64,000 nt of DNA from Ancylomarina euxina (GTDB lineage: Bacteria; Bacteroidota; Bacteroidia; Bacteroidales; Marinifilaceae): the NCBI RefSeq assembly GCF_003863355.1, contig NZ_QQWG01000013.1, positions 1 through 64,000 of the forward strand, in the 5' to 3' direction. Positions 1-64,000 of the stretch are shown piece after piece. The position numbers and the translations under genes are program-made. The notes under the pieces were generated by a model. The model saw only the letters and a list, made by a program, of their open reading frames with translations, did no database searches and was not told where the DNA came from. Each line of letters opens with the position of its first letter. The stretch's first letter is position 1.

Positions 1-120
1 AAAGTCAAATGGGTGCAAGATAAATTAAACAACAGACCTAGAAAGCGTCTAAATTATCTTACCCCAAATGAAATGTATAATATTATTGTTAATAATAAAA
101 TAGTTGCATTAGCGGCTTGA
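1..120 (+). CDS. IS30-family transposase, C-terminal fragment (window edge)
   Basis: The reading frame is open from the first base and stops at 118-120. It encodes about 39 residues, including LNNRPRKRLNYLTPNEM, the characteristic tail of IS30-type DDE transposases in Bacteroidota (N-RPRK-L-Y-TP-E). The catalytic core lies outside the window. The element's right end should fall just past the stop, which would put its boundary about 70 bp before pntB. Identification as IS30 family is confident from the tail motif; the element's boundary is not resolved, because the left end is not visible. Confidence 0.8.
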   Translation, partial: KVKWVQDKLNNRPRKRLNYLTPNEMYNIIVNNKIVALAA

Positions 121-198
121 ATTCAGCATCATAAAATCATGGTAAGTTACATCTGACCAATAAGAAATAAATATGAACAGATGAAAAATTAAGAATAT

Positions 199-1641
199 AT
201 GGAACAAATAATAGGAACTATAAATGGGATTGATTTCACTCTGGGTGAAACAATTCTCGAACTAAGTTATTTAATTTCAGCCCTTCTTTTTGTTGTAGGT
301 CTTAAATTGTTAAGCCATCCAGAAACGGCTCGTCGAGGTAATTTTTATGCAGGTGGTGGTATGGTTTTAGCCATGATCACAACCTTACTTTTGCATAAAG
401 ATACTGGAGGAAACGGTATTTCATTGACTAATGTCTGGATTATTTTATCAGCCATAACCATGGGTTCAGTTATGGGTTGGATTGTTGCACGTCGTGTGAA
501 AATGACAGCTATGCCACAATTGGTTTCCTTATTTAATGCATCTGGTGGTGCTGCTTCGGCATTGGTTGCCTTGCTCGAATTTCCCAATGCAGATATGAAT
601 AATCTGGGTTCAGTCTTGGTTACCATTCTGGGTTTGATTATCGGTTCGGTTGCCTTTAGTGGCTCTATGATTGCCTATGGGAAATTGGATGGTAAGGTGA
701 AAGATATCTTTTCAGGAATCATGACATATATAAATTTGTTGTTATTAGTAGTGGTCGTGGTCCTTTCGGTATATATCATGATTTCAGGCCAAACACCTGA
801 GCAATTGAACTGGGTAATCTATTTATTACTGGGCGTTTCTCTTTTATATGGTATCATGTTTGTGATGCCGATTGGTGGAGCCGATATGCCGGTTGTTATT
901 TCTTTGCTAAATAGTTTTACGGGAATTGCAGCTGCAATGGCAGGTTTTATCTACAACAATCAGGCAATGATTTTGGGTGGTATTCTTGTGGGAGCTGCTG
1001 GTACAATTTTAACACTACTGATGTGTAAGGCCATGAATCGTTCTTTATTGAATGTGATTATTGGTTCCTTTGGAGGTGGTGGCACTTCAGCTGCTAATCA
1101 GGAAGGTGGCGATATGAAGGAAATCAGTTTGAGTGATGCATCTATCTTGTTGTCTTATTCAAAGTCAGTAGTGATTGTTCCTGGTTATGGTTTGGCTGTT
1201 GCACAAGCACAACATGTTTGTCATGAGTTGGAAGAACTTTTGAGTGGGAAAGGCGTGAATGTTCGTTTTGCTATTCACCCTGTTGCTGGTCGTATGCCCG
1301 GACATATGAATGTATTGTTAGCTGAGGCTGATGTGCCATACAATCAGTTGGTCGAAATGGAAAATATCAATCCAGACATGCCAAATACAGATGTCGTGAT
1401 GGTTATTGGAGCTAACGATGTCGTCAATCCTGCAGCATTGAATGACCCTTCTAGTCCCATTGCAGGTATGCCAATTATCAATGCCCACCTTGCTAAAAAT
1501 ATCATTGTTATGAAACGTGGACGAGGTAAAGGCTATGCAGGTATTGAAAATGAATTATTCTTCGGAGAAAAGACTCGTTTGCTTTTTGGAAATGCAAAAG
1601 ACAGTTTGCAGAACTTGGTCAATGAAATAAAGAGTTTGTAA
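199..1641 (+). CDS. pntB: NAD(P)+ transhydrogenase, beta subunit (proton-translocating)
   Basis: Membrane subunit of the proton-translocating transhydrogenase, which uses the proton motive force to drive hydride transfer from NADH to NADP+ and so supplies NADPH. The 480 residues match the full family length. Roughly residues 1-270 are a series of hydrophobic helices (domain II). The C-terminal third is the NADP-binding domain III, with the motifs VPGYGLAVAQAQ, HPVAGRMPGHMNVLLAEA, VIGANDVVNPAA and GRGKGYAGIEN. The partner alpha subunit normally sits immediately upstream, but here an IS30 transposase end lies there instead. The gene is followed after 38 bp by a DsrE-family gene on the same strand. 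The start is the first ATG in frame. No frameshift is seen. Confidence 0.95.
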   Translation: MEQIIGTINGIDFTLGETILELSYLISALLFVVGLKLLSHPETARRGNFYAGGGMVLAMITTLLLHKDTGGNGISLTNVWIILSAITMGSVMGWIVARRVKMTAMPQLVSLFNASGGAASALVALLEFPNADMNNLGSVLVTILGLIIGSVAFSGSMIAYGKLDGKVKDIFSGIMTYINLLLLVVVVVLSVYIMISGQTPEQLNWVIYLLLGVSLLYGIMFVMPIGGADMPVVISLLNSFTGIAAAMAGFIYNNQAMILGGILVGAAGTILTLLMCKAMNRSLLNVIIGSFGGGGTSAANQEGGDMKEISLSDASILLSYSKSVVIVPGYGLAVAQAQHVCHELEELLSGKGVNVRFAIHPVAGRMPGHMNVLLAEADVPYNQLVEMENINPDMPNTDVVMVIGANDVVNPAALNDPSSPIAGMPIINAHLAKNIIVMKRGRGKGYAGIENELFFGEKTRLLFGNAKDSLQNLVNEIKSL

Positions 1642-1679
1642 TAGCGATAAAATCAATTGTATCATTAAGATTTAAAAAG

Positions 1680-2132
1680 ATGAGACATAAATTTATATTG
1701 ACTGTATTGATGAGTATGCTCTTATCAGTACCCATGTTAAAAGCTTCGGAAGGGAATCTTAAGAATGATGAAGTAAAAAATAAAACTGAAATGAGTGAAG
1801 CAGATAAGTTAGTTGTGGTTTGGACGAGTGGCGATAAGGATGTTGCCATGAAGATGGTATTTATGTATACGTATAATGCCAAGAAACAAGCTTGGTGGGA
1901 CGATGTAACGCTTTTGGTTTGGGGGCCTTCTTCAAAACTTCTTTCTCAGGATAAAGATTTGCAAGATTACGTGAAGAAAATGATGGAATCAGGTGTGCAT
2001 GTTATGGCATGTAAAGCTTGCGCCGATGAGTATGGAGTCGCTGATCAATTGATAGAACTTGGTATAACTGTCAAATATGCAGGACAAGACCTAACAGAAT
2101 TCATTAAGGAACGAAAGGTTGTTACTTTTTAG
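1680..2132 (+). CDS. Exported DsrE-family protein
   Basis: A 150-residue protein with an N-terminal signal peptide (MRHKFILTVLMSMLLSVP then KA) followed by a single DsrE/DsrF-like domain. Visible features are a beta strand LVVVWTSGD, a DDVTLLVWGPSSKLL strand-turn and a Cys pair in VMACKACADEYG. In sulfur-relay DsrE proteins a conserved cysteine in this region carries persulfide; whether this exported form does so is unknown. It begins 38 bp after pntB and is followed by a hairpin terminator, so it is probably co-transcribed with pntB. The fold assignment is fairly sure; the function is not. Confidence 0.75.
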   Translation: MRHKFILTVLMSMLLSVPMLKASEGNLKNDEVKNKTEMSEADKLVVVWTSGDKDVAMKMVFMYTYNAKKQAWWDDVTLLVWGPSSKLLSQDKDLQDYVKKMMESGVHVMACKACADEYGVADQLIELGITVKYAGQDLTEFIKERKVVTF

Positions 2133-2152
2133 AAGTAAAAACATAAAAATAA

Positions 2153-2187
2153 AAGCTCCTGAAATTCTTTGTTTTAGGAGCTTCTTG
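2153..2187 (+). terminator. Intrinsic terminator after DsrE-family gene
   Basis: Perfect 8-bp stem (aagctcct at 2153-2160 with aggagctt at 2176-2183) closing a 15-base A/T-rich loop and followed by a short T-rich stretch, 20 bp after the DsrE-family stop codon. Confidence 0.6.
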
Positions 2188-2295
2188 CATTTCAGTAATT
2201 CATTATGTCATATAATGCGTGGATTTTATTGATTAATAAATATTATTGTTGTAATTTCAAGAGTCAACTATTTATTCATCAATAAATTAGAAATA

Positions 2296-4203
2296 ATGAG
2301 AATCAGTACAACGTATTTGTGTGTTCCTGTGTTGGCCATCTTTATCTTTGCCTGCACAGCTATAGAAACCAAAGTGGAAAGACCTCTTAAAATTGCTCTT
2401 GAAGACTTTTTTAAGAACCCACAAAAAACCTCTTATCGAATTTCTCCGGAAGGTACCAAGTTTTCGTACCGGGCTCCATTTGAAGATCGTATGAATATTT
2501 TTATTCAGGAAATTGGCAGTCAGGAAGCGGTTCAGATAACTTTTGAAAAAGATAGAGATATTGCGGCCTATTTTTGGGCTAATGATAATCGTATTCTGTA
2601 TTTAAAGGATAGTGGCGGTGACGAAAACTTCAAGTTGTATGGTGTTGATATTGATGGAAAGAATCAGGTCTGTTTTACCGATTTTGAAAAAGTTCGTACG
2701 GGTATTATTGATCGTTTAGATGCGATACCTGATGAGATTATTATTTCAATGAATAAAAGAGATCCTAGAGTTTTTGACCCTTATCGATTGAATATTGTAA
2801 CTGGTGAGTTAACGATGCTTTATAAAAATCCTGGGAATATTTCAGGTTGGATGACGGATCATGAAGGCAAATTGCGTGTTGCAACAGCAGTTACTGATAT
2901 GATCAATACAACTGTTCTTTATCGTGAAACTGAAAAGGATGAGTTTAAGCCAATTATTACGACTAGTTTTAAGGAGACCATGTCTCCTCATTTTTTCACC
3001 TTCGACAACAAGAAATTGTACGCTAGCTCAAATCTTGGAAGAGATAAGATGGAAATCGTCATTTTTGATCCTGCTACAGGTAAAGAAACTGAAACCCTAT
3101 TTGCTAACGATATGGTTGATGTAGAAAGCTTGTCGTATTCAAAAAAACGTAAAGTGCTCACTATGGCAGAATACACGACCGATATGGTCAATTTTAAATT
3201 TTTTGATAAGGAGAGTGAGGACATGTATAATCGTGTGAAAAGCGAATTATCAGCTTATGACTGTTATTTTACTAGCACCAATAAGGATGAGGACAAGTTT
3301 TTGATTCGTACTTATAGTGATAAATCTTTGGGAGCCTATTACTTTTACGATAAAAATACGGATGAACTAACACTCATCAACGCCGTTAGTCCATGGATGG
3401 ATGAATCTCAGATGGCGGCTATGAAACCGATTAAATATACCAGTAGAGATGGGAAAACCATTCATGGTTATTTGACTCTACCTATTGGACTTGATGCTAA
3501 AAATCTGCCTTTGGTTGTTAATCCTCATGGAGGCCCATGGGCGAGAGATCGTTGGGGATTTAATCCAGAGATTCAATTTTTGGCTAATCGGGGCTATGCT
3601 GTCCTTCAGATGAATTTTAGAGGTTCTACGGGTTACGGTCGTGAGTTCTGGGAATCCTCATTTAAACAGTGGGGACAAAAGATGCAAGATGATATTACGG
3701 ATGCCGTACAATGGGCAATTACCGAAGGTTATGCCGATAAAGATCGTATCGCTATTTATGGTGGCAGTTATGGTGGTTATGCAACTTTAGCCGGTTTAGC
3801 ATTTACCCCAGACTTATACAAGTGTGGGGTTGATTATGTGGGAGTGAGTAATATGTTTACTTTTATGAATACCATACCTCCCTATTGGGAGCCATACCGT
3901 CAGATGTTTTATGAGATGGCTGGTGATCCAGTTAAAGACAGTGTGATGATGGCTAAAATATCTCCAGCTCTTCATGCTGATAAAATTAAGGCTCCTTTGT
4001 TTGTGGCACAGGGAGCGAATGATCCAAGAGTTAACCTCGCAGAATCTGATCAAATGGTTGCAGCCATGAAAGCCCGCGGGATTAATGTGGAGTATATGGT
4101 AAAAGATAATGAGGGACATGGTTTTAGAAATCAGGAAAACCGATTTGAATTTTACAGAGCCATGGAGAAATTTTTAAATGCTAATATGATGAATCAAGAA
4201 TAA
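2296..4203 (+). CDS. S9-family prolyl oligopeptidase-like lipoprotein
   Basis: Envelope serine peptidase of 635 residues. The N terminus is a lipoprotein signal with lipobox FIFAC, so it is probably anchored in the membrane facing the periplasm. Residues ~35-380 form a WD40/beta-propeller-like region that restricts access to the active site in this family. The C-terminal alpha/beta-hydrolase domain has the nucleophile Ser491 in GGSYGGY, Asp576 in ANDPRVN and His608 in EGHGF, a complete triad. LVVNPHGGPWARD is the conserved strand before the oxyanion hole. The family cleaves short peptides, often releasing N-terminal di- or oligopeptides; the substrate here is not readable. The gene appears monocistronic and ends at a strong bidirectional terminator. 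Confidence 0.93.
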   Translation: MRISTTYLCVPVLAIFIFACTAIETKVERPLKIALEDFFKNPQKTSYRISPEGTKFSYRAPFEDRMNIFIQEIGSQEAVQITFEKDRDIAAYFWANDNRILYLKDSGGDENFKLYGVDIDGKNQVCFTDFEKVRTGIIDRLDAIPDEIIISMNKRDPRVFDPYRLNIVTGELTMLYKNPGNISGWMTDHEGKLRVATAVTDMINTTVLYRETEKDEFKPIITTSFKETMSPHFFTFDNKKLYASSNLGRDKMEIVIFDPATGKETETLFANDMVDVESLSYSKKRKVLTMAEYTTDMVNFKFFDKESEDMYNRVKSELSAYDCYFTSTNKDEDKFLIRTYSDKSLGAYYFYDKNTDELTLINAVSPWMDESQMAAMKPIKYTSRDGKTIHGYLTLPIGLDAKNLPLVVNPHGGPWARDRWGFNPEIQFLANRGYAVLQMNFRGSTGYGREFWESSFKQWGQKMQDDITDAVQWAITEGYADKDRIAIYGGSYGGYATLAGLAFTPDLYKCGVDYVGVSNMFTFMNTIPPYWEPYRQMFYEMAGDPVKDSVMMAKISPALHADKIKAPLFVAQGANDPRVNLAESDQMVAAMKARGINVEYMVKDNEGHGFRNQENRFEFYRAMEKFLNANMMNQE

Positions 4204-4221
4204 GATCAGTAGGATAAAATG

Positions 4222-4254
4222 TAAATGCCCAAACTTGCAAGTTTGGGCATTTAT
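4222..4254. terminator. Bidirectional terminator between convergent genes
   Basis: Perfect 15-bp self-complementary hairpin (aaatgcccaaacttg with its complement, 4223-4252) flanked by A/T-rich tracts on both sides, lying between the stop codons of the S9 peptidase (+) and the acyl-CoA ligase (-). Confidence 0.8.
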
Positions 4255-4284
4255 ATATCATTTGATTTTAATGATTGTATACCT

Positions 4285-5928
4285 TTAGTAATATAAGAAT
4301 CGTTTGATCTTGTGGGTAGCCGTTTTCTGAAAGGGATCTACCTGGGCAATCACCAGTTGAAGTTGTGAGAACTTATTAACTCTAGAATTAACGTAAATCT
4401 GTAATTCTTCTAATAATTCATCCACTTGCTGATCAACGTAATCTTCAACCTCTCTTTTAAGGTGCTTGTATTGTTGTTCTAATTCCTCATAGTTAAAATA
4501 GACCATAGCGACTAATTTGCCTTTTTGTTCTACTACAACAGATTCAACCACATGCTTAAAGTTGTTGATAAGTGATTCAATGGCTTCAGGGTAGATATTT
4601 TCTCCGCTGGCACCAACAATCATATTCTTTAATCGGCTTTCAATATAGAGGTAATTGTTTTTGTCCATTCTAGCCAGATCACCTGTTTTAAACCAGCCAT
4701 CCTCGGTAAGCACTTCTTTTGTTTTTTCATGATCTTTATAATAACCCATCATCACATTATCACCTTTTGCCCAAACTTCACCAATTTGAGTTTGTGGATC
4801 AGGATTATTGATTTTAAGTTCAACGCCTTGCAGAGCAGGACCTGTAGAACGATATTTCGTGTGATTCACACCAATACCAGCTAATAGGGGAGAACTTTCT
4901 GTCAGACCATAACCAATGGCATAAGGGAATTTAGCTTCTCGTAAAAACAATTCGACTTGGTCGTTTAATTTGGCACCACCAATACCAAAGAATGTTAATT
5001 CGCCTCCGAATGTTTCCATCAGCTTTTTTCCAGCAATGGCATTCAGCTTTTTGCGGAAAAAAGGAATTTTATATAGATTTCTGGTTATGGCTTTACTATT
5101 AATAGAAGGTAAAATCTTACTTCTGTAGATTTTTTCAATAATCAGAGGAACCGAGAACATGATCGTCGGTTTCACGTCTTTTAAGGCCGAAATTAATAGA
5201 GAAGGAACTGGCGTTTTTCCAAGATAATAGATACAGGATCCAGCAAGCATAGGAATCACAAAACCCAAGGTGTTTTCGTAGGTATGCGAAAGAGGCAAAA
5301 TTGAAAGAAAACGATCTCTTTCATCTATAGGATGAAGCTTTCTGGCACTTGTTGCATTGGAACAAATGTTCTTATGCGAAAGCATTACACCTTTCGAGCT
5401 ACCCGTTGTTCCCGAAGTATAAATAATGGCAGCCATATCATCCTCACAGACTTTATATGATTTTTCAGCTTGAGCGGATAAATCAAATTGTGCTGAGCTT
5501 TCAGTTTGATTGATTAATTCAAAGTTCTCAATTCCAATAGTGAACTGTAAGCTATCAATATTGATAGTATCTAATTTTGAAGTTAAGCCTTTTGATACCA
5601 AAATGGCTTTTGCCTCAGAATGCTGCAAAATGTTTTCAACCTCGAATACCGTAAAATCAGGTAAGATAGGTACAACAACAGCTCCCATAAAAGTCGTTGC
5701 GTAATAAGCAATACCCCAATTGGGCATATTGGTACTCAAAATTGCAATTTTATCCCCAGCTTGAATACCTAGTTTCTCGTAGAATGCTATTAAAGCTTTT
5801 ATATTGGTATCAAGTTCATTATATGTAAGAGGTTCTTGACCAACAAGTGCCATCGCATTTGAAGATCCAAATTTCGCTACAGTTTTTGAAAAAATTGCAG
5901 GAAATGTTAAGTTTTTATATTGTGTCAT
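4285..5928 (-). CDS. Long-chain fatty acid-CoA ligase (AMP-forming)
   Basis: Adenylate-forming enzyme that would activate a fatty acid with ATP and load it on CoA. It carries the P-loop-like AMP-binding signature AAIIYTSGTTGSSKGVMLSH, the A5-type motif GYGLTESSPLLAG, the KTGDLARMD motif and a C-terminal lysine-bearing end (KTATHKIKRFLYY). The size, about 547 residues, fits the FadD/long-chain group. The frame extends upstream to 5970 (561 residues), but the additional 14 residues contain no family similarity that I recognise; the ATG at 5928 (MTQYKNLTF) is preferred, with 5931 also possible. It stands alone on the minus strand. Substrate chain length cannot be deduced. Confidence 0.88.
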   Translation of the reverse strand: MTQYKNLTFPAIFSKTVAKFGSSNAMALVGQEPLTYNELDTNIKALIAFYEKLGIQAGDKIAILSTNMPNWGIAYYATTFMGAVVVPILPDFTVFEVENILQHSEAKAILVSKGLTSKLDTINIDSLQFTIGIENFELINQTESSAQFDLSAQAEKSYKVCEDDMAAIIYTSGTTGSSKGVMLSHKNICSNATSARKLHPIDERDRFLSILPLSHTYENTLGFVIPMLAGSCIYYLGKTPVPSLLISALKDVKPTIMFSVPLIIEKIYRSKILPSINSKAITRNLYKIPFFRKKLNAIAGKKLMETFGGELTFFGIGGAKLNDQVELFLREAKFPYAIGYGLTESSPLLAGIGVNHTKYRSTGPALQGVELKINNPDPQTQIGEVWAKGDNVMMGYYKDHEKTKEVLTEDGWFKTGDLARMDKNNYLYIESRLKNMIVGASGENIYPEAIESLINNFKHVVESVVVEQKGKLVAMVYFNYEELEQQYKHLKREVEDYVDQQVDELLEELQIYVNSRVNKFSQLQLVIAQVDPFQKTATHKIKRFLYY

Positions 5929-5970
5929 CATTGTCAGTTTAAAGGGTGTTTGTCTAGCTATTTTGCCCAT

Positions 5971-6287
5971 GAAATAACAAACACGGTATGCAATTTACTT
6001 AAAATCTAAGATTCAACCTTATTTTATTTTAAATGCTTTGGATTTGTTATGCTAATAAACCCAAATCTTAAGTCTGTATAAATCCCTAATAACTTATACG
6101 ATATGACTTTCCAATCGTTTCATGAATTGAGGTTTTTGTTTTAATTTGATTATGGAAATAAATCAATAAATCGACCTTATTTTAATATATTTAATGGCTT
6201 CTAGTGAAATAAGATTCATTAGATCTACGATTGTTAATTCAGTATTTCATATTAAAAGCCTGTTTAGTTTAATAAATTTTTAATCCT
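5971..6287. other. Intergenic region between divergent genes
   Basis: About 317 bp of A/T-rich sequence between the divergent acyl-CoA ligase and amidase genes. It must contain both promoters. I see no convincing TTTG-N19-TAnnTTTG promoter, no RNA gene and no repeat. Confidence 0.5.
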
Positions 6288-7919
6288 ATGAAACGTCGCC
6301 ATTTTCTTTCATTAACAGCCTTGGGAACAAGCCTAATTTCAAGTTTTGGATTATTGGCATGCCAAGTAAAGCCCTCCGAAGAAAAAGATCAAATTCAAGT
6401 TAATTTTAATGAATTCCCCTTTAATGAATTCCCCTTTAATGAGAGTGGAATAAATGAATTGCAGGAGATGATGCAGACAGGTAAACTAAGTGCTGAAGAA
6501 TTGGTAAAAGCTTATCTGAATAGAATTAATCAAATAGACAAAAAGGGACCTGCTATTAATGCAGTTATTGAGATAAATACGGAGGCCTTGGCTTTGGCTA
6601 GAGAGTTAGATTTGGAGCGAAAAGTCGGAAAGAGTAGAGGCCCCCTTCATGGTATACCTATTATGCTTAAGGATAATATCGATACGGGAGATAAGATGAT
6701 GACAAGTGCTGGCTCTCTGGCTTTGGAAGGTAATTTTGCTGAAGAAGACGCTTTTGTAGTAAAGCAGTTGAGAAATGCAGGGGCTATTATATTAGGGAAA
6801 ACGAATCTAAGTGAATGGGCAAATTTCAGGAGTACACGTTCTTCAAGTGGTTGGAGTGGGCGAGGAGGCCAGACTCATAACCCCTATGTTTTAGATCGCT
6901 CTCCCTGCGGATCGAGTTCTGGTTCTGCTGTAGCTGTTGCAGCTAATTTATGTGTGGCGGCCTTGGGAACTGAAACGGATGGGTCGGTTGTTTGTCCTTC
7001 AGGAGTAAATGGAGTTGTTGGTATTAAGCCGAGTTTGGGTTTGGTGAGTAGAACAGGTATCATTCCCATTGCTCATTCACAAGATACGGCTGGCCCCATG
7101 GCTAAGACAGTAAAAGATGCAGCAATACTATTAACAGTTATGTTGGGACAAGATGAGAATGACTCAATTACAATGAATCCGAATAATAGATCAATCAATT
7201 ATGCGGAAGGACTGCATATTGATGCACTAAAAGGGGCTAAAGTTGGTGTCGTTAGAGAATTTTTTGGATTCCATAGTGAGGTTGATAAAGTGATGGAAAA
7301 GGCGCTTGATGACCTGAAAAGTGCGGGTGCTGAATTGATAGATATCCAACTGGAAAATATCAATCAATATGGGGATGATGAATATGAAGTTCTTCTTTAT
7401 GAGTTCAAAGATGGCTTGAATAAGTATTTATCTAAGTGCAAAGGGTTAAAAGTAACATCTTTAGAAGATATTATTCAGTTTAACGAAAAGCATAAAGAAC
7501 TTGAAATGCCATGGTTCGATCAGGAAATCATGCATTTAGCACAGCAGAAGGGAGACCTGAATGATAAAGCCTATTTAAGTGCTTTAAAGAAATGTAAGGA
7601 TTTAGCAGGGAAAAAAGGAATAGATGCAACGCTCAAAAAGCATAAGTTAGATGTTCTAGTAGCTCCAACCAATGGCCCTGCCTGGAATATTGATTTGGTA
7701 AATGGTGATCATTTTGGCGGCGGAAGTTCTGCACCTGCTGCAGTATCAGGTTATCCTAATGTTACTGTACCTGCAGGTTATGTCCACGCCTTGCCTATAG
7801 GTTTGTCTTTCTTTGCGGAATCTTTTTCTGAGCAGAAAATCATTCGTTACGCTTATGCATATGAGCAGGCTACAAAGCATCGAAAAGCACCAGAGTTCTA
7901 TACCTCACCTGGATTATAA
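6288..7919 (+). CDS. Amidase-signature family amidase, exported
   Basis: Amidase-signature hydrolase of 543 residues that hydrolyses C-N bonds of amides. The Ser-cisSer-Lys catalytic set is present: Lys in HGIPIMLKDNIDTG, cis-Ser in PCGSSSGSAVAVAAN, and the nucleophile Ser in ALGTETDGSVVCPSG. The N terminus (MKRRHFLSLTALGTSLI, then LLAC) has twin arginines followed by a lipobox-like cysteine, suggesting Tat export and lipid attachment. Just after the signal lies a 15-bp tandem DNA repeat (6405-6442) that encodes FNEFP twice plus a partial third unit. The C-terminal half matches bacterial amidases that lack glutamyl-tRNA partners; no gatB or gatC is nearby. The true substrate is unknown. Confidence 0.9.
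   Translation: MKRRHFLSLTALGTSLISSFGLLACQVKPSEEKDQIQVNFNEFPFNEFPFNESGINELQEMMQTGKLSAEELVKAYLNRINQIDKKGPAINAVIEINTEALALARELDLERKVGKSRGPLHGIPIMLKDNIDTGDKMMTSAGSLALEGNFAEEDAFVVKQLRNAGAIILGKTNLSEWANFRSTRSSSGWSGRGGQTHNPYVLDRSPCGSSSGSAVAVAANLCVAALGTETDGSVVCPSGVNGVVGIKPSLGLVSRTGIIPIAHSQDTAGPMAKTVKDAAILLTVMLGQDENDSITMNPNNRSINYAEGLHIDALKGAKVGVVREFFGFHSEVDKVMEKALDDLKSAGAELIDIQLENINQYGDDEYEVLLYEFKDGLNKYLSKCKGLKVTSLEDIIQFNEKHKELEMPWFDQEIMHLAQQKGDLNDKAYLSALKKCKDLAGKKGIDATLKKHKLDVLVAPTNGPAWNIDLVNGDHFGGGSSAPAAVSGYPNVTVPAGYVHALPIGLSFFAESFSEQKIIRYAYAYEQATKHRKAPEFYTSPGL
6405..6442 (+). repeat. 15-bp in-frame tandem repeat in amidase gene
   Basis: Two perfect copies of tttaatgaattcccc (6405-6419, 6420-6434) and a third partial copy (6435-6442). 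The unit is a multiple of three, so copy changes by replication slippage would only lengthen or shorten the linker between the lipobox and the enzyme. Confidence 0.85.
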
Positions 7920-8001
7920 AGCTGACTTATTGGTTTAAACGCAACCAACTTCAAGTAAATACGTCTAACATACATATTGTCAACCTAAAAATGTGAGTGA
8001 T

Positions 8002-8397
8002 ATGAAAAGAATATTCTTAATAGTGCTCTTTGTTGGTCTGTTATTTTCTTGCTCCGATGATGAAAAAGAACAGCTGTTTGTCGCTGAAATAATTGGAAGT
8101 TGGGATTGGGTCGAATCTACTGGAGGCATTGATGGACGGACTGAGACTCCTGCTTCAACAGGAAATGAAATTGTTGTTGAGTTTTGGGGCGCTAGCTATA
8201 AAAAGTATGTGAATGATGAACTTGTTGAAGAAATGACCTATAAACTAGAAGAAGGTGAATCGATGATATTTGGTAAAAAGACAGTGCAAATTATCTATCA
8301 AAATGGATGGAAACAATCTATAGAACGTTGCGATACGAAACTCATATTGCACGATGAATGCTCAGACTGTTTTCGAAATGAATACAATAGGAAATAG
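8002..8397 (+). CDS. Small lipoprotein, lipocalin-like hypothetical
   Basis: A 131-residue protein starting with a clear SPII signal (MKRIFLIVLFVGLLFSCSDD, lipobox LFSC). The frame can be extended to a GTG at 7993, but the ATG at 8002 places the signal peptide correctly. The mature part begins with an IIGSWDWVESTGGIDG segment and has alternating beta-strand-like stretches, similar to the small lipocalin-like lipoproteins common in Bacteroidota. Two late Cys pairs (RCDTK, ECSDCF) could form disulfides. I do not recognise a specific function. Confidence 0.7.
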   Translation: MKRIFLIVLFVGLLFSCSDDEKEQLFVAEIIGSWDWVESTGGIDGRTETPASTGNEIVVEFWGASYKKYVNDELVEEMTYKLEEGESMIFGKKTVQIIYQNGWKQSIERCDTKLILHDECSDCFRNEYNRK

Positions 8398-8470
8398 AAT
8401 TGTTATAACAAACATATTGCTGATTATTGTTTTTGTATGTAATTTAAATTATTCCAAACCTCTTTATAAG

Positions 8471-8514
8471 ATGCTAAACGCTCAGGTTATTTGATCGTTT
8501 GGGCTTTTTTTAAT
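8471..8514 (+). terminator. Probable weak terminator
   Basis: Imperfect stem (gctaaacg ... cgtttgggc) followed by a run of seven T, about 75 bp downstream of the small lipoprotein gene. The stem has one bulge, so the call is tentative. Confidence 0.4.
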
Positions 8515-8628
8515 GAAATAAGTAACTCTAAGAGTAATTTAATAATCATATCAATATTTAAAATGATTTGCCTATTTTAAAGAATTATTTTGATTTTCAG
8601 ATTGTAATGAATAGATAAAATTTAACCT

Positions 8629-9090
8629 ATGAAAGGCATACAAGATTATTACCCCGACCATTTTGGACAGTGTTATGGTTGTGGTCGTCTGAATGAGCAA
8701 GGCTACCAACTAAAAACGTCTTGGGATGGGGATGAAACTTTGAGTGTATTTACTCCGTCAGAATACCATACAGCAATTCCTGGTTCAGTGTATGGAGGTC
8801 TCTTGGCTTCACTTATTGATTGCCATGGTACAGGTTCTGCCGCTTTGGCTTTGGCTAAGGAAAAGGGGATCGAGCTGAAAGAATATAATGCACCCCGTTG
8901 TGTGACAGGATCACTTCAAGTTTCCTACAAAAAGCCGACACCCATCGATAGTGATCTTGAAATAAGAGGTGTGATTAAGGAAGTAAAAGGTAAAAAAGTA
9001 ACAGTGGATATTCGCCTTTTCTCAAAAGGAGAAGTGCGTGTAACAGGTGAGGTGATTGCCATTCAGGTTCCTGATGATTTTGGAAAATAA
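8629..9090 (+). CDS. PaaI-type hotdog-fold thioesterase
   Basis: A 153-residue single-domain hotdog-fold protein. The N-terminal CYGCGRLNEQGYQL and the central PGSVYGGLLASLIDCHGTGSA are typical of the PaaI/4HBT thioesterase group, where the central helix carries the catalytic acidic residue. RCVTGSLQVSYKKPTPI is the following strand pair. It probably hydrolyses an acyl- or aryl-CoA thioester in the cytoplasm; the substrate is not evident. It is the only gene on its transcript and ends at a very strong terminator. Confidence 0.85.
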   Translation: MKGIQDYYPDHFGQCYGCGRLNEQGYQLKTSWDGDETLSVFTPSEYHTAIPGSVYGGLLASLIDCHGTGSAALALAKEKGIELKEYNAPRCVTGSLQVSYKKPTPIDSDLEIRGVIKEVKGKKVTVDIRLFSKGEVRVTGEVIAIQVPDDFGK

Positions 9091-9107
9091 TGTGAATCGA
9101 TATATCA

Positions 9108-9142
9108 GAGAGGCCTTACAATTTGTAAGGCCTCTCTTTATT
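9108..9142. terminator. Bidirectional terminator
   Basis: Perfect 13-bp stem (gagaggccttaca, 9108-9120, with its complement at 9124-9136), three-base loop, and a T-rich tail. It separates the convergent thioesterase and zinc-ribbon genes; the minus-strand gene's stop codon abuts it. Confidence 0.85.
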
Positions 9143-9738
9143 TATGAGTCAATAGTTTGCTTGGTTTTGACTTTTGCTTTTCGGAATATATATTTCCCAG
9201 GTAATATAACGGTTAGTAGTCGTTTGCCTATTAAACCCAGAATAACAGCAAGGGCTAAACCTATAAAGCTAATGAGAAGGAACCATACTTTCTGTCCTTC
9301 GATATTCTTCATAAGGAAAAGTGCCATAGAAACTACAATAATGAGTACACCAAAGATGAGTTTATTTCGAAGTAAGGGCGGTTTTAAACTTTTAAATCGA
9401 GTTATACCATCTATAATACCTGTTATAAAAGCTAGTAGCATACATAATGGGAGTAGAGCAATGCAAAATTTGATGACAACTGCAGATTCCGTGTAATAGA
9501 AATTGGGAAATAGCAATTGGTTGAGTAATAGAAGAGGTATGAGTGCCATAAAACTTTGAGAGAGGTGAATGGCTATGGGGTGTAAATCAAGATTCAAGAG
9601 CATTAATCGGTTCAGTGATACTTTTTCTCTGTAAGGTTCAAACACTTTATGCGGAAGTCCGCAAGCTGGACAAACATCGCCAAGCTTATCTTTTTCCATG
9701 ACATAGCCACAGGGACGACAACGTACAAGTTCTTTCAT
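9142..9738 (-). CDS. Zinc-ribbon (rubredoxin-like) multi-pass membrane protein
   Basis: 198 residues. The N-terminal ~30 residues hold two CxxC knuckles (CRPCGYVM and CPACGLPHKVFEPY), a rubredoxin/rubrerythrin-like metal-binding ribbon that would bind Zn or Fe. After that come about four or five hydrophobic segments, including ALIPLLLLNQLLF, FCIALLPLCMLLAFITG, LIFGVLIIVVSMALF and WFLLISFIGLALAVILGL. The C terminus is basic and presumably cytoplasmic. It may be a redox-active or metal-sensing membrane protein; I do not recognise a named family with certainty. It is transcribed alone toward the thioesterase gene. Confidence 0.7.
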   Translation of the reverse strand: MKELVRCRPCGYVMEKDKLGDVCPACGLPHKVFEPYREKVSLNRLMLLNLDLHPIAIHLSQSFMALIPLLLLNQLLFPNFYYTESAVVIKFCIALLPLCMLLAFITGIIDGITRFKSLKPPLLRNKLIFGVLIIVVSMALFLMKNIEGQKVWFLLISFIGLALAVILGLIGKRLLTVILPGKYIFRKAKVKTKQTIDS

Positions 9739-10015
9739 AATTAGTGGTTTTTGTTTACAAGCTTAAGGTATAATTAATTGTTCAATAATAGTTGAATTAT
9801 ATTGTGGGGATTTTGTTGGTAGTGAGTGTTTTAATTCAATCTATTTTAAAAGAAATCTCTTTTAAGGATTTATTAACAATAGAAATGTGTCGATTTGTTC
9901 AAATTCTATGTAGTTTTAAGATATAAACATCCGAAAACCTCAAGCTCTGTTTTTGTGTTGAGATTGATTTAAGGTTTGTTTAGTGAATTTTTTAGATCCA
10001 TTAAATACATATAAA

Positions 10016-10579
10016 ATGAAGCACCTAATTATTTACAGTCACTTTAATCCAGATAGTTTTACAAAAGCAGTAACAGATAAGTTATTTGATACGGCTAAAG
10101 CCAAAGGGCACGAAATAAAAATGATTGATTTGTATGCAGATCAATTCGACCCAGTTTTAAAGGCATCAGATATACAGACTGAAATTGAAACACCAAAAAA
10201 TATCCTTGCCTATCAGGAATTAATAAAGTGGGCTGATCATTACAGTGTTATTTATCCTTTATGGTGGGGGCAAATGCCAGCTATTTTGAAAGGTTTTATT
10301 GATCGTGTTTTTGCAAATGGAGTGGCTTTTCAATATGGACCAGAGGGACCCAAAGGCTTATTAGGTGGACGTTCTGCTAGAGTTATTATTAATACAGGAA
10401 CACCTGATATCTATTACGAACAAACTGGAATGCATAAGGCTCAGGTGAGGGTGAATGATGCGGGTGTTTTTGGTTTTTGTGGCATAGATACCCAAATAAC
10501 TTTCTTTGGAGATGTGGCTATGGGAAGTGATGACCTACGAAAATCTTATTTGGAGCAGGTTCCTGTTCTCGTACCATAG
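10016..10579 (+). CDS. NAD(P)H:quinone oxidoreductase, flavodoxin-like fold
   Basis: 187-residue flavoprotein of the NQO1/YwrO/KefF group that reduces quinones or similar acceptors with NAD(P)H. It begins LIIYSHFNPDSFTKAVTDK, the phosphate-binding loop for FMN, followed by the conserved YPLWWGQMPAILKGFIDRVF and the GPKGLLGGRSARVIINTG segments. The frame opens at a GTG at 9983, but the ATG at 10016 starts exactly at the first beta strand and is the better start. A terminator hairpin follows. Confidence 0.88.
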   Translation: MKHLIIYSHFNPDSFTKAVTDKLFDTAKAKGHEIKMIDLYADQFDPVLKASDIQTEIETPKNILAYQELIKWADHYSVIYPLWWGQMPAILKGFIDRVFANGVAFQYGPEGPKGLLGGRSARVIINTGTPDIYYEQTGMHKAQVRVNDAGVFGFCGIDTQITFFGDVAMGSDDLRKSYLEQVPVLVP

Positions 10580-10599
10580 TTTATTGACGAAATTGATTG

Positions 10600-10640
10600 A
10601 TGAGCAAGTGAGGCCTATGGTTTTGCTTGCTCATTTATTT
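10600..10640 (+). terminator. Intrinsic terminator
   Basis: 9-bp perfect stem (atgagcaag with cttgctcat, 10600-10608 and 10626-10634) followed by a T-rich tail, 20 bp after the quinone reductase stop codon. Confidence 0.6.
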
Positions 10641-10750
10641 TCAGATCAAGCTTGCTTCTTGTTCAAAAAATCATCTTTCACCGCATATAAATTTTTAACT
10701 TTATAATATCTGAAAATTTTATAAGTGAATTGGTTTAAAATGACATGTAG

Positions 10751-11464
10751 ATGAAAAAAGTGATTATAATTGGTGCAACCTCTGGTATTGGCAAGGAACT
10801 TGCTAAATTATTTATGTGTAACAATTATAAAGTAGGTTTAACAGGTTTACATACAAATGGCATTGAGGAATTAATACAGAATCATCCAGAGCATTTAGAA
10901 ATCAGATATTTTGACTGTACTAAGGAGAGTAGCTCTGAAAGAATATCAGAATTAGTCTCTTTACTGGGGGGACTGGATTTATTAATCTTTAGTGCAGGCA
11001 TAGGTCATTTAAATGGTAATCCGGGTTTCGAGGTCGAAAACCGTGCTAATAAATTGAATGTAATGGCTTTTACTGAGATAGCCGATTGGTCTTATCGTTT
11101 TTTCGAAAAACAAGGCAAGGGACATTTTGTTACCATCAGTTCAGTAGCAGGCCTGCGTGGGTATAGGGTTGCACCAGCCTATCATGCAGCAAAATCCTAT
11201 CAAATAAGCTATTTGGAGGCCTTAAAACAAAAAGCTTACCGATCTAGAAAATCCATTTATATAACCGATATACGTCCTGGCTTTGTTGAAACAGAAATGT
11301 CAGCGGGGAAAAGACAATTTTGGCTTGTGAGCAAAGAAAAGGCTGCTAAGCAAATATATAGTCTTATAAAAAGAAAAAAGGGCATGGGATATATCTCCAG
11401 ACGTTGGCAAATAGTAGCAATTGTTATGAAGTTATTACCTCGATGGATTCATAAAAGGATGTAA
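10751..11464 (+). CDS. Short-chain dehydrogenase/reductase
   Basis: 237-residue NAD(P)-dependent oxidoreductase of the classical SDR type. It has the cofactor motif GATSGIGKEL near residue 8, SAGIGHLNG (the NAG-equivalent), the catalytic Ser in TISSVAGLRG, and the YxxxK pair in AYHAAKSYQ. The C terminus ends with a basic hydrophobic stretch (IVMKLLPRWIHKRM), which could associate with the membrane as in some lipid-modifying SDRs. It stands alone; the substrate cannot be told. Confidence 0.9.
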   Translation: MKKVIIIGATSGIGKELAKLFMCNNYKVGLTGLHTNGIEELIQNHPEHLEIRYFDCTKESSSERISELVSLLGGLDLLIFSAGIGHLNGNPGFEVENRANKLNVMAFTEIADWSYRFFEKQGKGHFVTISSVAGLRGYRVAPAYHAAKSYQISYLEALKQKAYRSRKSIYITDIRPGFVETEMSAGKRQFWLVSKEKAAKQIYSLIKRKKGMGYISRRWQIVAIVMKLLPRWIHKRM

Positions 11465-11615
11465 ATAGCGAATACCTTATCTCTTGAATAAAGATCTTAT
11501 TTCCATAATTAATTAAGCTTATTCTCTTTCTGTAAGATAATTGATTTTGTAGCTTTGAGCTTTATACTGTACATATATAATCTGATTATATCTTAACACA
11601 AACATATAGAAGACA

Positions 11616-14600
11616 ATGCAAAAAAAGAATCTGAAAATTGCTGCACTCTTTCTCATTATTATGGGCATGATTGGCAGTGTGAGTGCACAAAAAGATGCTC
11701 GCTTGATGCGATATCCCGATGTGAATAAAAATTTAATTGCTTTTGTATATGCTGGCGATATTTGGTCGGTGGATGCAAAAGGTGGTGATGCGACTCGATT
11801 AACGTCTCATAAGGGCATGGAGCTGTTTCCAAAAATTTCTCCTGATGGGCAATGGATTGCTTTTTCAGGTGAATATTCTGGAAGTCGTCAGGTTTATGTG
11901 ATGCCAGCGGCTGGTGGGACACCACGCCAGTTGACCTATTACAATTCGGTTGGTTTAATGCCACCTCGTGGTGGATTCGATAATGTGGTACTGGATTGGA
12001 CACCTGATAGTCAGTCAATTTTAGTGCGTATGAACCGGACACCTTTTGGGGAAAGAATTGGAACTTATTATAAGGTGAGTTTAAATGGAGGTTTAGAGCA
12101 GCCATTGCAGATTCCAGAAGGTGGAATGGGCGTTTTTTCTCCTGACGCTAAAAAAATGTGTTTCGCACCAATTGGACGTGAATTCCGTACTTGGAAACGC
12201 TATAAGGGTGGACGTGCAGCCGACCTTTGGATTTATAATCTGGAGAATGATCAATCGGAGCGTATTACTAAATTTGTAGGATCAGATCAGATTCCTTCCT
12301 GGTATAAGGATGCGATTTATTTTGCTTCCGATCGTGATTTGAAGTTGAATATCTATAAGTATGATATTCCAACTAGAAAGATTACTCAGATGACCTACCA
12401 CAAGACTTTTGATGTGATGTGGCCTTCAGGTGAGAATGGACAACTTGTTTATGAAAATGGAGGACAACTGTTTAAGTTGAACCTCGAAACGGGTAAAGAA
12501 GAGCGTGTTATTGTTAACATTCATTTCGATAATCCGAATATTCTGCCTTATTATAAGAATGTGAAGGATTTTGTTCAGGGCTCTGCCGTTTCTCCTTCGG
12601 GTAAGCGTGCTTTACTCGATGCCCGTGGTGATATTTTCTCAGTTCCAGCTAAGAATGGACCTAGCATCAACTTAACTCAAACTCAGGGCGTACGCGAAAC
12701 AGCACCAACTTGGTCACCTGATGGTAAATATATTTCTTATTATTCTGATGCAACAGGTGAGTACGAGATCTATTTACTTGAAAATAAAAAAGGAGCTAAA
12801 GCGAAGCAAATCACTTCTGGATCATCAGCTTGGATGTACGATGCTAAATGGTCTGACAACAGTAAATATCTACTCTTTTTTGATCGTAGCTTGAAACTGA
12901 AGTATCTTGATATTGAAAGTGGAAAAGTCAAAGTGGTGGATACGGCTAATCGTAACGAAATTACTGAGTATAACTTTTCGCCAGATTCGGAGTGGATAAC
13001 CTATTCAAAAGAAAGTCAAAATAGCCAATCTGCTATTTGGGTTTACAATTTAAAGAATGGTAAGAATTTCCAGTTGACAAATGATACATTTAGTGACTCA
13101 GAACCCGTTTTCTCTAAAGATGGTAATTTCATCTTCTTCTTATCCAATCGTAATTTCAATTTGAACTTCTCAAGCTTTGAATTCAATTATTTGTATAATA
13201 AAGCAACTCGTATTTATGCGATATCTTTAAAGGATAATGGTCCGAAATTATTTGCTTTGAAAAACGATATTGAAGAAGTAAAAGTTGAAGACAAAAAGAA
13301 AGATAAGAAAGGGGAATCAAAGTCTGACTTCAAGATTGAGATTGATTTGGATGGTATTTCAGATCGTATTTCAGTTTTCCCTATGTCATCAGGAGACTAT
13401 GGTAATTTAACTGCTGTTGATGGTGGAATCCTTTATGCAAGCAATAGAGAGTTGCACCTTTATACCATTGAAAAGGAAAAGGATGAGATTATTTTAGATC
13501 GAGTTTCTGATTATTCACTTTCGGGTAATGGTAAGAAAATCATGTATCGTTATGATTCTGCCTATGGAATAATTGATATTAATGCGGGGCAGAAAGTGGG
13601 AGATGGACAATTGAATTTGGATGATTTGGAAATGAAAATCGATCCTAAGAAAGAATGGAACCAAATCTATACCGATGGTTGGAGAATCTTCCGTGACTAT
13701 TACTATGTTGCCAATATGCAAGGAATTGATTGGGCTCAAATTAAAGCCAAATACAATCAGTTGATACCATACGTAAGCCATCGTGCAGATTTGGATTATA
13801 TTATTGGCGAAATTATTTCGGAGACCAATACAGGTCATGCCTATGTGAATTATGGTGACTTTGAAAAAGTGAAGCCATTGGAAACAGGACTGTTGGGAGC
13901 AAAGATTGAGGCTGATACTAAAACTGGAAAGTATATCATTTCTAAGATCTATCAGGGTGAAAATTGGACTCCAAACCGCAGATCACCTTTAACAGAACAA
14001 GGGGTGAATGTGAAAGAAGGGGATTACCTTTTGAGCATTGATGGACATGATTTGAGTCTGGAAGTAAACCCTTACTTGTATTTGGAGAATACGGTTGATA
14101 AAATGATTGAAATTACCGTGAATTCTAGGCCAAGTTTAGAAGGAGCAAAAACTTACACCATTACGCCTATCGCTTCTGAACTGGAGTTGATGTATTTAAA
14201 CTGGGTGAACGAGCGTCGTGAGATGGTGAACCAATTATCTGATGGTAAAATCGGTTATATCCACGTGCCTAACACAGCTGTAGAAGGGAATCGTGAGTTG
14301 CACCGAGGCATGTATGCCTATCACGACAAGCAAGCTTTGATTATTGATGACCGCTATAATGGTGGAGGATTTATCCCTGATCATATGGCAGATTTATTGG
14401 ATCGTAATGTGCTTTCGTATTGGCATCGTAGAGGTTTAGAACCGACTCAAACTCCAGGTATTGCTCATGATGGACCAAAAGCCATGCTGATTAATCATTA
14501 TTCTTCTTCAGGAGGTGATGCATTCCCATACTATTTCAGAAAGAAAGGACTAGGTAAACTGATTGGTACGCGTACCTGGGGTGGACTTGTTGGTATGTCG

Positions 14601-14870
14601 GGTAATGCAGGTCTTGTTGACGGTGGTTATATCGCGGTACCTCGTTTTGGTATTTTCGATGAAAACCAGAAGTGGATTATCGAAGGTATTGGTGTTTACC
14701 CTGATGTTGAGGTTTACGACGAGCCTCATAAGGTGGCAAAAGGTATCGATCCTTCTATTCAGAAAGCTGTAGAAATGCTTTTGAAAGAACTAAAAGAGAA
14801 GCCAAGTAAGAAGGTGAGTGCGCCTAAAGATCCGAATCGTTCTAAATGGATTGAAGAGGATGTGAAGTAA
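11616..14870 (+). CDS. Tricorn-type S41 protease, exported
   Basis: A 1084-residue homologue of the archaeal tricorn protease, with a signal peptide (LKIAALFLIIMGMIGSVSAQ). Residues ~30-300 and ~310-620 are six- and seven-bladed beta-propeller regions with repeated SPDG and TxSP-type blades (FPKISPDGQWIAFSG; APTWSPDGKYISYYS). A charged linker (KKDKKGESKS) precedes the tricorn C1 domain, a PDZ domain (~residues 760-860) and the S41 protease core with nucleophile Ser965 in SSSGGDAFPYYF. It probably degrades peptides to short products in the periplasm. It is full length and monocistronic, ending at a strong terminator. Confidence 0.93.
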   Translation: MQKKNLKIAALFLIIMGMIGSVSAQKDARLMRYPDVNKNLIAFVYAGDIWSVDAKGGDATRLTSHKGMELFPKISPDGQWIAFSGEYSGSRQVYVMPAAGGTPRQLTYYNSVGLMPPRGGFDNVVLDWTPDSQSILVRMNRTPFGERIGTYYKVSLNGGLEQPLQIPEGGMGVFSPDAKKMCFAPIGREFRTWKRYKGGRAADLWIYNLENDQSERITKFVGSDQIPSWYKDAIYFASDRDLKLNIYKYDIPTRKITQMTYHKTFDVMWPSGENGQLVYENGGQLFKLNLETGKEERVIVNIHFDNPNILPYYKNVKDFVQGSAVSPSGKRALLDARGDIFSVPAKNGPSINLTQTQGVRETAPTWSPDGKYISYYSDATGEYEIYLLENKKGAKAKQITSGSSAWMYDAKWSDNSKYLLFFDRSLKLKYLDIESGKVKVVDTANRNEITEYNFSPDSEWITYSKESQNSQSAIWVYNLKNGKNFQLTNDTFSDSEPVFSKDGNFIFFLSNRNFNLNFSSFEFNYLYNKATRIYAISLKDNGPKLFALKNDIEEVKVEDKKKDKKGESKSDFKIEIDLDGISDRISVFPMSSGDYGNLTAVDGGILYASNRELHLYTIEKEKDEIILDRVSDYSLSGNGKKIMYRYDSAYGIIDINAGQKVGDGQLNLDDLEMKIDPKKEWNQIYTDGWRIFRDYYYVANMQGIDWAQIKAKYNQLIPYVSHRADLDYIIGEIISETNTGHAYVNYGDFEKVKPLETGLLGAKIEADTKTGKYIISKIYQGENWTPNRRSPLTEQGVNVKEGDYLLSIDGHDLSLEVNPYLYLENTVDKMIEITVNSRPSLEGAKTYTITPIASELELMYLNWVNERREMVNQLSDGKIGYIHVPNTAVEGNRELHRGMYAYHDKQALIIDDRYNGGGFIPDHMADLLDRNVLSYWHRRGLEPTQTPGIAHDGPKAMLINHYSSSGGDAFPYYFRKKGLGKLIGTRTWGGLVGMSGNAGLVDGGYIAVPRFGIFDENQKWIIEGIGVYPDVEVYDEPHKVAKGIDPSIQKAVEMLLKELKEKPSKKVSAPKDPNRSKWIEEDVK

Positions 14871-14892
14871 GCATAAGCTAAAAATTACATTT

Positions 14893-14946
14893 AAGGCTGT
14901 TTCAAAGTGATTCCAATTGGATTTTCTTTGAGACAGCCTTTTTCTT
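14893..14946. terminator. Bidirectional terminator
   Basis: Long stem (aaggctgtttcaaag at 14893-14907 with ctttgagacagcctt at 14926-14940; one wobble pair) followed by T5, between convergent tricorn (+) and FAD oxidoreductase (-) genes. Confidence 0.75.
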
Positions 14947-14955
14947 TACTCTTAT

Positions 14956-15996
14956 TTAGAAAAATCGATCAAGTTTGACTTCCTCGTTGATTTCAGTTTG
15001 CGGGTTTTCCAATAATTCAAGCATTTGTTCCGAGAAATAGGGGGCCAGCATAACACCCTTGGTTCCAAGTCCATTGAATATAGCTAAACGATCGTTCTGT
15101 GGATGAATGCCAAGAATCGGTCGTCTATCTTTCACAGTCGGTCTCACACCAGCCCAATGATTCAGAATGGTATAATCTGTATCAATAAGTTTATCAAGTT
15201 TGGTGAGCAGTTCTAACTTTCCTTCTTCACTGGTTTCTTCATTTATAGTATCCCATTGATAGGTTGCTCCAACTTTAAAGTGATGATTTCCGGTAGGAAG
15301 AACGAATAAGTTTTTATTCAGAATGTAATCCTCACACAAAGATTTTGCTTCAATTTCGATTAACTCTCCCTTTGTGAGATAAAAATTATCAGCAGGAAAA
15401 AGAGCATTTTTAGCATCCTGATAACCTCTGCAGAATATGATTTTTTCAGCAGAAAGATCTTTCCAATGCACATATTTATCAGTAAATGTGACATCATCAA
15501 TTTTGAGGTGATCTTCAATGAGATAATTATGCTGTTTAAAGAAATGACGCATGGATAGAATTAATAGGTTCAAATTGCATGAGCCTGTTTGCATGAGTGC
15601 ACCGTAATGCTCAATCTCTTTAAACCCGTCCAGTTTTAGATTCTTATCAATTCGATCAATATAATGATTCATTTTACCTTGATCGATTCGCTTTTGCCAC
15701 ATGGGAATATCTTGCTTTGCTAAAGGTTTAATCATCTCTTTTTGTTTGATGAATTTTATCGAAAGCAATTCCTCCATCTCCGAGTAAGTCTCATACATTT
15801 TTGGAAAAAGGGTATCAGCCATCCAACTTTTTGTGAGACGTTTAAAGACAAGAGGATTGATGAGTCCTGCAGCAATTTCTGAGGCAGATTTCTGTGCCGG
15901 GTCAACAATGATTTTAAATGGGATTTTATTTTTATGCATTCGGTAGGCAAGAAGGGTACCAGCTAAGCCTTGTCCTACTATAATATATTTGGTCAT
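14956..15996 (-). CDS. DAO-type FAD-dependent oxidoreductase
   Basis: A 346-residue flavoprotein. The N terminus has the Rossmann motif VGQGLAGTLLAYRM, followed by SEIAAGLINPLVFKRLTKSW, which resembles the FAD-binding domain of D-amino-acid oxidase-type enzymes and the C-terminal oxidase half of MnmC. The C terminus has the second FAD contact, NHWAGVRPTVKDRRPILG and NGLGTKGVMLAPY. Family members oxidise amino or imino groups; a role in tRNA or amine oxidation is possible, but no methyltransferase partner is adjacent. The specific substrate is unknown. Confidence 0.82.
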   Translation of the reverse strand: MTKYIIVGQGLAGTLLAYRMHKNKIPFKIIVDPAQKSASEIAAGLINPLVFKRLTKSWMADTLFPKMYETYSEMEELLSIKFIKQKEMIKPLAKQDIPMWQKRIDQGKMNHYIDRIDKNLKLDGFKEIEHYGALMQTGSCNLNLLILSMRHFFKQHNYLIEDHLKIDDVTFTDKYVHWKDLSAEKIIFCRGYQDAKNALFPADNFYLTKGELIEIEAKSLCEDYILNKNLFVLPTGNHHFKVGATYQWDTINEETSEEGKLELLTKLDKLIDTDYTILNHWAGVRPTVKDRRPILGIHPQNDRLAIFNGLGTKGVMLAPYFSEQMLELLENPQTEINEEVKLDRFF

Positions 15997-16416
15997 TTTT
16001 TTAAGCTTGATTTATTCAAATATAGGGAATCTTGTTTGCGAAAGATAGCTAATGAATTGCTCCTGTCTTATTTAGAATGGAAGATTGTATCGTTATCCTG
16101 ACCATGTGGAATAGGCTTTTCGACCTAATTGCTCATTTTTTTACCCTTTTTGAAAAAAATGTCCCCCCTTGTTTATGGTGATTGAAGATATCTTTGAGCA
16201 TCAAGTTAGGACTTTGAATAAATGATTGATAAGCATGTTAGAGTGTCGTAAAAACGACTTTAAACTCGATGTCAATTGTTAAGAAGAAAATTTGTAATAT
16301 AGAGGTATTAAACAGTAGGATATTTAATTTGGCAGTTTAAAATAAGATACACTGAATGAAGATGACTCTTTTATAGCTCTGAAAAAATATTTTAAAAAGA
16401 TTAAACTATTAGAATT
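15997..16416. other. 420-bp intergenic region between divergent genes
   Basis: A/T-rich spacer between the divergent FAD oxidoreductase and GH109-type genes. It contains a 9-bp A/T inverted repeat (cattttttt at 16134-16142 with aaaaaaatg at 16153-16161) of doubtful meaning. No RNA gene or ORF with support is visible; both promoters must be here. Confidence 0.5.
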
Positions 16417-17901
16417 ATGGCAACCACCCGAAGATCATTCCTAGGTAATTTGGCTCTTGGAGCTGGAGTGCTTGCGGCAGCGCCCCTGGCAGCTTGTTCA
16501 AGCACTAAAGATGAAAGTAATTTGGCTTATATTAAAGCTGCGGCTTCAAGAAACCCATCAATGAGTTTTAATATGTGTGGCTATGCGGCTCCAAAACTCG
16601 ATACGGTTCGTGTTGGATTCGTAGGCATTGGTGATCGTGGTTCAGGGGCTGTAAGGCGTATGACTTATATCGATGGTGTTGAGATTACGGCACTTTGTGA
16701 TACCAGACAGGCAGCTGTTGATGGTGGACAGAAGATACTTTCTGATGCAGGTTTACCAAAGGCCAAAGAATTTGTTGGAGGAGATTTAGGTTTCAAGGAA
16801 TTGTGTGAGAGTGGCTTGGTTGATCTGGTTTATATTGCAACACCATGGGAATGGCACGTACCTGTTGCTATTGCAGCAATGGAAGCTGATAGTCATGCGG
16901 CTGTTGAGGTTTCTACTGCTAAAACGATGGATGAATGCTGGCAGATGGTGGAAACCTCAGAGCGTACTCGCAAACATTGCGTTATTCTTGAGAACTGTTG
17001 TTATGATTTCTTCGAAATGTTAACAATTAGTATGGCTCAACAAGGTGCTTTTGGTGATCTTATACATGGTGAAGGTGCCTATATTCATGATCTGGATTAT
17101 TGGCATTTCAATAAACCAAAGGATAATAAAATGACAGATGGTGCCTACACAAAAATGTGGCGTTTGCACGAAAACAAGCGTAAGGCGAATGTGTATCCTA
17201 CACATGGATTGGGACCAATTTGTCAAGCAATGAATATCAATCGTGGTGATAAAATGGATTATTTGACCTCTATGATGTCAGACGATTTCACCTTGAAGAA
17301 CCGAATTGCCGAAATGGCTAAAGAAGATCCATTCTTTGAGGAATTTGTAGGCTGGGAAATGAGAGGAAATATGGATATGCAAATGATTCGTACCAATATG
17401 GGACGTACCATTATGATTCAGCATGATATCAGTTCTCCAAGACCTTACTCAAGAATTCATATGCTTAGTGGAACCAAGTGCTTTGCACAAAAATGGCCTA
17501 AGCAACATATTGCCTTCGGACATAATGTGATTGATGATTCGAAATTTAAAGAACTGGAAGATAAATACACACCAGAGATTATCCGAAGAGTTGGTGAAAT
17601 GGCCAAACAAGTTGGTGGTCATGGCGGTATGGATTTCGTAATGGACTGGCGTTTGATCGATTGTTTGCGTAATGGTTTACCAATGGATATGGATGTGTAC
17701 GATGCCGCATCATGGTCTTGTATCACACCATTGAGTGAATGGTCTATTGCCAATAAATCGAATTCTATTGAGATTCCTGACTTTACACGAGGTGCCTGGA
17801 AAACCAATAAGCCAATTGATTTGACTTTAAATGGTGGAGGTACAACAGGCGTTCGTAATCTTAAAAAAGCTGACTCAAAAGGTCAATTAGAAGTACATTA
17901 A
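16417..17901 (+). CDS. GH109-type glycosidase (Gfo/Idh/MocA family), Tat-exported
   Basis: 494 residues. A twin-arginine signal (TTRRSFLGNLALGAGVLAAA, then a lipobox-like LAAC) indicates Tat export of a folded, cofactor-bound protein. The NAD-binding Rossmann domain starts at VRVGFVGIGDRGSGAVRRM. The motifs WEWHVPVAIAAMEADSHAA, ENCCYDFFEM, HDLDYWHFNKP and NVYPTHGLGPICQAM match GH109, a family that includes alpha-N-acetylgalactosaminidases using an NAD-dependent redox mechanism. The GH109 family assignment is good; the actual glycosidic substrate could differ. It is followed at 200 bp by a GH2 gene on the same strand, but a terminator lies between them. Confidence 0.85.
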   Translation: MATTRRSFLGNLALGAGVLAAAPLAACSSTKDESNLAYIKAAASRNPSMSFNMCGYAAPKLDTVRVGFVGIGDRGSGAVRRMTYIDGVEITALCDTRQAAVDGGQKILSDAGLPKAKEFVGGDLGFKELCESGLVDLVYIATPWEWHVPVAIAAMEADSHAAVEVSTAKTMDECWQMVETSERTRKHCVILENCCYDFFEMLTISMAQQGAFGDLIHGEGAYIHDLDYWHFNKPKDNKMTDGAYTKMWRLHENKRKANVYPTHGLGPICQAMNINRGDKMDYLTSMMSDDFTLKNRIAEMAKEDPFFEEFVGWEMRGNMDMQMIRTNMGRTIMIQHDISSPRPYSRIHMLSGTKCFAQKWPKQHIAFGHNVIDDSKFKELEDKYTPEIIRRVGEMAKQVGGHGGMDFVMDWRLIDCLRNGLPMDMDVYDAASWSCITPLSEWSIANKSNSIEIPDFTRGAWKTNKPIDLTLNGGGTTGVRNLKKADSKGQLEVH

Positions 17902-17928
17902 ACTCAACAAACATAGATTATAATTATT

Positions 17929-17987
17929 ATGGCGAATGGCTGGTTCTGGATCTTTATGGTTTAGTATCAGTTGTTCGCCATTTTTTG
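17929..17987 (+). terminator. Probable terminator after GH109-type gene
   Basis: 8-bp stem (atggcgaa at 17929-17936 with ttcgccat at 17974-17981) with a long internal region and a following T6 tract. Confidence 0.55.
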
Positions 17988-18044
17988 TTAGAAGTTGATT
18001 TTATATTGTTTAAGTCGTTTGGAAAATAAAATCATTTATTTTAG

Positions 18045-21311
<3,267 letters not shown>

Positions 21312-21337
21312 AATAAAGAGTAGGATCAATAGAGAAG

Positions 21338-21372
21338 CCTCGTGAGCATTTGCTTACGAGGCCTTAATGTAT
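21338..21372. terminator. Terminator between convergent genes
   Basis: 11-bp stem (gcctcgtgagc, 21338-21348, with gcttacgaggc at 21353-21363; one G-U pair) between the GH2 gene and the minus-strand RNA ligase-like gene. Confidence 0.65.
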
Positions 21373-21384
21373 TGCCTTAAAATA

Positions 21385-21939
21385 CTAGCTTTTAAAATGA
21401 AATTCCCAGTAAATATCCCATTGTTTCCCACTATGTTTTAAGAGGAATAGACTCTTGCACAAAAATGATCCATCGAATGTCTTATTCTTAAATTCATTCC
21501 AGGCTAAGTTAAAATTTTCAACACTTAAGTCTCTGGTAGCAATGGTCATGTGAGGGTGAATGTTCTGACTGATTACCTTTTCTCCAAGCTCCATTTTCTC
21601 TTTTAATTGACTGATGAGTTTTTCATGAATAGGACTGATGGGATCATGATCAACTACTTTTACAAAAATGACTCTGGGTGAAAAACAGTCGAATCCAGAT
21701 AGCTTAATCTCAAATGCATCCTGATTTACTGCAGTTTTGCGCAATATTTCTATTAAGATTGGTTCATTATTCTTATGAATTCTAAAGGGCATCTGGAGCG
21801 TAATGTGAGCGGGTGATTTTAGGGCATGTTTGGCATTAAAACGCTCCTGCATATTCTCTTTCAAAGCCTGAACTTGATTTCTAAGTTCCTTATGAGGAAT
21901 AAGAGCAATGAAGTAGAGGTTTTGTTTTTGATTAGACAT
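21385..21939 (-). CDS. 2'-5' RNA ligase / cyclic phosphodiesterase family protein
   Basis: A 184-residue 2H-phosphoesterase superfamily protein. The two catalytic HxT motifs are present: HITLQMPF near residue 46 and HPHMTIATRD near residue 133. Members hydrolyse 2',3'-cyclic phosphate ends of RNA or nucleotides, or ligate tRNA halves in vitro. It stands alone on the minus strand, and its upstream side borders the gene-free stretch that leads to the tRNA-Arg. Confidence 0.82.
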   Translation of the reverse strand: MSNQKQNLYFIALIPHKELRNQVQALKENMQERFNAKHALKSPAHITLQMPFRIHKNNEPILIEILRKTAVNQDAFEIKLSGFDCFSPRVIFVKVVDHDPISPIHEKLISQLKEKMELGEKVISQNIHPHMTIATRDLSVENFNLAWNEFKNKTFDGSFLCKSLFLLKHSGKQWDIYWEFHFKS

Positions 21940-22232
21940 GTTGCTTTATCAAGATATTTTAAGCTGGATTAACTAAATATCGCGTTTTCTTTCCACATTT
22001 TAAAGTCGTGATTCTATGCCTTGAGAATTAGCCGCTGAAATCTTCTATGAAGTTAAGGATGAAATTATTCAGATCTCGCTCATTGATGTGTTACGAACCC
22101 TTGATTATCTGTCTCTTTTAGGGTTTGAAAATTTGTGCATGAAAAAATCCCAAGTAATATGTAAGATTATCTTTTAATTTTTCGCTAGAGCCGCTGGGCA
22201 TATGAGCACCTTAGTATTTTAGTTAGCGAATT

Positions 22233-22499
22233 AAAAATCAAGTCAGCCTGATCCTCGCTTCCTCCATATCGATGCAACAGTAGCACGCCTCACGTCAGGC
22301 TGACAAAACCCGCCCAAATCATTTTGATAAAATATGATTAGGTTCGAGAAGCCGATTTTTATTTCTGGCTTCGGCAACGCAAGTGGGGGCCCCATAGGTG
22401 AAAAAGGCGTTAAAAACAGAATGCTGTCTGAGTGATGTACGAACGAGTTTAGCCTTTTGAGCCGTTATGGGGCACTGAGTGCCGGAGCCATTGATTTTT
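22233..22499. repeat. 267-bp nested inverted-repeat element, possible structured RNA or MITE-like repeat
   Basis: A GC-richer island in an A/T-rich gap. An outer 9-bp inverted repeat (22233-22241 with 22491-22499) encloses several inner perfect stems: gtcagcctga/tcaggctgac (22242-22251/22295-22304), gaagcc/ggcttc (22348-22353/22367-22372), gccccata/tatggggc (22389-22396/22466-22473) and ggcac/gtgcc (22471-22475/22479-22483). The minus strand can be read as a degenerate ORF broken by a stop after eight codons, so a decayed coding origin is possible. The layout resembles a multibranch junction. I recall similar intergenic sequence in other Bacteroidota, but cannot verify it here. Confidence 0.6.
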
Positions 22500-22695
22500 G
22501 TTACTTTTCATCAAGGAAAAGTAAATAAAGAAAAAAAGAGTTTGTATTACAGATATAAGGTTTTCCTGTTTAGGTTTACCAAAATTCATGTTCGAAATTA
22601 TAAAACCCAATTTTTACTGTTGATCCAACTCATCTCTTTTAGGTTTTAAAAGTTTGGATATAAAAAAACACACCAATTTCCTGATGACTTATTAA

Positions 22696-22754
22696 GTGAA
22701 CATGGAGGGATGCTTCCTTACTTCGTTCGTCATAAACATGTTACGAACCCCCAA
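22696..22754 (-). repeat. Partial duplication of tRNA-Arg 3' end
   Basis: A 16-bp perfect match to the acceptor/T-arm end of the adjacent tRNA-Arg gene (22696-22711 equals 22830-22845), followed after 32 bp by an 11-bp match to the next part of the tRNA (22744-22754 equals 22847-22857). It looks like a copy of the tRNA 3' end split by an insertion. Such direct repeats are typical of integration sites, but no integrase is present. Confidence 0.6.
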
Positions 22755-22830
22755 TGGGGTTTTCATCCCTAAAATCTAGTGCAAAAAAAAATCCTCCAAT
22801 AAATATGGAAGATTCTTTCTTTTAAATATG

Positions 22831-22904
22831 TGAACATGGAGGGATTCGAACCCCCAACCTCCTCGGCCGTAACGAGGTGCACTATCCAGTTATGCTACAC
22901 GTCC
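22831..22904 (-). tRNA. tRNA-Arg (anticodon ACG)
   Basis: Full cloverleaf on the minus strand: 7-bp acceptor stem with G-U pairs, D arm, anticodon stem CCTCG/CGAGG with loop TTACGGC giving anticodon ACG, and a T arm with TTCGAAT. The discriminator base is A. The 3' CCA is not encoded. ACG is normally edited to ICG to read CGU/CGC/CGA. Confidence 0.93.
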
Positions 22905-23116
22905 GTTTTGTCTCAAAGACCCTGCAAATATAGGTATTCTGAGGTTTATATAACAAGCTTTTCTTGAAGTTTTTTTTCGTTTTCACACTTACATTACTTT
23001 TAATGATGCTTAATTAAAGATTAACAAGTGCTTAACAAATATGATTTTTTCATATTTAAGAATAGATGTATATTTAAATTTAGTTTAAATAAGGATTATA
23101 AATTAATTCATATACT

Positions 23117-23710
23117 ATGAAAACGAAAAGAATATTATTAGGATTGGCATTTGTAATGGTAGCATCATTTTTAACTACAAGCCTTAGTGCTCAAAAAAAG
23201 ATGGATTTAAATCTTGACAAAAGCAAGGTGGTATGGACGGGAAAAAAGGTGACAGGCGAGCACAGTGGAACAGTGATGTTGAAGTCTGGTAACTTGATGA
23301 TGAAAGGGACTAAAATTATAGGTGGTGAATTTGTTATGGATATGGGCAGTATAGCAAATACAGATATTACGGATGAAAAATATCGTGGTAAACTTGAGGA
23401 GCATTTAAAATCGGAAGACTTTTTTGGTGTGACAAAATATCCAGAATCAAAGTTTGTGATAAAAGAGAGTAAGAATTTAAAGGATGGAAAGTTACTCGTA
23501 AAAGGGGAGGTTAGTATTAAAGGGATTACCAAGCCTTTGGAGTTTGAAGTAAATTCACATCAACATGGAGATTCACACCATATGAGTGGTTTGATCGTTA
23601 TTGATCGTACTCAATTTGATATAAAGTATGGTTCGGGTTCTTTCTTCGATAATTTAGGAGACAAAACTATTCATAACAACTTTGAATTGAAGTTCGACTT
23701 AATGTTTTAA
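23117..23710 (+). CDS. YceI-family exported lipid-binding protein
   Basis: 197 residues with a signal peptide (ILLGLAFVMVASFLTTSLSA). The mature domain starts with KVVWTGKKVTGEHSGTV and contains KYPESKFVIKES and VKGEVSIKGITKPLEFEV, the beta-strand signatures of the YceI lipocalin-like fold, which binds isoprenoid-type lipids such as polyprenyl quinones. It probably acts in the periplasm. It is monocistronic and ends at a strong terminator. The actual ligand is unknown. Confidence 0.9.
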   Translation: MKTKRILLGLAFVMVASFLTTSLSAQKKMDLNLDKSKVVWTGKKVTGEHSGTVMLKSGNLMMKGTKIIGGEFVMDMGSIANTDITDEKYRGKLEEHLKSEDFFGVTKYPESKFVIKESKNLKDGKLLVKGEVSIKGITKPLEFEVNSHQHGDSHHMSGLIVIDRTQFDIKYGSGSFFDNLGDKTIHNNFELKFDLMF

Positions 23711-23732
23711 GTCTCGAATTTTAGTTATAAAA

Positions 23733-23763
23733 AAAACGCCACATGTGAATGTGGCGTTTTTTG
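23733..23763. terminator. Bidirectional terminator
   Basis: 12-bp perfect stem (aaaacgccacat with its complement, 23733-23744/23749-23760), 4-base loop, A- and T-tracts on both sides, between the convergent YceI and FadL-type genes. Confidence 0.85.
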
Positions 23764-23798
23764 TGGATTGAGAATGGTATTCTCAAATAAAATATGGC

Positions 23799-25130
23799 TT
23801 AGAATGAATAAGCAATTTCCAATTCAATCTGACTCATTTTAATTTCAATAGTTTGGTTTGGTACCATATTACCTTGCATAGCTTGTGCTGCATCGAAATC
23901 CATTGGATTGTATCCTTTAACAGAACATTCTGGCGCGTAAACAAGAGCGAAATGTAAGGCATTTCCTTTTTCATTTAATTCCTTAGAACAACCTAAAGTA
24001 ATGTGATCGCACATAACCCCAGGAGCTAAGATATTAAACAGCACTTCTGATTTCTGAATTGGTTGATCACAATGTGAGTAACCTGCTCTTAAAGTCCAGG
24101 TATCAATTCCTGCATATTCAGCACCTACTTTGTAAACATTGATATCTTCCCATCCAAAACCAGCACCATTATCGGTACCTAAAGGTGAGAATTGAGGATT
24201 TGGAGCTCCATTGGCAAGTTGTGGTAGATACATTCGGTTTGAGACTGATGCTATATCAGTATAGTTGATACGTTTGAAATCAGCTGCAAATACCCAGTTC
24301 TCATTAGCCTGGTATGCTAAACCAACTGTCCAGGTTGAAGGAATATTAAAATCACCTTGCTCGGCAAAAAGTCCGGCATAGTCACCAAACTCGCTCATAT
24401 AGACCATAGTCTGGTAACTGGCTCCAACGCTTATTTTTTCAGATAATTGACCTAAATAACCTAATTTGAATCCTAATCCGTAAGCATTGTCATGACCGTT
24501 GTCTGATAATTTAGTAGCATCACTTGACATCATTCCAAATGATCCGATTCCTTTTGCTTCGAAATATTGGTAAGCAGCAATAGCTGTTACACCAAAACTA
24601 TGTTTTTCACTTACCTGATAGGCATAGCTTAAGTTTAGAAACATTTGTCCTAAGTCAACACCTGTATCAGCGTTTGGCATACCGAAAGTTCCAAAACCAT
24701 TTTTAGGCGCATAATCAGTATTCATACCGCCATTACCATAAACAGCTATAGAGAAACTACTTTTCTCATTCAATAACCAGTTCGCACCAAAAGTAGGCAT
24801 GAAAAAGACTTTGCTATCACTTTCAACAGTTCCTGTAGCTAAGCCAAAGGTTCCTGGCATTCCTGACTTTTCACCAGTTACAGTATACTCACGGTTTGGG
24901 TTAAACATGTTAACACCAAATTGGTATTGGTTACCTAGTTTCACTAAAGAAGCTGGGTTGCCGTTAATTAGTGAGTTTTTGTACCAGGCGATACCTGCAC
25001 CAGCCATACCTTTGTTTTGCGTTCCATAGGCAAGGCTAAAATAGCCATCAGTTGCACTTGCCGTTTGGCTCGTAATTAGTCCAGCTAAAATTAGGGAGGC
25101 TGAAACTAAAAATTTAGATCTCATCTTCAT
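23799..25130 (-). CDS. OmpP1/FadL-family outer membrane transporter
   Basis: A 443-residue outer-membrane beta barrel. It has a signal peptide ending TASA, the FadL N-terminal motif GYFSLAYGTQNKGMAGAGIA followed by NPASLVKLGN (the hatch region of FadL proteins), and a C-terminal strand ending in an aromatic residue (IELEIAYSF). Family members move long-chain fatty acids or aromatic hydrocarbons across the outer membrane. The gene stands alone; a link to the fatty acyl-CoA ligase elsewhere in the window is plausible but not shown by position. Confidence 0.88.
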   Translation of the reverse strand: MKMRSKFLVSASLILAGLITSQTASATDGYFSLAYGTQNKGMAGAGIAWYKNSLINGNPASLVKLGNQYQFGVNMFNPNREYTVTGEKSGMPGTFGLATGTVESDSKVFFMPTFGANWLLNEKSSFSIAVYGNGGMNTDYAPKNGFGTFGMPNADTGVDLGQMFLNLSYAYQVSEKHSFGVTAIAAYQYFEAKGIGSFGMMSSDATKLSDNGHDNAYGLGFKLGYLGQLSEKISVGASYQTMVYMSEFGDYAGLFAEQGDFNIPSTWTVGLAYQANENWVFAADFKRINYTDIASVSNRMYLPQLANGAPNPQFSPLGTDNGAGFGWEDINVYKVGAEYAGIDTWTLRAGYSHCDQPIQKSEVLFNILAPGVMCDHITLGCSKELNEKGNALHFALVYAPECSVKGYNPMDFDAAQAMQGNMVPNQTIEIKMSQIELEIAYSF

Positions 25131-25364
25131 AGGTCAATAATATTTGATTGTTTTGTTTATTATCTATTACAGCAACAAAATAGCAACTATAAACCTATAC
25201 AAATATGTTGTATATCACATATGTATATATAAAGACTAGTATGGTTTGATATAAAGCGTTGATTATGAGTGTAAGACTACTTGCTGATTTTTTTCGATAA
25301 TAGACCTATACTTATTTGGAACAAATAAGAGTGATTTTGAGGAGCAATTAATACTGTTAATCTG

Positions 25365-26444
25365 CTAAAATACACCGTCTTCTCTAAGGCTTATGAGAGT
25401 AGCTTTTCGTTGAATTTTGTTTGTTAAAGTTCGTTTAAATTTTGGAACGATATAAATAGCACGAGGACGCTGGAATTTTTCTAAATAAGAGTCTATTTTA
25501 GCATGAATCTGCTTTTTTTGTTCCTCATTTATATGATTTGACTCAATTAGGAGAATCATTTTTTCACCTAGGTGATCATCAGGAATACCAATTAGAAAAA
25601 AAGGATAACTAATAAATGATACCAGTTGCTCTTCGATTTGTTCAGGGAATAATTTTATGCCTCCCGAATTAATAACATGGTCGAATCTTCCAAGCCACTC
25701 AAATTCCTTATTTGAAACTAAATTAACAATATCGTTTGTTGTAATGCTTTGGTTTAGAAGTTTTGGTGCTGTTATTTTTAAACAGTCTCTATCGTCAATT
25801 GAAAGCTTGATGCCTCCTAGTGCTTTGTAGTGATTCGATTTATCAGCACCATTTAAGCTCTTTAGGGCTATATGAGAAAGGGTCTCTGTCATACCAAAGC
25901 TAGAATAGAAATGGCAGTTCAGATCTTGAAGTTGATCATTGATCTGTTTGTCAACAACACCGCCACCAATTAGGATGGTTTTAACGCGATTGATTTGTTC
26001 GTTATTATGTATGCTGTTTGCGACCTGTAGAGGTATCATTGCCGCAAAATCAATATTCATATTAAGATCGGTGAGAGGATGACCGTCTGGCTTGACACAT
26101 ATCAAGTTCATTTGCCAAATATGAGCGCGGACAATCATCATTTTTCCTGCAATAAATTGAGGGGATAGACAAAGTAGGGCTTTGTTTCCTTTTTTTAAAC
26201 TGAAGAACTTGCCCGTCATTTTTGCGGACTGTATCATTTTAGCTTTTTCAAGCTGAATTGTTTTGGGCTTGCCTGTTGAACCTGATGTTTTAGCTTTGAC
26301 ATGCAAATTCTCATCTAACCATTCTAGGGTAAATGCATAGATATCCTTTTGCCATTGCTCACTTGAGGTTTTAATCTCATCCTGGCAAAGAGCGATAAGT
26401 TGCCTCGTATTAAGTTGAGAAAAATTAAGCTCCAAGCTTTTCAT
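25365..26444 (-). CDS. menE: o-Succinylbenzoate-CoA ligase
   Basis: Acyl-CoA ligase for menaquinone biosynthesis: o-succinylbenzoate + ATP + CoA to OSB-CoA. It has the AMP-binding loop KTSGSTGKPKTIQL, the SSFGMTETLSHIAL motif and WLGRFDHVINSGGIKLFP, the hinge region. At 359 residues it is shorter than the enterobacterial enzyme, with a compact N-terminal domain, as is usual in Bacteroidota. The first 20 bp overlap the end of menC, so translation is probably coupled. The assignment rests on the menA-menC-menE context as well as motifs. Confidence 0.88.
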   Translation of the reverse strand: MKSLELNFSQLNTRQLIALCQDEIKTSSEQWQKDIYAFTLEWLDENLHVKAKTSGSTGKPKTIQLEKAKMIQSAKMTGKFFSLKKGNKALLCLSPQFIAGKMMIVRAHIWQMNLICVKPDGHPLTDLNMNIDFAAMIPLQVANSIHNNEQINRVKTILIGGGVVDKQINDQLQDLNCHFYSSFGMTETLSHIALKSLNGADKSNHYKALGGIKLSIDDRDCLKITAPKLLNQSITTNDIVNLVSNKEFEWLGRFDHVINSGGIKLFPEQIEEQLVSFISYPFFLIGIPDDHLGEKMILLIESNHINEEQKKQIHAKIDSYLEKFQRPRAIYIVPKFKRTLTNKIQRKATLISLREDGVF

Positions 26445-27483
26445 CGACTGCCCATTTTTTTGATTGATTGTAGATTAAATACCCTTCAGATACTTCCAAA
26501 GGCGATTCGATATTGTTGGTGAAAAGTTGTCCCGTGCCTAAACCTTGTGGCATTGGGTTATTTAAGGTGTAAGCCCATTGTGCAATGGCATTCAATCCGA
26601 TATTCGATTCCAATGCTGATGTCATCCACCAAGGAATACCTTCCGCTTTTGCGATATCGATCCATTCCTGACTACCTTTGAAACCTCCAAGCAAACTTGG
26701 CTTCAAAATAATATATTGAGGTTGTATTTGTTTAATTAACTTGATTTTATCTTCGAGCTTATAGATGCCTATTAATTCTTCATCGAGTGCAATGGGGAGT
26801 GGAGTCTCTTTACAAAGATTTGCCATAGCATCCCAATTACGAGCTTTTATGGGTTGTTCTATTGAATGAATATCAAATTTGTTTAAAGCCTTTAGTTTGT
26901 CCATCGCTTCATCAGGATGAAAAGCACCATTGGCATCAACTCGAATCTCTATTTGTTCAGAATTAAATTTTTCTCGAATGGATTTTAAAATCTCTAATTC
27001 TTCCTGAAAATTGATGGCTCCAATTTTTAATTTGATGCAATTAAATCCCTTATCAATTTTCTCTTGAACCTGCTTTTGCATATAGGCTTTATCACCCATC
27101 CAAACCAAACCGTTGATTGGGATTTTCGCTTCACTCTCTGTGAAATCCGAATTAAATAGAAGACGTTTCCCACCATTTGCAAGATCCCTTAAAGCCATTT
27201 CGAAGCCAAAATAGATGGATGGCCATTCAATTAATTCATCGGCAAGATAGTTTTCAATTTGGTTGATATGATCGCAAACCGCCTGAATTTTTTCTTCGTA
27301 ATTTTCTCTGTCATCAGGGCTTAATCCTCTTATGATAGAACATTCACCGATACCTTTTACTTCTGGGTTTTTATCGTCCCAAACATGAACAAACCAGGCT
27401 TCTTTTTTTGTAAGAATACCGCGTGATGTACCACTAGGTCGTTTGAAATCTAAAGGAAAATAAAGAAAATTTGCTACTAACAT
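26425..27483 (-). CDS. menC: o-Succinylbenzoate synthase
   Basis: Enolase-superfamily dehydratase that converts SHCHC to o-succinylbenzoate. Catalytic Lys motif CIKLKIGAINF, metal-binding Asp in IRVDANGAF, Glu in IEQPIKARNW, Asp/Glu in PIALDEELIG and the second catalytic Lys in YIILKPSLLGG are all present. The length, 352 residues, is normal. It lies downstream of menA with a 20-bp gap and overlaps menE, forming a three-gene men unit. menF, menD, menH and menB are not in this window and must be encoded elsewhere. Confidence 0.92.
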   Translation of the reverse strand: MLVANFLYFPLDFKRPSGTSRGILTKKEAWFVHVWDDKNPEVKGIGECSIIRGLSPDDRENYEEKIQAVCDHINQIENYLADELIEWPSIYFGFEMALRDLANGGKRLLFNSDFTESEAKIPINGLVWMGDKAYMQKQVQEKIDKGFNCIKLKIGAINFQEELEILKSIREKFNSEQIEIRVDANGAFHPDEAMDKLKALNKFDIHSIEQPIKARNWDAMANLCKETPLPIALDEELIGIYKLEDKIKLIKQIQPQYIILKPSLLGGFKGSQEWIDIAKAEGIPWWMTSALESNIGLNAIAQWAYTLNNPMPQGLGTGQLFTNNIESPLEVSEGYLIYNQSKKWAVDEKLGA

Positions 27484-27503
27484 AAATTAAATAGATGTAA
27501 GTT

Positions 27504-28406
27504 TTATAGAAGAGCACCTAAACCAAAGGTAAGACTAAAAAAGAAACATGACAGAGCCAGTTTTTTTAATTCGGGATCTAAATCTCGTGGATTCTGATTG
27601 ATATTTACAAAGTAAATATTTCGCAAAATCAGAGGAAAACTCAATAAATAGATGAACTGAAAAGCTGTACTGAAATTGAAAATACTGTAAGCAATTGCAA
27701 AAAGCATAGCTAATGATAAAACAAACAGATGGTAATTTTTAGCCGCTTTTGAACCAATTTTAACGACTAAGGTTCTTTTCTCCGTTTTAGCATCATTTTC
27801 AATATCACGCATATTATTTAGGTTGAGAACACCGGTACTTAAAAGGCCAACAGAACTTGCAGGAAGAAGTAGATCCCACTGCAAATTCCCTGTGTGTAAG
27901 AAGTAAGACCCCATGACGCCAACCAAGCCAAAAAAGATGAAAACAAAAAGATCGCCAAAGCCCATATAACCGTATGGGTTTTTACCCACCGTATAATTAA
28001 TAGCAGCCAAAATTGCTAGAATACCAATAGCAAAAATCAGGATCGCTTCTTGTAAGCTGATTAGGCGAGCCGCATCATAAATCAAAAATGAACCACTGAC
28101 TAAGGATAGAATAATAAAGACATAGAGCATGCTCTTCATTTGGGACTTACTGATGATGCCACTTTGAACAGCCCTTTCCGGACCCACTCGATTTTCGTTA
28201 TCGGCACCTGAAATGGAATCGCCTAAATCGTTTGCCAAATTTGAAAGAATCTGCAAAAATAGCGTAGTGAGAATGGCTAATATGAAAATGCGAGTATTGA
28301 ATGAATGATGTGATGCAGCAAGCAGACTTCCAAGTATGATACTGGATAAGGCTAGGGGAAGTGTTCTTAATCTAAAGGCATGTACCCATGCTTTTGTTTT
28401 ACTCAT
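27504..28406 (-). CDS. menA: 1,4-Dihydroxy-2-naphthoate polyprenyltransferase
   Basis: UbiA-superfamily integral membrane enzyme that attaches the polyprenyl chain to DHNA. The first aspartate-rich motif is NLANDLGDSISGADNENRVG, and the second is NNMRDIENDAKTEKRTLVV, both needed for Mg2+-diphosphate binding. About eight or nine hydrophobic helices follow the usual spacing. The frame extends to a TTG at 28412; the ATG at 28406 (MSKTKAWVHAFRL) is the likely start. It is the first gene of the men unit with menC and menE. Confidence 0.92.
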   Translation of the reverse strand: MSKTKAWVHAFRLRTLPLALSSIILGSLLAASHHSFNTRIFILAILTTLFLQILSNLANDLGDSISGADNENRVGPERAVQSGIISKSQMKSMLYVFIILSLVSGSFLIYDAARLISLQEAILIFAIGILAILAAINYTVGKNPYGYMGFGDLFVFIFFGLVGVMGSYFLHTGNLQWDLLLPASSVGLLSTGVLNLNNMRDIENDAKTEKRTLVVKIGSKAAKNYHLFVLSLAMLFAIAYSIFNFSTAFQFIYLLSFPLILRNIYFVNINQNPRDLDPELKKLALSCFFFSLTFGLGALL

Positions 28407-28618
28407 AGTCAAGTTTTTTTTTGAAACACAAATTTAACCAATTTAAAATAACGCCTTAAGTTTATTAGTATCAAATTTAACTCAAGTTCATAATTGTCTC
28501 ATGTAAAATATCTTGTTCTACTATTTTTTATTTCGTAACTTTTCATACACACGAGCTATTTTGATATACTGATCTATTTTTAGTTGAGTAATATTCATGT
28601 GTTTAAATATAATTTAGA

Positions 28619-29074
28619 ATGAAAATTTTTAGAAATTTTAAAGAGATCATTGATTTTGCCATTGAAAGTGAAATGGATGAAATTAAATTTTATTCAGAGC
28701 TAGCTGAAACAATGGAACGTAAAAATGTCAAACAATTGTTTCGAAGTATTGCACTGGAAAAAACAGCTCGAATGCTACAGTTGGAAAATATGAAGGAGAT
28801 CGGTGTTTTATTGGATGTTGAGAATGTGCAAGATTTGAAAATTGCAGGTTCTTTCTCTGAGATTGATTATACGAAAAAGAATTTATCTTATCAGGAAGCC
28901 CTCATAATTGCTATGAATAAAGAAAAGGAGAAGTTCATTCTTTATCAGGAATTGGCCGATTGGACTTCTGATAAAGTAGGTAAGCAGACTTTTATGAGTT
29001 TAGCTAATCAGGAAGCCCGTCAGAAATTAAAGCTAGAAATTGAATATGATGAGTTTATTCTATTTGATAATTAG
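28619..29074 (+). CDS. Ferritin-like (rubrerythrin-type) protein, copy 1
   Basis: A 151-residue four-helix protein resembling the diiron domain of rubrerythrins without a rubredoxin tail. Helix 1 has FAIESEMDEIKFYSELAE and helix 3 has AMNKEKEKFILYQELAD. In the second helix, where the neighbour paralogue has EKQNHILKLE, this protein reads EKTARMLQLE: the metal-ligand histidine is replaced by arginine. The last helix reads NQEARQKLKLE, also without His. It may be a degenerate or structural partner. It lies 52 bp before a paralogue, so the two are probably co-transcribed. Confidence 0.75.
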   Translation: MKIFRNFKEIIDFAIESEMDEIKFYSELAETMERKNVKQLFRSIALEKTARMLQLENMKEIGVLLDVENVQDLKIAGSFSEIDYTKKNLSYQEALIIAMNKEKEKFILYQELADWTSDKVGKQTFMSLANQEARQKLKLEIEYDEFILFDN

Positions 29075-29126
29075 GATATTCAGTTGTGATTAAAATTTGA
29101 ATCGTTTTTATTTTATAAGCAATATT

Positions 29127-29597
29127 ATGGAAAAATATAACAATATAGACGAGGTTTTGAATTTTGCTATTGAGCAAGAGCAAAGTGAGGTGGATTTTTA
29201 TGATGAGTTGGCCGATAAGATGAGCAAACCCAAGGTTGAGCAATTATTTAGGGATATTGCTCTCGAGAAGCAAAATCACATTTTAAAGTTAGAGGCTATA
29301 CGGATTAGTGGGAATTTTGATCACAATTCTTTTGATCAGATAAAAGAATTGAAAACAGAACATTATATTGCTGATGTAGATTATTCAAATGAAGACCCCG
29401 ACTATCATGACGCTTTAATAATGGCTATGGAGAAAGAAAAGGCCACTTTCATGTTTTATTGGGATTTGGCAGAACGTGTTTCCTCTCCCGATCTCCAGGA
29501 TCTGTTCTATATGCTTGCCTTACACGAAGCAAAACAGAAAGTTAAGATGGAAATTCAGTTCGATAGAGAGTGTCAAGAGGAGATTGATGATGATTAA
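29127..29597 (+). CDS. Ferritin-like (rubrerythrin-type) protein, copy 2
   Basis: A 156-residue paralogue of the preceding gene (same helix order and motif spacing): FAIEQEQSEVDFYDELAD, IALEKQNHILKLEA with histidine retained, and AMEKEKATFMFYWDLAE. The final helix reads LHEAKQKVKME, without the usual final His. The frame can extend to a TTG at 29097, but the ATG at 29127 (MEKYNNIDEVLNFA) matches copy 1's beginning. Rubrerythrin-type proteins reduce peroxides with a diiron centre; activity here is uncertain. An acidic tail (EEIDDD) ends the protein and a terminator follows. Confidence 0.78.
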   Translation: MEKYNNIDEVLNFAIEQEQSEVDFYDELADKMSKPKVEQLFRDIALEKQNHILKLEAIRISGNFDHNSFDQIKELKTEHYIADVDYSNEDPDYHDALIMAMEKEKATFMFYWDLAERVSSPDLQDLFYMLALHEAKQKVKMEIQFDRECQEEIDDD

Positions 29598-29615
29598 GAA
29601 TCCTTTTCAGATAGT

Positions 29616-29647
29616 AAAGCCCCACTTTTGGTGAGGCTTTTTTTGTT
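29616..29647 (+). terminator. Intrinsic terminator after ferritin-like pair
   Basis: 10-bp stem with one mismatch (aaagccccac at 29616-29625 with gtgaggcttt at 29631-29640) followed by a run of T. Confidence 0.7.
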
Positions 29648-29710
29648 TATGATATCTACTATCACCATAAAATTATTATTTTTAGCATCCTATCAACAAA
29701 CATCCTATTT

Positions 29711-31780
29711 ATGCGCTATACGCTTATAAGCTTTTCTATTCTTGTCTTCTTTCTCTTTTCGGGACTAGCCTCACTTGCTCAAATTTCCCATGGTGGCTAC
29801 CCCTATTTTAAGAAGACAGCAAGTCAGATGAAATTTGAAACGGTGTTGATGCCAGTTGAAAAGATGTTTAATCTTAAATCGGAGAGAGCTTCCGAGAGCA
29901 GATCAAGATTGAAGCATGCAAAGTTTGCGCATGAATTTATTGTGGATAAGACGAGTGAAAATTCAGGGACTTGGACGGTTTTATCAACTGGACAACGTGT
30001 GTGGAATCTTGCAATTGCTTCACCGGGAGCTTATTCACTTAGTATTGTGTTTGAGGAGTTCCGTTTGCCTAAGGGAGGTAAGTTGTTCGTTTATAATTAT
30101 ACCAATGATACAGTTTTAGGAGCGTATACGGAAAAAAACAATAAAACCTCGGGACGCTTTGCAATTGAGCCTTTAGCTGGTGATGATCTTATTATAGAGT
30201 ATATTGAACCCATTAATCCAGAGTTCGATGCTGAACTCAAACTAGGGAAAGTTTACCACGATTTTAAGAATATTTTTAGAATTATGGATTCCAAGAGTTC
30301 TCAAGTGAAGAGTGCATCTGGGGCTTGTAATGTGAATGTCAACTGTCCTGAAGGCTTAAATTGGCAAGTTGAGAAACGGGCTGTTTGTCATATTACCTAT
30401 GGTGGTTTTATTGCTTCGGGTACTTTGATCAACAATTCGAAGAAAGATGGTCGTCCCTATATTTTAACTGCTCACCATGTTATACATGAAGAGTCACTAG
30501 CACAACAGGCTATTTTCTATTTCAATTATGAAGCGGAAACTTGTGAAGGAACGATGGGTAGCAAGAGCCAATCCATTTCAGGATCGAATTTAAGAGCGAC
30601 AACGAATCGTTTGGATTTCACTCTTTTGGAGATGAGTTCTATTCCACCATCTATTTATCAGCCTTACTATGCTGGTTGGGATCGGTCGGGATCAATACCT
30701 AATCAAACGGTTTGTATTCATCATCCCAGTGGCGATGTGAAGAAAATATCCATGGATCAGGATCCATCTGGAACTGCTACTTATACTGACTCCGATTATA
30801 CCTTTGATACAAATACACACTGGCATATATCGAATTGGGAATGGGGAACGACCGAAGGTGGTTCATCAGGTTCTCCCCTGTTTGATACACAGCATAGAAT
30901 TATTGGTGATCTTACTGGTGGCGATGCCAATTGTTCAAATTCCGTAGACGATTATTTTGCTAAATTCTCTAGCAGCTGGGACACTTACCCTGCCAAAGAA
31001 AATCAACTTAAACATTGGTTAGATCCTGACAATACTGGCGTATTCGTTTTGGATGGGTATAATCCATCTATTCAGTTAAATAAGGATATTGCCTGCGTAG
31101 AGTCATATGTTGAAGTGTCTTTTAATTTTGGGATGGATTATGATTCTTATTCGTGGAATTTTGGAGCTGGTGCGACGCCATCAGCATCCACAGAAAAAGG
31201 GCCACACACTGTTCAGTATTCAACATCTGGTGTAAAGCAAGTCAGTTTGGTTTATAGCCTTGGAGAAGTGAGTGAGAATGAATTCACGAGTTTAGTTGTA
31301 GTAGATGAAACAGAGCCTGAGTTTACGTATTTGTTTAAGCAAAAAAGCTTTGATTTTAGAGATGCTTCAAAAAATGCATTGACTTATTTATGGAATTTTG
31401 GTGATGGCCAAACATCAGAACTGATGAACCCCAATCATGAGTATCAGAATTCGGGTCAGTATCTTGTGAACCTGACTGTAGGTAACGTTTGTGGAGATAG
31501 AAGCATCACAAAGAATATCAATACGAGTTATGGGGCTGAACTTGAAGTTTATCCCAACCCGAGTAAGAATGTGAAAACCCGGGTTGATTTAAATGCCGTT
31601 TTATTTAATAGGATTGATTGGTGGCTTTATGATACGCGTGGGGCAGAGCGTTTAAGTGGCTTTGTTTCGCAATATAACGCCTTTATCGATTTGGATTTAA
31701 GACCATTTCCAGCAGGAATTTACATTTTGAAACTGGATATCGATGGCTCTATTGTAAATCGGAAAGTGGTTGTTTTGTAG
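29711..31780 (+). CDS. Type IX-secreted trypsin-like serine protease with PKD domains
   Basis: A 689-residue secreted protease. A signal peptide (ends in SLAQ) is followed by a propeptide of about 190 residues. Then comes a trypsin-like domain with His in ILTAHHVIH, Asp in LDFTLLEMS and Ser in EGGSSGSPLFD, like lysyl endopeptidase-type enzymes. Two PKD-like domains follow (YSWNFGAGATPSAS and YLWNFGDGQTSEL). The C-terminal ~75 residues (LEVYPNPSKN ... GIYILKLDIDG ... RKVVVL) are a type A type IX secretion sorting domain, so the protein should be exported through T9SS and released or attached at the surface. It is monocistronic. Confidence 0.92.
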   Translation: MRYTLISFSILVFFLFSGLASLAQISHGGYPYFKKTASQMKFETVLMPVEKMFNLKSERASESRSRLKHAKFAHEFIVDKTSENSGTWTVLSTGQRVWNLAIASPGAYSLSIVFEEFRLPKGGKLFVYNYTNDTVLGAYTEKNNKTSGRFAIEPLAGDDLIIEYIEPINPEFDAELKLGKVYHDFKNIFRIMDSKSSQVKSASGACNVNVNCPEGLNWQVEKRAVCHITYGGFIASGTLINNSKKDGRPYILTAHHVIHEESLAQQAIFYFNYEAETCEGTMGSKSQSISGSNLRATTNRLDFTLLEMSSIPPSIYQPYYAGWDRSGSIPNQTVCIHHPSGDVKKISMDQDPSGTATYTDSDYTFDTNTHWHISNWEWGTTEGGSSGSPLFDTQHRIIGDLTGGDANCSNSVDDYFAKFSSSWDTYPAKENQLKHWLDPDNTGVFVLDGYNPSIQLNKDIACVESYVEVSFNFGMDYDSYSWNFGAGATPSASTEKGPHTVQYSTSGVKQVSLVYSLGEVSENEFTSLVVVDETEPEFTYLFKQKSFDFRDASKNALTYLWNFGDGQTSELMNPNHEYQNSGQYLVNLTVGNVCGDRSITKNINTSYGAELEVYPNPSKNVKTRVDLNAVLFNRIDWWLYDTRGAERLSGFVSQYNAFIDLDLRPFPAGIYILKLDIDGSIVNRKVVVL

Positions 31781-31795
31781 AAATATATAAAACTT

Positions 31796-31967
31796 AAGTG
31801 TCCTGAGAAAATATATTCGTCATTCTGAACTTGTTTCAGTACCGAGCTTGCGAGATCAACGAAGTTAATCTTAATATTTGATTATTAGATCCTGAAATGA
31901 ATGGGCTTCGCCGAACATTGTTACAGGATTGACGTTAAATATTTAACTTTTATATTTCAGGACACTT
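31796..31967. repeat. 172-bp inverted-repeat element, MITE-like
   Basis: Ends are an 11-bp perfect inverted repeat (aagtgtcctga at 31796-31806, tcaggacactt at 31957-31967). The interior contains cgtcattctgaacttg and, inverted, caggattgacg, a weaker second palindrome. This type of cgtcattctgaacttgtttc sequence is familiar as a dispersed intergenic repeat in Bacteroidota. It fills the gap between convergent genes and may also act as a terminator. Confidence 0.6.
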
Positions 31968-31981
31968 TCTAAGCGTATTTT

Positions 31982-32632
31982 TTAAAGATGATTTAGTAGT
32001 TCAGACGCTTCACTGATAATGGCTTTGGCTCCATTCGCTTTTAATTCATCGGAACCACGAAATCCCCATAAAACACCTACCCCAAACATACCTGCATTTT
32101 TCGCTGTTTCCATGTCAACTCCCGAATCTCCAACAAACATGAGTTTATTAGGAGAGATTTTCATTTTCTCAGCTGCCATTAAAGCGCCTTGAGGATTTGG
32201 CTTTCTTGCAACATCACCACCTGCTCCAATTACAAATGAAACATCCCATTTCGCCAAAAGAACTTTGACCACTTTATGAGTTAGATCGTTAGCCTTGTTT
32301 GAGAATACCGAAATCTTAATCTCTTTTTCCTGAAGCTGATCCAGTAAATCGGCAACACCTGGATAAAGTTTGGTTTTGTTAATACAATTAGCACCATAAA
32401 CCTCAAGCATTCTATTCAGATTCTTCGTGAAAAGTTCATCCGTTCTTAATTCCTCTGGTAAAGACCTTTTAACCAATTTACGAATGCCATTTCCTACAAA
32501 AGTTTTATAGGTATCGATGCTGTGTATTGCTAAGTTTTGCTCTTCTAAAACCTGATTCATTGATTCTGCGATATCCTCAATCGAATCGGCTAGCGTCCCG
32601 TCTAAATCGAATACGATTCCTTTTATATTCAT
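31982..32632 (-). CDS. HAD-family phosphatase, phosphoglycolate phosphatase-like
   Basis: A 216-residue haloacid dehalogenase-superfamily hydrolase. Motif I is FDLDGTLADSIED, motif II ISVFSNKAND, motif III lysine in VARKPNPQG, motif IV GDSGVDMETAKNAGM. The helical cap between motifs I and II is of the C1 type found in Gph phosphatases. It would dephosphorylate 2-phosphoglycolate or another small phosphoester in the cytoplasm. It stands alone. Confidence 0.88.
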   Translation of the reverse strand: MNIKGIVFDLDGTLADSIEDIAESMNQVLEEQNLAIHSIDTYKTFVGNGIRKLVKRSLPEELRTDELFTKNLNRMLEVYGANCINKTKLYPGVADLLDQLQEKEIKISVFSNKANDLTHKVVKVLLAKWDVSFVIGAGGDVARKPNPQGALMAAEKMKISPNKLMFVGDSGVDMETAKNAGMFGVGVLWGFRGSDELKANGAKAIISEASELLNHL

Positions 32633-33021
32633 TTTATTTGTTTAGAGTGTTTAGAGCTTCGAGTTATGTGAAAGCTTATGCAAATATCGTTACGAACAGT
32701 TTACCGGCAAAAAGATTGTTGCTTAAATTTTAAACCGTATTAAAATATTGTTTTAGAATGTCTGTATTTTCATTACAAAATGCAGAACTAGATTGAGCTT
32801 AATTAAAATGAACTTGAGTATTAATGCTATCAGTTTCATTGTGTATATCTATACGATTTGTTATATTTTACTTCTTGTGTTAAAAAAACACACCCATAAA
32901 GGTGTTGGTTAATGTGTTGTGTGTTAGTGTTTAGTGAGTTTATTTGTGAGTGCTGGAGAATTATGGACGAATTAAAATATTTGTATATTAGCATAGCTTT
33001 CTTACATTTACGATCTCAAAA
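32633..33021. other. 389-bp intergenic region before locus A
   Basis: A/T-rich spacer between the divergent HAD phosphatase and ECF sigma genes. It holds a short minus-strand hairpin (acacc/ggtgt, 32891-32906) flanked by seven A on the plus strand, a weak minus-strand terminator candidate. No ORF or RNA gene is supported. Confidence 0.45.
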
Positions 33022-33573
33022 ATGGAGATTCAGGAACAACATATCATTGATAAATTAAGAAGTGGAGACGAATCTGGACTCCGCCTCTTGTTCGATTTGT
33101 ATTATTCTCCTCTTAGTGTATTCGCTTTTAAATATTTCGATTCCTTTGAAAAAGCTGAGGATGTGGTTCAGGAAGTTTTTATTGATTTATGGGAAATGAA
33201 GAGATTTAAGAATTTTACAGGTTCAGTTAAATCCTATCTTTTTACAGCAGTGAAAAATAATTCACTAAAGCAGATTCAGAAAGATAAAAGATTTCGATTT
33301 GAAGACATTGAGAATCTATCTTATAAAATCATTGAAGATAAATTTGAATCTCAGGAACTTGAGGCACGTAAAGAAAGATTATATAAGGAGATAGAGCTCT
33401 TACCACTTCAATCTAAAAAGGTGTTTGAAGCAATTGTTTTTGAAAGACTTAAATACGCTGATATAGCTGTGGAATTGAATATCTCAGTTAATACGGTTAA
33501 GACTCATTATTCAAGAGCATTGAAACATCTTCGTTCTTCAATGGATATCCTTATAATGATCATGTTAGCTTGA
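33022..33573 (+). CDS. ECF sigma factor, FecI-like (locus A)
   Basis: A 183-residue sigma-70 family factor with region 2 (LFDLYYSPLSVFAFKYF, EDVVQEVFIDLWEMKRF) and region 4 (YADIAVELNISVNTVKTHYS). It lacks regions 1 and 3, as in ECF factors. With the following FecR gene it should form the cell-surface signalling pair: ligand binding by the STN-bearing SusC releases sigma from FecR, and sigma transcribes the locus. The FecR start lies 225 bp downstream. Confidence 0.93.
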   Translation: MEIQEQHIIDKLRSGDESGLRLLFDLYYSPLSVFAFKYFDSFEKAEDVVQEVFIDLWEMKRFKNFTGSVKSYLFTAVKNNSLKQIQKDKRFRFEDIENLSYKIIEDKFESQELEARKERLYKEIELLPLQSKKVFEAIVFERLKYADIAVELNISVNTVKTHYSRALKHLRSSMDILIMIMLA

Positions 33574-33748
33574 AACTAGGGCAAAGGTCAAAAGTGAAAG
33601 AGTCAGAGATTATTTCTTCTATCAGATAACTGATAACCAATAATTGGCTACAAAATATCAATAACTTCAAACAATTATTGCCTCACATTTACGATTTTCA
33701 ATCTTTTTCTTGTCTGTTATTCATTATCTTATAATAAAATTGAAAAAA

Positions 33749-33767
33749 GGTGACATTTTATGTCACC
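33749..33767. promoter_or_regulatory. Palindrome upstream of FecR A
   Basis: Perfect 8-bp inverted repeat ggtgacat/atgtcacc around a three-base centre, 31 bp before the FecR start codon. It is preceded by A-rich and followed by T-rich sequence, so it may be either an operator-like site or a hairpin that modulates FecR translation or read-through from the sigma gene. Confidence 0.45.
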
Positions 33768-33797
33768 CATTTTAAAATTTTGAGATTATAGATGTAA

Positions 33798-35000
33798 ATG
33801 AATAAAAGAATGAAATTTTCGAAAGAACATATAATTGAATTGATTGCGAGTTATCATGAGAACACAATTTCTCATGAAGATACTCAGGTACTCAAAGAAT
33901 GGTTGGATTCAAGTCCAGATCATTCAAAGGAATTTGCAAACTATCTAACTCTATTAAAAGAAAGCGGAGCAATCAGTCGGCTGAATTATTTGAATGAAAA
34001 TGAAGCATGGATGAAAATTAGTGCTTCACTAACTAAATCTACTAAGCAAGCTAAAACAAGAACACTTTACTCTTGGTTGCCTTATGCTGCAGCGGTTGCT
34101 GTTGTATTTGTGGTGAGTTATTTTATGCTTTATCAAGTTACGAGTGAGTACGATTTTAATAAAGATTACAATTTTGCTGAGATAACGACTGTTGGTTCTA
34201 AAAAAGCGATACTAACGCTTGATGGAGGTAAACAAATGATCTTAGATGAGACTCTTACTTCAGTCATATCTGAAAAAGATGGAACCCTTATCGAAAAAGA
34301 TTCTTCGAATAGCTTGACTTATAATGATAATAAAAATGATCAGCTTCGATTGATTCACAATCGCATCAATGTGCCAAGAGGTGGAGAATATTCATTGGTT
34401 CTAGCAGATGGGACTAAGGTTTGGATGAATTCAGAATCATCATTAAAGTATCCCGTTCAATTTGCCGGCAGTACACGTCAGGTTGAATTAACAGGAGAAG
34501 CTTATTTCGAAGTTGCACATAATCCAAGTCATCCATTTATTATTAAAGCGCGAGATACAGAGGTAAAGGTTTTAGGAACCAAGTTTAACCTGTCAGCTTA
34601 TGATGATGCGGACTATATAGCGACAACCCTAGTTGAGGGAAGTGTTGAATTAAGTTCTTTAGGAAATAAGGAACTCTTGAAGCCAGGTTATCAGGCTGTG
34701 GTAAAACGAGGAGAAAGTGAATTTCTAATTCAAGCCGTTAATACCAATCTATATACATCATGGGTAAATGGCGTGTTCGAATTTCATGACCATTCTCTTG
34801 AAGATATTTGCCACCAGCTAAGTCGTTGGTATAATGTGGAATTCTTTTTTACCGAAAAACAATATAGAGATTTACGATTTACGGGAGCAGCTAAGAGAAA
34901 TAAACCTATAGATTTCACTCTGGAAATGATAGAAAAAATGGCAAATATAAAATTTGCCATAAGGGATGATAAAATTATAGTAGGTCGATCTACTGATTAG
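33798..35000 (+). CDS. FecR-family anti-sigma factor (locus A)
   Basis: A 400-residue single-pass inner-membrane protein. The cytoplasmic N-terminal ~90 residues bind sigma. A transmembrane helix (YAAAVAVVFVVSYFML) lies near residues 95-112. The periplasmic FecR domain contains NVPRGGEYSLVLADGTKVWM and GEAYFEVAHNPSHPFIIKA. The C-terminal DUF4974 domain has the pattern LEDICHQLSRWYNVEFFF. It would hold the upstream sigma factor inactive until signalled by SusC through its STN domain. Confidence 0.93.
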   Translation: MNKRMKFSKEHIIELIASYHENTISHEDTQVLKEWLDSSPDHSKEFANYLTLLKESGAISRLNYLNENEAWMKISASLTKSTKQAKTRTLYSWLPYAAAVAVVFVVSYFMLYQVTSEYDFNKDYNFAEITTVGSKKAILTLDGGKQMILDETLTSVISEKDGTLIEKDSSNSLTYNDNKNDQLRLIHNRINVPRGGEYSLVLADGTKVWMNSESSLKYPVQFAGSTRQVELTGEAYFEVAHNPSHPFIIKARDTEVKVLGTKFNLSAYDDADYIATTLVEGSVELSSLGNKELLKPGYQAVVKRGESEFLIQAVNTNLYTSWVNGVFEFHDHSLEDICHQLSRWYNVEFFFTEKQYRDLRFTGAAKRNKPIDFTLEMIEKMANIKFAIRDDKIIVGRSTD

Positions 35001-35004
35001 AAGA

Positions 35005-35032
35005 TATTTTGTTGGCGGCCACTAACAAAATA
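35005..35032 (+). promoter_or_regulatory. Leader hairpin 1 of susC A (loop CGGCCA)
   Basis: 11-bp stem (35005-35015 with 35022-35032, one G-U pair) closing the six-base loop cggcca at 35016-35021. The next hairpin, at 35045-35070, has the same six-base loop. It is not followed by a T-tract on the plus strand. Confidence 0.6.
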
Positions 35033-35036
35033 GAAT

Positions 35037-35070
35037 AAAAAAAAACAGGAAATGCGGCCACATTCCCTGT
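35037..35070 (-). terminator. Minus-strand intrinsic terminator in FecR-SusC gap (locus A)
   Basis: On the minus strand a 10-bp stem (35061-35070 with 35045-35054, one G-U pair, six-base loop) is followed by eight or nine T. On the plus strand no T-run follows. No annotated minus-strand gene needs it, so it most likely ends an antisense RNA covering the susC leader. Confidence 0.7.
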
Positions 35071-35120
35071 TCCAATATTAACCAACCATTGAAAATTAGA
35101 CTCAATGGTAGTATAAATCT
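35037..35120 (-). ncRNA. Putative cis-antisense RNA to susC A leader
   Basis: Predicted RNA of about 84 nt. Evidence: a minus-strand terminator at 35037-35070; an additional 8-bp hairpin at 35085-35109 (accattga/tcaatggt); and a TAACTTTA element on the minus strand (35134-35127), one base away from the TAnnTTTG -7 consensus, overlapping the susC ATG. The same arrangement is found in loci B and C. The start point is inferred. It resembles DonS-type antisense RNAs described at a susC homologue in Bacteroides fragilis, which repress transporter expression. Confidence 0.45.
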
Positions 35121-35133
35121 AGACCCTAAAGTT

Positions 35134-38100
35134 ATGAAAAAAAACCTGAAGTGGCGGTGTTTATCACCTGCTATTAGAAAAACATTGCTTGTTATGAAGC
35201 TAAGTTTGATATTATTTTTTGCATTTACGATGCAATTGTCAGCATCTGTGCTCCTGGGACAGCAGGTCAGTATACGCACAGGAGAGGCTTCGCTCAGGAC
35301 AGTTTTGGAGGAGTTGAAAGAGCAAACTGGAACCTATTTTATGTACAACGAAGATGATTTGGATGCTTCTATTCGAGTTGAACTTGATATGCAAAATGTG
35401 AGTTTGGAAAAGGCTCTTGATGAAATTTGTAAGCAAGCGCCTTTTAACTATGAAATTATTGAAGATTTTGTTGTCTTAACAAAAAAGGCTCCTGTTATCA
35501 TTAAGGAAGTTAAGCAAGATAAAAAACGACTCAAAGGAACCGTTAAAGACGAAGATGGAAATACTTTACCAGGTGTATCAGTTGTTATTAAGGGAACTTT
35601 AGTTGGAGTCGCTACAGATATCGAGGGTAATTATTCAATTGAATTTGAAGGTAACAACGTGGTATTGGTATACTCATTTGTTGGTATGATAAGTAAAGAA
35701 ATTACTTATTCAGGCCAGGCTGTTCAAAACGTAACTCTTACTGCAGATACAGAACAAATGGATGAAGTAACAGTTTATGGTACAGGATTGACAAAAATTT
35801 CAAAAGAGAGAGCAACCGGGTCCTATAGTGTCATGACACGTGCTGAGATTGAGAATAGCCCTAATGAAGAGATTGGGAGTTCCTTAGAAGGAAATGTTAC
35901 GGGATTGCAAGAAAGCTATAATCCTTCTACTGGTAAAAATGAAATAGCCATTCGAGGAGTCAGTACAATCAATAGTAATTCATCTCCATTAATTGTAGTG
36001 GATGGCTTCCCTGTTGATGGCGATTTTTCAACAATTAATCCTAACGATATTGAGAGCATAACAGTTCTAAAGGATGCCGCAGCTGCTTCTATTTGGGGAG
36101 CCAGAGCCGGGAATGGTGTTATTGTGGTGACAACTAAAAAAGGTAAGAATTCAGGAAAATTCAATATTGATGTAAATTCTTACCTGAAGATTGGTGAAGA
36201 ATTTGATCTGGATTATAATATGGCTCGTGCATCGGTTGATAATCAGTTGAATTACGAGAAATATTTAGTTGATAATGATTATGGAACGTATTGGGGAGTT
36301 CCTGATAATTTACGTGATGCTAATGATGTATACTCTAAAGGAGTACAAGCTTATTTCGATCATAAAAGAGGAGCTATCAGTACATCTGATCTTGATAATA
36401 CAATTGCTCGTTTGAAAGCGACAAATTATGAAGATGATGTAAGGAAGTATTTATTACGTAGACCAGTTACACAGCAGCATAATGTTTCTATTAGCGGAAG
36501 TACTGATAAGGCATCTTATTTTTTGTCAGTCTTGTATAATGATGTAAAAGGGCATTTCCAAGAGTCGGCTAGTGATAAAGTGTTGATAAATTTCAGAAAT
36601 ATTTATCAGATAAATGATAGATTGAGTTTAAGGTTTGGCATAATGTCTGAAATTAAGAAGAGCGATAATAGTGGTAGTGATATAAACACCATCAGAGAGA
36701 TGTCTCCATATGAGAAATTAATTAATGAAGATGGTACATATGCACAAGTTGACTATGGTGTTAATTTTGCATATATGAATACTATAGCTAAAACTGCAAA
36801 CGGTTTACCCTATAATAATTGGGCTTATAATCCAGTTCAGGAAATGTTGAACCGTGATGATATTACGAGGTATAATAATACACGTATTCAAACAGGTTTA
36901 GACTTTAAAATTATTGAAGGCCTGACTTTTTCACCCAGTTTTCAATTCGAACGTTTTTCTTCTAAGAGAAATAATTACAACGGAGAGGATACTTATTTTG
37001 TGCGTAATATGGTTAATGACAACGTTGATTATGATATGTCTACAAATACAGTTTCCAAAACATATGTTCCCAAAGGTGGTATGTTAAATACAAGTGATTC
37101 TAGATCAAAATCATATGATATTCGTAACCAAATTAATTTTGATAAAAAGATTGGAGACGAACATGAGATTAATTTGGTAGCAGCAAGTGAACATGCTTGG
37201 ACTATTACTGAAAGTAATGGAAACACTCTTTATGGATATGATCCTGATAAGAATACACATGCTAATCCTCCTTATGGGTACGGTTCCAGTGCAGTAACCT
37301 GGAATACATTAATTACAAATTCTTATGGAAACCTTTCTTCAGGGCATTCGTTGGGATACTCAAGTACACGATTGTTTTCATTTTTTGCGAATGGGGCCTA
37401 TACTTTCAAGCAAAAATATACTCTAACGGGTAGCTACAGAACAGATGCATCCAATATGATTGTGGATGATCCTAAATTTCGATATTCACCATTTTGGTCA
37501 ATTGGCGGAAGCTGGAATGCTAAGCGTGAATCTTTTCTGCAGCCTGTAAAATTTATTGATCGTTTAATTCTACGTACGACCTATGGGATTTCAGGAAATA
37601 CTGTAACGACAGCGTCTACTGTTCCAGTGATTAGTTTGTCTTCATCACCATCAAATCGTACGGGTGCTCATTATGGTTATGTAAGTGATTTTGGTAATCC
37701 AAATTTGCGTTGGGAGAAAATTAATCAGTTAAATGTAGCTGTTGATTTTTCTATGTTTAATAGAATGCTTTATGGTTCTTTCGAGGTTTATAATAAGCAG
37801 AGTGAAGACTTATTGGCAGAAGTATCTGTGGCTCCAACTTATGGTACTTCAAGACAGATTTTTAATGTAGCTGAGGTATCTAATAAAGGTATCGAGTTGA
37901 ATTTAAATTCTAATTTGAAGTTTGGTGATTTTTCATGGGAAACAGGCTTGCAGTATTCTTATAATACGAGTGAAGTCCTTTCGCTACAAGTCGATCATAT
38001 TTACCCAAAGAATATTTCAAGTAATCGATTCGTAGAAGGTGAATCGGTAGCTCCTGTATACTCATGGGTTTATGGGGGTATGAATGAAGATCATTTACCA

Positions 38101-38694
38101 ACGATTATAGGAGAGAATGGCACTACCTATACGATGAATGAAAACATTGGATCGAATGGTGAAAATGGAGCTGATGTTTTACGAAATATGGGTACTCTTA
38201 TAGCACCTCATGTTCTGGGATGGAGAAATAGTTTTAAGTACAAAGGCTTTACAGCTAGAGCACTTATAACGGCTAAGTTTGGTCATAAGTTTAGACGCAG
38301 TACTCACGATTATGCGATGATTTCCAGAACCAAAAGTTTTTATCATGAAGATTTAAATGGATTGATGGAAGGAAAAGCTGATGAGATGGGTATACCTGCT
38401 TTACCTACAGGATATGAATTCTACAGTTACCGCTGGGCTTGGTATGTACCTCATTTAAATACATTGGTTGAAGATGCCAGTCATATTCGTATTAAAGAAT
38501 TGTATCTGGGGTATGCCTTACCTAAGAAAATCGCCTCATCTATTGGTTTAGACAAACTAACCGTATATGCCCATGCCAGAGATTTAGGGACGATATGGAC
38601 AGCTAATGATAAAGGGATAGACCCTGAATATATAAAAGGAAGTAGGATCAAATCAGGGCCATCATATACATTTGGTTTTAATCTAGGATTTTAA
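35134..38694 (+). CDS. SusC/RagA-family TonB-dependent transporter with STN domain (locus A)
   Basis: Outer-membrane transporter of about 1186 residues. The N-terminal signal is at residues ~10-45, then an STN signalling domain (LRTVLEELKEQTGTYFMYNE), a carboxypeptidase-regulatory-like domain (LPGVSVVIKGTLVGVATDIE), the plug (SKERATGSYSVM; SSPLIVVDGFPVDGDFSTIN; IWGARAGNGVIVVTTKKG) and a C-terminal beta barrel ending in YTFGFNLGF. The ATG at 35134 is preferred to the TTG at 35089. The STN domain couples it to FecR and sigma. It works with the SusD encoded 12 bp downstream. The ligand is unknown; no CAZyme is in the locus. Confidence 0.95.
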   Translation: MKKNLKWRCLSPAIRKTLLVMKLSLILFFAFTMQLSASVLLGQQVSIRTGEASLRTVLEELKEQTGTYFMYNEDDLDASIRVELDMQNVSLEKALDEICKQAPFNYEIIEDFVVLTKKAPVIIKEVKQDKKRLKGTVKDEDGNTLPGVSVVIKGTLVGVATDIEGNYSIEFEGNNVVLVYSFVGMISKEITYSGQAVQNVTLTADTEQMDEVTVYGTGLTKISKERATGSYSVMTRAEIENSPNEEIGSSLEGNVTGLQESYNPSTGKNEIAIRGVSTINSNSSPLIVVDGFPVDGDFSTINPNDIESITVLKDAAAASIWGARAGNGVIVVTTKKGKNSGKFNIDVNSYLKIGEEFDLDYNMARASVDNQLNYEKYLVDNDYGTYWGVPDNLRDANDVYSKGVQAYFDHKRGAISTSDLDNTIARLKATNYEDDVRKYLLRRPVTQQHNVSISGSTDKASYFLSVLYNDVKGHFQESASDKVLINFRNIYQINDRLSLRFGIMSEIKKSDNSGSDINTIREMSPYEKLINEDGTYAQVDYGVNFAYMNTIAKTANGLPYNNWAYNPVQEMLNRDDITRYNNTRIQTGLDFKIIEGLTFSPSFQFERFSSKRNNYNGEDTYFVRNMVNDNVDYDMSTNTVSKTYVPKGGMLNTSDSRSKSYDIRNQINFDKKIGDEHEINLVAASEHAWTITESNGNTLYGYDPDKNTHANPPYGYGSSAVTWNTLITNSYGNLSSGHSLGYSSTRLFSFFANGAYTFKQKYTLTGSYRTDASNMIVDDPKFRYSPFWSIGGSWNAKRESFLQPVKFIDRLILRTTYGISGNTVTTASTVPVISLSSSPSNRTGAHYGYVSDFGNPNLRWEKINQLNVAVDFSMFNRMLYGSFEVYNKQSEDLLAEVSVAPTYGTSRQIFNVAEVSNKGIELNLNSNLKFGDFSWETGLQYSYNTSEVLSLQVDHIYPKNISSNRFVEGESVAPVYSWVYGGMNEDHLPTIIGENGTTYTMNENIGSNGENGADVLRNMGTLIAPHVLGWRNSFKYKGFTARALITAKFGHKFRRSTHDYAMISRTKSFYHEDLNGLMEGKADEMGIPALPTGYEFYSYRWAWYVPHLNTLVEDASHIRIKELYLGYALPKKIASSIGLDKLTVYAHARDLGTIWTANDKGIDPEYIKGSRIKSGPSYTFGFNLGF

Positions 38695-38706
38695 AAGTGT
38701 AAGACT

Positions 38707-40158
38707 ATGAAAAAGATATTATTGATATTATTAGTAGTAGGAATGTTTGCATCTTGTGATAGTTTTCTTGACGAAGCTCCTACTAAAACGACAGCTAAAA
38801 CATTGGAAACTGCTGAAGAATTGGATGCCTTATTTAATGATGTTTATTATTCTTCTAAATCAAATCCGGATTTTTACTGTACAGACAACTTTGACATTCC
38901 TTTAGGTGTTTATAATGAATTCCCGAGTGCTTTTACTTTTGAAGCCATCGAGCAATATTTGTTTGCCACATCAATTGAGGGTGCTAAAGACGCTTGTTGG
39001 GATCATCATTATAATACAGTGTGGTTATGCAATTTAGCTCTAAAAGTAATTGCTGAAAACAGTATTACGGGGGCTGATGATTTAAAAAATCAATTAAAAT
39101 ACGAGGCTCATTTTATTCGTGCAACAGAGTATTTTGCACTGGCTTTAAACTATTGCTTGCATCCAGGTACGAGTACTGAGAGTGAACTAGGTCTACCATT
39201 GAGAGTAGGCGTTGACTTTGAAGAGAGTTTAAGTCGTTCATCTCTGAAAGATACTTATGAATTTATTGAAGCTGATTTGCAGCAAGCTCTTAAAATGGAT
39301 GTGTCACTTGAACGCAATTGGCGAGCTAGTACTGCAGCGGTAGAGGCTTTTGCTGCTCGGTTTTATTTGTATATGGGTGATTTTACTAAAGCTTCTCAGT
39401 ATGCTACTGCAGCTTTGTCTGAACACTCAGAGATGATTGATTATGATTCTGAGTTTTATACAGTTGAAGATGCCAGTGGTCTTGCTTATCCTATGACTAA
39501 CTCGTATCCTTCTTATACAAGTGCTTGGTTAAATTTTTGGACAGGACAATATATGAACCGCTCTATATTTAATCCATCTTGGAAAACTTTACCAAGTCAG
39601 GAGTTGTTGGATTTATATGATCCTTTAGATAAGAGATATGAAATATTTATGGTGGAAAACTATTTGAAACGTTTTGGATTTGAGACAAATCAACATGTGG
39701 GATATATTCAAGGTGGAAATTATGGTGAATGTATTTCAGGCCCTTCCACTTCAGAAATGTTCTTGATTCGTGCAGAAACAAAAGCACGATTGGGGGACAT
39801 TTCAGGAGCTATGGCTGATGTAGAACAAGTTAGAATTAACCGTTTTGCAGCTTCTGATTATACGGCATTGGCATTGCCAAGTGATAAGAAAAGTGCCATT
39901 CAAGCAGTGATTGATGAGCGTCGTCGTGAAATGCCTTTTACCATTCGCTGGTACGATATAAGACGCTTGAATGTGGATTCGGAAACAGATAACATTACTA
40001 TTCGACGTAAGTTTTATCCACTTAATGGGAATCAAGTCAATATGGATGCTGCACCTATAGAATATGTCATTGAACCAGACTCGCGTTTATTTGCACGCCC
40101 ACTGAACTCTGGCGTTATTAATCTTAGTGAAGGTCAAACAGTTCAAAATGAATATTAA
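38707..40158 (+). CDS. SusD/RagB-family surface lipoprotein (locus A)
   Basis: A 483-residue lipoprotein (MKKILLILLVVGMFASC, lipobox FASC) that caps the SusC channel from the cell surface and binds ligand. The N-terminal helical SusD-like domain (SFLDEAPTKTTAKTLETAEE) and the C-terminal RagB/SusD domain (GPSTSEMFLIRAETKARLGD; VIDERRREMPFTIRWYDIRR) with helix-repeat features are present. It starts 12 bp after susC and overlaps no other gene. Its sugar- or peptide-binding residues cannot be identified by eye. Confidence 0.94.
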   Translation: MKKILLILLVVGMFASCDSFLDEAPTKTTAKTLETAEELDALFNDVYYSSKSNPDFYCTDNFDIPLGVYNEFPSAFTFEAIEQYLFATSIEGAKDACWDHHYNTVWLCNLALKVIAENSITGADDLKNQLKYEAHFIRATEYFALALNYCLHPGTSTESELGLPLRVGVDFEESLSRSSLKDTYEFIEADLQQALKMDVSLERNWRASTAAVEAFAARFYLYMGDFTKASQYATAALSEHSEMIDYDSEFYTVEDASGLAYPMTNSYPSYTSAWLNFWTGQYMNRSIFNPSWKTLPSQELLDLYDPLDKRYEIFMVENYLKRFGFETNQHVGYIQGGNYGECISGPSTSEMFLIRAETKARLGDISGAMADVEQVRINRFAASDYTALALPSDKKSAIQAVIDERRREMPFTIRWYDIRRLNVDSETDNITIRRKFYPLNGNQVNMDAAPIEYVIEPDSRLFARPLNSGVINLSEGQTVQNEY

Positions 40159-40186
40159 TATTGGGAATTTTATTAAAACAACGAAA

Positions 40187-41143
40187 ATGAAAAAAATAAA
40201 ATATATTCCATTGTTGATTTCTTTAATTGGATTGGCAATAGGATTTAATTCATGCGATGAAGAGAATCTATCAAAAGAGGATTTCGAATGGAAAGCTGAA
40301 GCTATGACCCTGGTGATGCCAGGTGAATATCGTAATTTCTTTTATGCTACTAATGCAGATGCATTCATTGTTGAAGAATTAGATTTCAACATTTCTGTGT
40401 TGCCTGCATCAGCTAATGATGCTGATGCTGTTGATAAACTAGAAGTCTATGCATTTTTGCAAGAAACAGATGGAGATGTGCAAGTTATGCATGGAGGGGA
40501 GTCCGGTAAGTTATTCAAAACTTATGTTGATATACCTGACTTCAGCGAGTTTCAAGTACATGTAACTATTGATGAATTGTATGAGCTTTTCAAGGATGAC
40601 TTACTTAATAAGAACCGTCCAAATAAATTAGTATCTACAGATTTAATTGAGTTTAAGTGGGTAATTACCGACAAGAGTGGAAAAGTAACGGATACACGAA
40701 TGGATTGCTCTGGTAGTAATTGTCAGTATATACTTGGGGTAGATACTGGTTTTGCTTGCCCAAATGATTTATCAGGTGTATTGAATTACGAAGTACTGGA
40801 AAAAGGCTCTGGAGCTACAGGTTCTGTTGGTCAAACGGGTTCTGTTGAGATTACACGTGTATCGTTAAGTGGTGATTACACGATTGACGATTGTCAGTTT
40901 GGAACATCCTATAATGGCAATAAATTTGGCTGTAAGATAAAGGATAAAGATTGTGGCAGTCTTCTTGATTTGGATGGAGCTGACGGAACAGAGTGGGAAA
41001 TTACTAATATCAATGGTCCAACATGCGATATTACATGGACCTATTCGTATACAGATGGTTATGACGAATGGGCTAAGGTAAGAGTAACTCGTGCTGATGG
41101 TCAGGATTGGCCAATAGATCTAAAAGGTGAAGGCCCTTATTAA
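40187..41143 (+). CDS. Uncharacterised lipoprotein, third gene of SusCD unit (locus A)
   Basis: A 318-residue lipoprotein (MKKIKYIPLLISLIGLAIG, lipobox NSC). The frame extends to an upstream GTG at 40127 that overlaps susD, but the ATG at 40187 aligns with the signal peptide. The mature protein is acidic. Its C-terminal end RVTRADGQDWPID is echoed in the locus B homologue (VRLTRTDGANWPTN), and DLIEFKWVITDKSGKVTD also matches (DLFELHWVITAKDGSVMD). It holds four Cys in the later half (CSGSNC, FGCKIKDKDC). Its position suggests a surface accessory of SusCD, like SusE/F, but no known domain is recognised. Confidence 0.75.
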   Translation: MKKIKYIPLLISLIGLAIGFNSCDEENLSKEDFEWKAEAMTLVMPGEYRNFFYATNADAFIVEELDFNISVLPASANDADAVDKLEVYAFLQETDGDVQVMHGGESGKLFKTYVDIPDFSEFQVHVTIDELYELFKDDLLNKNRPNKLVSTDLIEFKWVITDKSGKVTDTRMDCSGSNCQYILGVDTGFACPNDLSGVLNYEVLEKGSGATGSVGQTGSVEITRVSLSGDYTIDDCQFGTSYNGNKFGCKIKDKDCGSLLDLDGADGTEWEITNINGPTCDITWTYSYTDGYDEWAKVRVTRADGQDWPIDLKGEGPY

Positions 41144-41149
41144 TAATAT

Positions 41150-41185
41150 GATCTACTATGCCAGTTGATTCTGGCATAGTAGATC
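41150..41185. promoter_or_regulatory. 15-bp perfect hairpin between transporter and thioredoxin genes (locus A)
   Basis: Perfect 15-bp stem (41150-41164 with 41171-41185) with the loop ttgatt, but no strong T-tract on either strand. It lies between the lipoprotein gene and the double-thioredoxin gene. Locus B has two hairpins at the equivalent place, which suggests a conserved role in mRNA stability or reduced read-through. Confidence 0.6.
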
Positions 41186-41316
41186 TTAAATTACAGCCTC
41201 GAAAGTTCTGTTCTTTACCAAAAAGATGAATGAATTCATACAGATTAGTAATTCCCCATACTTATAATCATATAGGATTAAAAAGATCTGTAATTAAACT
41301 CAAAAACACTATACTA

Positions 41317-43590
41317 ATGACTAAAACAGTAATTGTTTTGTTAAGCTATATGGTATTGTTATTTAATACCACTAATGCTCAGGAAAATACATTTAAAATA
41401 CACGGAACTATTAAAGGTTTGGATTCAGAAAAAATGATGGCTATCATAACCGATCCTAATGATCCCAATGGTTACCGCAGAGAAAATGTAGAAGTGAAAA
41501 ACGAATCATTCGAGTTCACTTCTGAAGTCAGCGAACTCACTCATATAACTATTTCTACAGGTGTTGATCGTGTGGTAAAATGGGCAGGACGAGGATACAT
41601 ACCAGCTAAATCATCACTTCTGGCTTTGTTTGTTTATCCAGGAGCAAACGTATCAATTAAAGGAGAAATATCTGATTTTGTAAATGCTTATCCATCAGGT
41701 GATGATGTGAATGATGGTTTAGCAAAATTAAATAAAGCCATATTTCCTGTTATGAACGAAGCTGTTAATTATTCAGTTGAAGCTTCAAAATTGAAGGATG
41801 ATATAAAACTAGAGGCTGAAAAGAAAGCCAATAAAATGTCTGCAAAATCAATTGCTATGAAAGAGCAGTTTATAGCTGATCATCCAAACCTTTTAGCATC
41901 CGTATGGATGTTATCTGACATGGCTTTGCGCAGTCACTTGCCAATGAAACGAATTGATGAACTATTTAATTCATTCTCGTCAAAATATTCTGAAACATCC
42001 TATTATAAGGAATTAAGCGAACGTGTAAACGGATACAATTCTACTCAAATTGGAAGTCAGGTAAAGTTTAAAACAGATAAGACTATCAATGGAGAAAGCT
42101 TTGACATTAAAGATTTAAGAGGGAAGTATGTCATCCTTGATTTTTGGGGTACATGGTGTGGAGCTTGCGTTAAAGGCATGCCGGGATTAATGGATTTTAG
42201 AAATGCCAATAAAAATGAAGTAGAAGTAGTTGCTGTTAATTGTGGCGATACCCAAGAAAGATGGTTAAAGTCTAAATATACTAAAGACTATAACTGGATA
42301 CATGTGAAATCTAACAAGTCGGATAATAATCTTGTAACTAGGTTTAATGTACAAGGTTACCCAACAAAAATAGTTGTAGATCCTAATGGTAAGATTGTAA
42401 AAAGACATGTTGGTGAGGATCCAGAGTTTTACGAAGAATTAAATAAACTTATTGGAGTAAAAGAAAATACAGCAAAAGTAGAAGATTTTAAAATCACAGC
42501 AACTATCGAAGGATTAAGTTCTGACGAGGGCTCTTATTATTTCTCAGAAAAAGACAAGCCTGAAGGACGATGGATAAAATTTCCTATGCAAGGAAATAAA
42601 GTGGAGTACACAGGTAAAGTAAGTGAACCAACTATTATTTATCTTAATTTTACAGACAATAAAGTAAGGAAGTATTCAAATCCACTTAAAACAGGCTACT
42701 TTATGTCTACTGTATCGTTATTAGGTTTTGTGGCGATACCTAATAAAGAAATAAAAGCAAAAGGAAAGGCTACCGATTTTATCGAAGCATACGCATATGG
42801 TGATAGAGAAAATGATTTAATGGCAGAATTAAATCAGAAAGTTCACCCATTGCTAAATAAAGCGATGAATCTTGCTTGTCAACTTGGTGATCCATCTTTA
42901 GATGAAAATGAAAAAGCTAAGGTGGGTAAAGAAAGAGAAGAACTAAACAATGAAATAGCAACAACAAAATTTGCCTTTGTAAAAGAAAATATTTCATCAA
43001 TAATTGGACTGTATACAGCTAGAGAATTATTGAATAATAAAATTTCTTTAGACAAAGCATCTGCATATTTTAGTAAAATATCAGAAGATTATAAAAGTTC
43101 GATGTATTATAATCAATTGATGGATAGGTATAAACAATTGAAAATAGAAAAAGATAATATCGAAAAAACATCAGAAGGTAAAAGTGCACCAGAAATTGTA
43201 ACAAGTGAAACCTATTCAGGAAAAGAGTTTTCGTTAAAAAGCCTAAGAGGGAAGTATGTATTAATCGACTTTTGGGGAACGTGGTGTGGAGCATGTATTA
43301 AAGGTATGCCAGAAATGAAAGTATTTAAAGAAAAGCATGCCGATAAACTTGAATTATTGGGCATTGCATCGGAAAATGGAAGTACCGAAAGATGGCGTTC
43401 AATGATAAAGAATAGAAATTTTAATTGGCATCAAATATTATCTGGAAAAGGAGAGAAAAACTTTGTTAAAAAGTTTGGAGTAAGTGCATTTCCAACAAAG
43501 ATATTAGTTTCACCTGAAGGACAAATTGTATTTCGATATATTGGAGAAGATGCTGAATTTTATAAGAAATTGGAAACGTTTCTGAAATAA
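41317..43590 (+). CDS. Tandem-duplicated DUF4369-like/thioredoxin protein (locus A)
   Basis: A 757-residue exported protein (signal VIVLLSYMVLLFNTTNAQ; ATG at 41317 preferred over the upstream ATG at 41230). It consists of two homologous halves, each with a beta-rich DUF4369-like N-terminal part (FKIHGTIKGLDSE; FKITATIEGLSSDE), a helical linker, and a TlpA-type thioredoxin domain. Active sites are WCGAC at Cys281 and Cys657, 376 residues apart. The halves share RGKYV-I/L-DFWGTWCGAC and FPTKI motifs. It would reduce or isomerise disulfides in the periplasm. The neighbours suggest it acts on cargo of, or on proteins of, the SusCD transporter. Confidence 0.88.
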   Translation: MTKTVIVLLSYMVLLFNTTNAQENTFKIHGTIKGLDSEKMMAIITDPNDPNGYRRENVEVKNESFEFTSEVSELTHITISTGVDRVVKWAGRGYIPAKSSLLALFVYPGANVSIKGEISDFVNAYPSGDDVNDGLAKLNKAIFPVMNEAVNYSVEASKLKDDIKLEAEKKANKMSAKSIAMKEQFIADHPNLLASVWMLSDMALRSHLPMKRIDELFNSFSSKYSETSYYKELSERVNGYNSTQIGSQVKFKTDKTINGESFDIKDLRGKYVILDFWGTWCGACVKGMPGLMDFRNANKNEVEVVAVNCGDTQERWLKSKYTKDYNWIHVKSNKSDNNLVTRFNVQGYPTKIVVDPNGKIVKRHVGEDPEFYEELNKLIGVKENTAKVEDFKITATIEGLSSDEGSYYFSEKDKPEGRWIKFPMQGNKVEYTGKVSEPTIIYLNFTDNKVRKYSNPLKTGYFMSTVSLLGFVAIPNKEIKAKGKATDFIEAYAYGDRENDLMAELNQKVHPLLNKAMNLACQLGDPSLDENEKAKVGKEREELNNEIATTKFAFVKENISSIIGLYTARELLNNKISLDKASAYFSKISEDYKSSMYYNQLMDRYKQLKIEKDNIEKTSEGKSAPEIVTSETYSGKEFSLKSLRGKYVLIDFWGTWCGACIKGMPEMKVFKEKHADKLELLGIASENGSTERWRSMIKNRNFNWHQILSGKGEKNFVKKFGVSAFPTKILVSPEGQIVFRYIGEDAEFYKKLETFLK

Positions 43591-43683
43591 TATTCTTCTT
43601 GTATAAGAATTATTTTGAAGATGACGAGATATAAATTAATGAATAAGCAGTTTGAGCTGATTATAATTTAAATAAGATATTGT

Positions 43684-45075
43684 ATGAAACAGATATTGGC
43701 AATTGTATTTTTAATGAGCTTATTTGCTTGCAGTCAGAAAAATAGTAATGAGGTGACTTTAAAAGGTCATTTGATTAATTTTGATGAATCCTCTCTTCGA
43801 CTTTATATCGACGATAGAGTTGATACTGTAGCCGTGGACAAAGACGGCCGATTTGAAACGACTCTTCAGCTTGATAAACAATCATCAGCTTATCTGATGA
43901 GTAAAAACTTTAGTAGAAGTTTTCTTTTATTACCAGGTTTTGAGTTAAGTTTTACTCAGGATGTCACCAATAAAGAAGATGGATTTAAATTTACAAATCA
44001 GAATGTACTTGTTGCTACTAACTTATATCAAGAGGCTATGTACAAACTGCACGTAAAGCTAACACCCAATAAGAGAGAATTTTTAGCTTTAGATGAAGAG
44101 GCTTTCATAGCCAAAGCGAATGATATTTACACTCAGAAAAAGAATTTATTGGATGCTTTCGCTAAAGCAAACGACTATGCCGACTCTGATTTTGTTCGTC
44201 TTGAGATGAACAAGATTAAGTATGAAAAGCTAAATAGCTTCATTAGTTTCAAAAGCTCTCATGGCGCATATATTGGAGACCGATCTTTTGTTGCTTCGGA
44301 AAAAATCACCTCTCATTTGAAAGAAGCTGATTTTAATTTAGGCGAATTGGTTGGTATTCCGCTTTATAATGAGTTTGTTGAAACGGCTTTGTCTAATAAG
44401 GCTTCAGATTACCTTAAAGCTAATCCGGAAGTAAATGGGGAAAAGAACACCTATGCTTTATCACAGTTTGCTTGTTTAGACGAGATAACTACAAATACCA
44501 TGGTTAAAGAATATTTAGCTTATGCTATTTTACGTGATCGTGTCAAATGGGGTATTACTGGAGAATCGGAATTGCTTAAAAAGTTTCGTGCTTTGGTGAC
44601 AAATGAGGCATACTTAAATCCAATAAATTCTAAGGTTGCAGCTTGGGAGAAATTGAGTCCAGGGCAAGTAGCTCCTGATTTTACCGGACAAACCGTTGAG
44701 GGGAAATCGGTTTCTCTTTCTGATTTAAGAGGCAAGTATGTTTATGTGGATGTATGGGCAACCTGGTGTGGCCCTTGTTGTGCGGAGATTCCTTATTTAC
44801 AGGAATTAGAGAAGGAATATCATGGTAAAAATATTGTTTTCCTGAGTGTATCGGTGGATGATGATATGGATAAATGGAAGAAAAAAGTTGAAAAGGATAA
44901 ATTGGGAGGTATCCAAATCAATGTTGGACACCGAACCAATATTAGTAAGGATTACATGATCAACGGTATCCCTCGCTTCATGCTTTTTGATCCTGAAGGG
45001 AAAATTGTAAGTGTAAATGCTCCACGTCCTTCAGGTAAAATTCGTGAGGTCTTGAATGGACTGAAGAATTTGTAA
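43684..45075 (+). CDS. TlpA-family thioredoxin lipoprotein (locus A)
   Basis: A 463-residue lipoprotein (MKQILAIVFLMSLFAC, lipobox LFAC). The N-terminal ~330 residues contain a DUF4369-like beta domain and a helical region; the C-terminal ~130 residues are a TlpA thioredoxin fold with active site VWATWCGPCCAEIP, then IPRFMLFDPEGKIV with the cis-Pro, ending in VNAPRPSGKIREVL. Family members reduce disulfides in the envelope. The C-terminal 60 residues match the short remnant at the end of locus B. A strong terminator follows. Confidence 0.9.
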   Translation: MKQILAIVFLMSLFACSQKNSNEVTLKGHLINFDESSLRLYIDDRVDTVAVDKDGRFETTLQLDKQSSAYLMSKNFSRSFLLLPGFELSFTQDVTNKEDGFKFTNQNVLVATNLYQEAMYKLHVKLTPNKREFLALDEEAFIAKANDIYTQKKNLLDAFAKANDYADSDFVRLEMNKIKYEKLNSFISFKSSHGAYIGDRSFVASEKITSHLKEADFNLGELVGIPLYNEFVETALSNKASDYLKANPEVNGEKNTYALSQFACLDEITTNTMVKEYLAYAILRDRVKWGITGESELLKKFRALVTNEAYLNPINSKVAAWEKLSPGQVAPDFTGQTVEGKSVSLSDLRGKYVYVDVWATWCGPCCAEIPYLQELEKEYHGKNIVFLSVSVDDDMDKWKKKVEKDKLGGIQINVGHRTNISKDYMINGIPRFMLFDPEGKIVSVNAPRPSGKIREVLNGLKNL

Positions 45076-45154
45076 CGAGTGTTGTGCTGAAAAAGAAATA
45101 TATACTTACAACAAACAATTCTCAGATCATTTCCTTAAGTGAAATGCGTCAATT

Positions 45155-45187
45155 AAAACCACCTCCATTATGGGGGTGGTTTTTTCG
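45155..45187 (+). terminator. Intrinsic terminator ending locus A
   Basis: 13-bp stem (aaaaccacctcca at 45155-45167 with tgggggtggtttt at 45171-45183, one G-U pair), three-base loop and T-rich tail. A close copy of this hairpin ends the locus B TlpA remnant and another lies near 59531. Confidence 0.8.
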
Positions 45188-45489
45188 TTTTGATGGATTT
45201 TTGTTTTGCAACAGGAGTAAGTCTTGTAATAATAAGTCTCTTATAAATCCAATTAATGACATTCCGATTGTGTTTGATGTGTAAATAAACATCTTATATA
45301 ATAGTTATGAATGGTCATTTTTTTTTTCTTACCTTAAAGGCTAGTATCAACATTACAAATAAGTTGTGCTCTGTTAAATGTGAAGAAACAGCTTGGCTCG
45401 GAAACTAAGATTCGTGGAATTTGAAAATTAGATTGAAGAACTCCAATCATTAAATGATATTTTGATAAATATAAAAAAGAGAAGTTAAC
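45188..45489. other. Intergenic region before PAS kinase
   Basis: About 300 bp of A/T-rich sequence between the end of locus A and the histidine kinase. I see no RNA gene, repeat or credible ORF; the kinase promoter must lie here but is not evident. Confidence 0.5.
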
Positions 45490-47502
45490 ATGAGAAATGA
45501 TGAACTTGAACAACTGGTAATTCGGAGAACTTCAGAATTAGAAGCTGCTAATAAAAAGCTAACTCATGAGATAGAGATCAGAAAAAAGGCAGAAGAAAAA
45601 CTTTTGAAGAAGCATGATCATTTTTTGAAAATATTTTCAGCAGTACCTATGGGGCTACTTCTTCTTGATAGAGAAACGGCAATTGTCAATGCTAATCAGG
45701 CTATCTCTTCAATGATTTTTCGTGATCCAGCTGAAATCGTAGGTCGCAGGGTAGGTGATGGGCTTGGCTGTGTTCATAGTTTTGAGACACATAAAGGCTG
45801 TGGATTTTCCAATTCATGCCCAGCTTGTCCTTTACGCAATGGAATAGAGCAAATTATTGCAAAAAGTACTCAGATTCACGGAGCTGAACTGAACTTAAGT
45901 TTAATGATTAATGGTAAGCCTGAGGAACGCTGCCTTAGCGTTAGTGCTGAGCCAATTGATATTGAAGGGCATCTCCATGTGATTGTCGCTATTGATGATA
46001 TTACAGATCGTAAAAAAAATGAAGAAGCACTTAAAGAAAGTGAAAAACGTATTAGCATGATTCTCGAAACGGAACCCGAATGTGTAAAGATTCTCGACCT
46101 TGAGGGGAAATTAGTCTATATGAATCCGGCAGGTCTTAATATGATTGATGCAGATAATTTGGATCAGGTTTTAGGTCTGTCTATGCTACCATTAATAGGT
46201 GAAGAATACAAAAAAACTTTTGCTGATTTAATTGTAAGAACCTTAAAAGGAGGAGGAGGTAAGCTGGAGTTTCAAGTTACAGGATTAAAAGGTAGAAAAA
46301 TTTGGTTGGAAACCAATAGTGTTCCTTTGCGTCTTCAAAATGATGAAATAACTGGTGTACTCGGCATAACACGGGATATCACCGATCGAAAAAAAGTAGA
46401 AAAAAAACTGAAAAGATCCTTGTCATTAGTGACTGCAACACTTGAGTCAACTGTCGATGGTATTCTTGTGGTCGACAGAAAAAGAAAAGTGAGAACGTTT
46501 AATAAAAAATTTGTGGAACTCTGGCGAATTCCAGATTCAGTTCTTGCGACTTTTGAAGATGAAAAGTTGTTAGCATCGGTACTCAGTCAATTATCTGAGC
46601 CTGAAATCTTCCTCAGAAAAGTAGAAGACTTGTATTTGACCGACGATGAGTCTTTTGATGTTGTGGGGTTTAAAGATGGTAGAACATTCGAGTTTTACTC
46701 CCGACCACAGGAATTGGATGGAGAAAATATTGGACGAGTATGGAGCTTTCGCGACGTTACGAAACGTAAAAAAGCTGAAGAAGCTCTAAAAGAAAGCAAA
46801 CGCCAGTTAGAAGAGCTTAATGCTACTAAAGATAAACTCTTTTCAATTATTGGTCACGATTTGCGTTCTCCAATTGGTGGTTTAAAGCAGCTTGTAGAGC
46901 TGACACTCTCAACTTCAAATTTAAGTGATGTTCTTAGTATAAGCGAAATATTAGAAGATATTCAAAAATCGGCTAGTGCAACTTATGATTTATTGGAAAA
47001 CCTTTTGGCTTGGGCTAAAAGCCAGAGAAATGAAGTTGTGTTTAAGCCCACTCAGGTTAATTTGTATGAAATAATTGATGCATGTACCTTATTATTGACT
47101 GAAACGACAAGAATTAAAAATATTAGCATTCATAACCAAAGTTCACCTCAGCAATGGGGTTACGCTGACCCGAATATGTTGATGACCATTCTTCGGAATT
47201 TATTGACCAACGCCATTAAGTTTACCCATTCTGGTAAAAATATTTATGTATCGGTAATTAATACTGGAAAAGACATAGCCTTTAGTGTGAAAGATGAAGG
47301 TGTTGGTATTAATTCTGAAAATCTGGACAAATTATTTAAACCCAATGATTTCTTAACAACTTATGGTACCTCAGGTGAAAAAGGAACGGGTTTAGGCTTG
47401 CTACTATGCAAAGAGTTTGTAGAGAAACACAGCGGTAAAATTTGGGTAGAAAGTGAAATAGGAAAAGGAAGTGAATTCAAATTTACCATACCTTTAAATT
47501 AA
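45490..47502 (+). CDS. Cytoplasmic PAS-domain sensor histidine kinase
   Basis: A 670-residue soluble kinase. A short coiled coil (LEQLVIRRTSELEAANKKL) is followed by three PAS domains (~40-185, ~190-310, ~315-430). PAS1 contains a cysteine cluster, GCVHSFETHKGCGFSNSC then PACPLRNG, with six cysteines spaced for metal or redox sensing. The HisKA domain has the phospho-acceptor His in FSIIGHDLRSPIGG. The HATPase domain has NLLTNAIKFTHSG, DEGVGI and GTGLGLLLCKEFVEKH. There are no transmembrane segments and no response regulator next to it. It lies between loci A and B; a functional link is not shown. Confidence 0.9.
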   Translation: MRNDELEQLVIRRTSELEAANKKLTHEIEIRKKAEEKLLKKHDHFLKIFSAVPMGLLLLDRETAIVNANQAISSMIFRDPAEIVGRRVGDGLGCVHSFETHKGCGFSNSCPACPLRNGIEQIIAKSTQIHGAELNLSLMINGKPEERCLSVSAEPIDIEGHLHVIVAIDDITDRKKNEEALKESEKRISMILETEPECVKILDLEGKLVYMNPAGLNMIDADNLDQVLGLSMLPLIGEEYKKTFADLIVRTLKGGGGKLEFQVTGLKGRKIWLETNSVPLRLQNDEITGVLGITRDITDRKKVEKKLKRSLSLVTATLESTVDGILVVDRKRKVRTFNKKFVELWRIPDSVLATFEDEKLLASVLSQLSEPEIFLRKVEDLYLTDDESFDVVGFKDGRTFEFYSRPQELDGENIGRVWSFRDVTKRKKAEEALKESKRQLEELNATKDKLFSIIGHDLRSPIGGLKQLVELTLSTSNLSDVLSISEILEDIQKSASATYDLLENLLAWAKSQRNEVVFKPTQVNLYEIIDACTLLLTETTRIKNISIHNQSSPQQWGYADPNMLMTILRNLLTNAIKFTHSGKNIYVSVINTGKDIAFSVKDEGVGINSENLDKLFKPNDFLTTYGTSGEKGTGLGLLLCKEFVEKHSGKIWVESEIGKGSEFKFTIPLN

Positions 47503-47676
47503 TATAGTTAATAGTATTTAAGAGTTTTGTTTTTTTTCAGATGTATTCAAAGAGAGGTGATATTCCTATTTTTTATTTTTCTTATCTCAACTAAAAATCT
47601 GTCAGTTGCATAAATTGAATACCCTATACAACTTAGTCAAACTGTGTGGGGTATTTTTTATTGCATTCCCTAATCT

Positions 47677-47707
47677 TTTGTATTATCAATCTAAAAAAAT
47701 ATCTTTA
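47677..47707 (+). promoter_or_regulatory. Candidate Bacteroidota promoter upstream of locus B sigma factor
   Basis: TTTG at 47677-47680 and TATCTTTA at 47700-47707, with a 19-base spacer, match the Bacteroidota housekeeping pattern (TTTG-N19-TAnnTTTG) with one mismatch in the -7 element. It lies 32 bp before the sigma factor start codon. Confidence 0.5.
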
Positions 47708-47738
47708 GGCCATTCTAACACGATCCTTAACCACGAAT

Positions 47739-48305
47739 ATGTTTACCCCGCAAGACTTTGACTTATTTCGCAAAGGCGACAGACAGGCTTTCAAGTGTAT
47801 TTTTGACACGTTTTATAAAGCATTGCTGATTTTTGCAAAAAAATATGTGCAGGACAATGATTTGGCCGAAGACTTGGTACAAGAAGTTTTGGTAAAACTT
47901 TGGGAAAAGAGGAAAACCATAGAGGATGCTTCAACCATAAAGGCTTTCTTGTATATGAGTGTGAAAAATAAAGCACTGAATTATTTTCGTCATCAAAAAG
48001 TAATTGACGCTCATCAGAAAGAGATCTTACTGGATAAGTCGAATGAGCTTTTCTTTAAGAATCATTTAATAGAAGAAGAAACCTATCGTTTGCTGGTACA
48101 GGCCATTGACGATTTGCCTGAGCAGACCCGAAAGGTGTGTACTTTGAGCATGAATGGGGCAAAGAATGCACAAATTGCTGAAGAACTCGATTTATCAACC
48201 AGTACGGTGAAATACCACAAAAATCAAGCGATTACCATTCTAAGAGAACGCTTAAAGGATCAACTTTTTCTATTACCGCTATTGGCTCACCTTCTCGATT
48301 TGTAA
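47739..48305 (+). CDS. ECF sigma factor, FecI-like (locus B)
   Basis: A 188-residue ECF sigma factor with region 2 (DNDLAEDLVQEVLVKLWEK) and region 4 (NAQIAEELDLSTSTVKYHKN). It is the first gene of locus B and is followed at 226 bp by its FecR partner. A candidate promoter lies at 47677-47707. Its DNA-binding helix differs from the locus A factor (STSTVKYHKNQA against SVNTVKTHYSRA), so it may recognise its own target promoters. Confidence 0.93.
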   Translation: MFTPQDFDLFRKGDRQAFKCIFDTFYKALLIFAKKYVQDNDLAEDLVQEVLVKLWEKRKTIEDASTIKAFLYMSVKNKALNYFRHQKVIDAHQKEILLDKSNELFFKNHLIEEETYRLLVQAIDDLPEQTRKVCTLSMNGAKNAQIAEELDLSTSTVKYHKNQAITILRERLKDQLFLLPLLAHLLDL

Positions 48306-48531
48306 GCGTTTGAATGTGAATGACTCCCGGGGCTTAAGATGCTATGTCCCTCAGCCCTTATTTTCAGGCTATTTACCCCAAAACTTCCTTTGCTTTATCC
48401 TATTAAAAGCCCTAACTTTCAGAGAATAGCTGAACCTTAAAGACTTAATTTTAGATTTTTTAAAAAAAAATCCATTCTTCACTGTCCTTTTGTTTGGCTA
48501 GGGTGTATTATAAGTACAAAAGCCAATTAAA

Positions 48532-49731
48532 ATGATGAGCACTACCAAAGCACATATTAAAATTTCAAAACTCATTTACAAAGAGAGAACTGATTTGTTA
48601 AGCGAGTCGGAAACTGATTTTCTCAATGTATGGAAAAATGAGTCGGACGAAAATCGAACTATTTATGAGAGACTCAGCCAGGACTTGGATCTTGAATCAA
48701 AGAAAGAGGAGTACAATCAAATTGATCTGGGTGAAGCCTGGAAAAAATTGGAACCCCAATTAAAGGCAGAAACAAAAGTGCGAACCCTGTTTAAAGAGTT
48801 CGTTCGCTATGCTGCCATTTTAATTCTGCCTTTGGCAATAGGGGGGTATTTGGTTTATCATGCCATCGATTCGGTAGAAAGCTACGATGAAATTCTGGTG
48901 GATAACATCAAACCTGGCACACAAAAAGCCACTTTGGTTTTGGCCAATGGTGAAATGATCGATCTTGAAGACCAGCAGAACAGCTTGATAAAAACCCCAG
49001 AAGGAGATCAGTTAAATAATAGCAATCATAAACTGTCCTACAATAGTGAACAGTTGGCCGAAATGAAAACTAAGTGGCATCGTCTGGTCGTACCCAAAGG
49101 TGGGGAGTACCAGTTACAGCTTTCTGATGGTACTCAGGTTTGGCTCAACTCCGATTCTGAATTAAAATATACCGACAGGTTTGTTGGGAAAGACCGCATT
49201 GTGCACTTGAAAGGTGAAGCCTATTTCGATGTGGCAGAGGATAAAGCACACGCCTTTATTGTAAAAACCAACACTATGGATGTCAAGGTATATGGTACCG
49301 AGTTTAATGTGATGGCCTATGAGGATGAGGAAGCTGTATATACGACTCTGGTTGAAGGAAGTGTTGGTGTCGACCTGAAAAATGAGACAGGCATTGTTGA
49401 GAAGATGATGCTGAAAACCAATATGCAAGTTGCTTATAATAAAGGAGCCTTGAAAGGAGAGGTTAGAACGGTTGATACTGGTTTATATACAGGCTGGAAA
49501 GATGGACGATTCCAGTTTAATGATGAAGATTTGGGAAGTATTCTTCGTAAACTATCCAGATGGTACGATGTGAAGGTCTTCTTCCAGAATTCTACAATTC
49601 AAAATATACGTTTTACGGGGGAAATGAAACGTTTCGATGATTTTTCAACCATCCTGGATTTATTGGAACTGGGATCGGATGTTGAGTTTCAAGTTAAAGG
49701 AAATGTACTAACTGTTAATCAAAAAATATAA
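48532..49731 (+). CDS. FecR-family anti-sigma factor (locus B)
   Basis: A 399-residue inner-membrane anti-sigma factor. The cytoplasmic sigma-binding part is residues ~1-85; the transmembrane helix is FVRYAAILILPLAIGGYLVY; the periplasmic FecR domain includes VVPKGGEYQLQLSDGTQVWL and GEAYFDVAEDKAHAFIVKT; the C-terminal DUF4974 has LGSILRKLSRWYDVKVFF and an MKRFDDFSTILDLLELGS end. Similar in length and layout to the locus A and C proteins. It would respond to the STN domain of the next gene's SusC. Confidence 0.93.
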   Translation: MMSTTKAHIKISKLIYKERTDLLSESETDFLNVWKNESDENRTIYERLSQDLDLESKKEEYNQIDLGEAWKKLEPQLKAETKVRTLFKEFVRYAAILILPLAIGGYLVYHAIDSVESYDEILVDNIKPGTQKATLVLANGEMIDLEDQQNSLIKTPEGDQLNNSNHKLSYNSEQLAEMKTKWHRLVVPKGGEYQLQLSDGTQVWLNSDSELKYTDRFVGKDRIVHLKGEAYFDVAEDKAHAFIVKTNTMDVKVYGTEFNVMAYEDEEAVYTTLVEGSVGVDLKNETGIVEKMMLKTNMQVAYNKGALKGEVRTVDTGLYTGWKDGRFQFNDEDLGSILRKLSRWYDVKVFFQNSTIQNIRFTGEMKRFDDFSTILDLLELGSDVEFQVKGNVLTVNQKI

Positions 49732-49739
49732 TCAAAGCC

Positions 49740-49776
49740 AAAAGAAAACCCGAAAAATGCGACAACACTTTTCGGG
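49740..49776 (-). terminator. Minus-strand intrinsic terminator in FecR-SusC gap (locus B)
   Basis: 8-bp perfect stem (cccgaaaa/ttttcggg, 49749-49756 and 49769-49776) followed on the minus strand by TTTTCTTTT. On the plus strand it is followed by cagttaaaag, with no T-run. It probably ends a short antisense RNA. Confidence 0.6.
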
Positions 49777-49817
49777 CAGTTAAAAGAATACATGCGGTAT
49801 TCTTAGTTTAACCTTAA
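49740..49817 (-). ncRNA. Putative cis-antisense RNA to susC B leader
   Basis: Predicted RNA of about 78 nt, read from near 49817 to the terminator at 49740. It would include a strong hairpin at 49779-49812 (outer stem gttaa/ttaac and inner stem aagaatac/gtattctt, loop atgcg). A perfect TAnnTTTG -7 element (TAAATTTG) lies on the minus strand at 49831-49824, overlapping the susC start codon. No good -33 element was found. Confidence 0.45.
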
Positions 49818-49830
49818 TCATTACAAATTT

Positions 49831-52800
49831 ATGAAAAAAAACTGGAATTGTCATTTCCTTCCGACAAGAGGGAAATGGCAGAAGAACTATTGGATTATGA
49901 GGAATTTTATTATTCTATTTTTGGCACTCAACCTAAGTGCTTTTGCTAATGGACTTTCACAGGAGGTTTCTTTAGTCCGGTACGAGAATGCCACGCTAAT
50001 TGAAGTGTTCGAAGATATCAAAGTACAAACGGGTTATGGTATTCTTTACAAGATACAGGATATTAATCCTGATATCAGAGTGAATATGAATATGGAAAAT
50101 TCGAGTGTACAGAAAATTCTTATGGATGTACTGGAAGGAACCAGCCTGGATTATAAGGTACAGGATGAGGTGATTGTGATATTTAAAGCTGAGAAAATCG
50201 TTCAACCCCAGGCAACAAGCCAGCAAAAGGAAAAAATAGAAATCAAGGGAACCGTTACCGATAATAAGGGCGAAACCCTGCCAGGCGTGTCAGTTGTTGT
50301 AAAAGGGACGTCGACTGGAGTGGCAACAGATATTGATGGTAATTATTTTATCCAATTTGAGAATGAAAATGCCGTCTTAGTATTCTCCTTTGTAGGAATG
50401 CTTGCTCAGGAGATTGCTTACAATGGACAATCAGTTCAGAATGTGATCCTATTAGCTGATGCAGAACAAATGGCTGAGATTGTGGTTACTGGGTATCAAA
50501 CTATTTCGAAAGAAAGAGTAACAGGATCATTTGCTAAAATAGACAATGAAGTATTGGAGCAGCGCCCGGTAATGAGTTTGGTTGAACGATTGGAAGGGAC
50601 TGTAGCCGGATTAAATGTGGTTAATGGTAAAATTCAAATTCGTGGGGTGAGTACGCTTTATGCCAACGATGAGGTTTTATTTATTGTTGATGGCTTTCCC
50701 ATTGAAGGTGATCTGTCTTCAATTAACCCTGAAGATATTGAGTCGGTAACCGTATTGAAAGATGCTTCGGCTGCTTCTATTTGGGGTGTACGAGCAAGTA
50801 ATGGTGTTGTGGTTGTTGCAACCAAAAAAGGAAAGAAGAATGAGGAACTGAATGTAAGTTTTTCTACTCATTTAGGCATTACAGAAAAGATCGATTATTC
50901 AAAAATGAACTATATGTCAACCTCTGATCATATTGATGTGAATAGAGAATTTCTAGATAAGGGTTGGAGTGTTAATCAGATATTACTAGGACAACAGCAA
51001 GGTGTTAGTTTATACGATGAAGCTTGGTTGCATCTGCAAGATAAGACACCTGATGGAGATGTATGGTCGCAAGGACAATTCAATAAATATGTAGATAATT
51101 TACGAACTAAGGATGTTGAAAAACAATGGGAGAAATACCTGTTAAGAAATGCAATGAGCTCGATCTATAACCTGTCACTATCAGGAGGTGGTGATAAAAA
51201 TACATTTTACAGCTCTCTTGTTTATAACGATAACTTAGGTTCATCCATAGGGAGTTCATCTCAGAATTTTACATTTAGTTTACAGGACACTTATCAGTAT
51301 AACGATAAACTTAGTTTTATTGTAGGTGTAACAGGTTCGCTGAATGAAATCAAGGCGAATGGTGTTGACCCAGCTCTTATCGCTATTCAACATCCTTACG
51401 ATGAGTTAGTTGATGAGAACGGACAAACCATACAATATTACAAGACAAGAGACCGATGGACCTCTCTGCAAAGAGAAGCTCTACCTGGTATTGGGTCCTA
51501 TGGCTTTAATCAATTGGACGAACAAAGAAATACTGATAAGAGCAACGAAAGGTTTTCAATTCGTGCCAAATTTGGCTTGGATTATAAGATTCTTGAGAAC
51601 TTAACTTTTTCTTCAAGCTTTCAGTACGAGAAAGAAAATAATAATGTAGATCAGTATAATTCCATGAGCTTGCCCAGTCATAGAATAAGGTTGAATGAGT
51701 TCTTTAAAAATGGAGAATCACAGCTACCTTTAGGGACGGAGTATCTATTGGAAAGATCAGAGGTAAAAGCCTGGGATTTTAGAAATACTATGACTTGGGA
51801 TAAAGAGTGGACCGACCATAAACTAAATGTATTTGCTGGGACTGAAATCAGAAAGAGAACCTGGGGTACTTTCAGCGATAAAAAGTATGGTTACGATAAG
51901 CAGTCTACAACGTCGATACCTGTTAATCAGGAAAAGTTTATAGGTGGTGAAATAAGTGATTGGAAAGGAAATAATAGGTTGTATGATACATTTTATAGAA
52001 CCTCCAATACAGATCTAAGGGAATTTTCTATGTTTTCAAATATTGGTTACGAGTTTAAAGAAAAATACTCTTTAACAGCCAGTTTTCGTGTCGATCAAAA
52101 GAATCTGTTTGGTAGCGATCCTGATTTCAGATATAAACCTCTATGGTCGACAGGTATTGGATGGAATATGGCCAAAGAGGATTTTATGCAGGATATTGAT
52201 TTTGTTAATCGATTGAGACTTAGGGCAACATATGGTATAAACGGAAATGCGAGTAATCAATACTCTCCATACGCACAAGCTGAAAGTAAATTTCAAGTTT
52301 TGGTTGGAAACCAGTATAAGTATTTACGTTTATCTCAGGCAGCTAATGAAAAATTGAAGTGGGAAGAAACCGCCGTATTTAATGTCGGAGTTGATTTTGC
52401 CTTGCTAAATAACAAATTGAATGGTAGCATTGAATACTATTCGCGAAACAGTTCTGATTTATTAGGAATTGTAGATTTAGATCCTACCACAGGTTTTACC
52501 TATGCAGTAATGAATTATGCTTCTATGCAAAATAGAGGGCTTGAATTAAATCTAAATGGGACGCTTCTGCAAAAAGGTGATTTTACCTGGACTTCGAATC
52601 TGAATTTTTCTTATAACAAAAACAAAGTTACAGATATTTTGGAGAAAAGACCTGCCTATTCGATTGTTAATAGAGGAAAGCTAGCTGTTGGAGAGTCTGT
52701 TAATAATATCTACAGCTACAATTATGCAGGTCTGGATTCAAATGGAGATATGTTATTGTATAATACAGATGGAACCACTAAAGCAAGAAAAGATGCTGAC

Positions 52801-53373
52801 CTTTATGGTGCATTCCCCGAAGAAGAATTAATTTATAATGGTGAATCAGTTGCTCCTTACTATGGTGGTTTGTCCAATACTTTTTCCTATAAAAATCTCG
52901 ATATAAGTATTAACCTAAGCTATAAGTTCGGACATAAATTCCGCCATAATTATGGCGATATAACTAATGGTGCAACTGGCACAATGATTCAAGATCACTG
53001 GGTAGACAGATGGCAAGAGCCAGGCGATGAATTAAAAACCAGAGTCCCTAGGATTAGTTATTTTGGGAAAAATCCTTCAACAGTAGAAAATGAAGGCTTT
53101 GAAAAAATGTTTTATGATGATATAGCTTATAGATATTCACAAGATAATGTTTATGATGCGGCTTTTATTAGAGTTAGAGATATTATATTAGCTTATACTG
53201 TGTCTGATAATCTTTTGAATCAAAGTTTTATTAAGAGTTTAAAATTAACGGCTCAGGTTACCAATCCTTTTCTGTGGGTAGCCAATAAAGAAGGCTTTGA
53301 TCCTGAGGCTTACAGAGGAATGGCATACGATAATTTAAAAACATTCACCTTTGGCTTAAAGGCTAAATTTTAA
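49831..53373 (+). CDS. SusC/RagA-family TonB-dependent transporter with STN domain (locus B)
   Basis: Outer-membrane transporter of 1180 residues with a signal segment near residues 24-45 (NFIILFLALNLSAFANGLSQ). An STN domain follows (ATLIEVFEDIKVQTGYGILY), then a carboxypeptidase-regulatory-like domain (LPGVSVVVKGTSTGVATDID), the plug (TISKERVTGSFAKIDNEVLE; EVLFIVDGFPIEGDLSSINP; IWGVRASNGVVVVATKKG) and the barrel ending FTFGLKAKF. It shares a 44-bp identical DNA stretch with the locus C susC (50296-50339). It works with the following SusD. The ligand is unknown. Confidence 0.95.
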   Translation: MKKNWNCHFLPTRGKWQKNYWIMRNFIILFLALNLSAFANGLSQEVSLVRYENATLIEVFEDIKVQTGYGILYKIQDINPDIRVNMNMENSSVQKILMDVLEGTSLDYKVQDEVIVIFKAEKIVQPQATSQQKEKIEIKGTVTDNKGETLPGVSVVVKGTSTGVATDIDGNYFIQFENENAVLVFSFVGMLAQEIAYNGQSVQNVILLADAEQMAEIVVTGYQTISKERVTGSFAKIDNEVLEQRPVMSLVERLEGTVAGLNVVNGKIQIRGVSTLYANDEVLFIVDGFPIEGDLSSINPEDIESVTVLKDASAASIWGVRASNGVVVVATKKGKKNEELNVSFSTHLGITEKIDYSKMNYMSTSDHIDVNREFLDKGWSVNQILLGQQQGVSLYDEAWLHLQDKTPDGDVWSQGQFNKYVDNLRTKDVEKQWEKYLLRNAMSSIYNLSLSGGGDKNTFYSSLVYNDNLGSSIGSSSQNFTFSLQDTYQYNDKLSFIVGVTGSLNEIKANGVDPALIAIQHPYDELVDENGQTIQYYKTRDRWTSLQREALPGIGSYGFNQLDEQRNTDKSNERFSIRAKFGLDYKILENLTFSSSFQYEKENNNVDQYNSMSLPSHRIRLNEFFKNGESQLPLGTEYLLERSEVKAWDFRNTMTWDKEWTDHKLNVFAGTEIRKRTWGTFSDKKYGYDKQSTTSIPVNQEKFIGGEISDWKGNNRLYDTFYRTSNTDLREFSMFSNIGYEFKEKYSLTASFRVDQKNLFGSDPDFRYKPLWSTGIGWNMAKEDFMQDIDFVNRLRLRATYGINGNASNQYSPYAQAESKFQVLVGNQYKYLRLSQAANEKLKWEETAVFNVGVDFALLNNKLNGSIEYYSRNSSDLLGIVDLDPTTGFTYAVMNYASMQNRGLELNLNGTLLQKGDFTWTSNLNFSYNKNKVTDILEKRPAYSIVNRGKLAVGESVNNIYSYNYAGLDSNGDMLLYNTDGTTKARKDADLYGAFPEEELIYNGESVAPYYGGLSNTFSYKNLDISINLSYKFGHKFRHNYGDITNGATGTMIQDHWVDRWQEPGDELKTRVPRISYFGKNPSTVENEGFEKMFYDDIAYRYSQDNVYDAAFIRVRDIILAYTVSDNLLNQSFIKSLKLTAQVTNPFLWVANKEGFDPEAYRGMAYDNLKTFTFGLKAKF
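50296..50339 (+). repeat. 44-bp exact repeat shared with susC C
   Basis: Identical to 62631-62674 over all 44 bases, in the regulatory-like domain codons (VVKGTSTGVATDID). The flanking DNA is diverged at synonymous positions, so the identity is more than protein conservation would require and points to recombination or gene conversion. Confidence 0.85.
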
Positions 53374-53378
53374 TAATA

Positions 53379-54800
53379 ATGATGATGAAAAATATATATA
53401 TCATACTCATCGCTATATTGCTGAGCTCATGTAGCGCTGATGAATTTCTTGATGTGAAACCTACCGGAGTTGTTATTCCTGAGTCGGTTAATGATTTTGA
53501 TATGCTTATGCAATCTCCTACTATGCATAGATCTAACTGGACTAACTTAAATTATTGGGATCCTGATGTCTTGCTCAGCGACAAAATGTTGAATTTAATT
53601 CAGTCTTCCAAAAGTCTGGTGAATCAATACAAATGGGCTGAAAATATTTATTCTGTTAGTGAAAATGATGAGGACTGGAATATACTGTATAGTAATATAT
53701 ATGTCTATAATACAATTATCAAAGAGATTGATGATGCGCCATTAGGTCTTCTTACCGAGACGGATAGAATAAGAGTCAAAGGAGAAGCCTATGGACAAAG
53801 AGCTATGGAATATTTTTTGTTGGCCTGTGAATATGTTCCGGCCTATTCAACTGACACAAAAGATAAGCTGGCTATCCCCATGCCAATGGAAGCAAATATT
53901 ACGGTTGATATTCCAAAATCAACAGTAGGCGAAATTTATAACCAGATTCTATCTGACTTAAAAGTAGCAGCTCCTTTATTGGAAAATGCCCCGGCAATTA
54001 ATCAGGAAGCAAATTTTAGACCTGGTCTTGCATCTGTTAAGGGCTTGCTTGCATTAGTCAGCTTGCATATGGGGGATTTTGCTGCTGCAAAAACGTATTC
54101 AAGTGAAGCTTTGGTTTTGTATAATCACTTGTATGATTATACGACTTTTTCGAATAAAAGACCTGGTGATGCCTGGTCTGGATTAAATATTGATGATTTC
54201 ACTTTAGGATTAAATGATAAATCAGTCATTTGGAGTCGCATTAATCAATGGTCATACTCTTTCCCTTACGATGGGCATTTATACCATCCTGATTTACGAG
54301 CCTTGTTTGATCAGGTTAACGACCAAAGATACATCTTATTCTCTAGTTCAAAAGCGAACCCTAATTCGGGTTTTGGCGATCTTACCGTGAGTCCGAATGT
54401 TGCTTATGCTAGTAAAGATAAAGCATCACAAGCAGGTCTATCTGTAGCGAACTTAACTTTGGTTCAGGCTGAAGCTTGTATTAGAACGAATGATAAAGAT
54501 GGAGCGGTAAATGCTTTAAATACATTATTAGTAAAAAGAATAAAGAGTTTTACACCCTTAGTAGCTTCTGATTTTGCTGATAATACGGCTGTTCTGAATA
54601 AAGTAAAGCAAGAAAGACGTAAAGAATTAATGGCAACAGGTAATTATTTGATTGACTTAAAACGATACCATGCTTTGGGAGAATCGATACCAACATTTAC
54701 ACGTGTAATCAATTCAAAAACGCACACATTAGAACCAGGGAGTTCTAAGTACGCATTACCAATTCCATTGAAAGTTCAGGCATTAAATTCTAATCTTTAA
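53379..54800 (+). CDS. SusD/RagB-family surface lipoprotein (locus B)
   Basis: A 473-residue lipoprotein (MKNIYIILIAILLSSC, lipobox LSSC) with the SusD N-terminal signature DEFLDVKPTGVVIPESVNDF and the RagB/SusD C-terminal helical region ending RRKELMATGNYLIDLKRYHA. Three consecutive ATG codons occur at the start; the first is used here. It starts 5 bp after susC, so translation is likely coupled. It should form the SusCD complex with the transporter just upstream. Confidence 0.94.
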   Translation: MMMKNIYIILIAILLSSCSADEFLDVKPTGVVIPESVNDFDMLMQSPTMHRSNWTNLNYWDPDVLLSDKMLNLIQSSKSLVNQYKWAENIYSVSENDEDWNILYSNIYVYNTIIKEIDDAPLGLLTETDRIRVKGEAYGQRAMEYFLLACEYVPAYSTDTKDKLAIPMPMEANITVDIPKSTVGEIYNQILSDLKVAAPLLENAPAINQEANFRPGLASVKGLLALVSLHMGDFAAAKTYSSEALVLYNHLYDYTTFSNKRPGDAWSGLNIDDFTLGLNDKSVIWSRINQWSYSFPYDGHLYHPDLRALFDQVNDQRYILFSSSKANPNSGFGDLTVSPNVAYASKDKASQAGLSVANLTLVQAEACIRTNDKDGAVNALNTLLVKRIKSFTPLVASDFADNTAVLNKVKQERRKELMATGNYLIDLKRYHALGESIPTFTRVINSKTHTLEPGSSKYALPIPLKVQALNSNL

Positions 54801-54812
54801 AATAATAATCAG

Positions 54813-55766
54813 ATGAAAATATATTCATATATAAAATATCTGCTGATTGGGAGTTTGTTTTTTACTCTTCAATCATGTGACGATAACTTTGCAGATTTAA
54901 AGGAAAAGTCTCTTACCTGGCAAGAATCCACCCATTTAAAGATAAATGCTGTTGAAGGAAAAGAGAACTTTATTTGGGAAAAGAGTGTTGAAACTTCGTT
55001 GCAGTATTGGAAAAATACGAGTATCGAACTGGATGTTGTTATTAATTCGAAAAAAGCTAGAACAGAACTTTCGAAGATCGACTTTTATATAACAGCAGAA
55101 GAACGCGATGGCTATAACTATTCAGCACCTTTTGATACCAATGGGAAACTGCTAAGAACCATATCAGCTATTCCTGAAGATGGAAAATTATCTCTTGCAC
55201 TAAATGCAGAAGAGGTGTATCAAATGTTTAGCTCAGATTTTAAAAATGATAGGACAGTATCAAAAGTTTTAAGTGGTGATCTGTTCGAACTTCATTGGGT
55301 TATAACTGCAAAAGATGGTTCTGTTATGGATTCTCGGAATTATGTTGGAGGAGAATATCGTTATGATTTTTCAGGATTATATTTGGAGTTATCTCCTGTT
55401 TGGCCGAATACTTTTAAGGTAGAGTGGTTAGCAGGGAAAGACTTATTAGAAATGATTGGTGCATCTTTTGCTTCTGATGAAATAACTATAACTGCAACAA
55501 CTGCTTCTGGAACATATGATGCTCCTTATCTGTTCAATGCAAACATAGGTATGCCATTTATGGCATCATTAGTGTTTAATTCAGATACTGGTGAAACACA
55601 GGTGGCAGATGTATGGGGATTAGGCGCAGGCTGGAAATTCTCAAATATAGATGGAGTGTCGCTGGATATTGAGCTTACTGGAACAGAAAATATTTTAATG
55701 CCAGGAGCATACAAGGTAAGACTGACTAGGACAGATGGCGCAAATTGGCCAACCAATATTCATTAA
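54813..55766 (+). CDS. Uncharacterised lipoprotein, third gene of SusCD unit (locus B)
   Basis: A 317-residue lipoprotein (YLLIGSLFFTLQSC, lipobox LQSC) homologous to the gene in the same place in locus A: similar length, WQESTHLKINA near the start, GDLFELHWVITAKDGSVMDS in the middle, and VRLTRTDGANWPTN at the end. It has none of the extra Cys of the locus A protein beyond the lipobox. It begins 12 bp after susD. Its role is probably surface accessory binding; no known domain is recognised. Confidence 0.75.
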   Translation: MKIYSYIKYLLIGSLFFTLQSCDDNFADLKEKSLTWQESTHLKINAVEGKENFIWEKSVETSLQYWKNTSIELDVVINSKKARTELSKIDFYITAEERDGYNYSAPFDTNGKLLRTISAIPEDGKLSLALNAEEVYQMFSSDFKNDRTVSKVLSGDLFELHWVITAKDGSVMDSRNYVGGEYRYDFSGLYLELSPVWPNTFKVEWLAGKDLLEMIGASFASDEITITATTASGTYDAPYLFNANIGMPFMASLVFNSDTGETQVADVWGLGAGWKFSNIDGVSLDIELTGTENILMPGAYKVRLTRTDGANWPTNIH

Positions 55767-55820
55767 GAAGTAATATTGATAGAGTCAGTCTTTTATCAGA
55801 TTAATAAAATGTTTTTTTTG

Positions 55821-55881
55821 GATACGCAGAGTAGAAATGACTCTGCGTATCTACGCTTAAGGTAAGTAAATCTTAAGCGTA
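55821..55881. promoter_or_regulatory. Two tandem hairpins between transporter and thioredoxin genes (locus B)
   Basis: First stem 12 bp (55821-55832 with 55840-55851), second 10 bp (tacgcttaag/cttaagcgta, 55852-55861 and 55872-55881), directly adjoining. No T-run follows on the plus strand. Locus A has a 15-bp hairpin at the equivalent position, so this is a shared design rather than chance. Confidence 0.65.
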
Positions 55882-55975
55882 GTATCCATAATTTAATTTT
55901 CTCTCCAAAAGCATTTAGTGTAAATAATTCTTTCACACTAAACACTTCACTTATTTTAATATAAAATAATTAAAT

Positions 55976-57148
55976 ATGAAAAAAATAATTATATCACTGC
56001 TTGTCTTACTAATTTCTGGGAATGTATTTTCAGAGGGAATTAAGTTTGAACATGGAACTTTAAACGAGGCTTTTGCTAAAGCAAAACAAGAAAATAAGTT
56101 GATTTTTATAGACTGTTACACGACTTGGTGTGGCCCATGTAAATATTTGTCTAAGAAAGTGTTTACTAACGATGAGGTTGGAGATTTTTTTAATGCAAGA
56201 TTTATAAATATGAAGATGGATATGGAGTCAGACGCTGGTAAACTTATAAGTGGAAAGTACCAAGTTAAGTCATTTCCTACTTTATTGTGGTTAGATTTTG
56301 AAGGAAATGTTCAACATCGAGTAGTAGGAGCTTCTGACAATAAATCTTTAATAAAAGCAGCTCAAATTGCGTTAGATGAAAATAACAATTTTAATAGTAT
56401 GAATGAGCGATTCAAAAATGGGGATCGTACTTCTGATTTTTTAAAAAAATATATCATAGATTCAGAGGGTGTTGGTGTTTATTCAAAGGAAGCTGTTGAT
56501 TACTATTTTGCAAGTAAGAAGCTAGAAGAATTGACGAATAAATCGGATTTAATGATAATTAATAATACAATAAAATCAACTTCTCACCCAATTTACAGAT
56601 ATATTTTGACTAATCGGAAAGATTTTTATGCAGTAAGTACTCAAGCAGAGATTGATTCATATCTTTTAAATACTATGAGTGAAGAATTGGTGTTTTTGGC
56701 TGAAAAGGGCGATAAAGAAGCTTTATCAGCCAAGGGAAATCAGTTGAAAAAGCTGGATCAGGAATTGGGGACTCAAGCTTTGGCACTCATGGAGTTGAAG
56801 TTGCTTCAAAAAGGTTCAAATCAGAAAGTATTTTATCAAGCCTTAGTGGATTACGCTTTCAAATTTACATATGATAAGTCTGATGAATTAAATTCTTATG
56901 CTTGGATGATTGCTATTGCAAAAGTTGATCTTGGGAATAAGCTGTTAAACAATGCAGTAAAAATGGTAGAGCGTTCTATTGAATTGGATATTAATTATAT
57001 GAACTTGGATACTTATGCTTGTGTTTTATACAAAGCAGGTAAAGTTGAAGAGGCAAAAATTGAAGCTGCAAAATCAGTTAAATTAGCACCTGATAGAGCA
57101 AAAAAAGGTTTATGGTCTACCAAGTTTTTGGATGGAGGAGTAAAATAA
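55976..57148 (+). CDS. Exported thioredoxin-fold protein with TPR-like tail (locus B)
   Basis: A 390-residue exported protein (signal IIISLLVLLISGNVFS). Residues ~20-135 form a thioredoxin domain with active site CYTTWCGPCKYLSKKVF and the cis-Pro in VKSFPTLLWLDFEG. The remaining ~250 residues are helical, ending in TPR-like repeats (NAVKMVERSIELDINYM; YKAGKVEEAKIEAAKSVKLA). Thioredoxin-TPR proteins reduce or detect disulfides in the periplasm. It takes the place of the double-thioredoxin gene of locus A, and is followed by a TlpA remnant. Confidence 0.85.
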   Translation: MKKIIISLLVLLISGNVFSEGIKFEHGTLNEAFAKAKQENKLIFIDCYTTWCGPCKYLSKKVFTNDEVGDFFNARFINMKMDMESDAGKLISGKYQVKSFPTLLWLDFEGNVQHRVVGASDNKSLIKAAQIALDENNNFNSMNERFKNGDRTSDFLKKYIIDSEGVGVYSKEAVDYYFASKKLEELTNKSDLMIINNTIKSTSHPIYRYILTNRKDFYAVSTQAEIDSYLLNTMSEELVFLAEKGDKEALSAKGNQLKKLDQELGTQALALMELKLLQKGSNQKVFYQALVDYAFKFTYDKSDELNSYAWMIAIAKVDLGNKLLNNAVKMVERSIELDINYMNLDTYACVLYKAGKVEEAKIEAAKSVKLAPDRAKKGLWSTKFLDGGVK

Positions 57149-57163
57149 TCAGTTATGGCATAA

Positions 57164-57361
57164 ATGATTCAAAAGAAAGATATGACGGAGATTCAGTTGT
57201 TGTCTGATAAAGCCCTAGAATCAGAATTTGCAAAAGCCTATAAGGTGTACACTATTCCTCGCTTTATTATTTTGAATCCGGAAGGAAATATAGTTGATGC
57301 CAATGCGCCATTCCCATCAAATCCAAAATTAAAAGAATTACTTAACGAATTAGACTTGTAA
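57164..57361 (+). pseudogene. C-terminal remnant of a TlpA-type thioredoxin (locus B)
   Basis: A 65-codon frame whose product (YTIPRFIILNPEGNIVDANA, then PFPSNPKLKELLNELDL) aligns with the last 60 residues of the locus A TlpA (INGIPRFMLFDPEGKIV, then SVNAPRPSGKIREVL). It retains the cis-Pro strand but no signal peptide, CxxC active site or front half. A matching hairpin terminator follows both. It is probably the relic of a deletion between the two loci's thioredoxin genes, though a short translated product cannot be excluded. Confidence 0.75.
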
Positions 57362-57400
57362 AAGAGCATTCGTATTATTCATCATTTACTATTAGTTCGT

Positions 57401-57462
57401 GCATTTTGACTCGTGCATTGAATTAGGTTTGATACCACCTCCATTACGGGGGTGGTTTTTTG
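57401..57462 (+). terminator. Repeated terminator module, copy 2 (end of locus B)
   Basis: A leading 42-base block starting gcattttgactcgtgcattg is followed by a hairpin with stem ccacctcc/gggggtgg and a T-tail. Almost the same block recurs at 59500-59560, and the hairpin itself resembles that at 45155-45187. Confidence 0.75.
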
Positions 57463-57715
57463 TGACCATTTAGTAAGGGAGTCAAATATTAATCTTGTAA
57501 TTGTTAATTAAAGTGAAATAAAGTAGGGTTTAGGTTCTGTTACATGTTTAGTAATAATAGAACCATGTATTAAGGATGACTGTTAGAAATCCAAATCTTA
57601 CGTGCCGTTGTTCAGGATTTAGTATGTGTCTTATTTGACATTTAAAGCAAATAATCATCTTAATTATTTAGTTGCAAGATTATAGATGTGAAATTTTAAA
57701 TAAATAGTAGATAGA
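57463..57715. other. Gap after locus B
   Basis: About 250 bp A/T-rich sequence between the locus B terminator and the small barrel gene (the whole gene-free gap, 57362-57715, is 354 bp including the terminator module). No RNA gene or promoter stands out. Confidence 0.45.
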
Positions 57716-58240
57716 ATGAAAGAAATTAGAATTGTTAGTTTAGTTGGGTTGTGTTTATTTTTATCAGTAATGGCATATAGTCAGGAAAATGATGATGACT
57801 TGAGAAGAATAATGGAAAGAAAAAATAATATTGATTTATCGATAGGTGGAACAGGATTATTCGCATCTGTAAATTACAACAGAATGATTTTTGTTAAGAC
57901 AAATTATTTTGTGAATGCTTCTGTTGGAATAGGAACCGTTCCATTAAATGGTGGAATTGCCATACCACATCAAGTTACTTTTAACTTAGGAAAGAAAAGC
58001 AGTTTCCTTGAGCTAGGGATTGGGGGGACTTGTTGGAGTGGTAAAAGTAATGCCTCAGGTTATACTGAAACATTGAATTCTTACCAACTTTCTCCAATTA
58101 TTGGATGGAGAAAACATTTTGGTAACAATTTAATTTTTCGGGTGTATGCAAACCCCTTATTCCGTATTTCCGGAGAATATTATATAGAAGATTATTCTGT
58201 TATTCCATATTTAGGTATTAGCCTGGGATATAGTTTTTAA
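57716..58240 (+). CDS. Small outer-membrane beta-barrel-like protein
   Basis: A 174-residue protein with a signal peptide (IVSLVGLCLFLSVMAYSQ). The mature part has alternating strands (IDLSIGGTGLFASVNYNRMI; FLELGIGGTC; PIIGWRKHFGNNLIFRVY) and ends in an aromatic residue (LGISLGYSF), as expected for a small eight-strand-type outer-membrane barrel. I recognise no named family. It lies between loci B and C, monocistronic. Confidence 0.7.
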   Translation: MKEIRIVSLVGLCLFLSVMAYSQENDDDLRRIMERKNNIDLSIGGTGLFASVNYNRMIFVKTNYFVNASVGIGTVPLNGGIAIPHQVTFNLGKKSSFLELGIGGTCWSGKSNASGYTETLNSYQLSPIIGWRKHFGNNLIFRVYANPLFRISGEYYIEDYSVIPYLGISLGYSF

Positions 58241-58355
58241 TATAAGATGAAAACAAACTACTGCTAATATTTCATTTTAAGAGAGGTTTGAATATGACTC
58301 TTAATTTTGGCAACCCATTAATATTCATTAGAATAACCAAGCAAACATGTGGAAT

Positions 58356-59387
58356 ATGAAGAATTACTTATTTTTGATAACTATCGCTTTGTCTTTGAAT
58401 CTTTGCTCTTGTGAAAAAGACAAATTAACAGAAGATAAGACACCTAAATTTCAGCCAATTGAATTTGTGAAGATTGGAGGAATAGACCAAGTGATTAGTG
58501 TGAAAGGCAATGATTTATCAAAACCTGTTCTATTAATATTGCATGGCGGGCCAGGCTATGCCATGCTACCCCTTTTTCATATGAAATTATCGGAATTAGA
58601 AAATCATTTTATCATAGTAAATTGGGATCAGAGAGGTGCAGGTCGGTCATATTCTGATGATATAGACGTTTCTTCAATGACACTTAATCAATCTATTTCT
58701 GATGCACATGAATTAACAATTAAGCTAAAAAATAAATTTAATAAGGATAAAATCTATTTACTCGGCCATTCATGGGGAACTGTGTTGGGTATTGAATTAA
58801 TTAAGGATTATCCACAAGATTATTCTGCTTATATTGGCGTTGGGCAGGTTGTGAATGTGATAAAAAATGAACAGCATAGCTATGCATTTGCCTTAAATCA
58901 AGCTACTACTCATAATAATAGTTTTGGAATTAATGAACTTGTGTCGGTTGGGGCTCCAAATAATGATGGTGAATACTTGAATGATAAGGGGTATGAAATA
59001 ACCAATAAATGGATGGAGTTTTATGGTGGAAGTATCTTTGGTCAGACCAGTTCAGATGAAGTAACTGATCTTATCCTGTCTGATGACATATATGCTGATT
59101 ATAAAGACCAATGGAGTAAGGGGGTTAATTTTTCTCAGCAATTGTTTGATGATCCCAATGTCTGGTCTTTTGATTTTTCTCGAACTCACCTTGATTTATC
59201 CCTACCTGTGTATTTCTTTATGGGAAACCATGATTACGATACCCCTTTTACCTTAGTTGAACAATATTATAATACTTTGAAAGCCCCAAGAAAACAGCTT
59301 GTTTGGTTTGAAAACTCGGCTCATTTCCCATTTTATGAAGAAAGAGGAAAGTTTATATCAGAACTAATTAAGCTAAGTGATTTATAA
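58356..59387 (+). CDS. Alpha/beta-hydrolase lipoprotein, proline iminopeptidase-like
   Basis: A 343-residue lipoprotein (MKNYLFLITIALSLNLCSC, lipobox LCSC; ATG at 58356 preferred over the one at 58347). Alpha/beta-hydrolase fold with HGGPGYAM (oxyanion region), WDQRGAGRS, catalytic Ser in LGHSWGTVLG, Asp in MGNHDYDTPF and His in FENSAHFPFY. These are the marks of proline iminopeptidase-type (S33) hydrolases. It would act in the periplasm or at the surface; peptidase or esterase activity cannot be decided from sequence. Confidence 0.87.
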   Translation: MKNYLFLITIALSLNLCSCEKDKLTEDKTPKFQPIEFVKIGGIDQVISVKGNDLSKPVLLILHGGPGYAMLPLFHMKLSELENHFIIVNWDQRGAGRSYSDDIDVSSMTLNQSISDAHELTIKLKNKFNKDKIYLLGHSWGTVLGIELIKDYPQDYSAYIGVGQVVNVIKNEQHSYAFALNQATTHNNSFGINELVSVGAPNNDGEYLNDKGYEITNKWMEFYGGSIFGQTSSDEVTDLILSDDIYADYKDQWSKGVNFSQQLFDDPNVWSFDFSRTHLDLSLPVYFFMGNHDYDTPFTLVEQYYNTLKAPRKQLVWFENSAHFPFYEERGKFISELIKLSDL

Positions 59388-59499
59388 TCTGATGCGCCAA
59401 GACCTTCTCAAGCAGAGCTAAGAACTTTATTAAATAGTTTGCCACTTTAAGGAATTCTTTAAATCAGCCTAACCTGATTTTATATTATATCGGATCCAT

Positions 59500-59562
59500 G
59501 CATTTTGACTTGTGCAATGAATTAGGTTTGGTACCACCTCCACCTCGGGGTGGTATTTTCAG
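59500..59562 (+). terminator. Repeated terminator module, copy 3
   Basis: Near-copy of the block at 57401-57462 (gcattttgacttgtgcaatg ... then taccacctcc and ggggtggta hairpin with T-rich tail). It follows the alpha/beta hydrolase gene by about 110 bp. Confidence 0.7.
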
Positions 59563-59589
59563 TTCCTACAGACCTTATAACTTTTTATA

Positions 59590-59781
59590 ATGAAAAACGA
59601 TTATATAGGGCTCATATTTGGATGTCCTCTTTGTATGAAAGAGAGTGTATGTCCTTTTCAAATGTTTCGAAAGGAGAAGGATATGAGGATACGACTTAGG
59701 ATGTGGGAGGCTATGGACCTTATCGGTTTTTCAGATAAACTAAGATTTCATGAGCTTTGTTTTGAGAAAAATAAACTATAA
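59590..59781 (+). CDS. Small Cys-rich protein
   Basis: A 63-residue protein with four conserved-looking Cys (FGCPLCMKESVCPFQ; HELCFEK) plus a His, and a basic helical middle (FRKEKDMRIRLRMWEAMDL). The CxxC-x5-C and H-x2-C spacing could bind zinc. Similar short CPF/HxxCF proteins occur in Bacteroidota, but I recall no function. The start is an ATG 27 bp after a terminator. Coding status is moderately supported. Confidence 0.5.
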   Translation: MKNDYIGLIFGCPLCMKESVCPFQMFRKEKDMRIRLRMWEAMDLIGFSDKLRFHELCFEKNKL

Positions 59782-60237
59782 ATAGAATCTCCCTTCAGAT
59801 TCCCAAATACTTGTTTTCATGGCTACCTTCAACATCTCAGTCAAAAATATCATGAATCTGAATTAAATATTATATTGGAAGCTAGCTACACTACGGGGGT
59901 GTTTTTTTCGTTTTTATAAATTTAATCTGTCTAGAAGATTTTCCTTTTTTAAATTCATCTCTAAGGCGGGCGAGGAGCGTATAATCCAATTTAGTTTTGT
60001 GCTTCATTTACCCAATTTAATCGAATAGGTGTCTTATAGGTATAAGCAGGTATTTAGTACAATGAAAATCATGAGGTTTCAATCCTTTTAGTTGATTTCT
60101 TTTTCTTATATTTCTCTTGGGTGAGGCCTTCAATTTTCACGTTTATTTAAGTTTTTTTTAGAAATTCGTGCACTTTTATCACCCATTTCAAAAACTAAAC
60201 GAGTATTATAATAAGCTTTAAGCCTAAATCCGATTTT
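59782..60237. other. 456-bp intergenic region before locus C
   Basis: A/T-rich gap. It contains a decayed copy of the gggggtg hairpin core with a T8 tail near 59892-59912. No ORF or RNA gene is supported. The locus C sigma promoter should lie in its last 150 bp but I could not place it. Confidence 0.45.
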
Positions 60238-60771
60238 TTGAAAAAACTACTGATCAATAAGGCCATACTCGAAGAACTCTTTAAGGAAAACTATAAGGGT
60301 TTGTATTATCATGCCTATAGTTTTACCAATGACTCCGATGTGTCAAAAGATATTGTGAATGATGTTTTCGAATTAATCTGGAAAAAAAGAGACAATATTG
60401 ATATCACCTACTCCATAAAGTCTTTGCTCTACAGTATGACGAAAAATAAGGCCATCAATTATTTACGTCATGAAGAAGTGAAGAAAAAATACAGCGACTA
60501 TAAAATCGATTCTTCTGAAATGGTAGAAGAAGATTATAGAGACCATGAAGCGCTCATTACTAAAATTAAAGCAGCGATTGAAGAACTTCCTCCACAAGGT
60601 CGTATCATCTTTAAAATGTGTTTTATAGAGAATAGACGTTATAAAGAGATTGCTGAAGAGTTAGACCTGTCAGTGAATACCGTTAAAACACATATTTCCA
60701 AATCGCTTAAGCGCTTGCGCAATGATTTCTCAGGAGAAATACTTTTGTTTTTTATTTCTACAAAAAAATAA
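60238..60771 (+). CDS. ECF sigma factor, FecI-like (locus C)
   Basis: A 177-residue ECF sigma factor with region 2 (SDVSKDIVNDVFELIWKKRD) and region 4 (YKEIAEELDLSVNTVKTHIS). The start is a TTG at 60238: no in-frame ATG lies between it and the upstream stop codon, and the first downstream ATG would remove part of region 2. FecR follows after 136 bp. Confidence 0.9.
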   Translation: MKKLLINKAILEELFKENYKGLYYHAYSFTNDSDVSKDIVNDVFELIWKKRDNIDITYSIKSLLYSMTKNKAINYLRHEEVKKKYSDYKIDSSEMVEEDYRDHEALITKIKAAIEELPPQGRIIFKMCFIENRRYKEIAEELDLSVNTVKTHISKSLKRLRNDFSGEILLFFISTKK

Positions 60772-60907
60772 TAAAAAGATATCACCCTTTTTTGTTTTTT
60801 GCTGTGTTAGTAATAGAGAGCAATTGAAAAATGGATCAAATCCGAAAATTATGTTTTCTTTTATTCCTGTTTCATCCTAACGGGAATCGTTTTATAAAAA
60901 ATATCAA

Positions 60908-62083
60908 ATGAAATATCAACACGAAGATATAGAGAAGATCATACAGCTTTTTAATAAGCCTAAGGGTAAAATAGCCCAGTTTCTTGTCGATAATAAAGAC
61001 GATAAGGAGCTTGTGAGCTTGTATCACGAACTTAGAAAGAATAAGGAGGCTTTATTAGATGTTGAGAAAATTGACATGCCTAATGTTGAGTTGGAATGGC
61101 AAAGAATAAGGTATAGTATCCAGAAGAAGCAAAAACGTAAGTGGTTTCGGATGATCGCTGCCAGTCTTGTGCTTATATTATCGGTGAGCTTTCTTTTGGT
61201 ATTCGAATTGCCCCTTACGTCTTATGATCCTATCGCACAAACTATGGATAGCATTATTCATGGTAGTTCTAAGGCTATTTTAACAACCTCTACAGGAGAA
61301 AGTCATTATTTAGATGGGAGTAAGGACTTAAGCATAAATGAACAATCTGGTATTGAAATTTTAGCTGGAACGGATAAACGTATTTCATACAAATATCAGA
61401 ACGGACAGGATAGTGTCGTAGAGAAAATGGTTTTTAACTCGCTTAAAACACCACGAGGAGGCGAATATCAAATCGTTTTGGCAGATGGCACAAAGGTTTG
61501 GCTGAACTCAGAATCAGAACTGAAATACCCTCTTAAGTTTATTGAGAATGAAAGAGCTGTAGAACTAATTGGTGAGGCTTATTTCGAGGTCGCAAAAAAT
61601 CCGGAACAAACCTTTATTGTAAAAACCCATCATGTGAATACCAAAGTGCTGGGAACGCATTTTAATGTGTGTGCCTATCCCAACGAAGATGCCAATATTA
61701 CACTTGTTGAAGGCAAGGTCGGTTTGGAAAATAAGCTAACAGGAAACGAACATCTATTATCACCTGGCGAAAATGCAAAGCTTGAGACTAGTAGTAGAGA
61801 ATTGTTGATTTCTCAAGTCGATGTGAAAAAATACACCGCATGGCGTAACGGCTATTTTTATTTTGAACGAGAGAGACTCGAAGATATTCTTTTGAAACTT
61901 GAACGCTGGTACGACTTTAAAGTCTTTTATCAGAATGCCAATGTGAAAGATTTTGAGTTTAGAATGAGAGCCGACCGAACCGTGAGTTTCGATGAGGTGA
62001 TTAAACGATTGGAACTAACAGGAAGAATAAATATCAGTGTGAAAGGAAAGGCCCTTGTGATATCGGATGTAAATAGAAACTAA
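60908..62083 (+). CDS. FecR-family anti-sigma factor (locus C)
   Basis: A 391-residue inner-membrane anti-sigma factor. Cytoplasmic part to ~residue 78, transmembrane helix FRMIAASLVLILSVSFLLVF, periplasmic FecR domain with KTPRGGEYQIVLADGTKVWL and GEAYFEVAKNPEQTFIVKT, and C-terminal DUF4974 (LEDILLKLERWYDFKVFY; SFDEVIKRLELTGRINI). It pairs with the preceding sigma factor and the STN-bearing SusC that follows. Confidence 0.93.
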   Translation: MKYQHEDIEKIIQLFNKPKGKIAQFLVDNKDDKELVSLYHELRKNKEALLDVEKIDMPNVELEWQRIRYSIQKKQKRKWFRMIAASLVLILSVSFLLVFELPLTSYDPIAQTMDSIIHGSSKAILTTSTGESHYLDGSKDLSINEQSGIEILAGTDKRISYKYQNGQDSVVEKMVFNSLKTPRGGEYQIVLADGTKVWLNSESELKYPLKFIENERAVELIGEAYFEVAKNPEQTFIVKTHHVNTKVLGTHFNVCAYPNEDANITLVEGKVGLENKLTGNEHLLSPGENAKLETSSRELLISQVDVKKYTAWRNGYFYFERERLEDILLKLERWYDFKVFYQNANVKDFEFRMRADRTVSFDEVIKRLELTGRINISVKGKALVISDVNRN

Positions 62084-62091
62084 ACCAAAAT

Positions 62092-62118
62092 AAAAAAAGG
62101 GATAGTTGGAGCTATCCC
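62092..62118 (-). terminator. Minus-strand intrinsic terminator in FecR-SusC gap (locus C)
   Basis: 7-bp perfect stem (gggatag at 62099-62105 with ctatccc at 62112-62118, loop ttggag) followed on the minus strand by seven T. The plus strand continues taataaag, without a T-run. Confidence 0.7.
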
Positions 62119-62130
62119 TAATAAAGTAAC

Positions 62131-62152
62131 ATTCATTCTTGGAGGAATGAAT
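62131..62152 (+). promoter_or_regulatory. Leader hairpin 2 of susC C (loop TTGGAG)
   Basis: 8-bp perfect stem with the six-base loop ttggag (62139-62144), identical to the loop at 62106-62111 in the neighbouring hairpin. It ends 25 bp before the susC start codon. Confidence 0.65.
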
Positions 62153-62177
62153 TATTATTAATCTTCATGACAAATTT

Positions 62178-64000
62178 ATGAAAAAAAAACTAACCATTCC
62201 TTTATCTACATGGGATAAAGGAAAAAGAAAACGCTTTTTTATGCGCTTAGGCTTATTAAAATTAATGCTGATTTTTGGATTGATGAGTACGCATGCCAAT
62301 GTGAATTCACAGACGATTATCTCGAAATTAAAACTCGAAGAAGTTGAACTATCAGAGGCTTTGGAGCGTATTGAAGAACTCAGCTCTTACGATTTTGTCT
62401 TTAACTACAATGATCTTAAAGGCTACAAGGTTTCAGTAGATTTGGAAGAAACAAGCCTTGAGAATTGTTTAGATCAAGTTTTGAGAGAAGTACCCTTTGA
62501 ATACCAGACTAAAGGTGATGTGGTGGTTATTTCTTATAAGAAAAAATCTGCACCCATTCAGCAAGAAAAAAGAGAAATCAAAGGAAAGGTCACTGATGAA
62601 AATGGCGAAACTTTACCTGGTGTATCAGTCGTTGTAAAAGGGACGTCGACTGGAGTGGCAACAGATATTGATGGGAATTATGCTATTCAATTTGACCATG
62701 AAAATGCAGTCTTGGTTTTTTCTTTTGTTGGGATGGTTCAGCAAGAGATAGCTTATCATGCTCAAAGTAGTTTGAATGTTGTATTGCAATACGATACTGC
62801 AAATTTGGAAGAAGTTGTTGTTACTGGTTATCAAACTATATCTAAAGAGCGTGCGACTGGGTCTTTTGAGAAAGTTGATTCGAAACAAATTGAAAAACCG
62901 GTTTCTGATATTAGCGAAAGATTGGTAGGAACAGTAACTGGTCTTCAACAAGTGAGAGACCCTAGTGGTGATGTAAGGTTTGAAATAAGGGGACAATCTT
63001 CAATTACAACACCTAATGTTGGGGTATCACAACCACTCGTTGTTGTAGATGGATTTCCTATTGAGGGCGATTTTAAAACTGTAAATCCAAATGATATTGA
63101 AAGTGTTACAATATTGAAAGATGCAGCAGCAACTTCAATATGGGGAGCGCGTTCTGCTAATGGTGTGATAGTTATTACTACAAAAAAGGGCTCAACAAAA
63201 AATAAAGCAAAAGTTGAATTTAGTTCTTTCTGGAAATTCAAAAATAAACCGAATCTTAGAAAAACTCTTAATAGACTATCCAGTGCAGATCAAATAGAAT
63301 TGGAGAAATATGTATATACCACTGAGAATAATTACGGTGAACGTGGGTATATTCCATATTACAGCTCAATAAGTGATAATAATGGCCATGTTGCAATGGG
63401 TGATTTATCAGCCGGACAACTTGCTTTTAACGAACATTATCTGGGTAAAATAACATTGCAAGAAAGAGATAATAGGCTGTCTGCTTTATCTAAATTGGAT
63501 AATACGAAGCAAATAGAGAAATATTTATTACAGCAAAATTTTACGCAACAATATAATTTAGCTGTTTCTGGTGGAAATGATAAAATGAATAACCGTTTAT
63601 CATTAATGTTTGAAGATCGTAAGGGTGATAATAAAAATAATGATCTGAAGAAATACATGGTAAATTATAAACTAAATTATAAGATATTAAAAAATTTAGA
63701 TTTTTCTTTTAATGGGACTTTAAATTATAATAATGAGGAATATAATGGAAGTGGTTCAAAGATATATAATTCATATTCACCTGTAGCTTATGCTAAAGGT
63801 GTGGCACCCTACCAGATGTTAAAAAATGCTGATGGTTCACTGGCTAGATGGTCTAACGGGGTAATGACAAAATGGGGTATTAGTGGAAGCAGTACAACTA
63901 TTTATGGGCCAAATTTTGCCAGATATATAGCTCCAATAAAAGATAAATTTCCCTATCAGGATTGGACCTTTAATCCTATAGAGGAAATAAATGCAAGAGA
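62178..64000 (+). CDS. SusC/RagA-family TonB-dependent transporter with STN domain, 5' part (locus C)
   Basis: The frame opens at the ATG at 62178 and remains open for 607 codons to the window edge, so the gene is cut by the window, not broken. Signal segment LGLLKLMLIFGLMSTHANVN, then STN domain (LSEALERIEELSSYDFVFNY), carboxypeptidase-regulatory-like domain (LPGVSVVVKGTSTGVATDID), the plug (TISKERATGSFEKVDSKQIE; VVVDGFPIEGDFKTVNPNDI; IWGARSANGVIVITTKKG) and the start of the barrel. The SusD partner should follow outside the window. It shares 44 identical bases with the locus B susC. Confidence 0.93.
   Translation, partial: MKKKLTIPLSTWDKGKRKRFFMRLGLLKLMLIFGLMSTHANVNSQTIISKLKLEEVELSEALERIEELSSYDFVFNYNDLKGYKVSVDLEETSLENCLDQVLREVPFEYQTKGDVVVISYKKKSAPIQQEKREIKGKVTDENGETLPGVSVVVKGTSTGVATDIDGNYAIQFDHENAVLVFSFVGMVQQEIAYHAQSSLNVVLQYDTANLEEVVVTGYQTISKERATGSFEKVDSKQIEKPVSDISERLVGTVTGLQQVRDPSGDVRFEIRGQSSITTPNVGVSQPLVVVDGFPIEGDFKTVNPNDIESVTILKDAAATSIWGARSANGVIVITTKKGSTKNKAKVEFSSFWKFKNKPNLRKTLNRLSSADQIELEKYVYTTENNYGERGYIPYYSSISDNNGHVAMGDLSAGQLAFNEHYLGKITLQERDNRLSALSKLDNTKQIEKYLLQQNFTQQYNLAVSGGNDKMNNRLSLMFEDRKGDNKNNDLKKYMVNYKLNYKILKNLDFSFNGTLNYNNEEYNGSGSKIYNSYSPVAYAKGVAPYQMLKNADGSLARWSNGVMTKWGISGSSTTIYGPNFARYIAPIKDKFPYQDWTFNPIEEINAR
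62631..62674 (+). repeat. 44-bp exact repeat shared with susC B
   Basis: Second copy of the 44-base identical stretch at 50296-50339, in the same codons of the regulatory-like domain. The corresponding part of susC A (near 35586) differs at many synonymous and some nonsynonymous sites. Confidence 0.85.

Follow-up and report, generated by a model that had tools for sequence, protein, structure and literature searches.

Which strand is served by the short leaders between fecR and susC genes in Ancylomarina euxina, and what might they encode? We examined this question in a stretch of 64,000 nucleotides (the window; contig NZ_QQWG01000013.1, positions 1 to 64,000 of the forward strand), in which three such leaders are flanked by the following genes.

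33798-35000, plus strand: FecR-type anti-sigma factor 1 (Pfam scan), with an ECF sigma factor at 33022-33573
35134-38694, plus strand: SusC 1 (STN, CarbopepD_reg_2 and plug), with SusD at 38707-40158
48532-49731, plus strand: FecR-type anti-sigma factor 2 (Pfam scan), with an ECF sigma factor at 47739-48305
49831-53373, plus strand: SusC 2 (SusC match and Pfam scan), with SusD at 53379-54800
60908-62083, plus strand: FecR-type anti-sigma factor 3 (Pfam scan), with an ECF sigma factor at 60238-60771
62178-64000, plus strand: SusC 3, continuing past the window end (match at 62574-65891 of the contig)

The gap coordinates given by a first-pass annotation of this DNA were correct, as re-reading of the FecR stops (35000, 49731 and 62083), the SusC ATGs (35134, 49831 and 62178, all on the plus strand) and the A-runs showed. 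The window SusCD loci carry thioredoxin-like genes, and no glycoside hydrolase, polysaccharide lyase or carbohydrate esterase domain was detected by Pfam in 19 window proteins, a set that does not include SusC 3. Screening of the whole window against Rfam at the gathering threshold gave a single match, a tRNA. The genome (4.4 Mb) showed 26 SusC matches over the cut-off, one further split match and 15 FecR matches, with 11 SusC genes positioned after a FecR gene.

Read on the plus strand, each gap leads from the fecR stop through an A-run and two hairpins (first H1, then H2) to a brief A/T-rich segment, after which CAAAnnT, or a sequence close to it, precedes the ATG. Read on the minus strand, the same gap begins with a -7 box and a short 5' tail, continues through H2 and then H1, and finishes in a T-run; this layout is that of a complete small transcription unit, predicted from the following elements.

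35005-35032, no strand assigned: extra hairpin beyond predicted antisense RNA 1, with the same loop as H1 (CGGCCA)
35037-35045, minus strand: T9 run of terminator 1 (A9 on plus; from sequence)
35044-35071, minus strand: H1 terminator hairpin 1, loop CGGCCA on plus and TGGCCG on minus, identical in relative L107
35085-35109, no strand assigned: H2 hairpin 1, 8 bp (from sequence and folding)
35037-35122, minus strand: predicted antisense RNA 1, both ends predicted (5' at 35122, 3' in the T9 run)
35127-35134, minus strand: -7-like box TAACTTTA over the susC ATG, last base off consensus (A for G), same in L107
49740-49748, minus strand: TTTTCTTTT run of terminator 2 (AAAAGAAAA on plus; from sequence)
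49749-49776, minus strand: H1 terminator hairpin 2, loop CGACAA on plus, TTGGCG (near-inverse) in relative L101
49784-49804, no strand assigned: H2 hairpin 2, 8 bp (from sequence and relatives)
49740-49819, minus strand: predicted antisense RNA 2, both ends predicted from box and terminator
49824-49831, minus strand: -7-like box TAAATTTG over the susC ATG (from sequence and relatives)
62092-62098, minus strand: T7 run of terminator 3 (A7 on plus; from sequence)
62098-62119, minus strand: H1 terminator hairpin 3, loop TTGGAG on plus
62131-62152, no strand assigned: H2 hairpin 3, 8 bp, loop TTGGAG as in H1; both loops TTGGTG in relative L050
62092-62166, minus strand: predicted antisense RNA 3, both ends predicted from box and terminator
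62171-62178, minus strand: -7-like box TAAATTTG over the susC ATG (from sequence and relatives)

Our preferred reading, to which we assign a probability of about 0.72, is that each leader encodes a cis-antisense RNA that would pair with the susC leader via kissing loops and repress susC until titrated by mRNA made under the ECF sigma factor.

This reading depends on the strand on which H1 acts. The T-run had been described as present on the minus strand only, and this held in all three gaps, the first 9 plus-strand nucleotides beyond H1 containing 3, 2 and 2 T in leaders 1, 2 and 3. A terminator scan of this genome found a minus-only terminator in 9/9 scored FecR-SusC gaps versus 9/121 other same-strand gaps, and in 1/6 scored gaps before SusC genes without FecR; a minus-directed terminator of any kind occurred in 20 of the 121 other gaps, those 9 included. 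The scan covered 9 of the 11 FecR-SusC pairs, as the gene caller missed the window gap at 62084 and leader L003, in both of which the same hairpin and A-run are present. Genes of this genome were taken from a crude ORF script run on 20 stretches plus the window (one SusC gene, C25, lies outside these), and the hairpin thresholds were set by us.

A hairpin in DNA is symmetric, and a G-U pair in the RNA of one strand corresponds to an A-C mismatch in the RNA of the other. When H1 was selected by a score symmetric in strand and trimmed to its outermost G-C pair, 47 wobble cells agreed with the minus RNA and 5 with the plus RNA (73 clusters, one leader each, p 1.3e-9). As a control we used 24 plus-directed terminators of this genome, drawn from all same-strand gaps and selected on T-rich 3' and A-poor 5' flanks; these gave 1 minus and 24 plus cells, and therefore the test works. 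The same bias was seen in four further genomes sampled via named loci (36 minus versus 1 plus, unclustered) and in 81 new leaders (45 versus 7, unclustered and with H1 chosen with a preference for an A-rich 5' flank). The flanks agree in direction, with at least 6 A in the 9 nt before H1 in 39/86 leaders and at least 6 T after it in 2/86; no scoring hairpin was found in 4/90 leaders. For the flank, main wobble and four-genome counts H1 was picked without the A-rich flank preference. By its GC-containing stem, its T-run on one strand and the agreeing wobble pairs, H1 is a predicted intrinsic terminator of the minus strand. A few leaders were T-rich on both sides of H1, and the stems vary much in sequence between leaders.

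At the other end of the putative unit, a minus-strand TAnnTTT(G/A) element over the susC ATG had been proposed, and it is present in all three leaders. TAnnTTTG is the Bacteroidota -7 consensus given in PMC7366714, PMC9723704 and PMC12632263; with the box at -12 to -5 (PMC9723704), the antisense RNA would begin about 12 nt ahead of the ATG. Counting from 5 nt after the box, the predicted minus RNAs are 86, 80 and 75 nt long. The first-pass annotation had cautioned that the box could be the ordinary A-rich start context of these genes. This caution is answered by the frequency of CAAAnnTATG, the complement of TAnnTTTG over a start codon, which occurs at 68/90 FecR-SusC starts versus 2/276 other starts in the examined parts of this genome; one of those two belongs to the SusC leader L012, which has an H1-like hairpin. 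The exact box is missing in 22/90 leaders, the first window leader among them. Across 81 distinct sequences the box columns show C in 76%, A in 90/97/92%, two freer positions and T in 93%, percentages that lean towards the box because sequences were aligned on it where present, a bias that leaves the 68/90 count unaffected. In the same 81 sequences an A precedes the C of the box in 71%, which fits the extended box TANNTTTGY of PMC12632263. A -33 element for the antisense promoters was looked for on the minus strand, with none seen; according to PMC7366714, none could be identified in F. johnsoniae either.

Between these two ends the predicted RNAs fold well. Folding z-scores of the minus RNAs were -5.28 (35037-35120), -5.23 (49740-49820) and -4.22 (62090-62167), with 0/200 shuffles as stable in each case, and those of the plus-strand leaders were -2.97, -3.51 and -3.19, with 1, 0 and 1 shuffles as stable. 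A second stem of about 8 bp towards susC had also been described, and 8-bp stems were recovered in all three gaps. We rejected H2 as a strand-specific element, its wobble cells (7 plus, 6 minus) showing no bias. In the first leader, GCGGCCAC of the extra hairpin is kept in relative L107.

The arrangement is not confined to the window. The 90 FecR-SusC leaders comprise those of this genome and of relatives, the latter coming from the 79/100 relative regions with a start and a gap of 40-400 nt; the 100 regions were the best by E-value among the matches listed, after exclusion of the rows of this genome and of four others, three of which lay close to a contig end while one was omitted inadvertently. 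A SusC match lay downstream in 96/100 of them. Among named SusC loci, the best 80 of at least 596 by similarity to the window SusC, 75 had a usable start. Within this set, FecR-linked loci had the box in 16/30, the minus terminator in 15/30 and both in 11/30 cases, and loci without FecR (none within the available upstream DNA of at most about 2.5 kb) in 2/45, 2/45 and 0/45. Loci with both box and terminator came from Marinifilum, Odoribacter, Chitinophaga, Arachidicoccus, Pedobacter, Cellulophaga, Flavobacterium, Sinomicrobium and a Prolixibacteraceae genome. FecR-anchored samples, which covered 18/31, 11/19, 18/69 and 13/107 FecR places and gave a leader from 44/60 regions, showed box and terminator in 4/9 and 6/9 leaders of Bacteroides xylanisolvens, 6/9 and 6/9 of B. 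oleiciplenus, 11/16 and 10/16 of Parabacteroides goldsteinii, and 5/10 and 7/10 of Chitinophaga ginsengisegetis, respectively. The two Bacteroides genomes together, from a genus in which DonS-type RNAs are verified, had the box in 10, the minus terminator in 12 and both in 6 of 18 leaders.

About half to two thirds of the FecR-linked leaders from outside the family pass, and judged by these signals the same design is shared by many such leaders in Bacteroides, Parabacteroides, Chitinophaga and Flavobacteriaceae. The SusC leader L012, which has no adjacent FecR, passes the terminator scan and has the box, and in the SusC leader L011 a similar hairpin after an A-run was seen by eye; therefore FecR is a strong but non-absolute marker. 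Conservation of the hairpins and T-runs in homologues had been set beforehand as the test of the antisense reading; both are retained, and the reading was not refuted.

The loops of H1 differ from those of ordinary terminators in the same genome, with 6-7 nt in 118/130 leaders and a mean GC of 0.56, compared with 21/84 and 0.26. A U-turn motif (YUNR) opens the loop on either strand in 65/108 distinct tips, compared with 12.7 in shuffles preserving base composition only (0/5000 as high), and in 30/50 in a second sample (81 new leaders, H1 in 61). It is absent from about 40% of H1 loops and also opens 8/21 ordinary 6-7 nt terminator loops on either strand, L012 among the 8, and therefore the motif is enriched in H1 but not exclusive to it. 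Among the window loops CGGCCA, CGACAA and TTGGAG only the third has a 5'-end YUNR (TTGG); at the level of the family, likeness to U-turn kissing loops is borne out by loops bearing the motif. For the loop, YUNR, inversion and twin-loop counts H1 was picked with the A-rich 5' flank preference.

The loop sequences vary on this constant architecture. The commonest 6-nt loops were CTGCAA (6), CGCCAA (6) and TTGGCG (5) among 62 distinct tips, and of 120 distinct tips 26 were TTG-type, 25 CAA-type, 2 both and 67 neither. Similar leaders with equal loop length had identical loops in 21/39 pairs. In two groups the loop appears nearly inverted: CGACAA (this genome, L067 and L078) faces TTGGCG (L101) between nearly identical flanks, and GTACCAG (L021) faces TTGGTAC (L072) in leaders barely similar enough to pair. 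In both, the loop is nearer to the inverse of the relative's loop than to that loop itself, one base off exact inversion. Such an inversion keeps sense-antisense complementarity and would spoil one-strand recognition by a fixed partner. Distinct loops made up 33/35, 23/23, 15/15 and 21/21 of those sampled in four genomes. We make no claim of selection for private, incompatibility-like loops, since avoidance of shared loops was non-significant in the first sample (0/381 within-genome versus 69/7970 between-genome pairs shared, permutation p 0.11) and in the second (2/877 versus 9/2282).

In 16/122 leaders one 6-mer occurs, equally oriented, in the tips of both H1 and H2 (permutation mean 1.25, with at most 6 in 2000 runs), a count that is unclustered and includes relatives (62177 with L050, L105 with L119). 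Kissing of H1 with H2 within one RNA was rejected as well, inverted loops occurring in 1/122 leaders with 1.28 expected. Taken together, the loop features suggest kissing-loop pairing, and the combination of a constant loop architecture with changing loop sequences favours recognition between RNAs over recognition by a protein.

Anatomy, strand of H1, conservation and loop constraints can be read from the DNA itself; transcription, pairing, repression, titration and their trigger would proceed as follows. A housekeeping-type -7 box over the susC start codon would drive a leader-encoded cis-antisense RNA of about 75-86 nt, which would run back through the leader, fold as H2 and H1 and end at the H1 terminator. 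Its complementarity would cover the 5' leader of susC to within about 12 nt of the ATG. The H1 loops of sense and antisense RNA (and also the H2 loops) should be exposed, and the GC-containing 6-7 nt H1 loops would meet first in a kissing complex. Pairing might then extend and either block ribosome loading on susC or expose the mRNA to cleavage. In this way the transporter operon would stay repressed for as long as the mRNA made under the ECF sigma factor is too scarce to titrate the antisense RNA.

Several other explanations must be weighed against kissing-loop repression. The antisense RNA could be made and act by its transcription alone, with polymerase from the ATG promoter colliding with or blocking the sense polymerase and the terminator merely shielding fecR. 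The -7 box over the ATG and a terminator right after fecR are suitably placed for this, yet interference requires neither GC-containing 6-7 nt loops with U-turn motifs nor equal H1 and H2 loops (16/122, permutation mean 1.25), and we consider it unlikely. Alternatively the loops might be read by a protein or a trans-acting RNA instead of their own sense partner, for instance by the RNA chaperone RbpB, which has many sRNAs of Bacteroides among its ligands (PMC11697453); a pair of hairpins presenting one loop the same way round would suit a dimeric binder. Nearly every sampled locus in a genome has a loop of its own (33/35, 23/23, 15/15 and 21/21), however, and TTG-type loops are as common as CAA-type ones (26 and 25 of 120). 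Own loops at nearly every locus, and both orientations, argue against a reader of fixed sequence on one strand, and make this alternative quite improbable.

It is also conceivable that the hairpins work in the sense mRNA, as an attenuator, processing or stability element, and that the minus terminator signal is incidental. That the plus strand folds both hairpins too (z -2.97 to -3.51) and that H2 has no strand bias speak for this. The wobble pairs of H1 (47 minus versus 5 plus), its flanks (39/86 versus 2/86) and the co-occurring minus-strand -7 box speak for the opposite strand, leaving a sense role very improbable. Ordinary bidirectional or chance terminators seem hardly credible: a few leaders are indeed T-rich on both sides and 20/121 other gaps have a minus-directed terminator (9 of them minus-only), but the minus-only type was found in 9/9 FecR-SusC gaps versus 9/121 and recurs in other families.

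Repression by a leader antisense RNA has a known counterpart in Bacteroides. Antisense RNAs at susC homologues are known from B. fragilis and B. thetaiotaomicron (PMC7366714, PMC10994844). DonS-type RNAs are antisense to susC homologues and 78-128 nt long (PMC7366714), and ten, later 32, antisense RNAs associated with PULs were annotated in B. thetaiotaomicron (PMC7366714, PMC10994844). DonS represses an N-glycan PUL by a mechanism called unknown in PMC11697453, which also places host-glycan PULs in general under ECF sigma / anti-sigma control; the term anti-sigma is not used in the parts of PMC7366714 and PMC10994844 available to us. Some antisense RNAs of B. thetaiotaomicron correlate positively with their PUL and others negatively (PMC10994844), and the positive correlation counts against a repression model.

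Like DonS (Cao 2016), the predicted window RNAs lie antisense at the 5' region of a susC homologue, as judged by sequence signals. Their predicted lengths of 86, 80 and 75 nt stand beside 78-128 nt for that type, and the sequence signals for a promoter and a 3' end of their own are strong. The FecR-SusC leaders of the two Bacteroides genomes have the same box and terminator. Unlike DonS, the window loci are outside the genus Bacteroides, with thioredoxin-like genes and without a CAZyme domain among the scanned proteins. The sources consulted on DonS describe no loop rule. The antisense unit proposed for each leader by the first-pass annotation was supported by terminator, wobble strand, -7-like box and conservation, and the DonS-like reading is thereby supported in part, at the level of sequence, for predicted RNAs that match the DonS type in place and approximate size and that would repress susC. 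A CAZyme-free locus type had been put forward as the novelty. It was confirmed in so far as the 19 proteins have no such domain, but this absence is probably not what sets the leaders apart, because FecR is a good predictor of them and two Bacteroides genomes have such leaders too. We regard it as probable that the three window RNAs belong with the DonS-type antisense RNAs. FopS and GibS of Bacteroides are likewise small RNAs, but act in trans; FopS has a susC-type mRNA as its target and carries its conserved seed in a single-stranded 5' stretch (PMC11697453).

The titles and abstract openings listed for the open-access literature included no paper on kissing loops in DonS-type RNAs. As far as checked, what is new are the loop rules and the association with FecR in different families. 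For the DonS-type RNAs, a known antisense layer on Bacteroides glycan transporters, the leaders point to a concrete mechanism, with a terminator hairpin as kissing loop and short swappable loops, and in several families of the phylum the arrangement goes with FecR-linked SusC genes, also at loci without a detected CAZyme domain. The closest likeness in mechanism is to plasmid copy control, where in ColIb-P9 Inc RNA / repZ and R1 CopA / CopT hairpin loops meet their own leader via a kissing complex. By its title, work by Asano from 1998 reportedly describes 5'-rUUGGCG-3' as the loop motif for binding of ColIb-P9 Inc RNA, and TTGGCG is among the commonest H1 loops here. The present leaders differ in being chromosomal and placed over a nutrient transporter, and in that the kissing loop would be the terminator hairpin itself; we claim no homology. 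It is possible, at somewhat less than even odds, that a copy-control-like switch, chromosomal and old, is common to the FecR/ECF-linked SusC genes of many Bacteroidota. In it the terminator would double as a kissing loop, often of U-turn type, near-private, sometimes twin (H1 and H2), and invertible at no cost, complementarity of sense and antisense being all that counts. If true, such a switch would give the DonS family a mechanism, and the contacts between antisense RNAs and leaders a code.

Among the known RNA families in Rfam, a tRNA gene was the sole match in the window at the gathering threshold:

22831-22904, minus strand, tRNA gene

The leader of the first SusC gene also contained an extra hairpin, and at this place GCGGCCAC was conserved in relative L107 despite diverged flanks:

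35005-35032, extra hairpin repeating the loop of the terminator hairpin H1, outside predicted antisense RNA 1

In the SusC frames starting at 35134, 49831 and 62178 a second ATG followed after 20-22 codons, and the hydrophobic signal stretch was located downstream of this second ATG. Upstream of the antisense -7 box lies a T-rich stretch, which is the same sequence as the poly-A of the first codons in these frames.

An A-run followed by a hairpin was also present in the leaders of two SusC genes without an adjacent FecR gene, for L011 as judged by eye only:

L012, SusC start at oriented position 14053
L011, SusC start at oriented position 10852

Inspection by eye further showed that some leaders from Bacteroides and Parabacteroides (L212, L219, L221, L223, L231, L234 and L242) carried CAAAG upstream of the start codon and CTTTG about 15 nt further on, a pair that forms an inverted repeat with the ATG contained in its loop.
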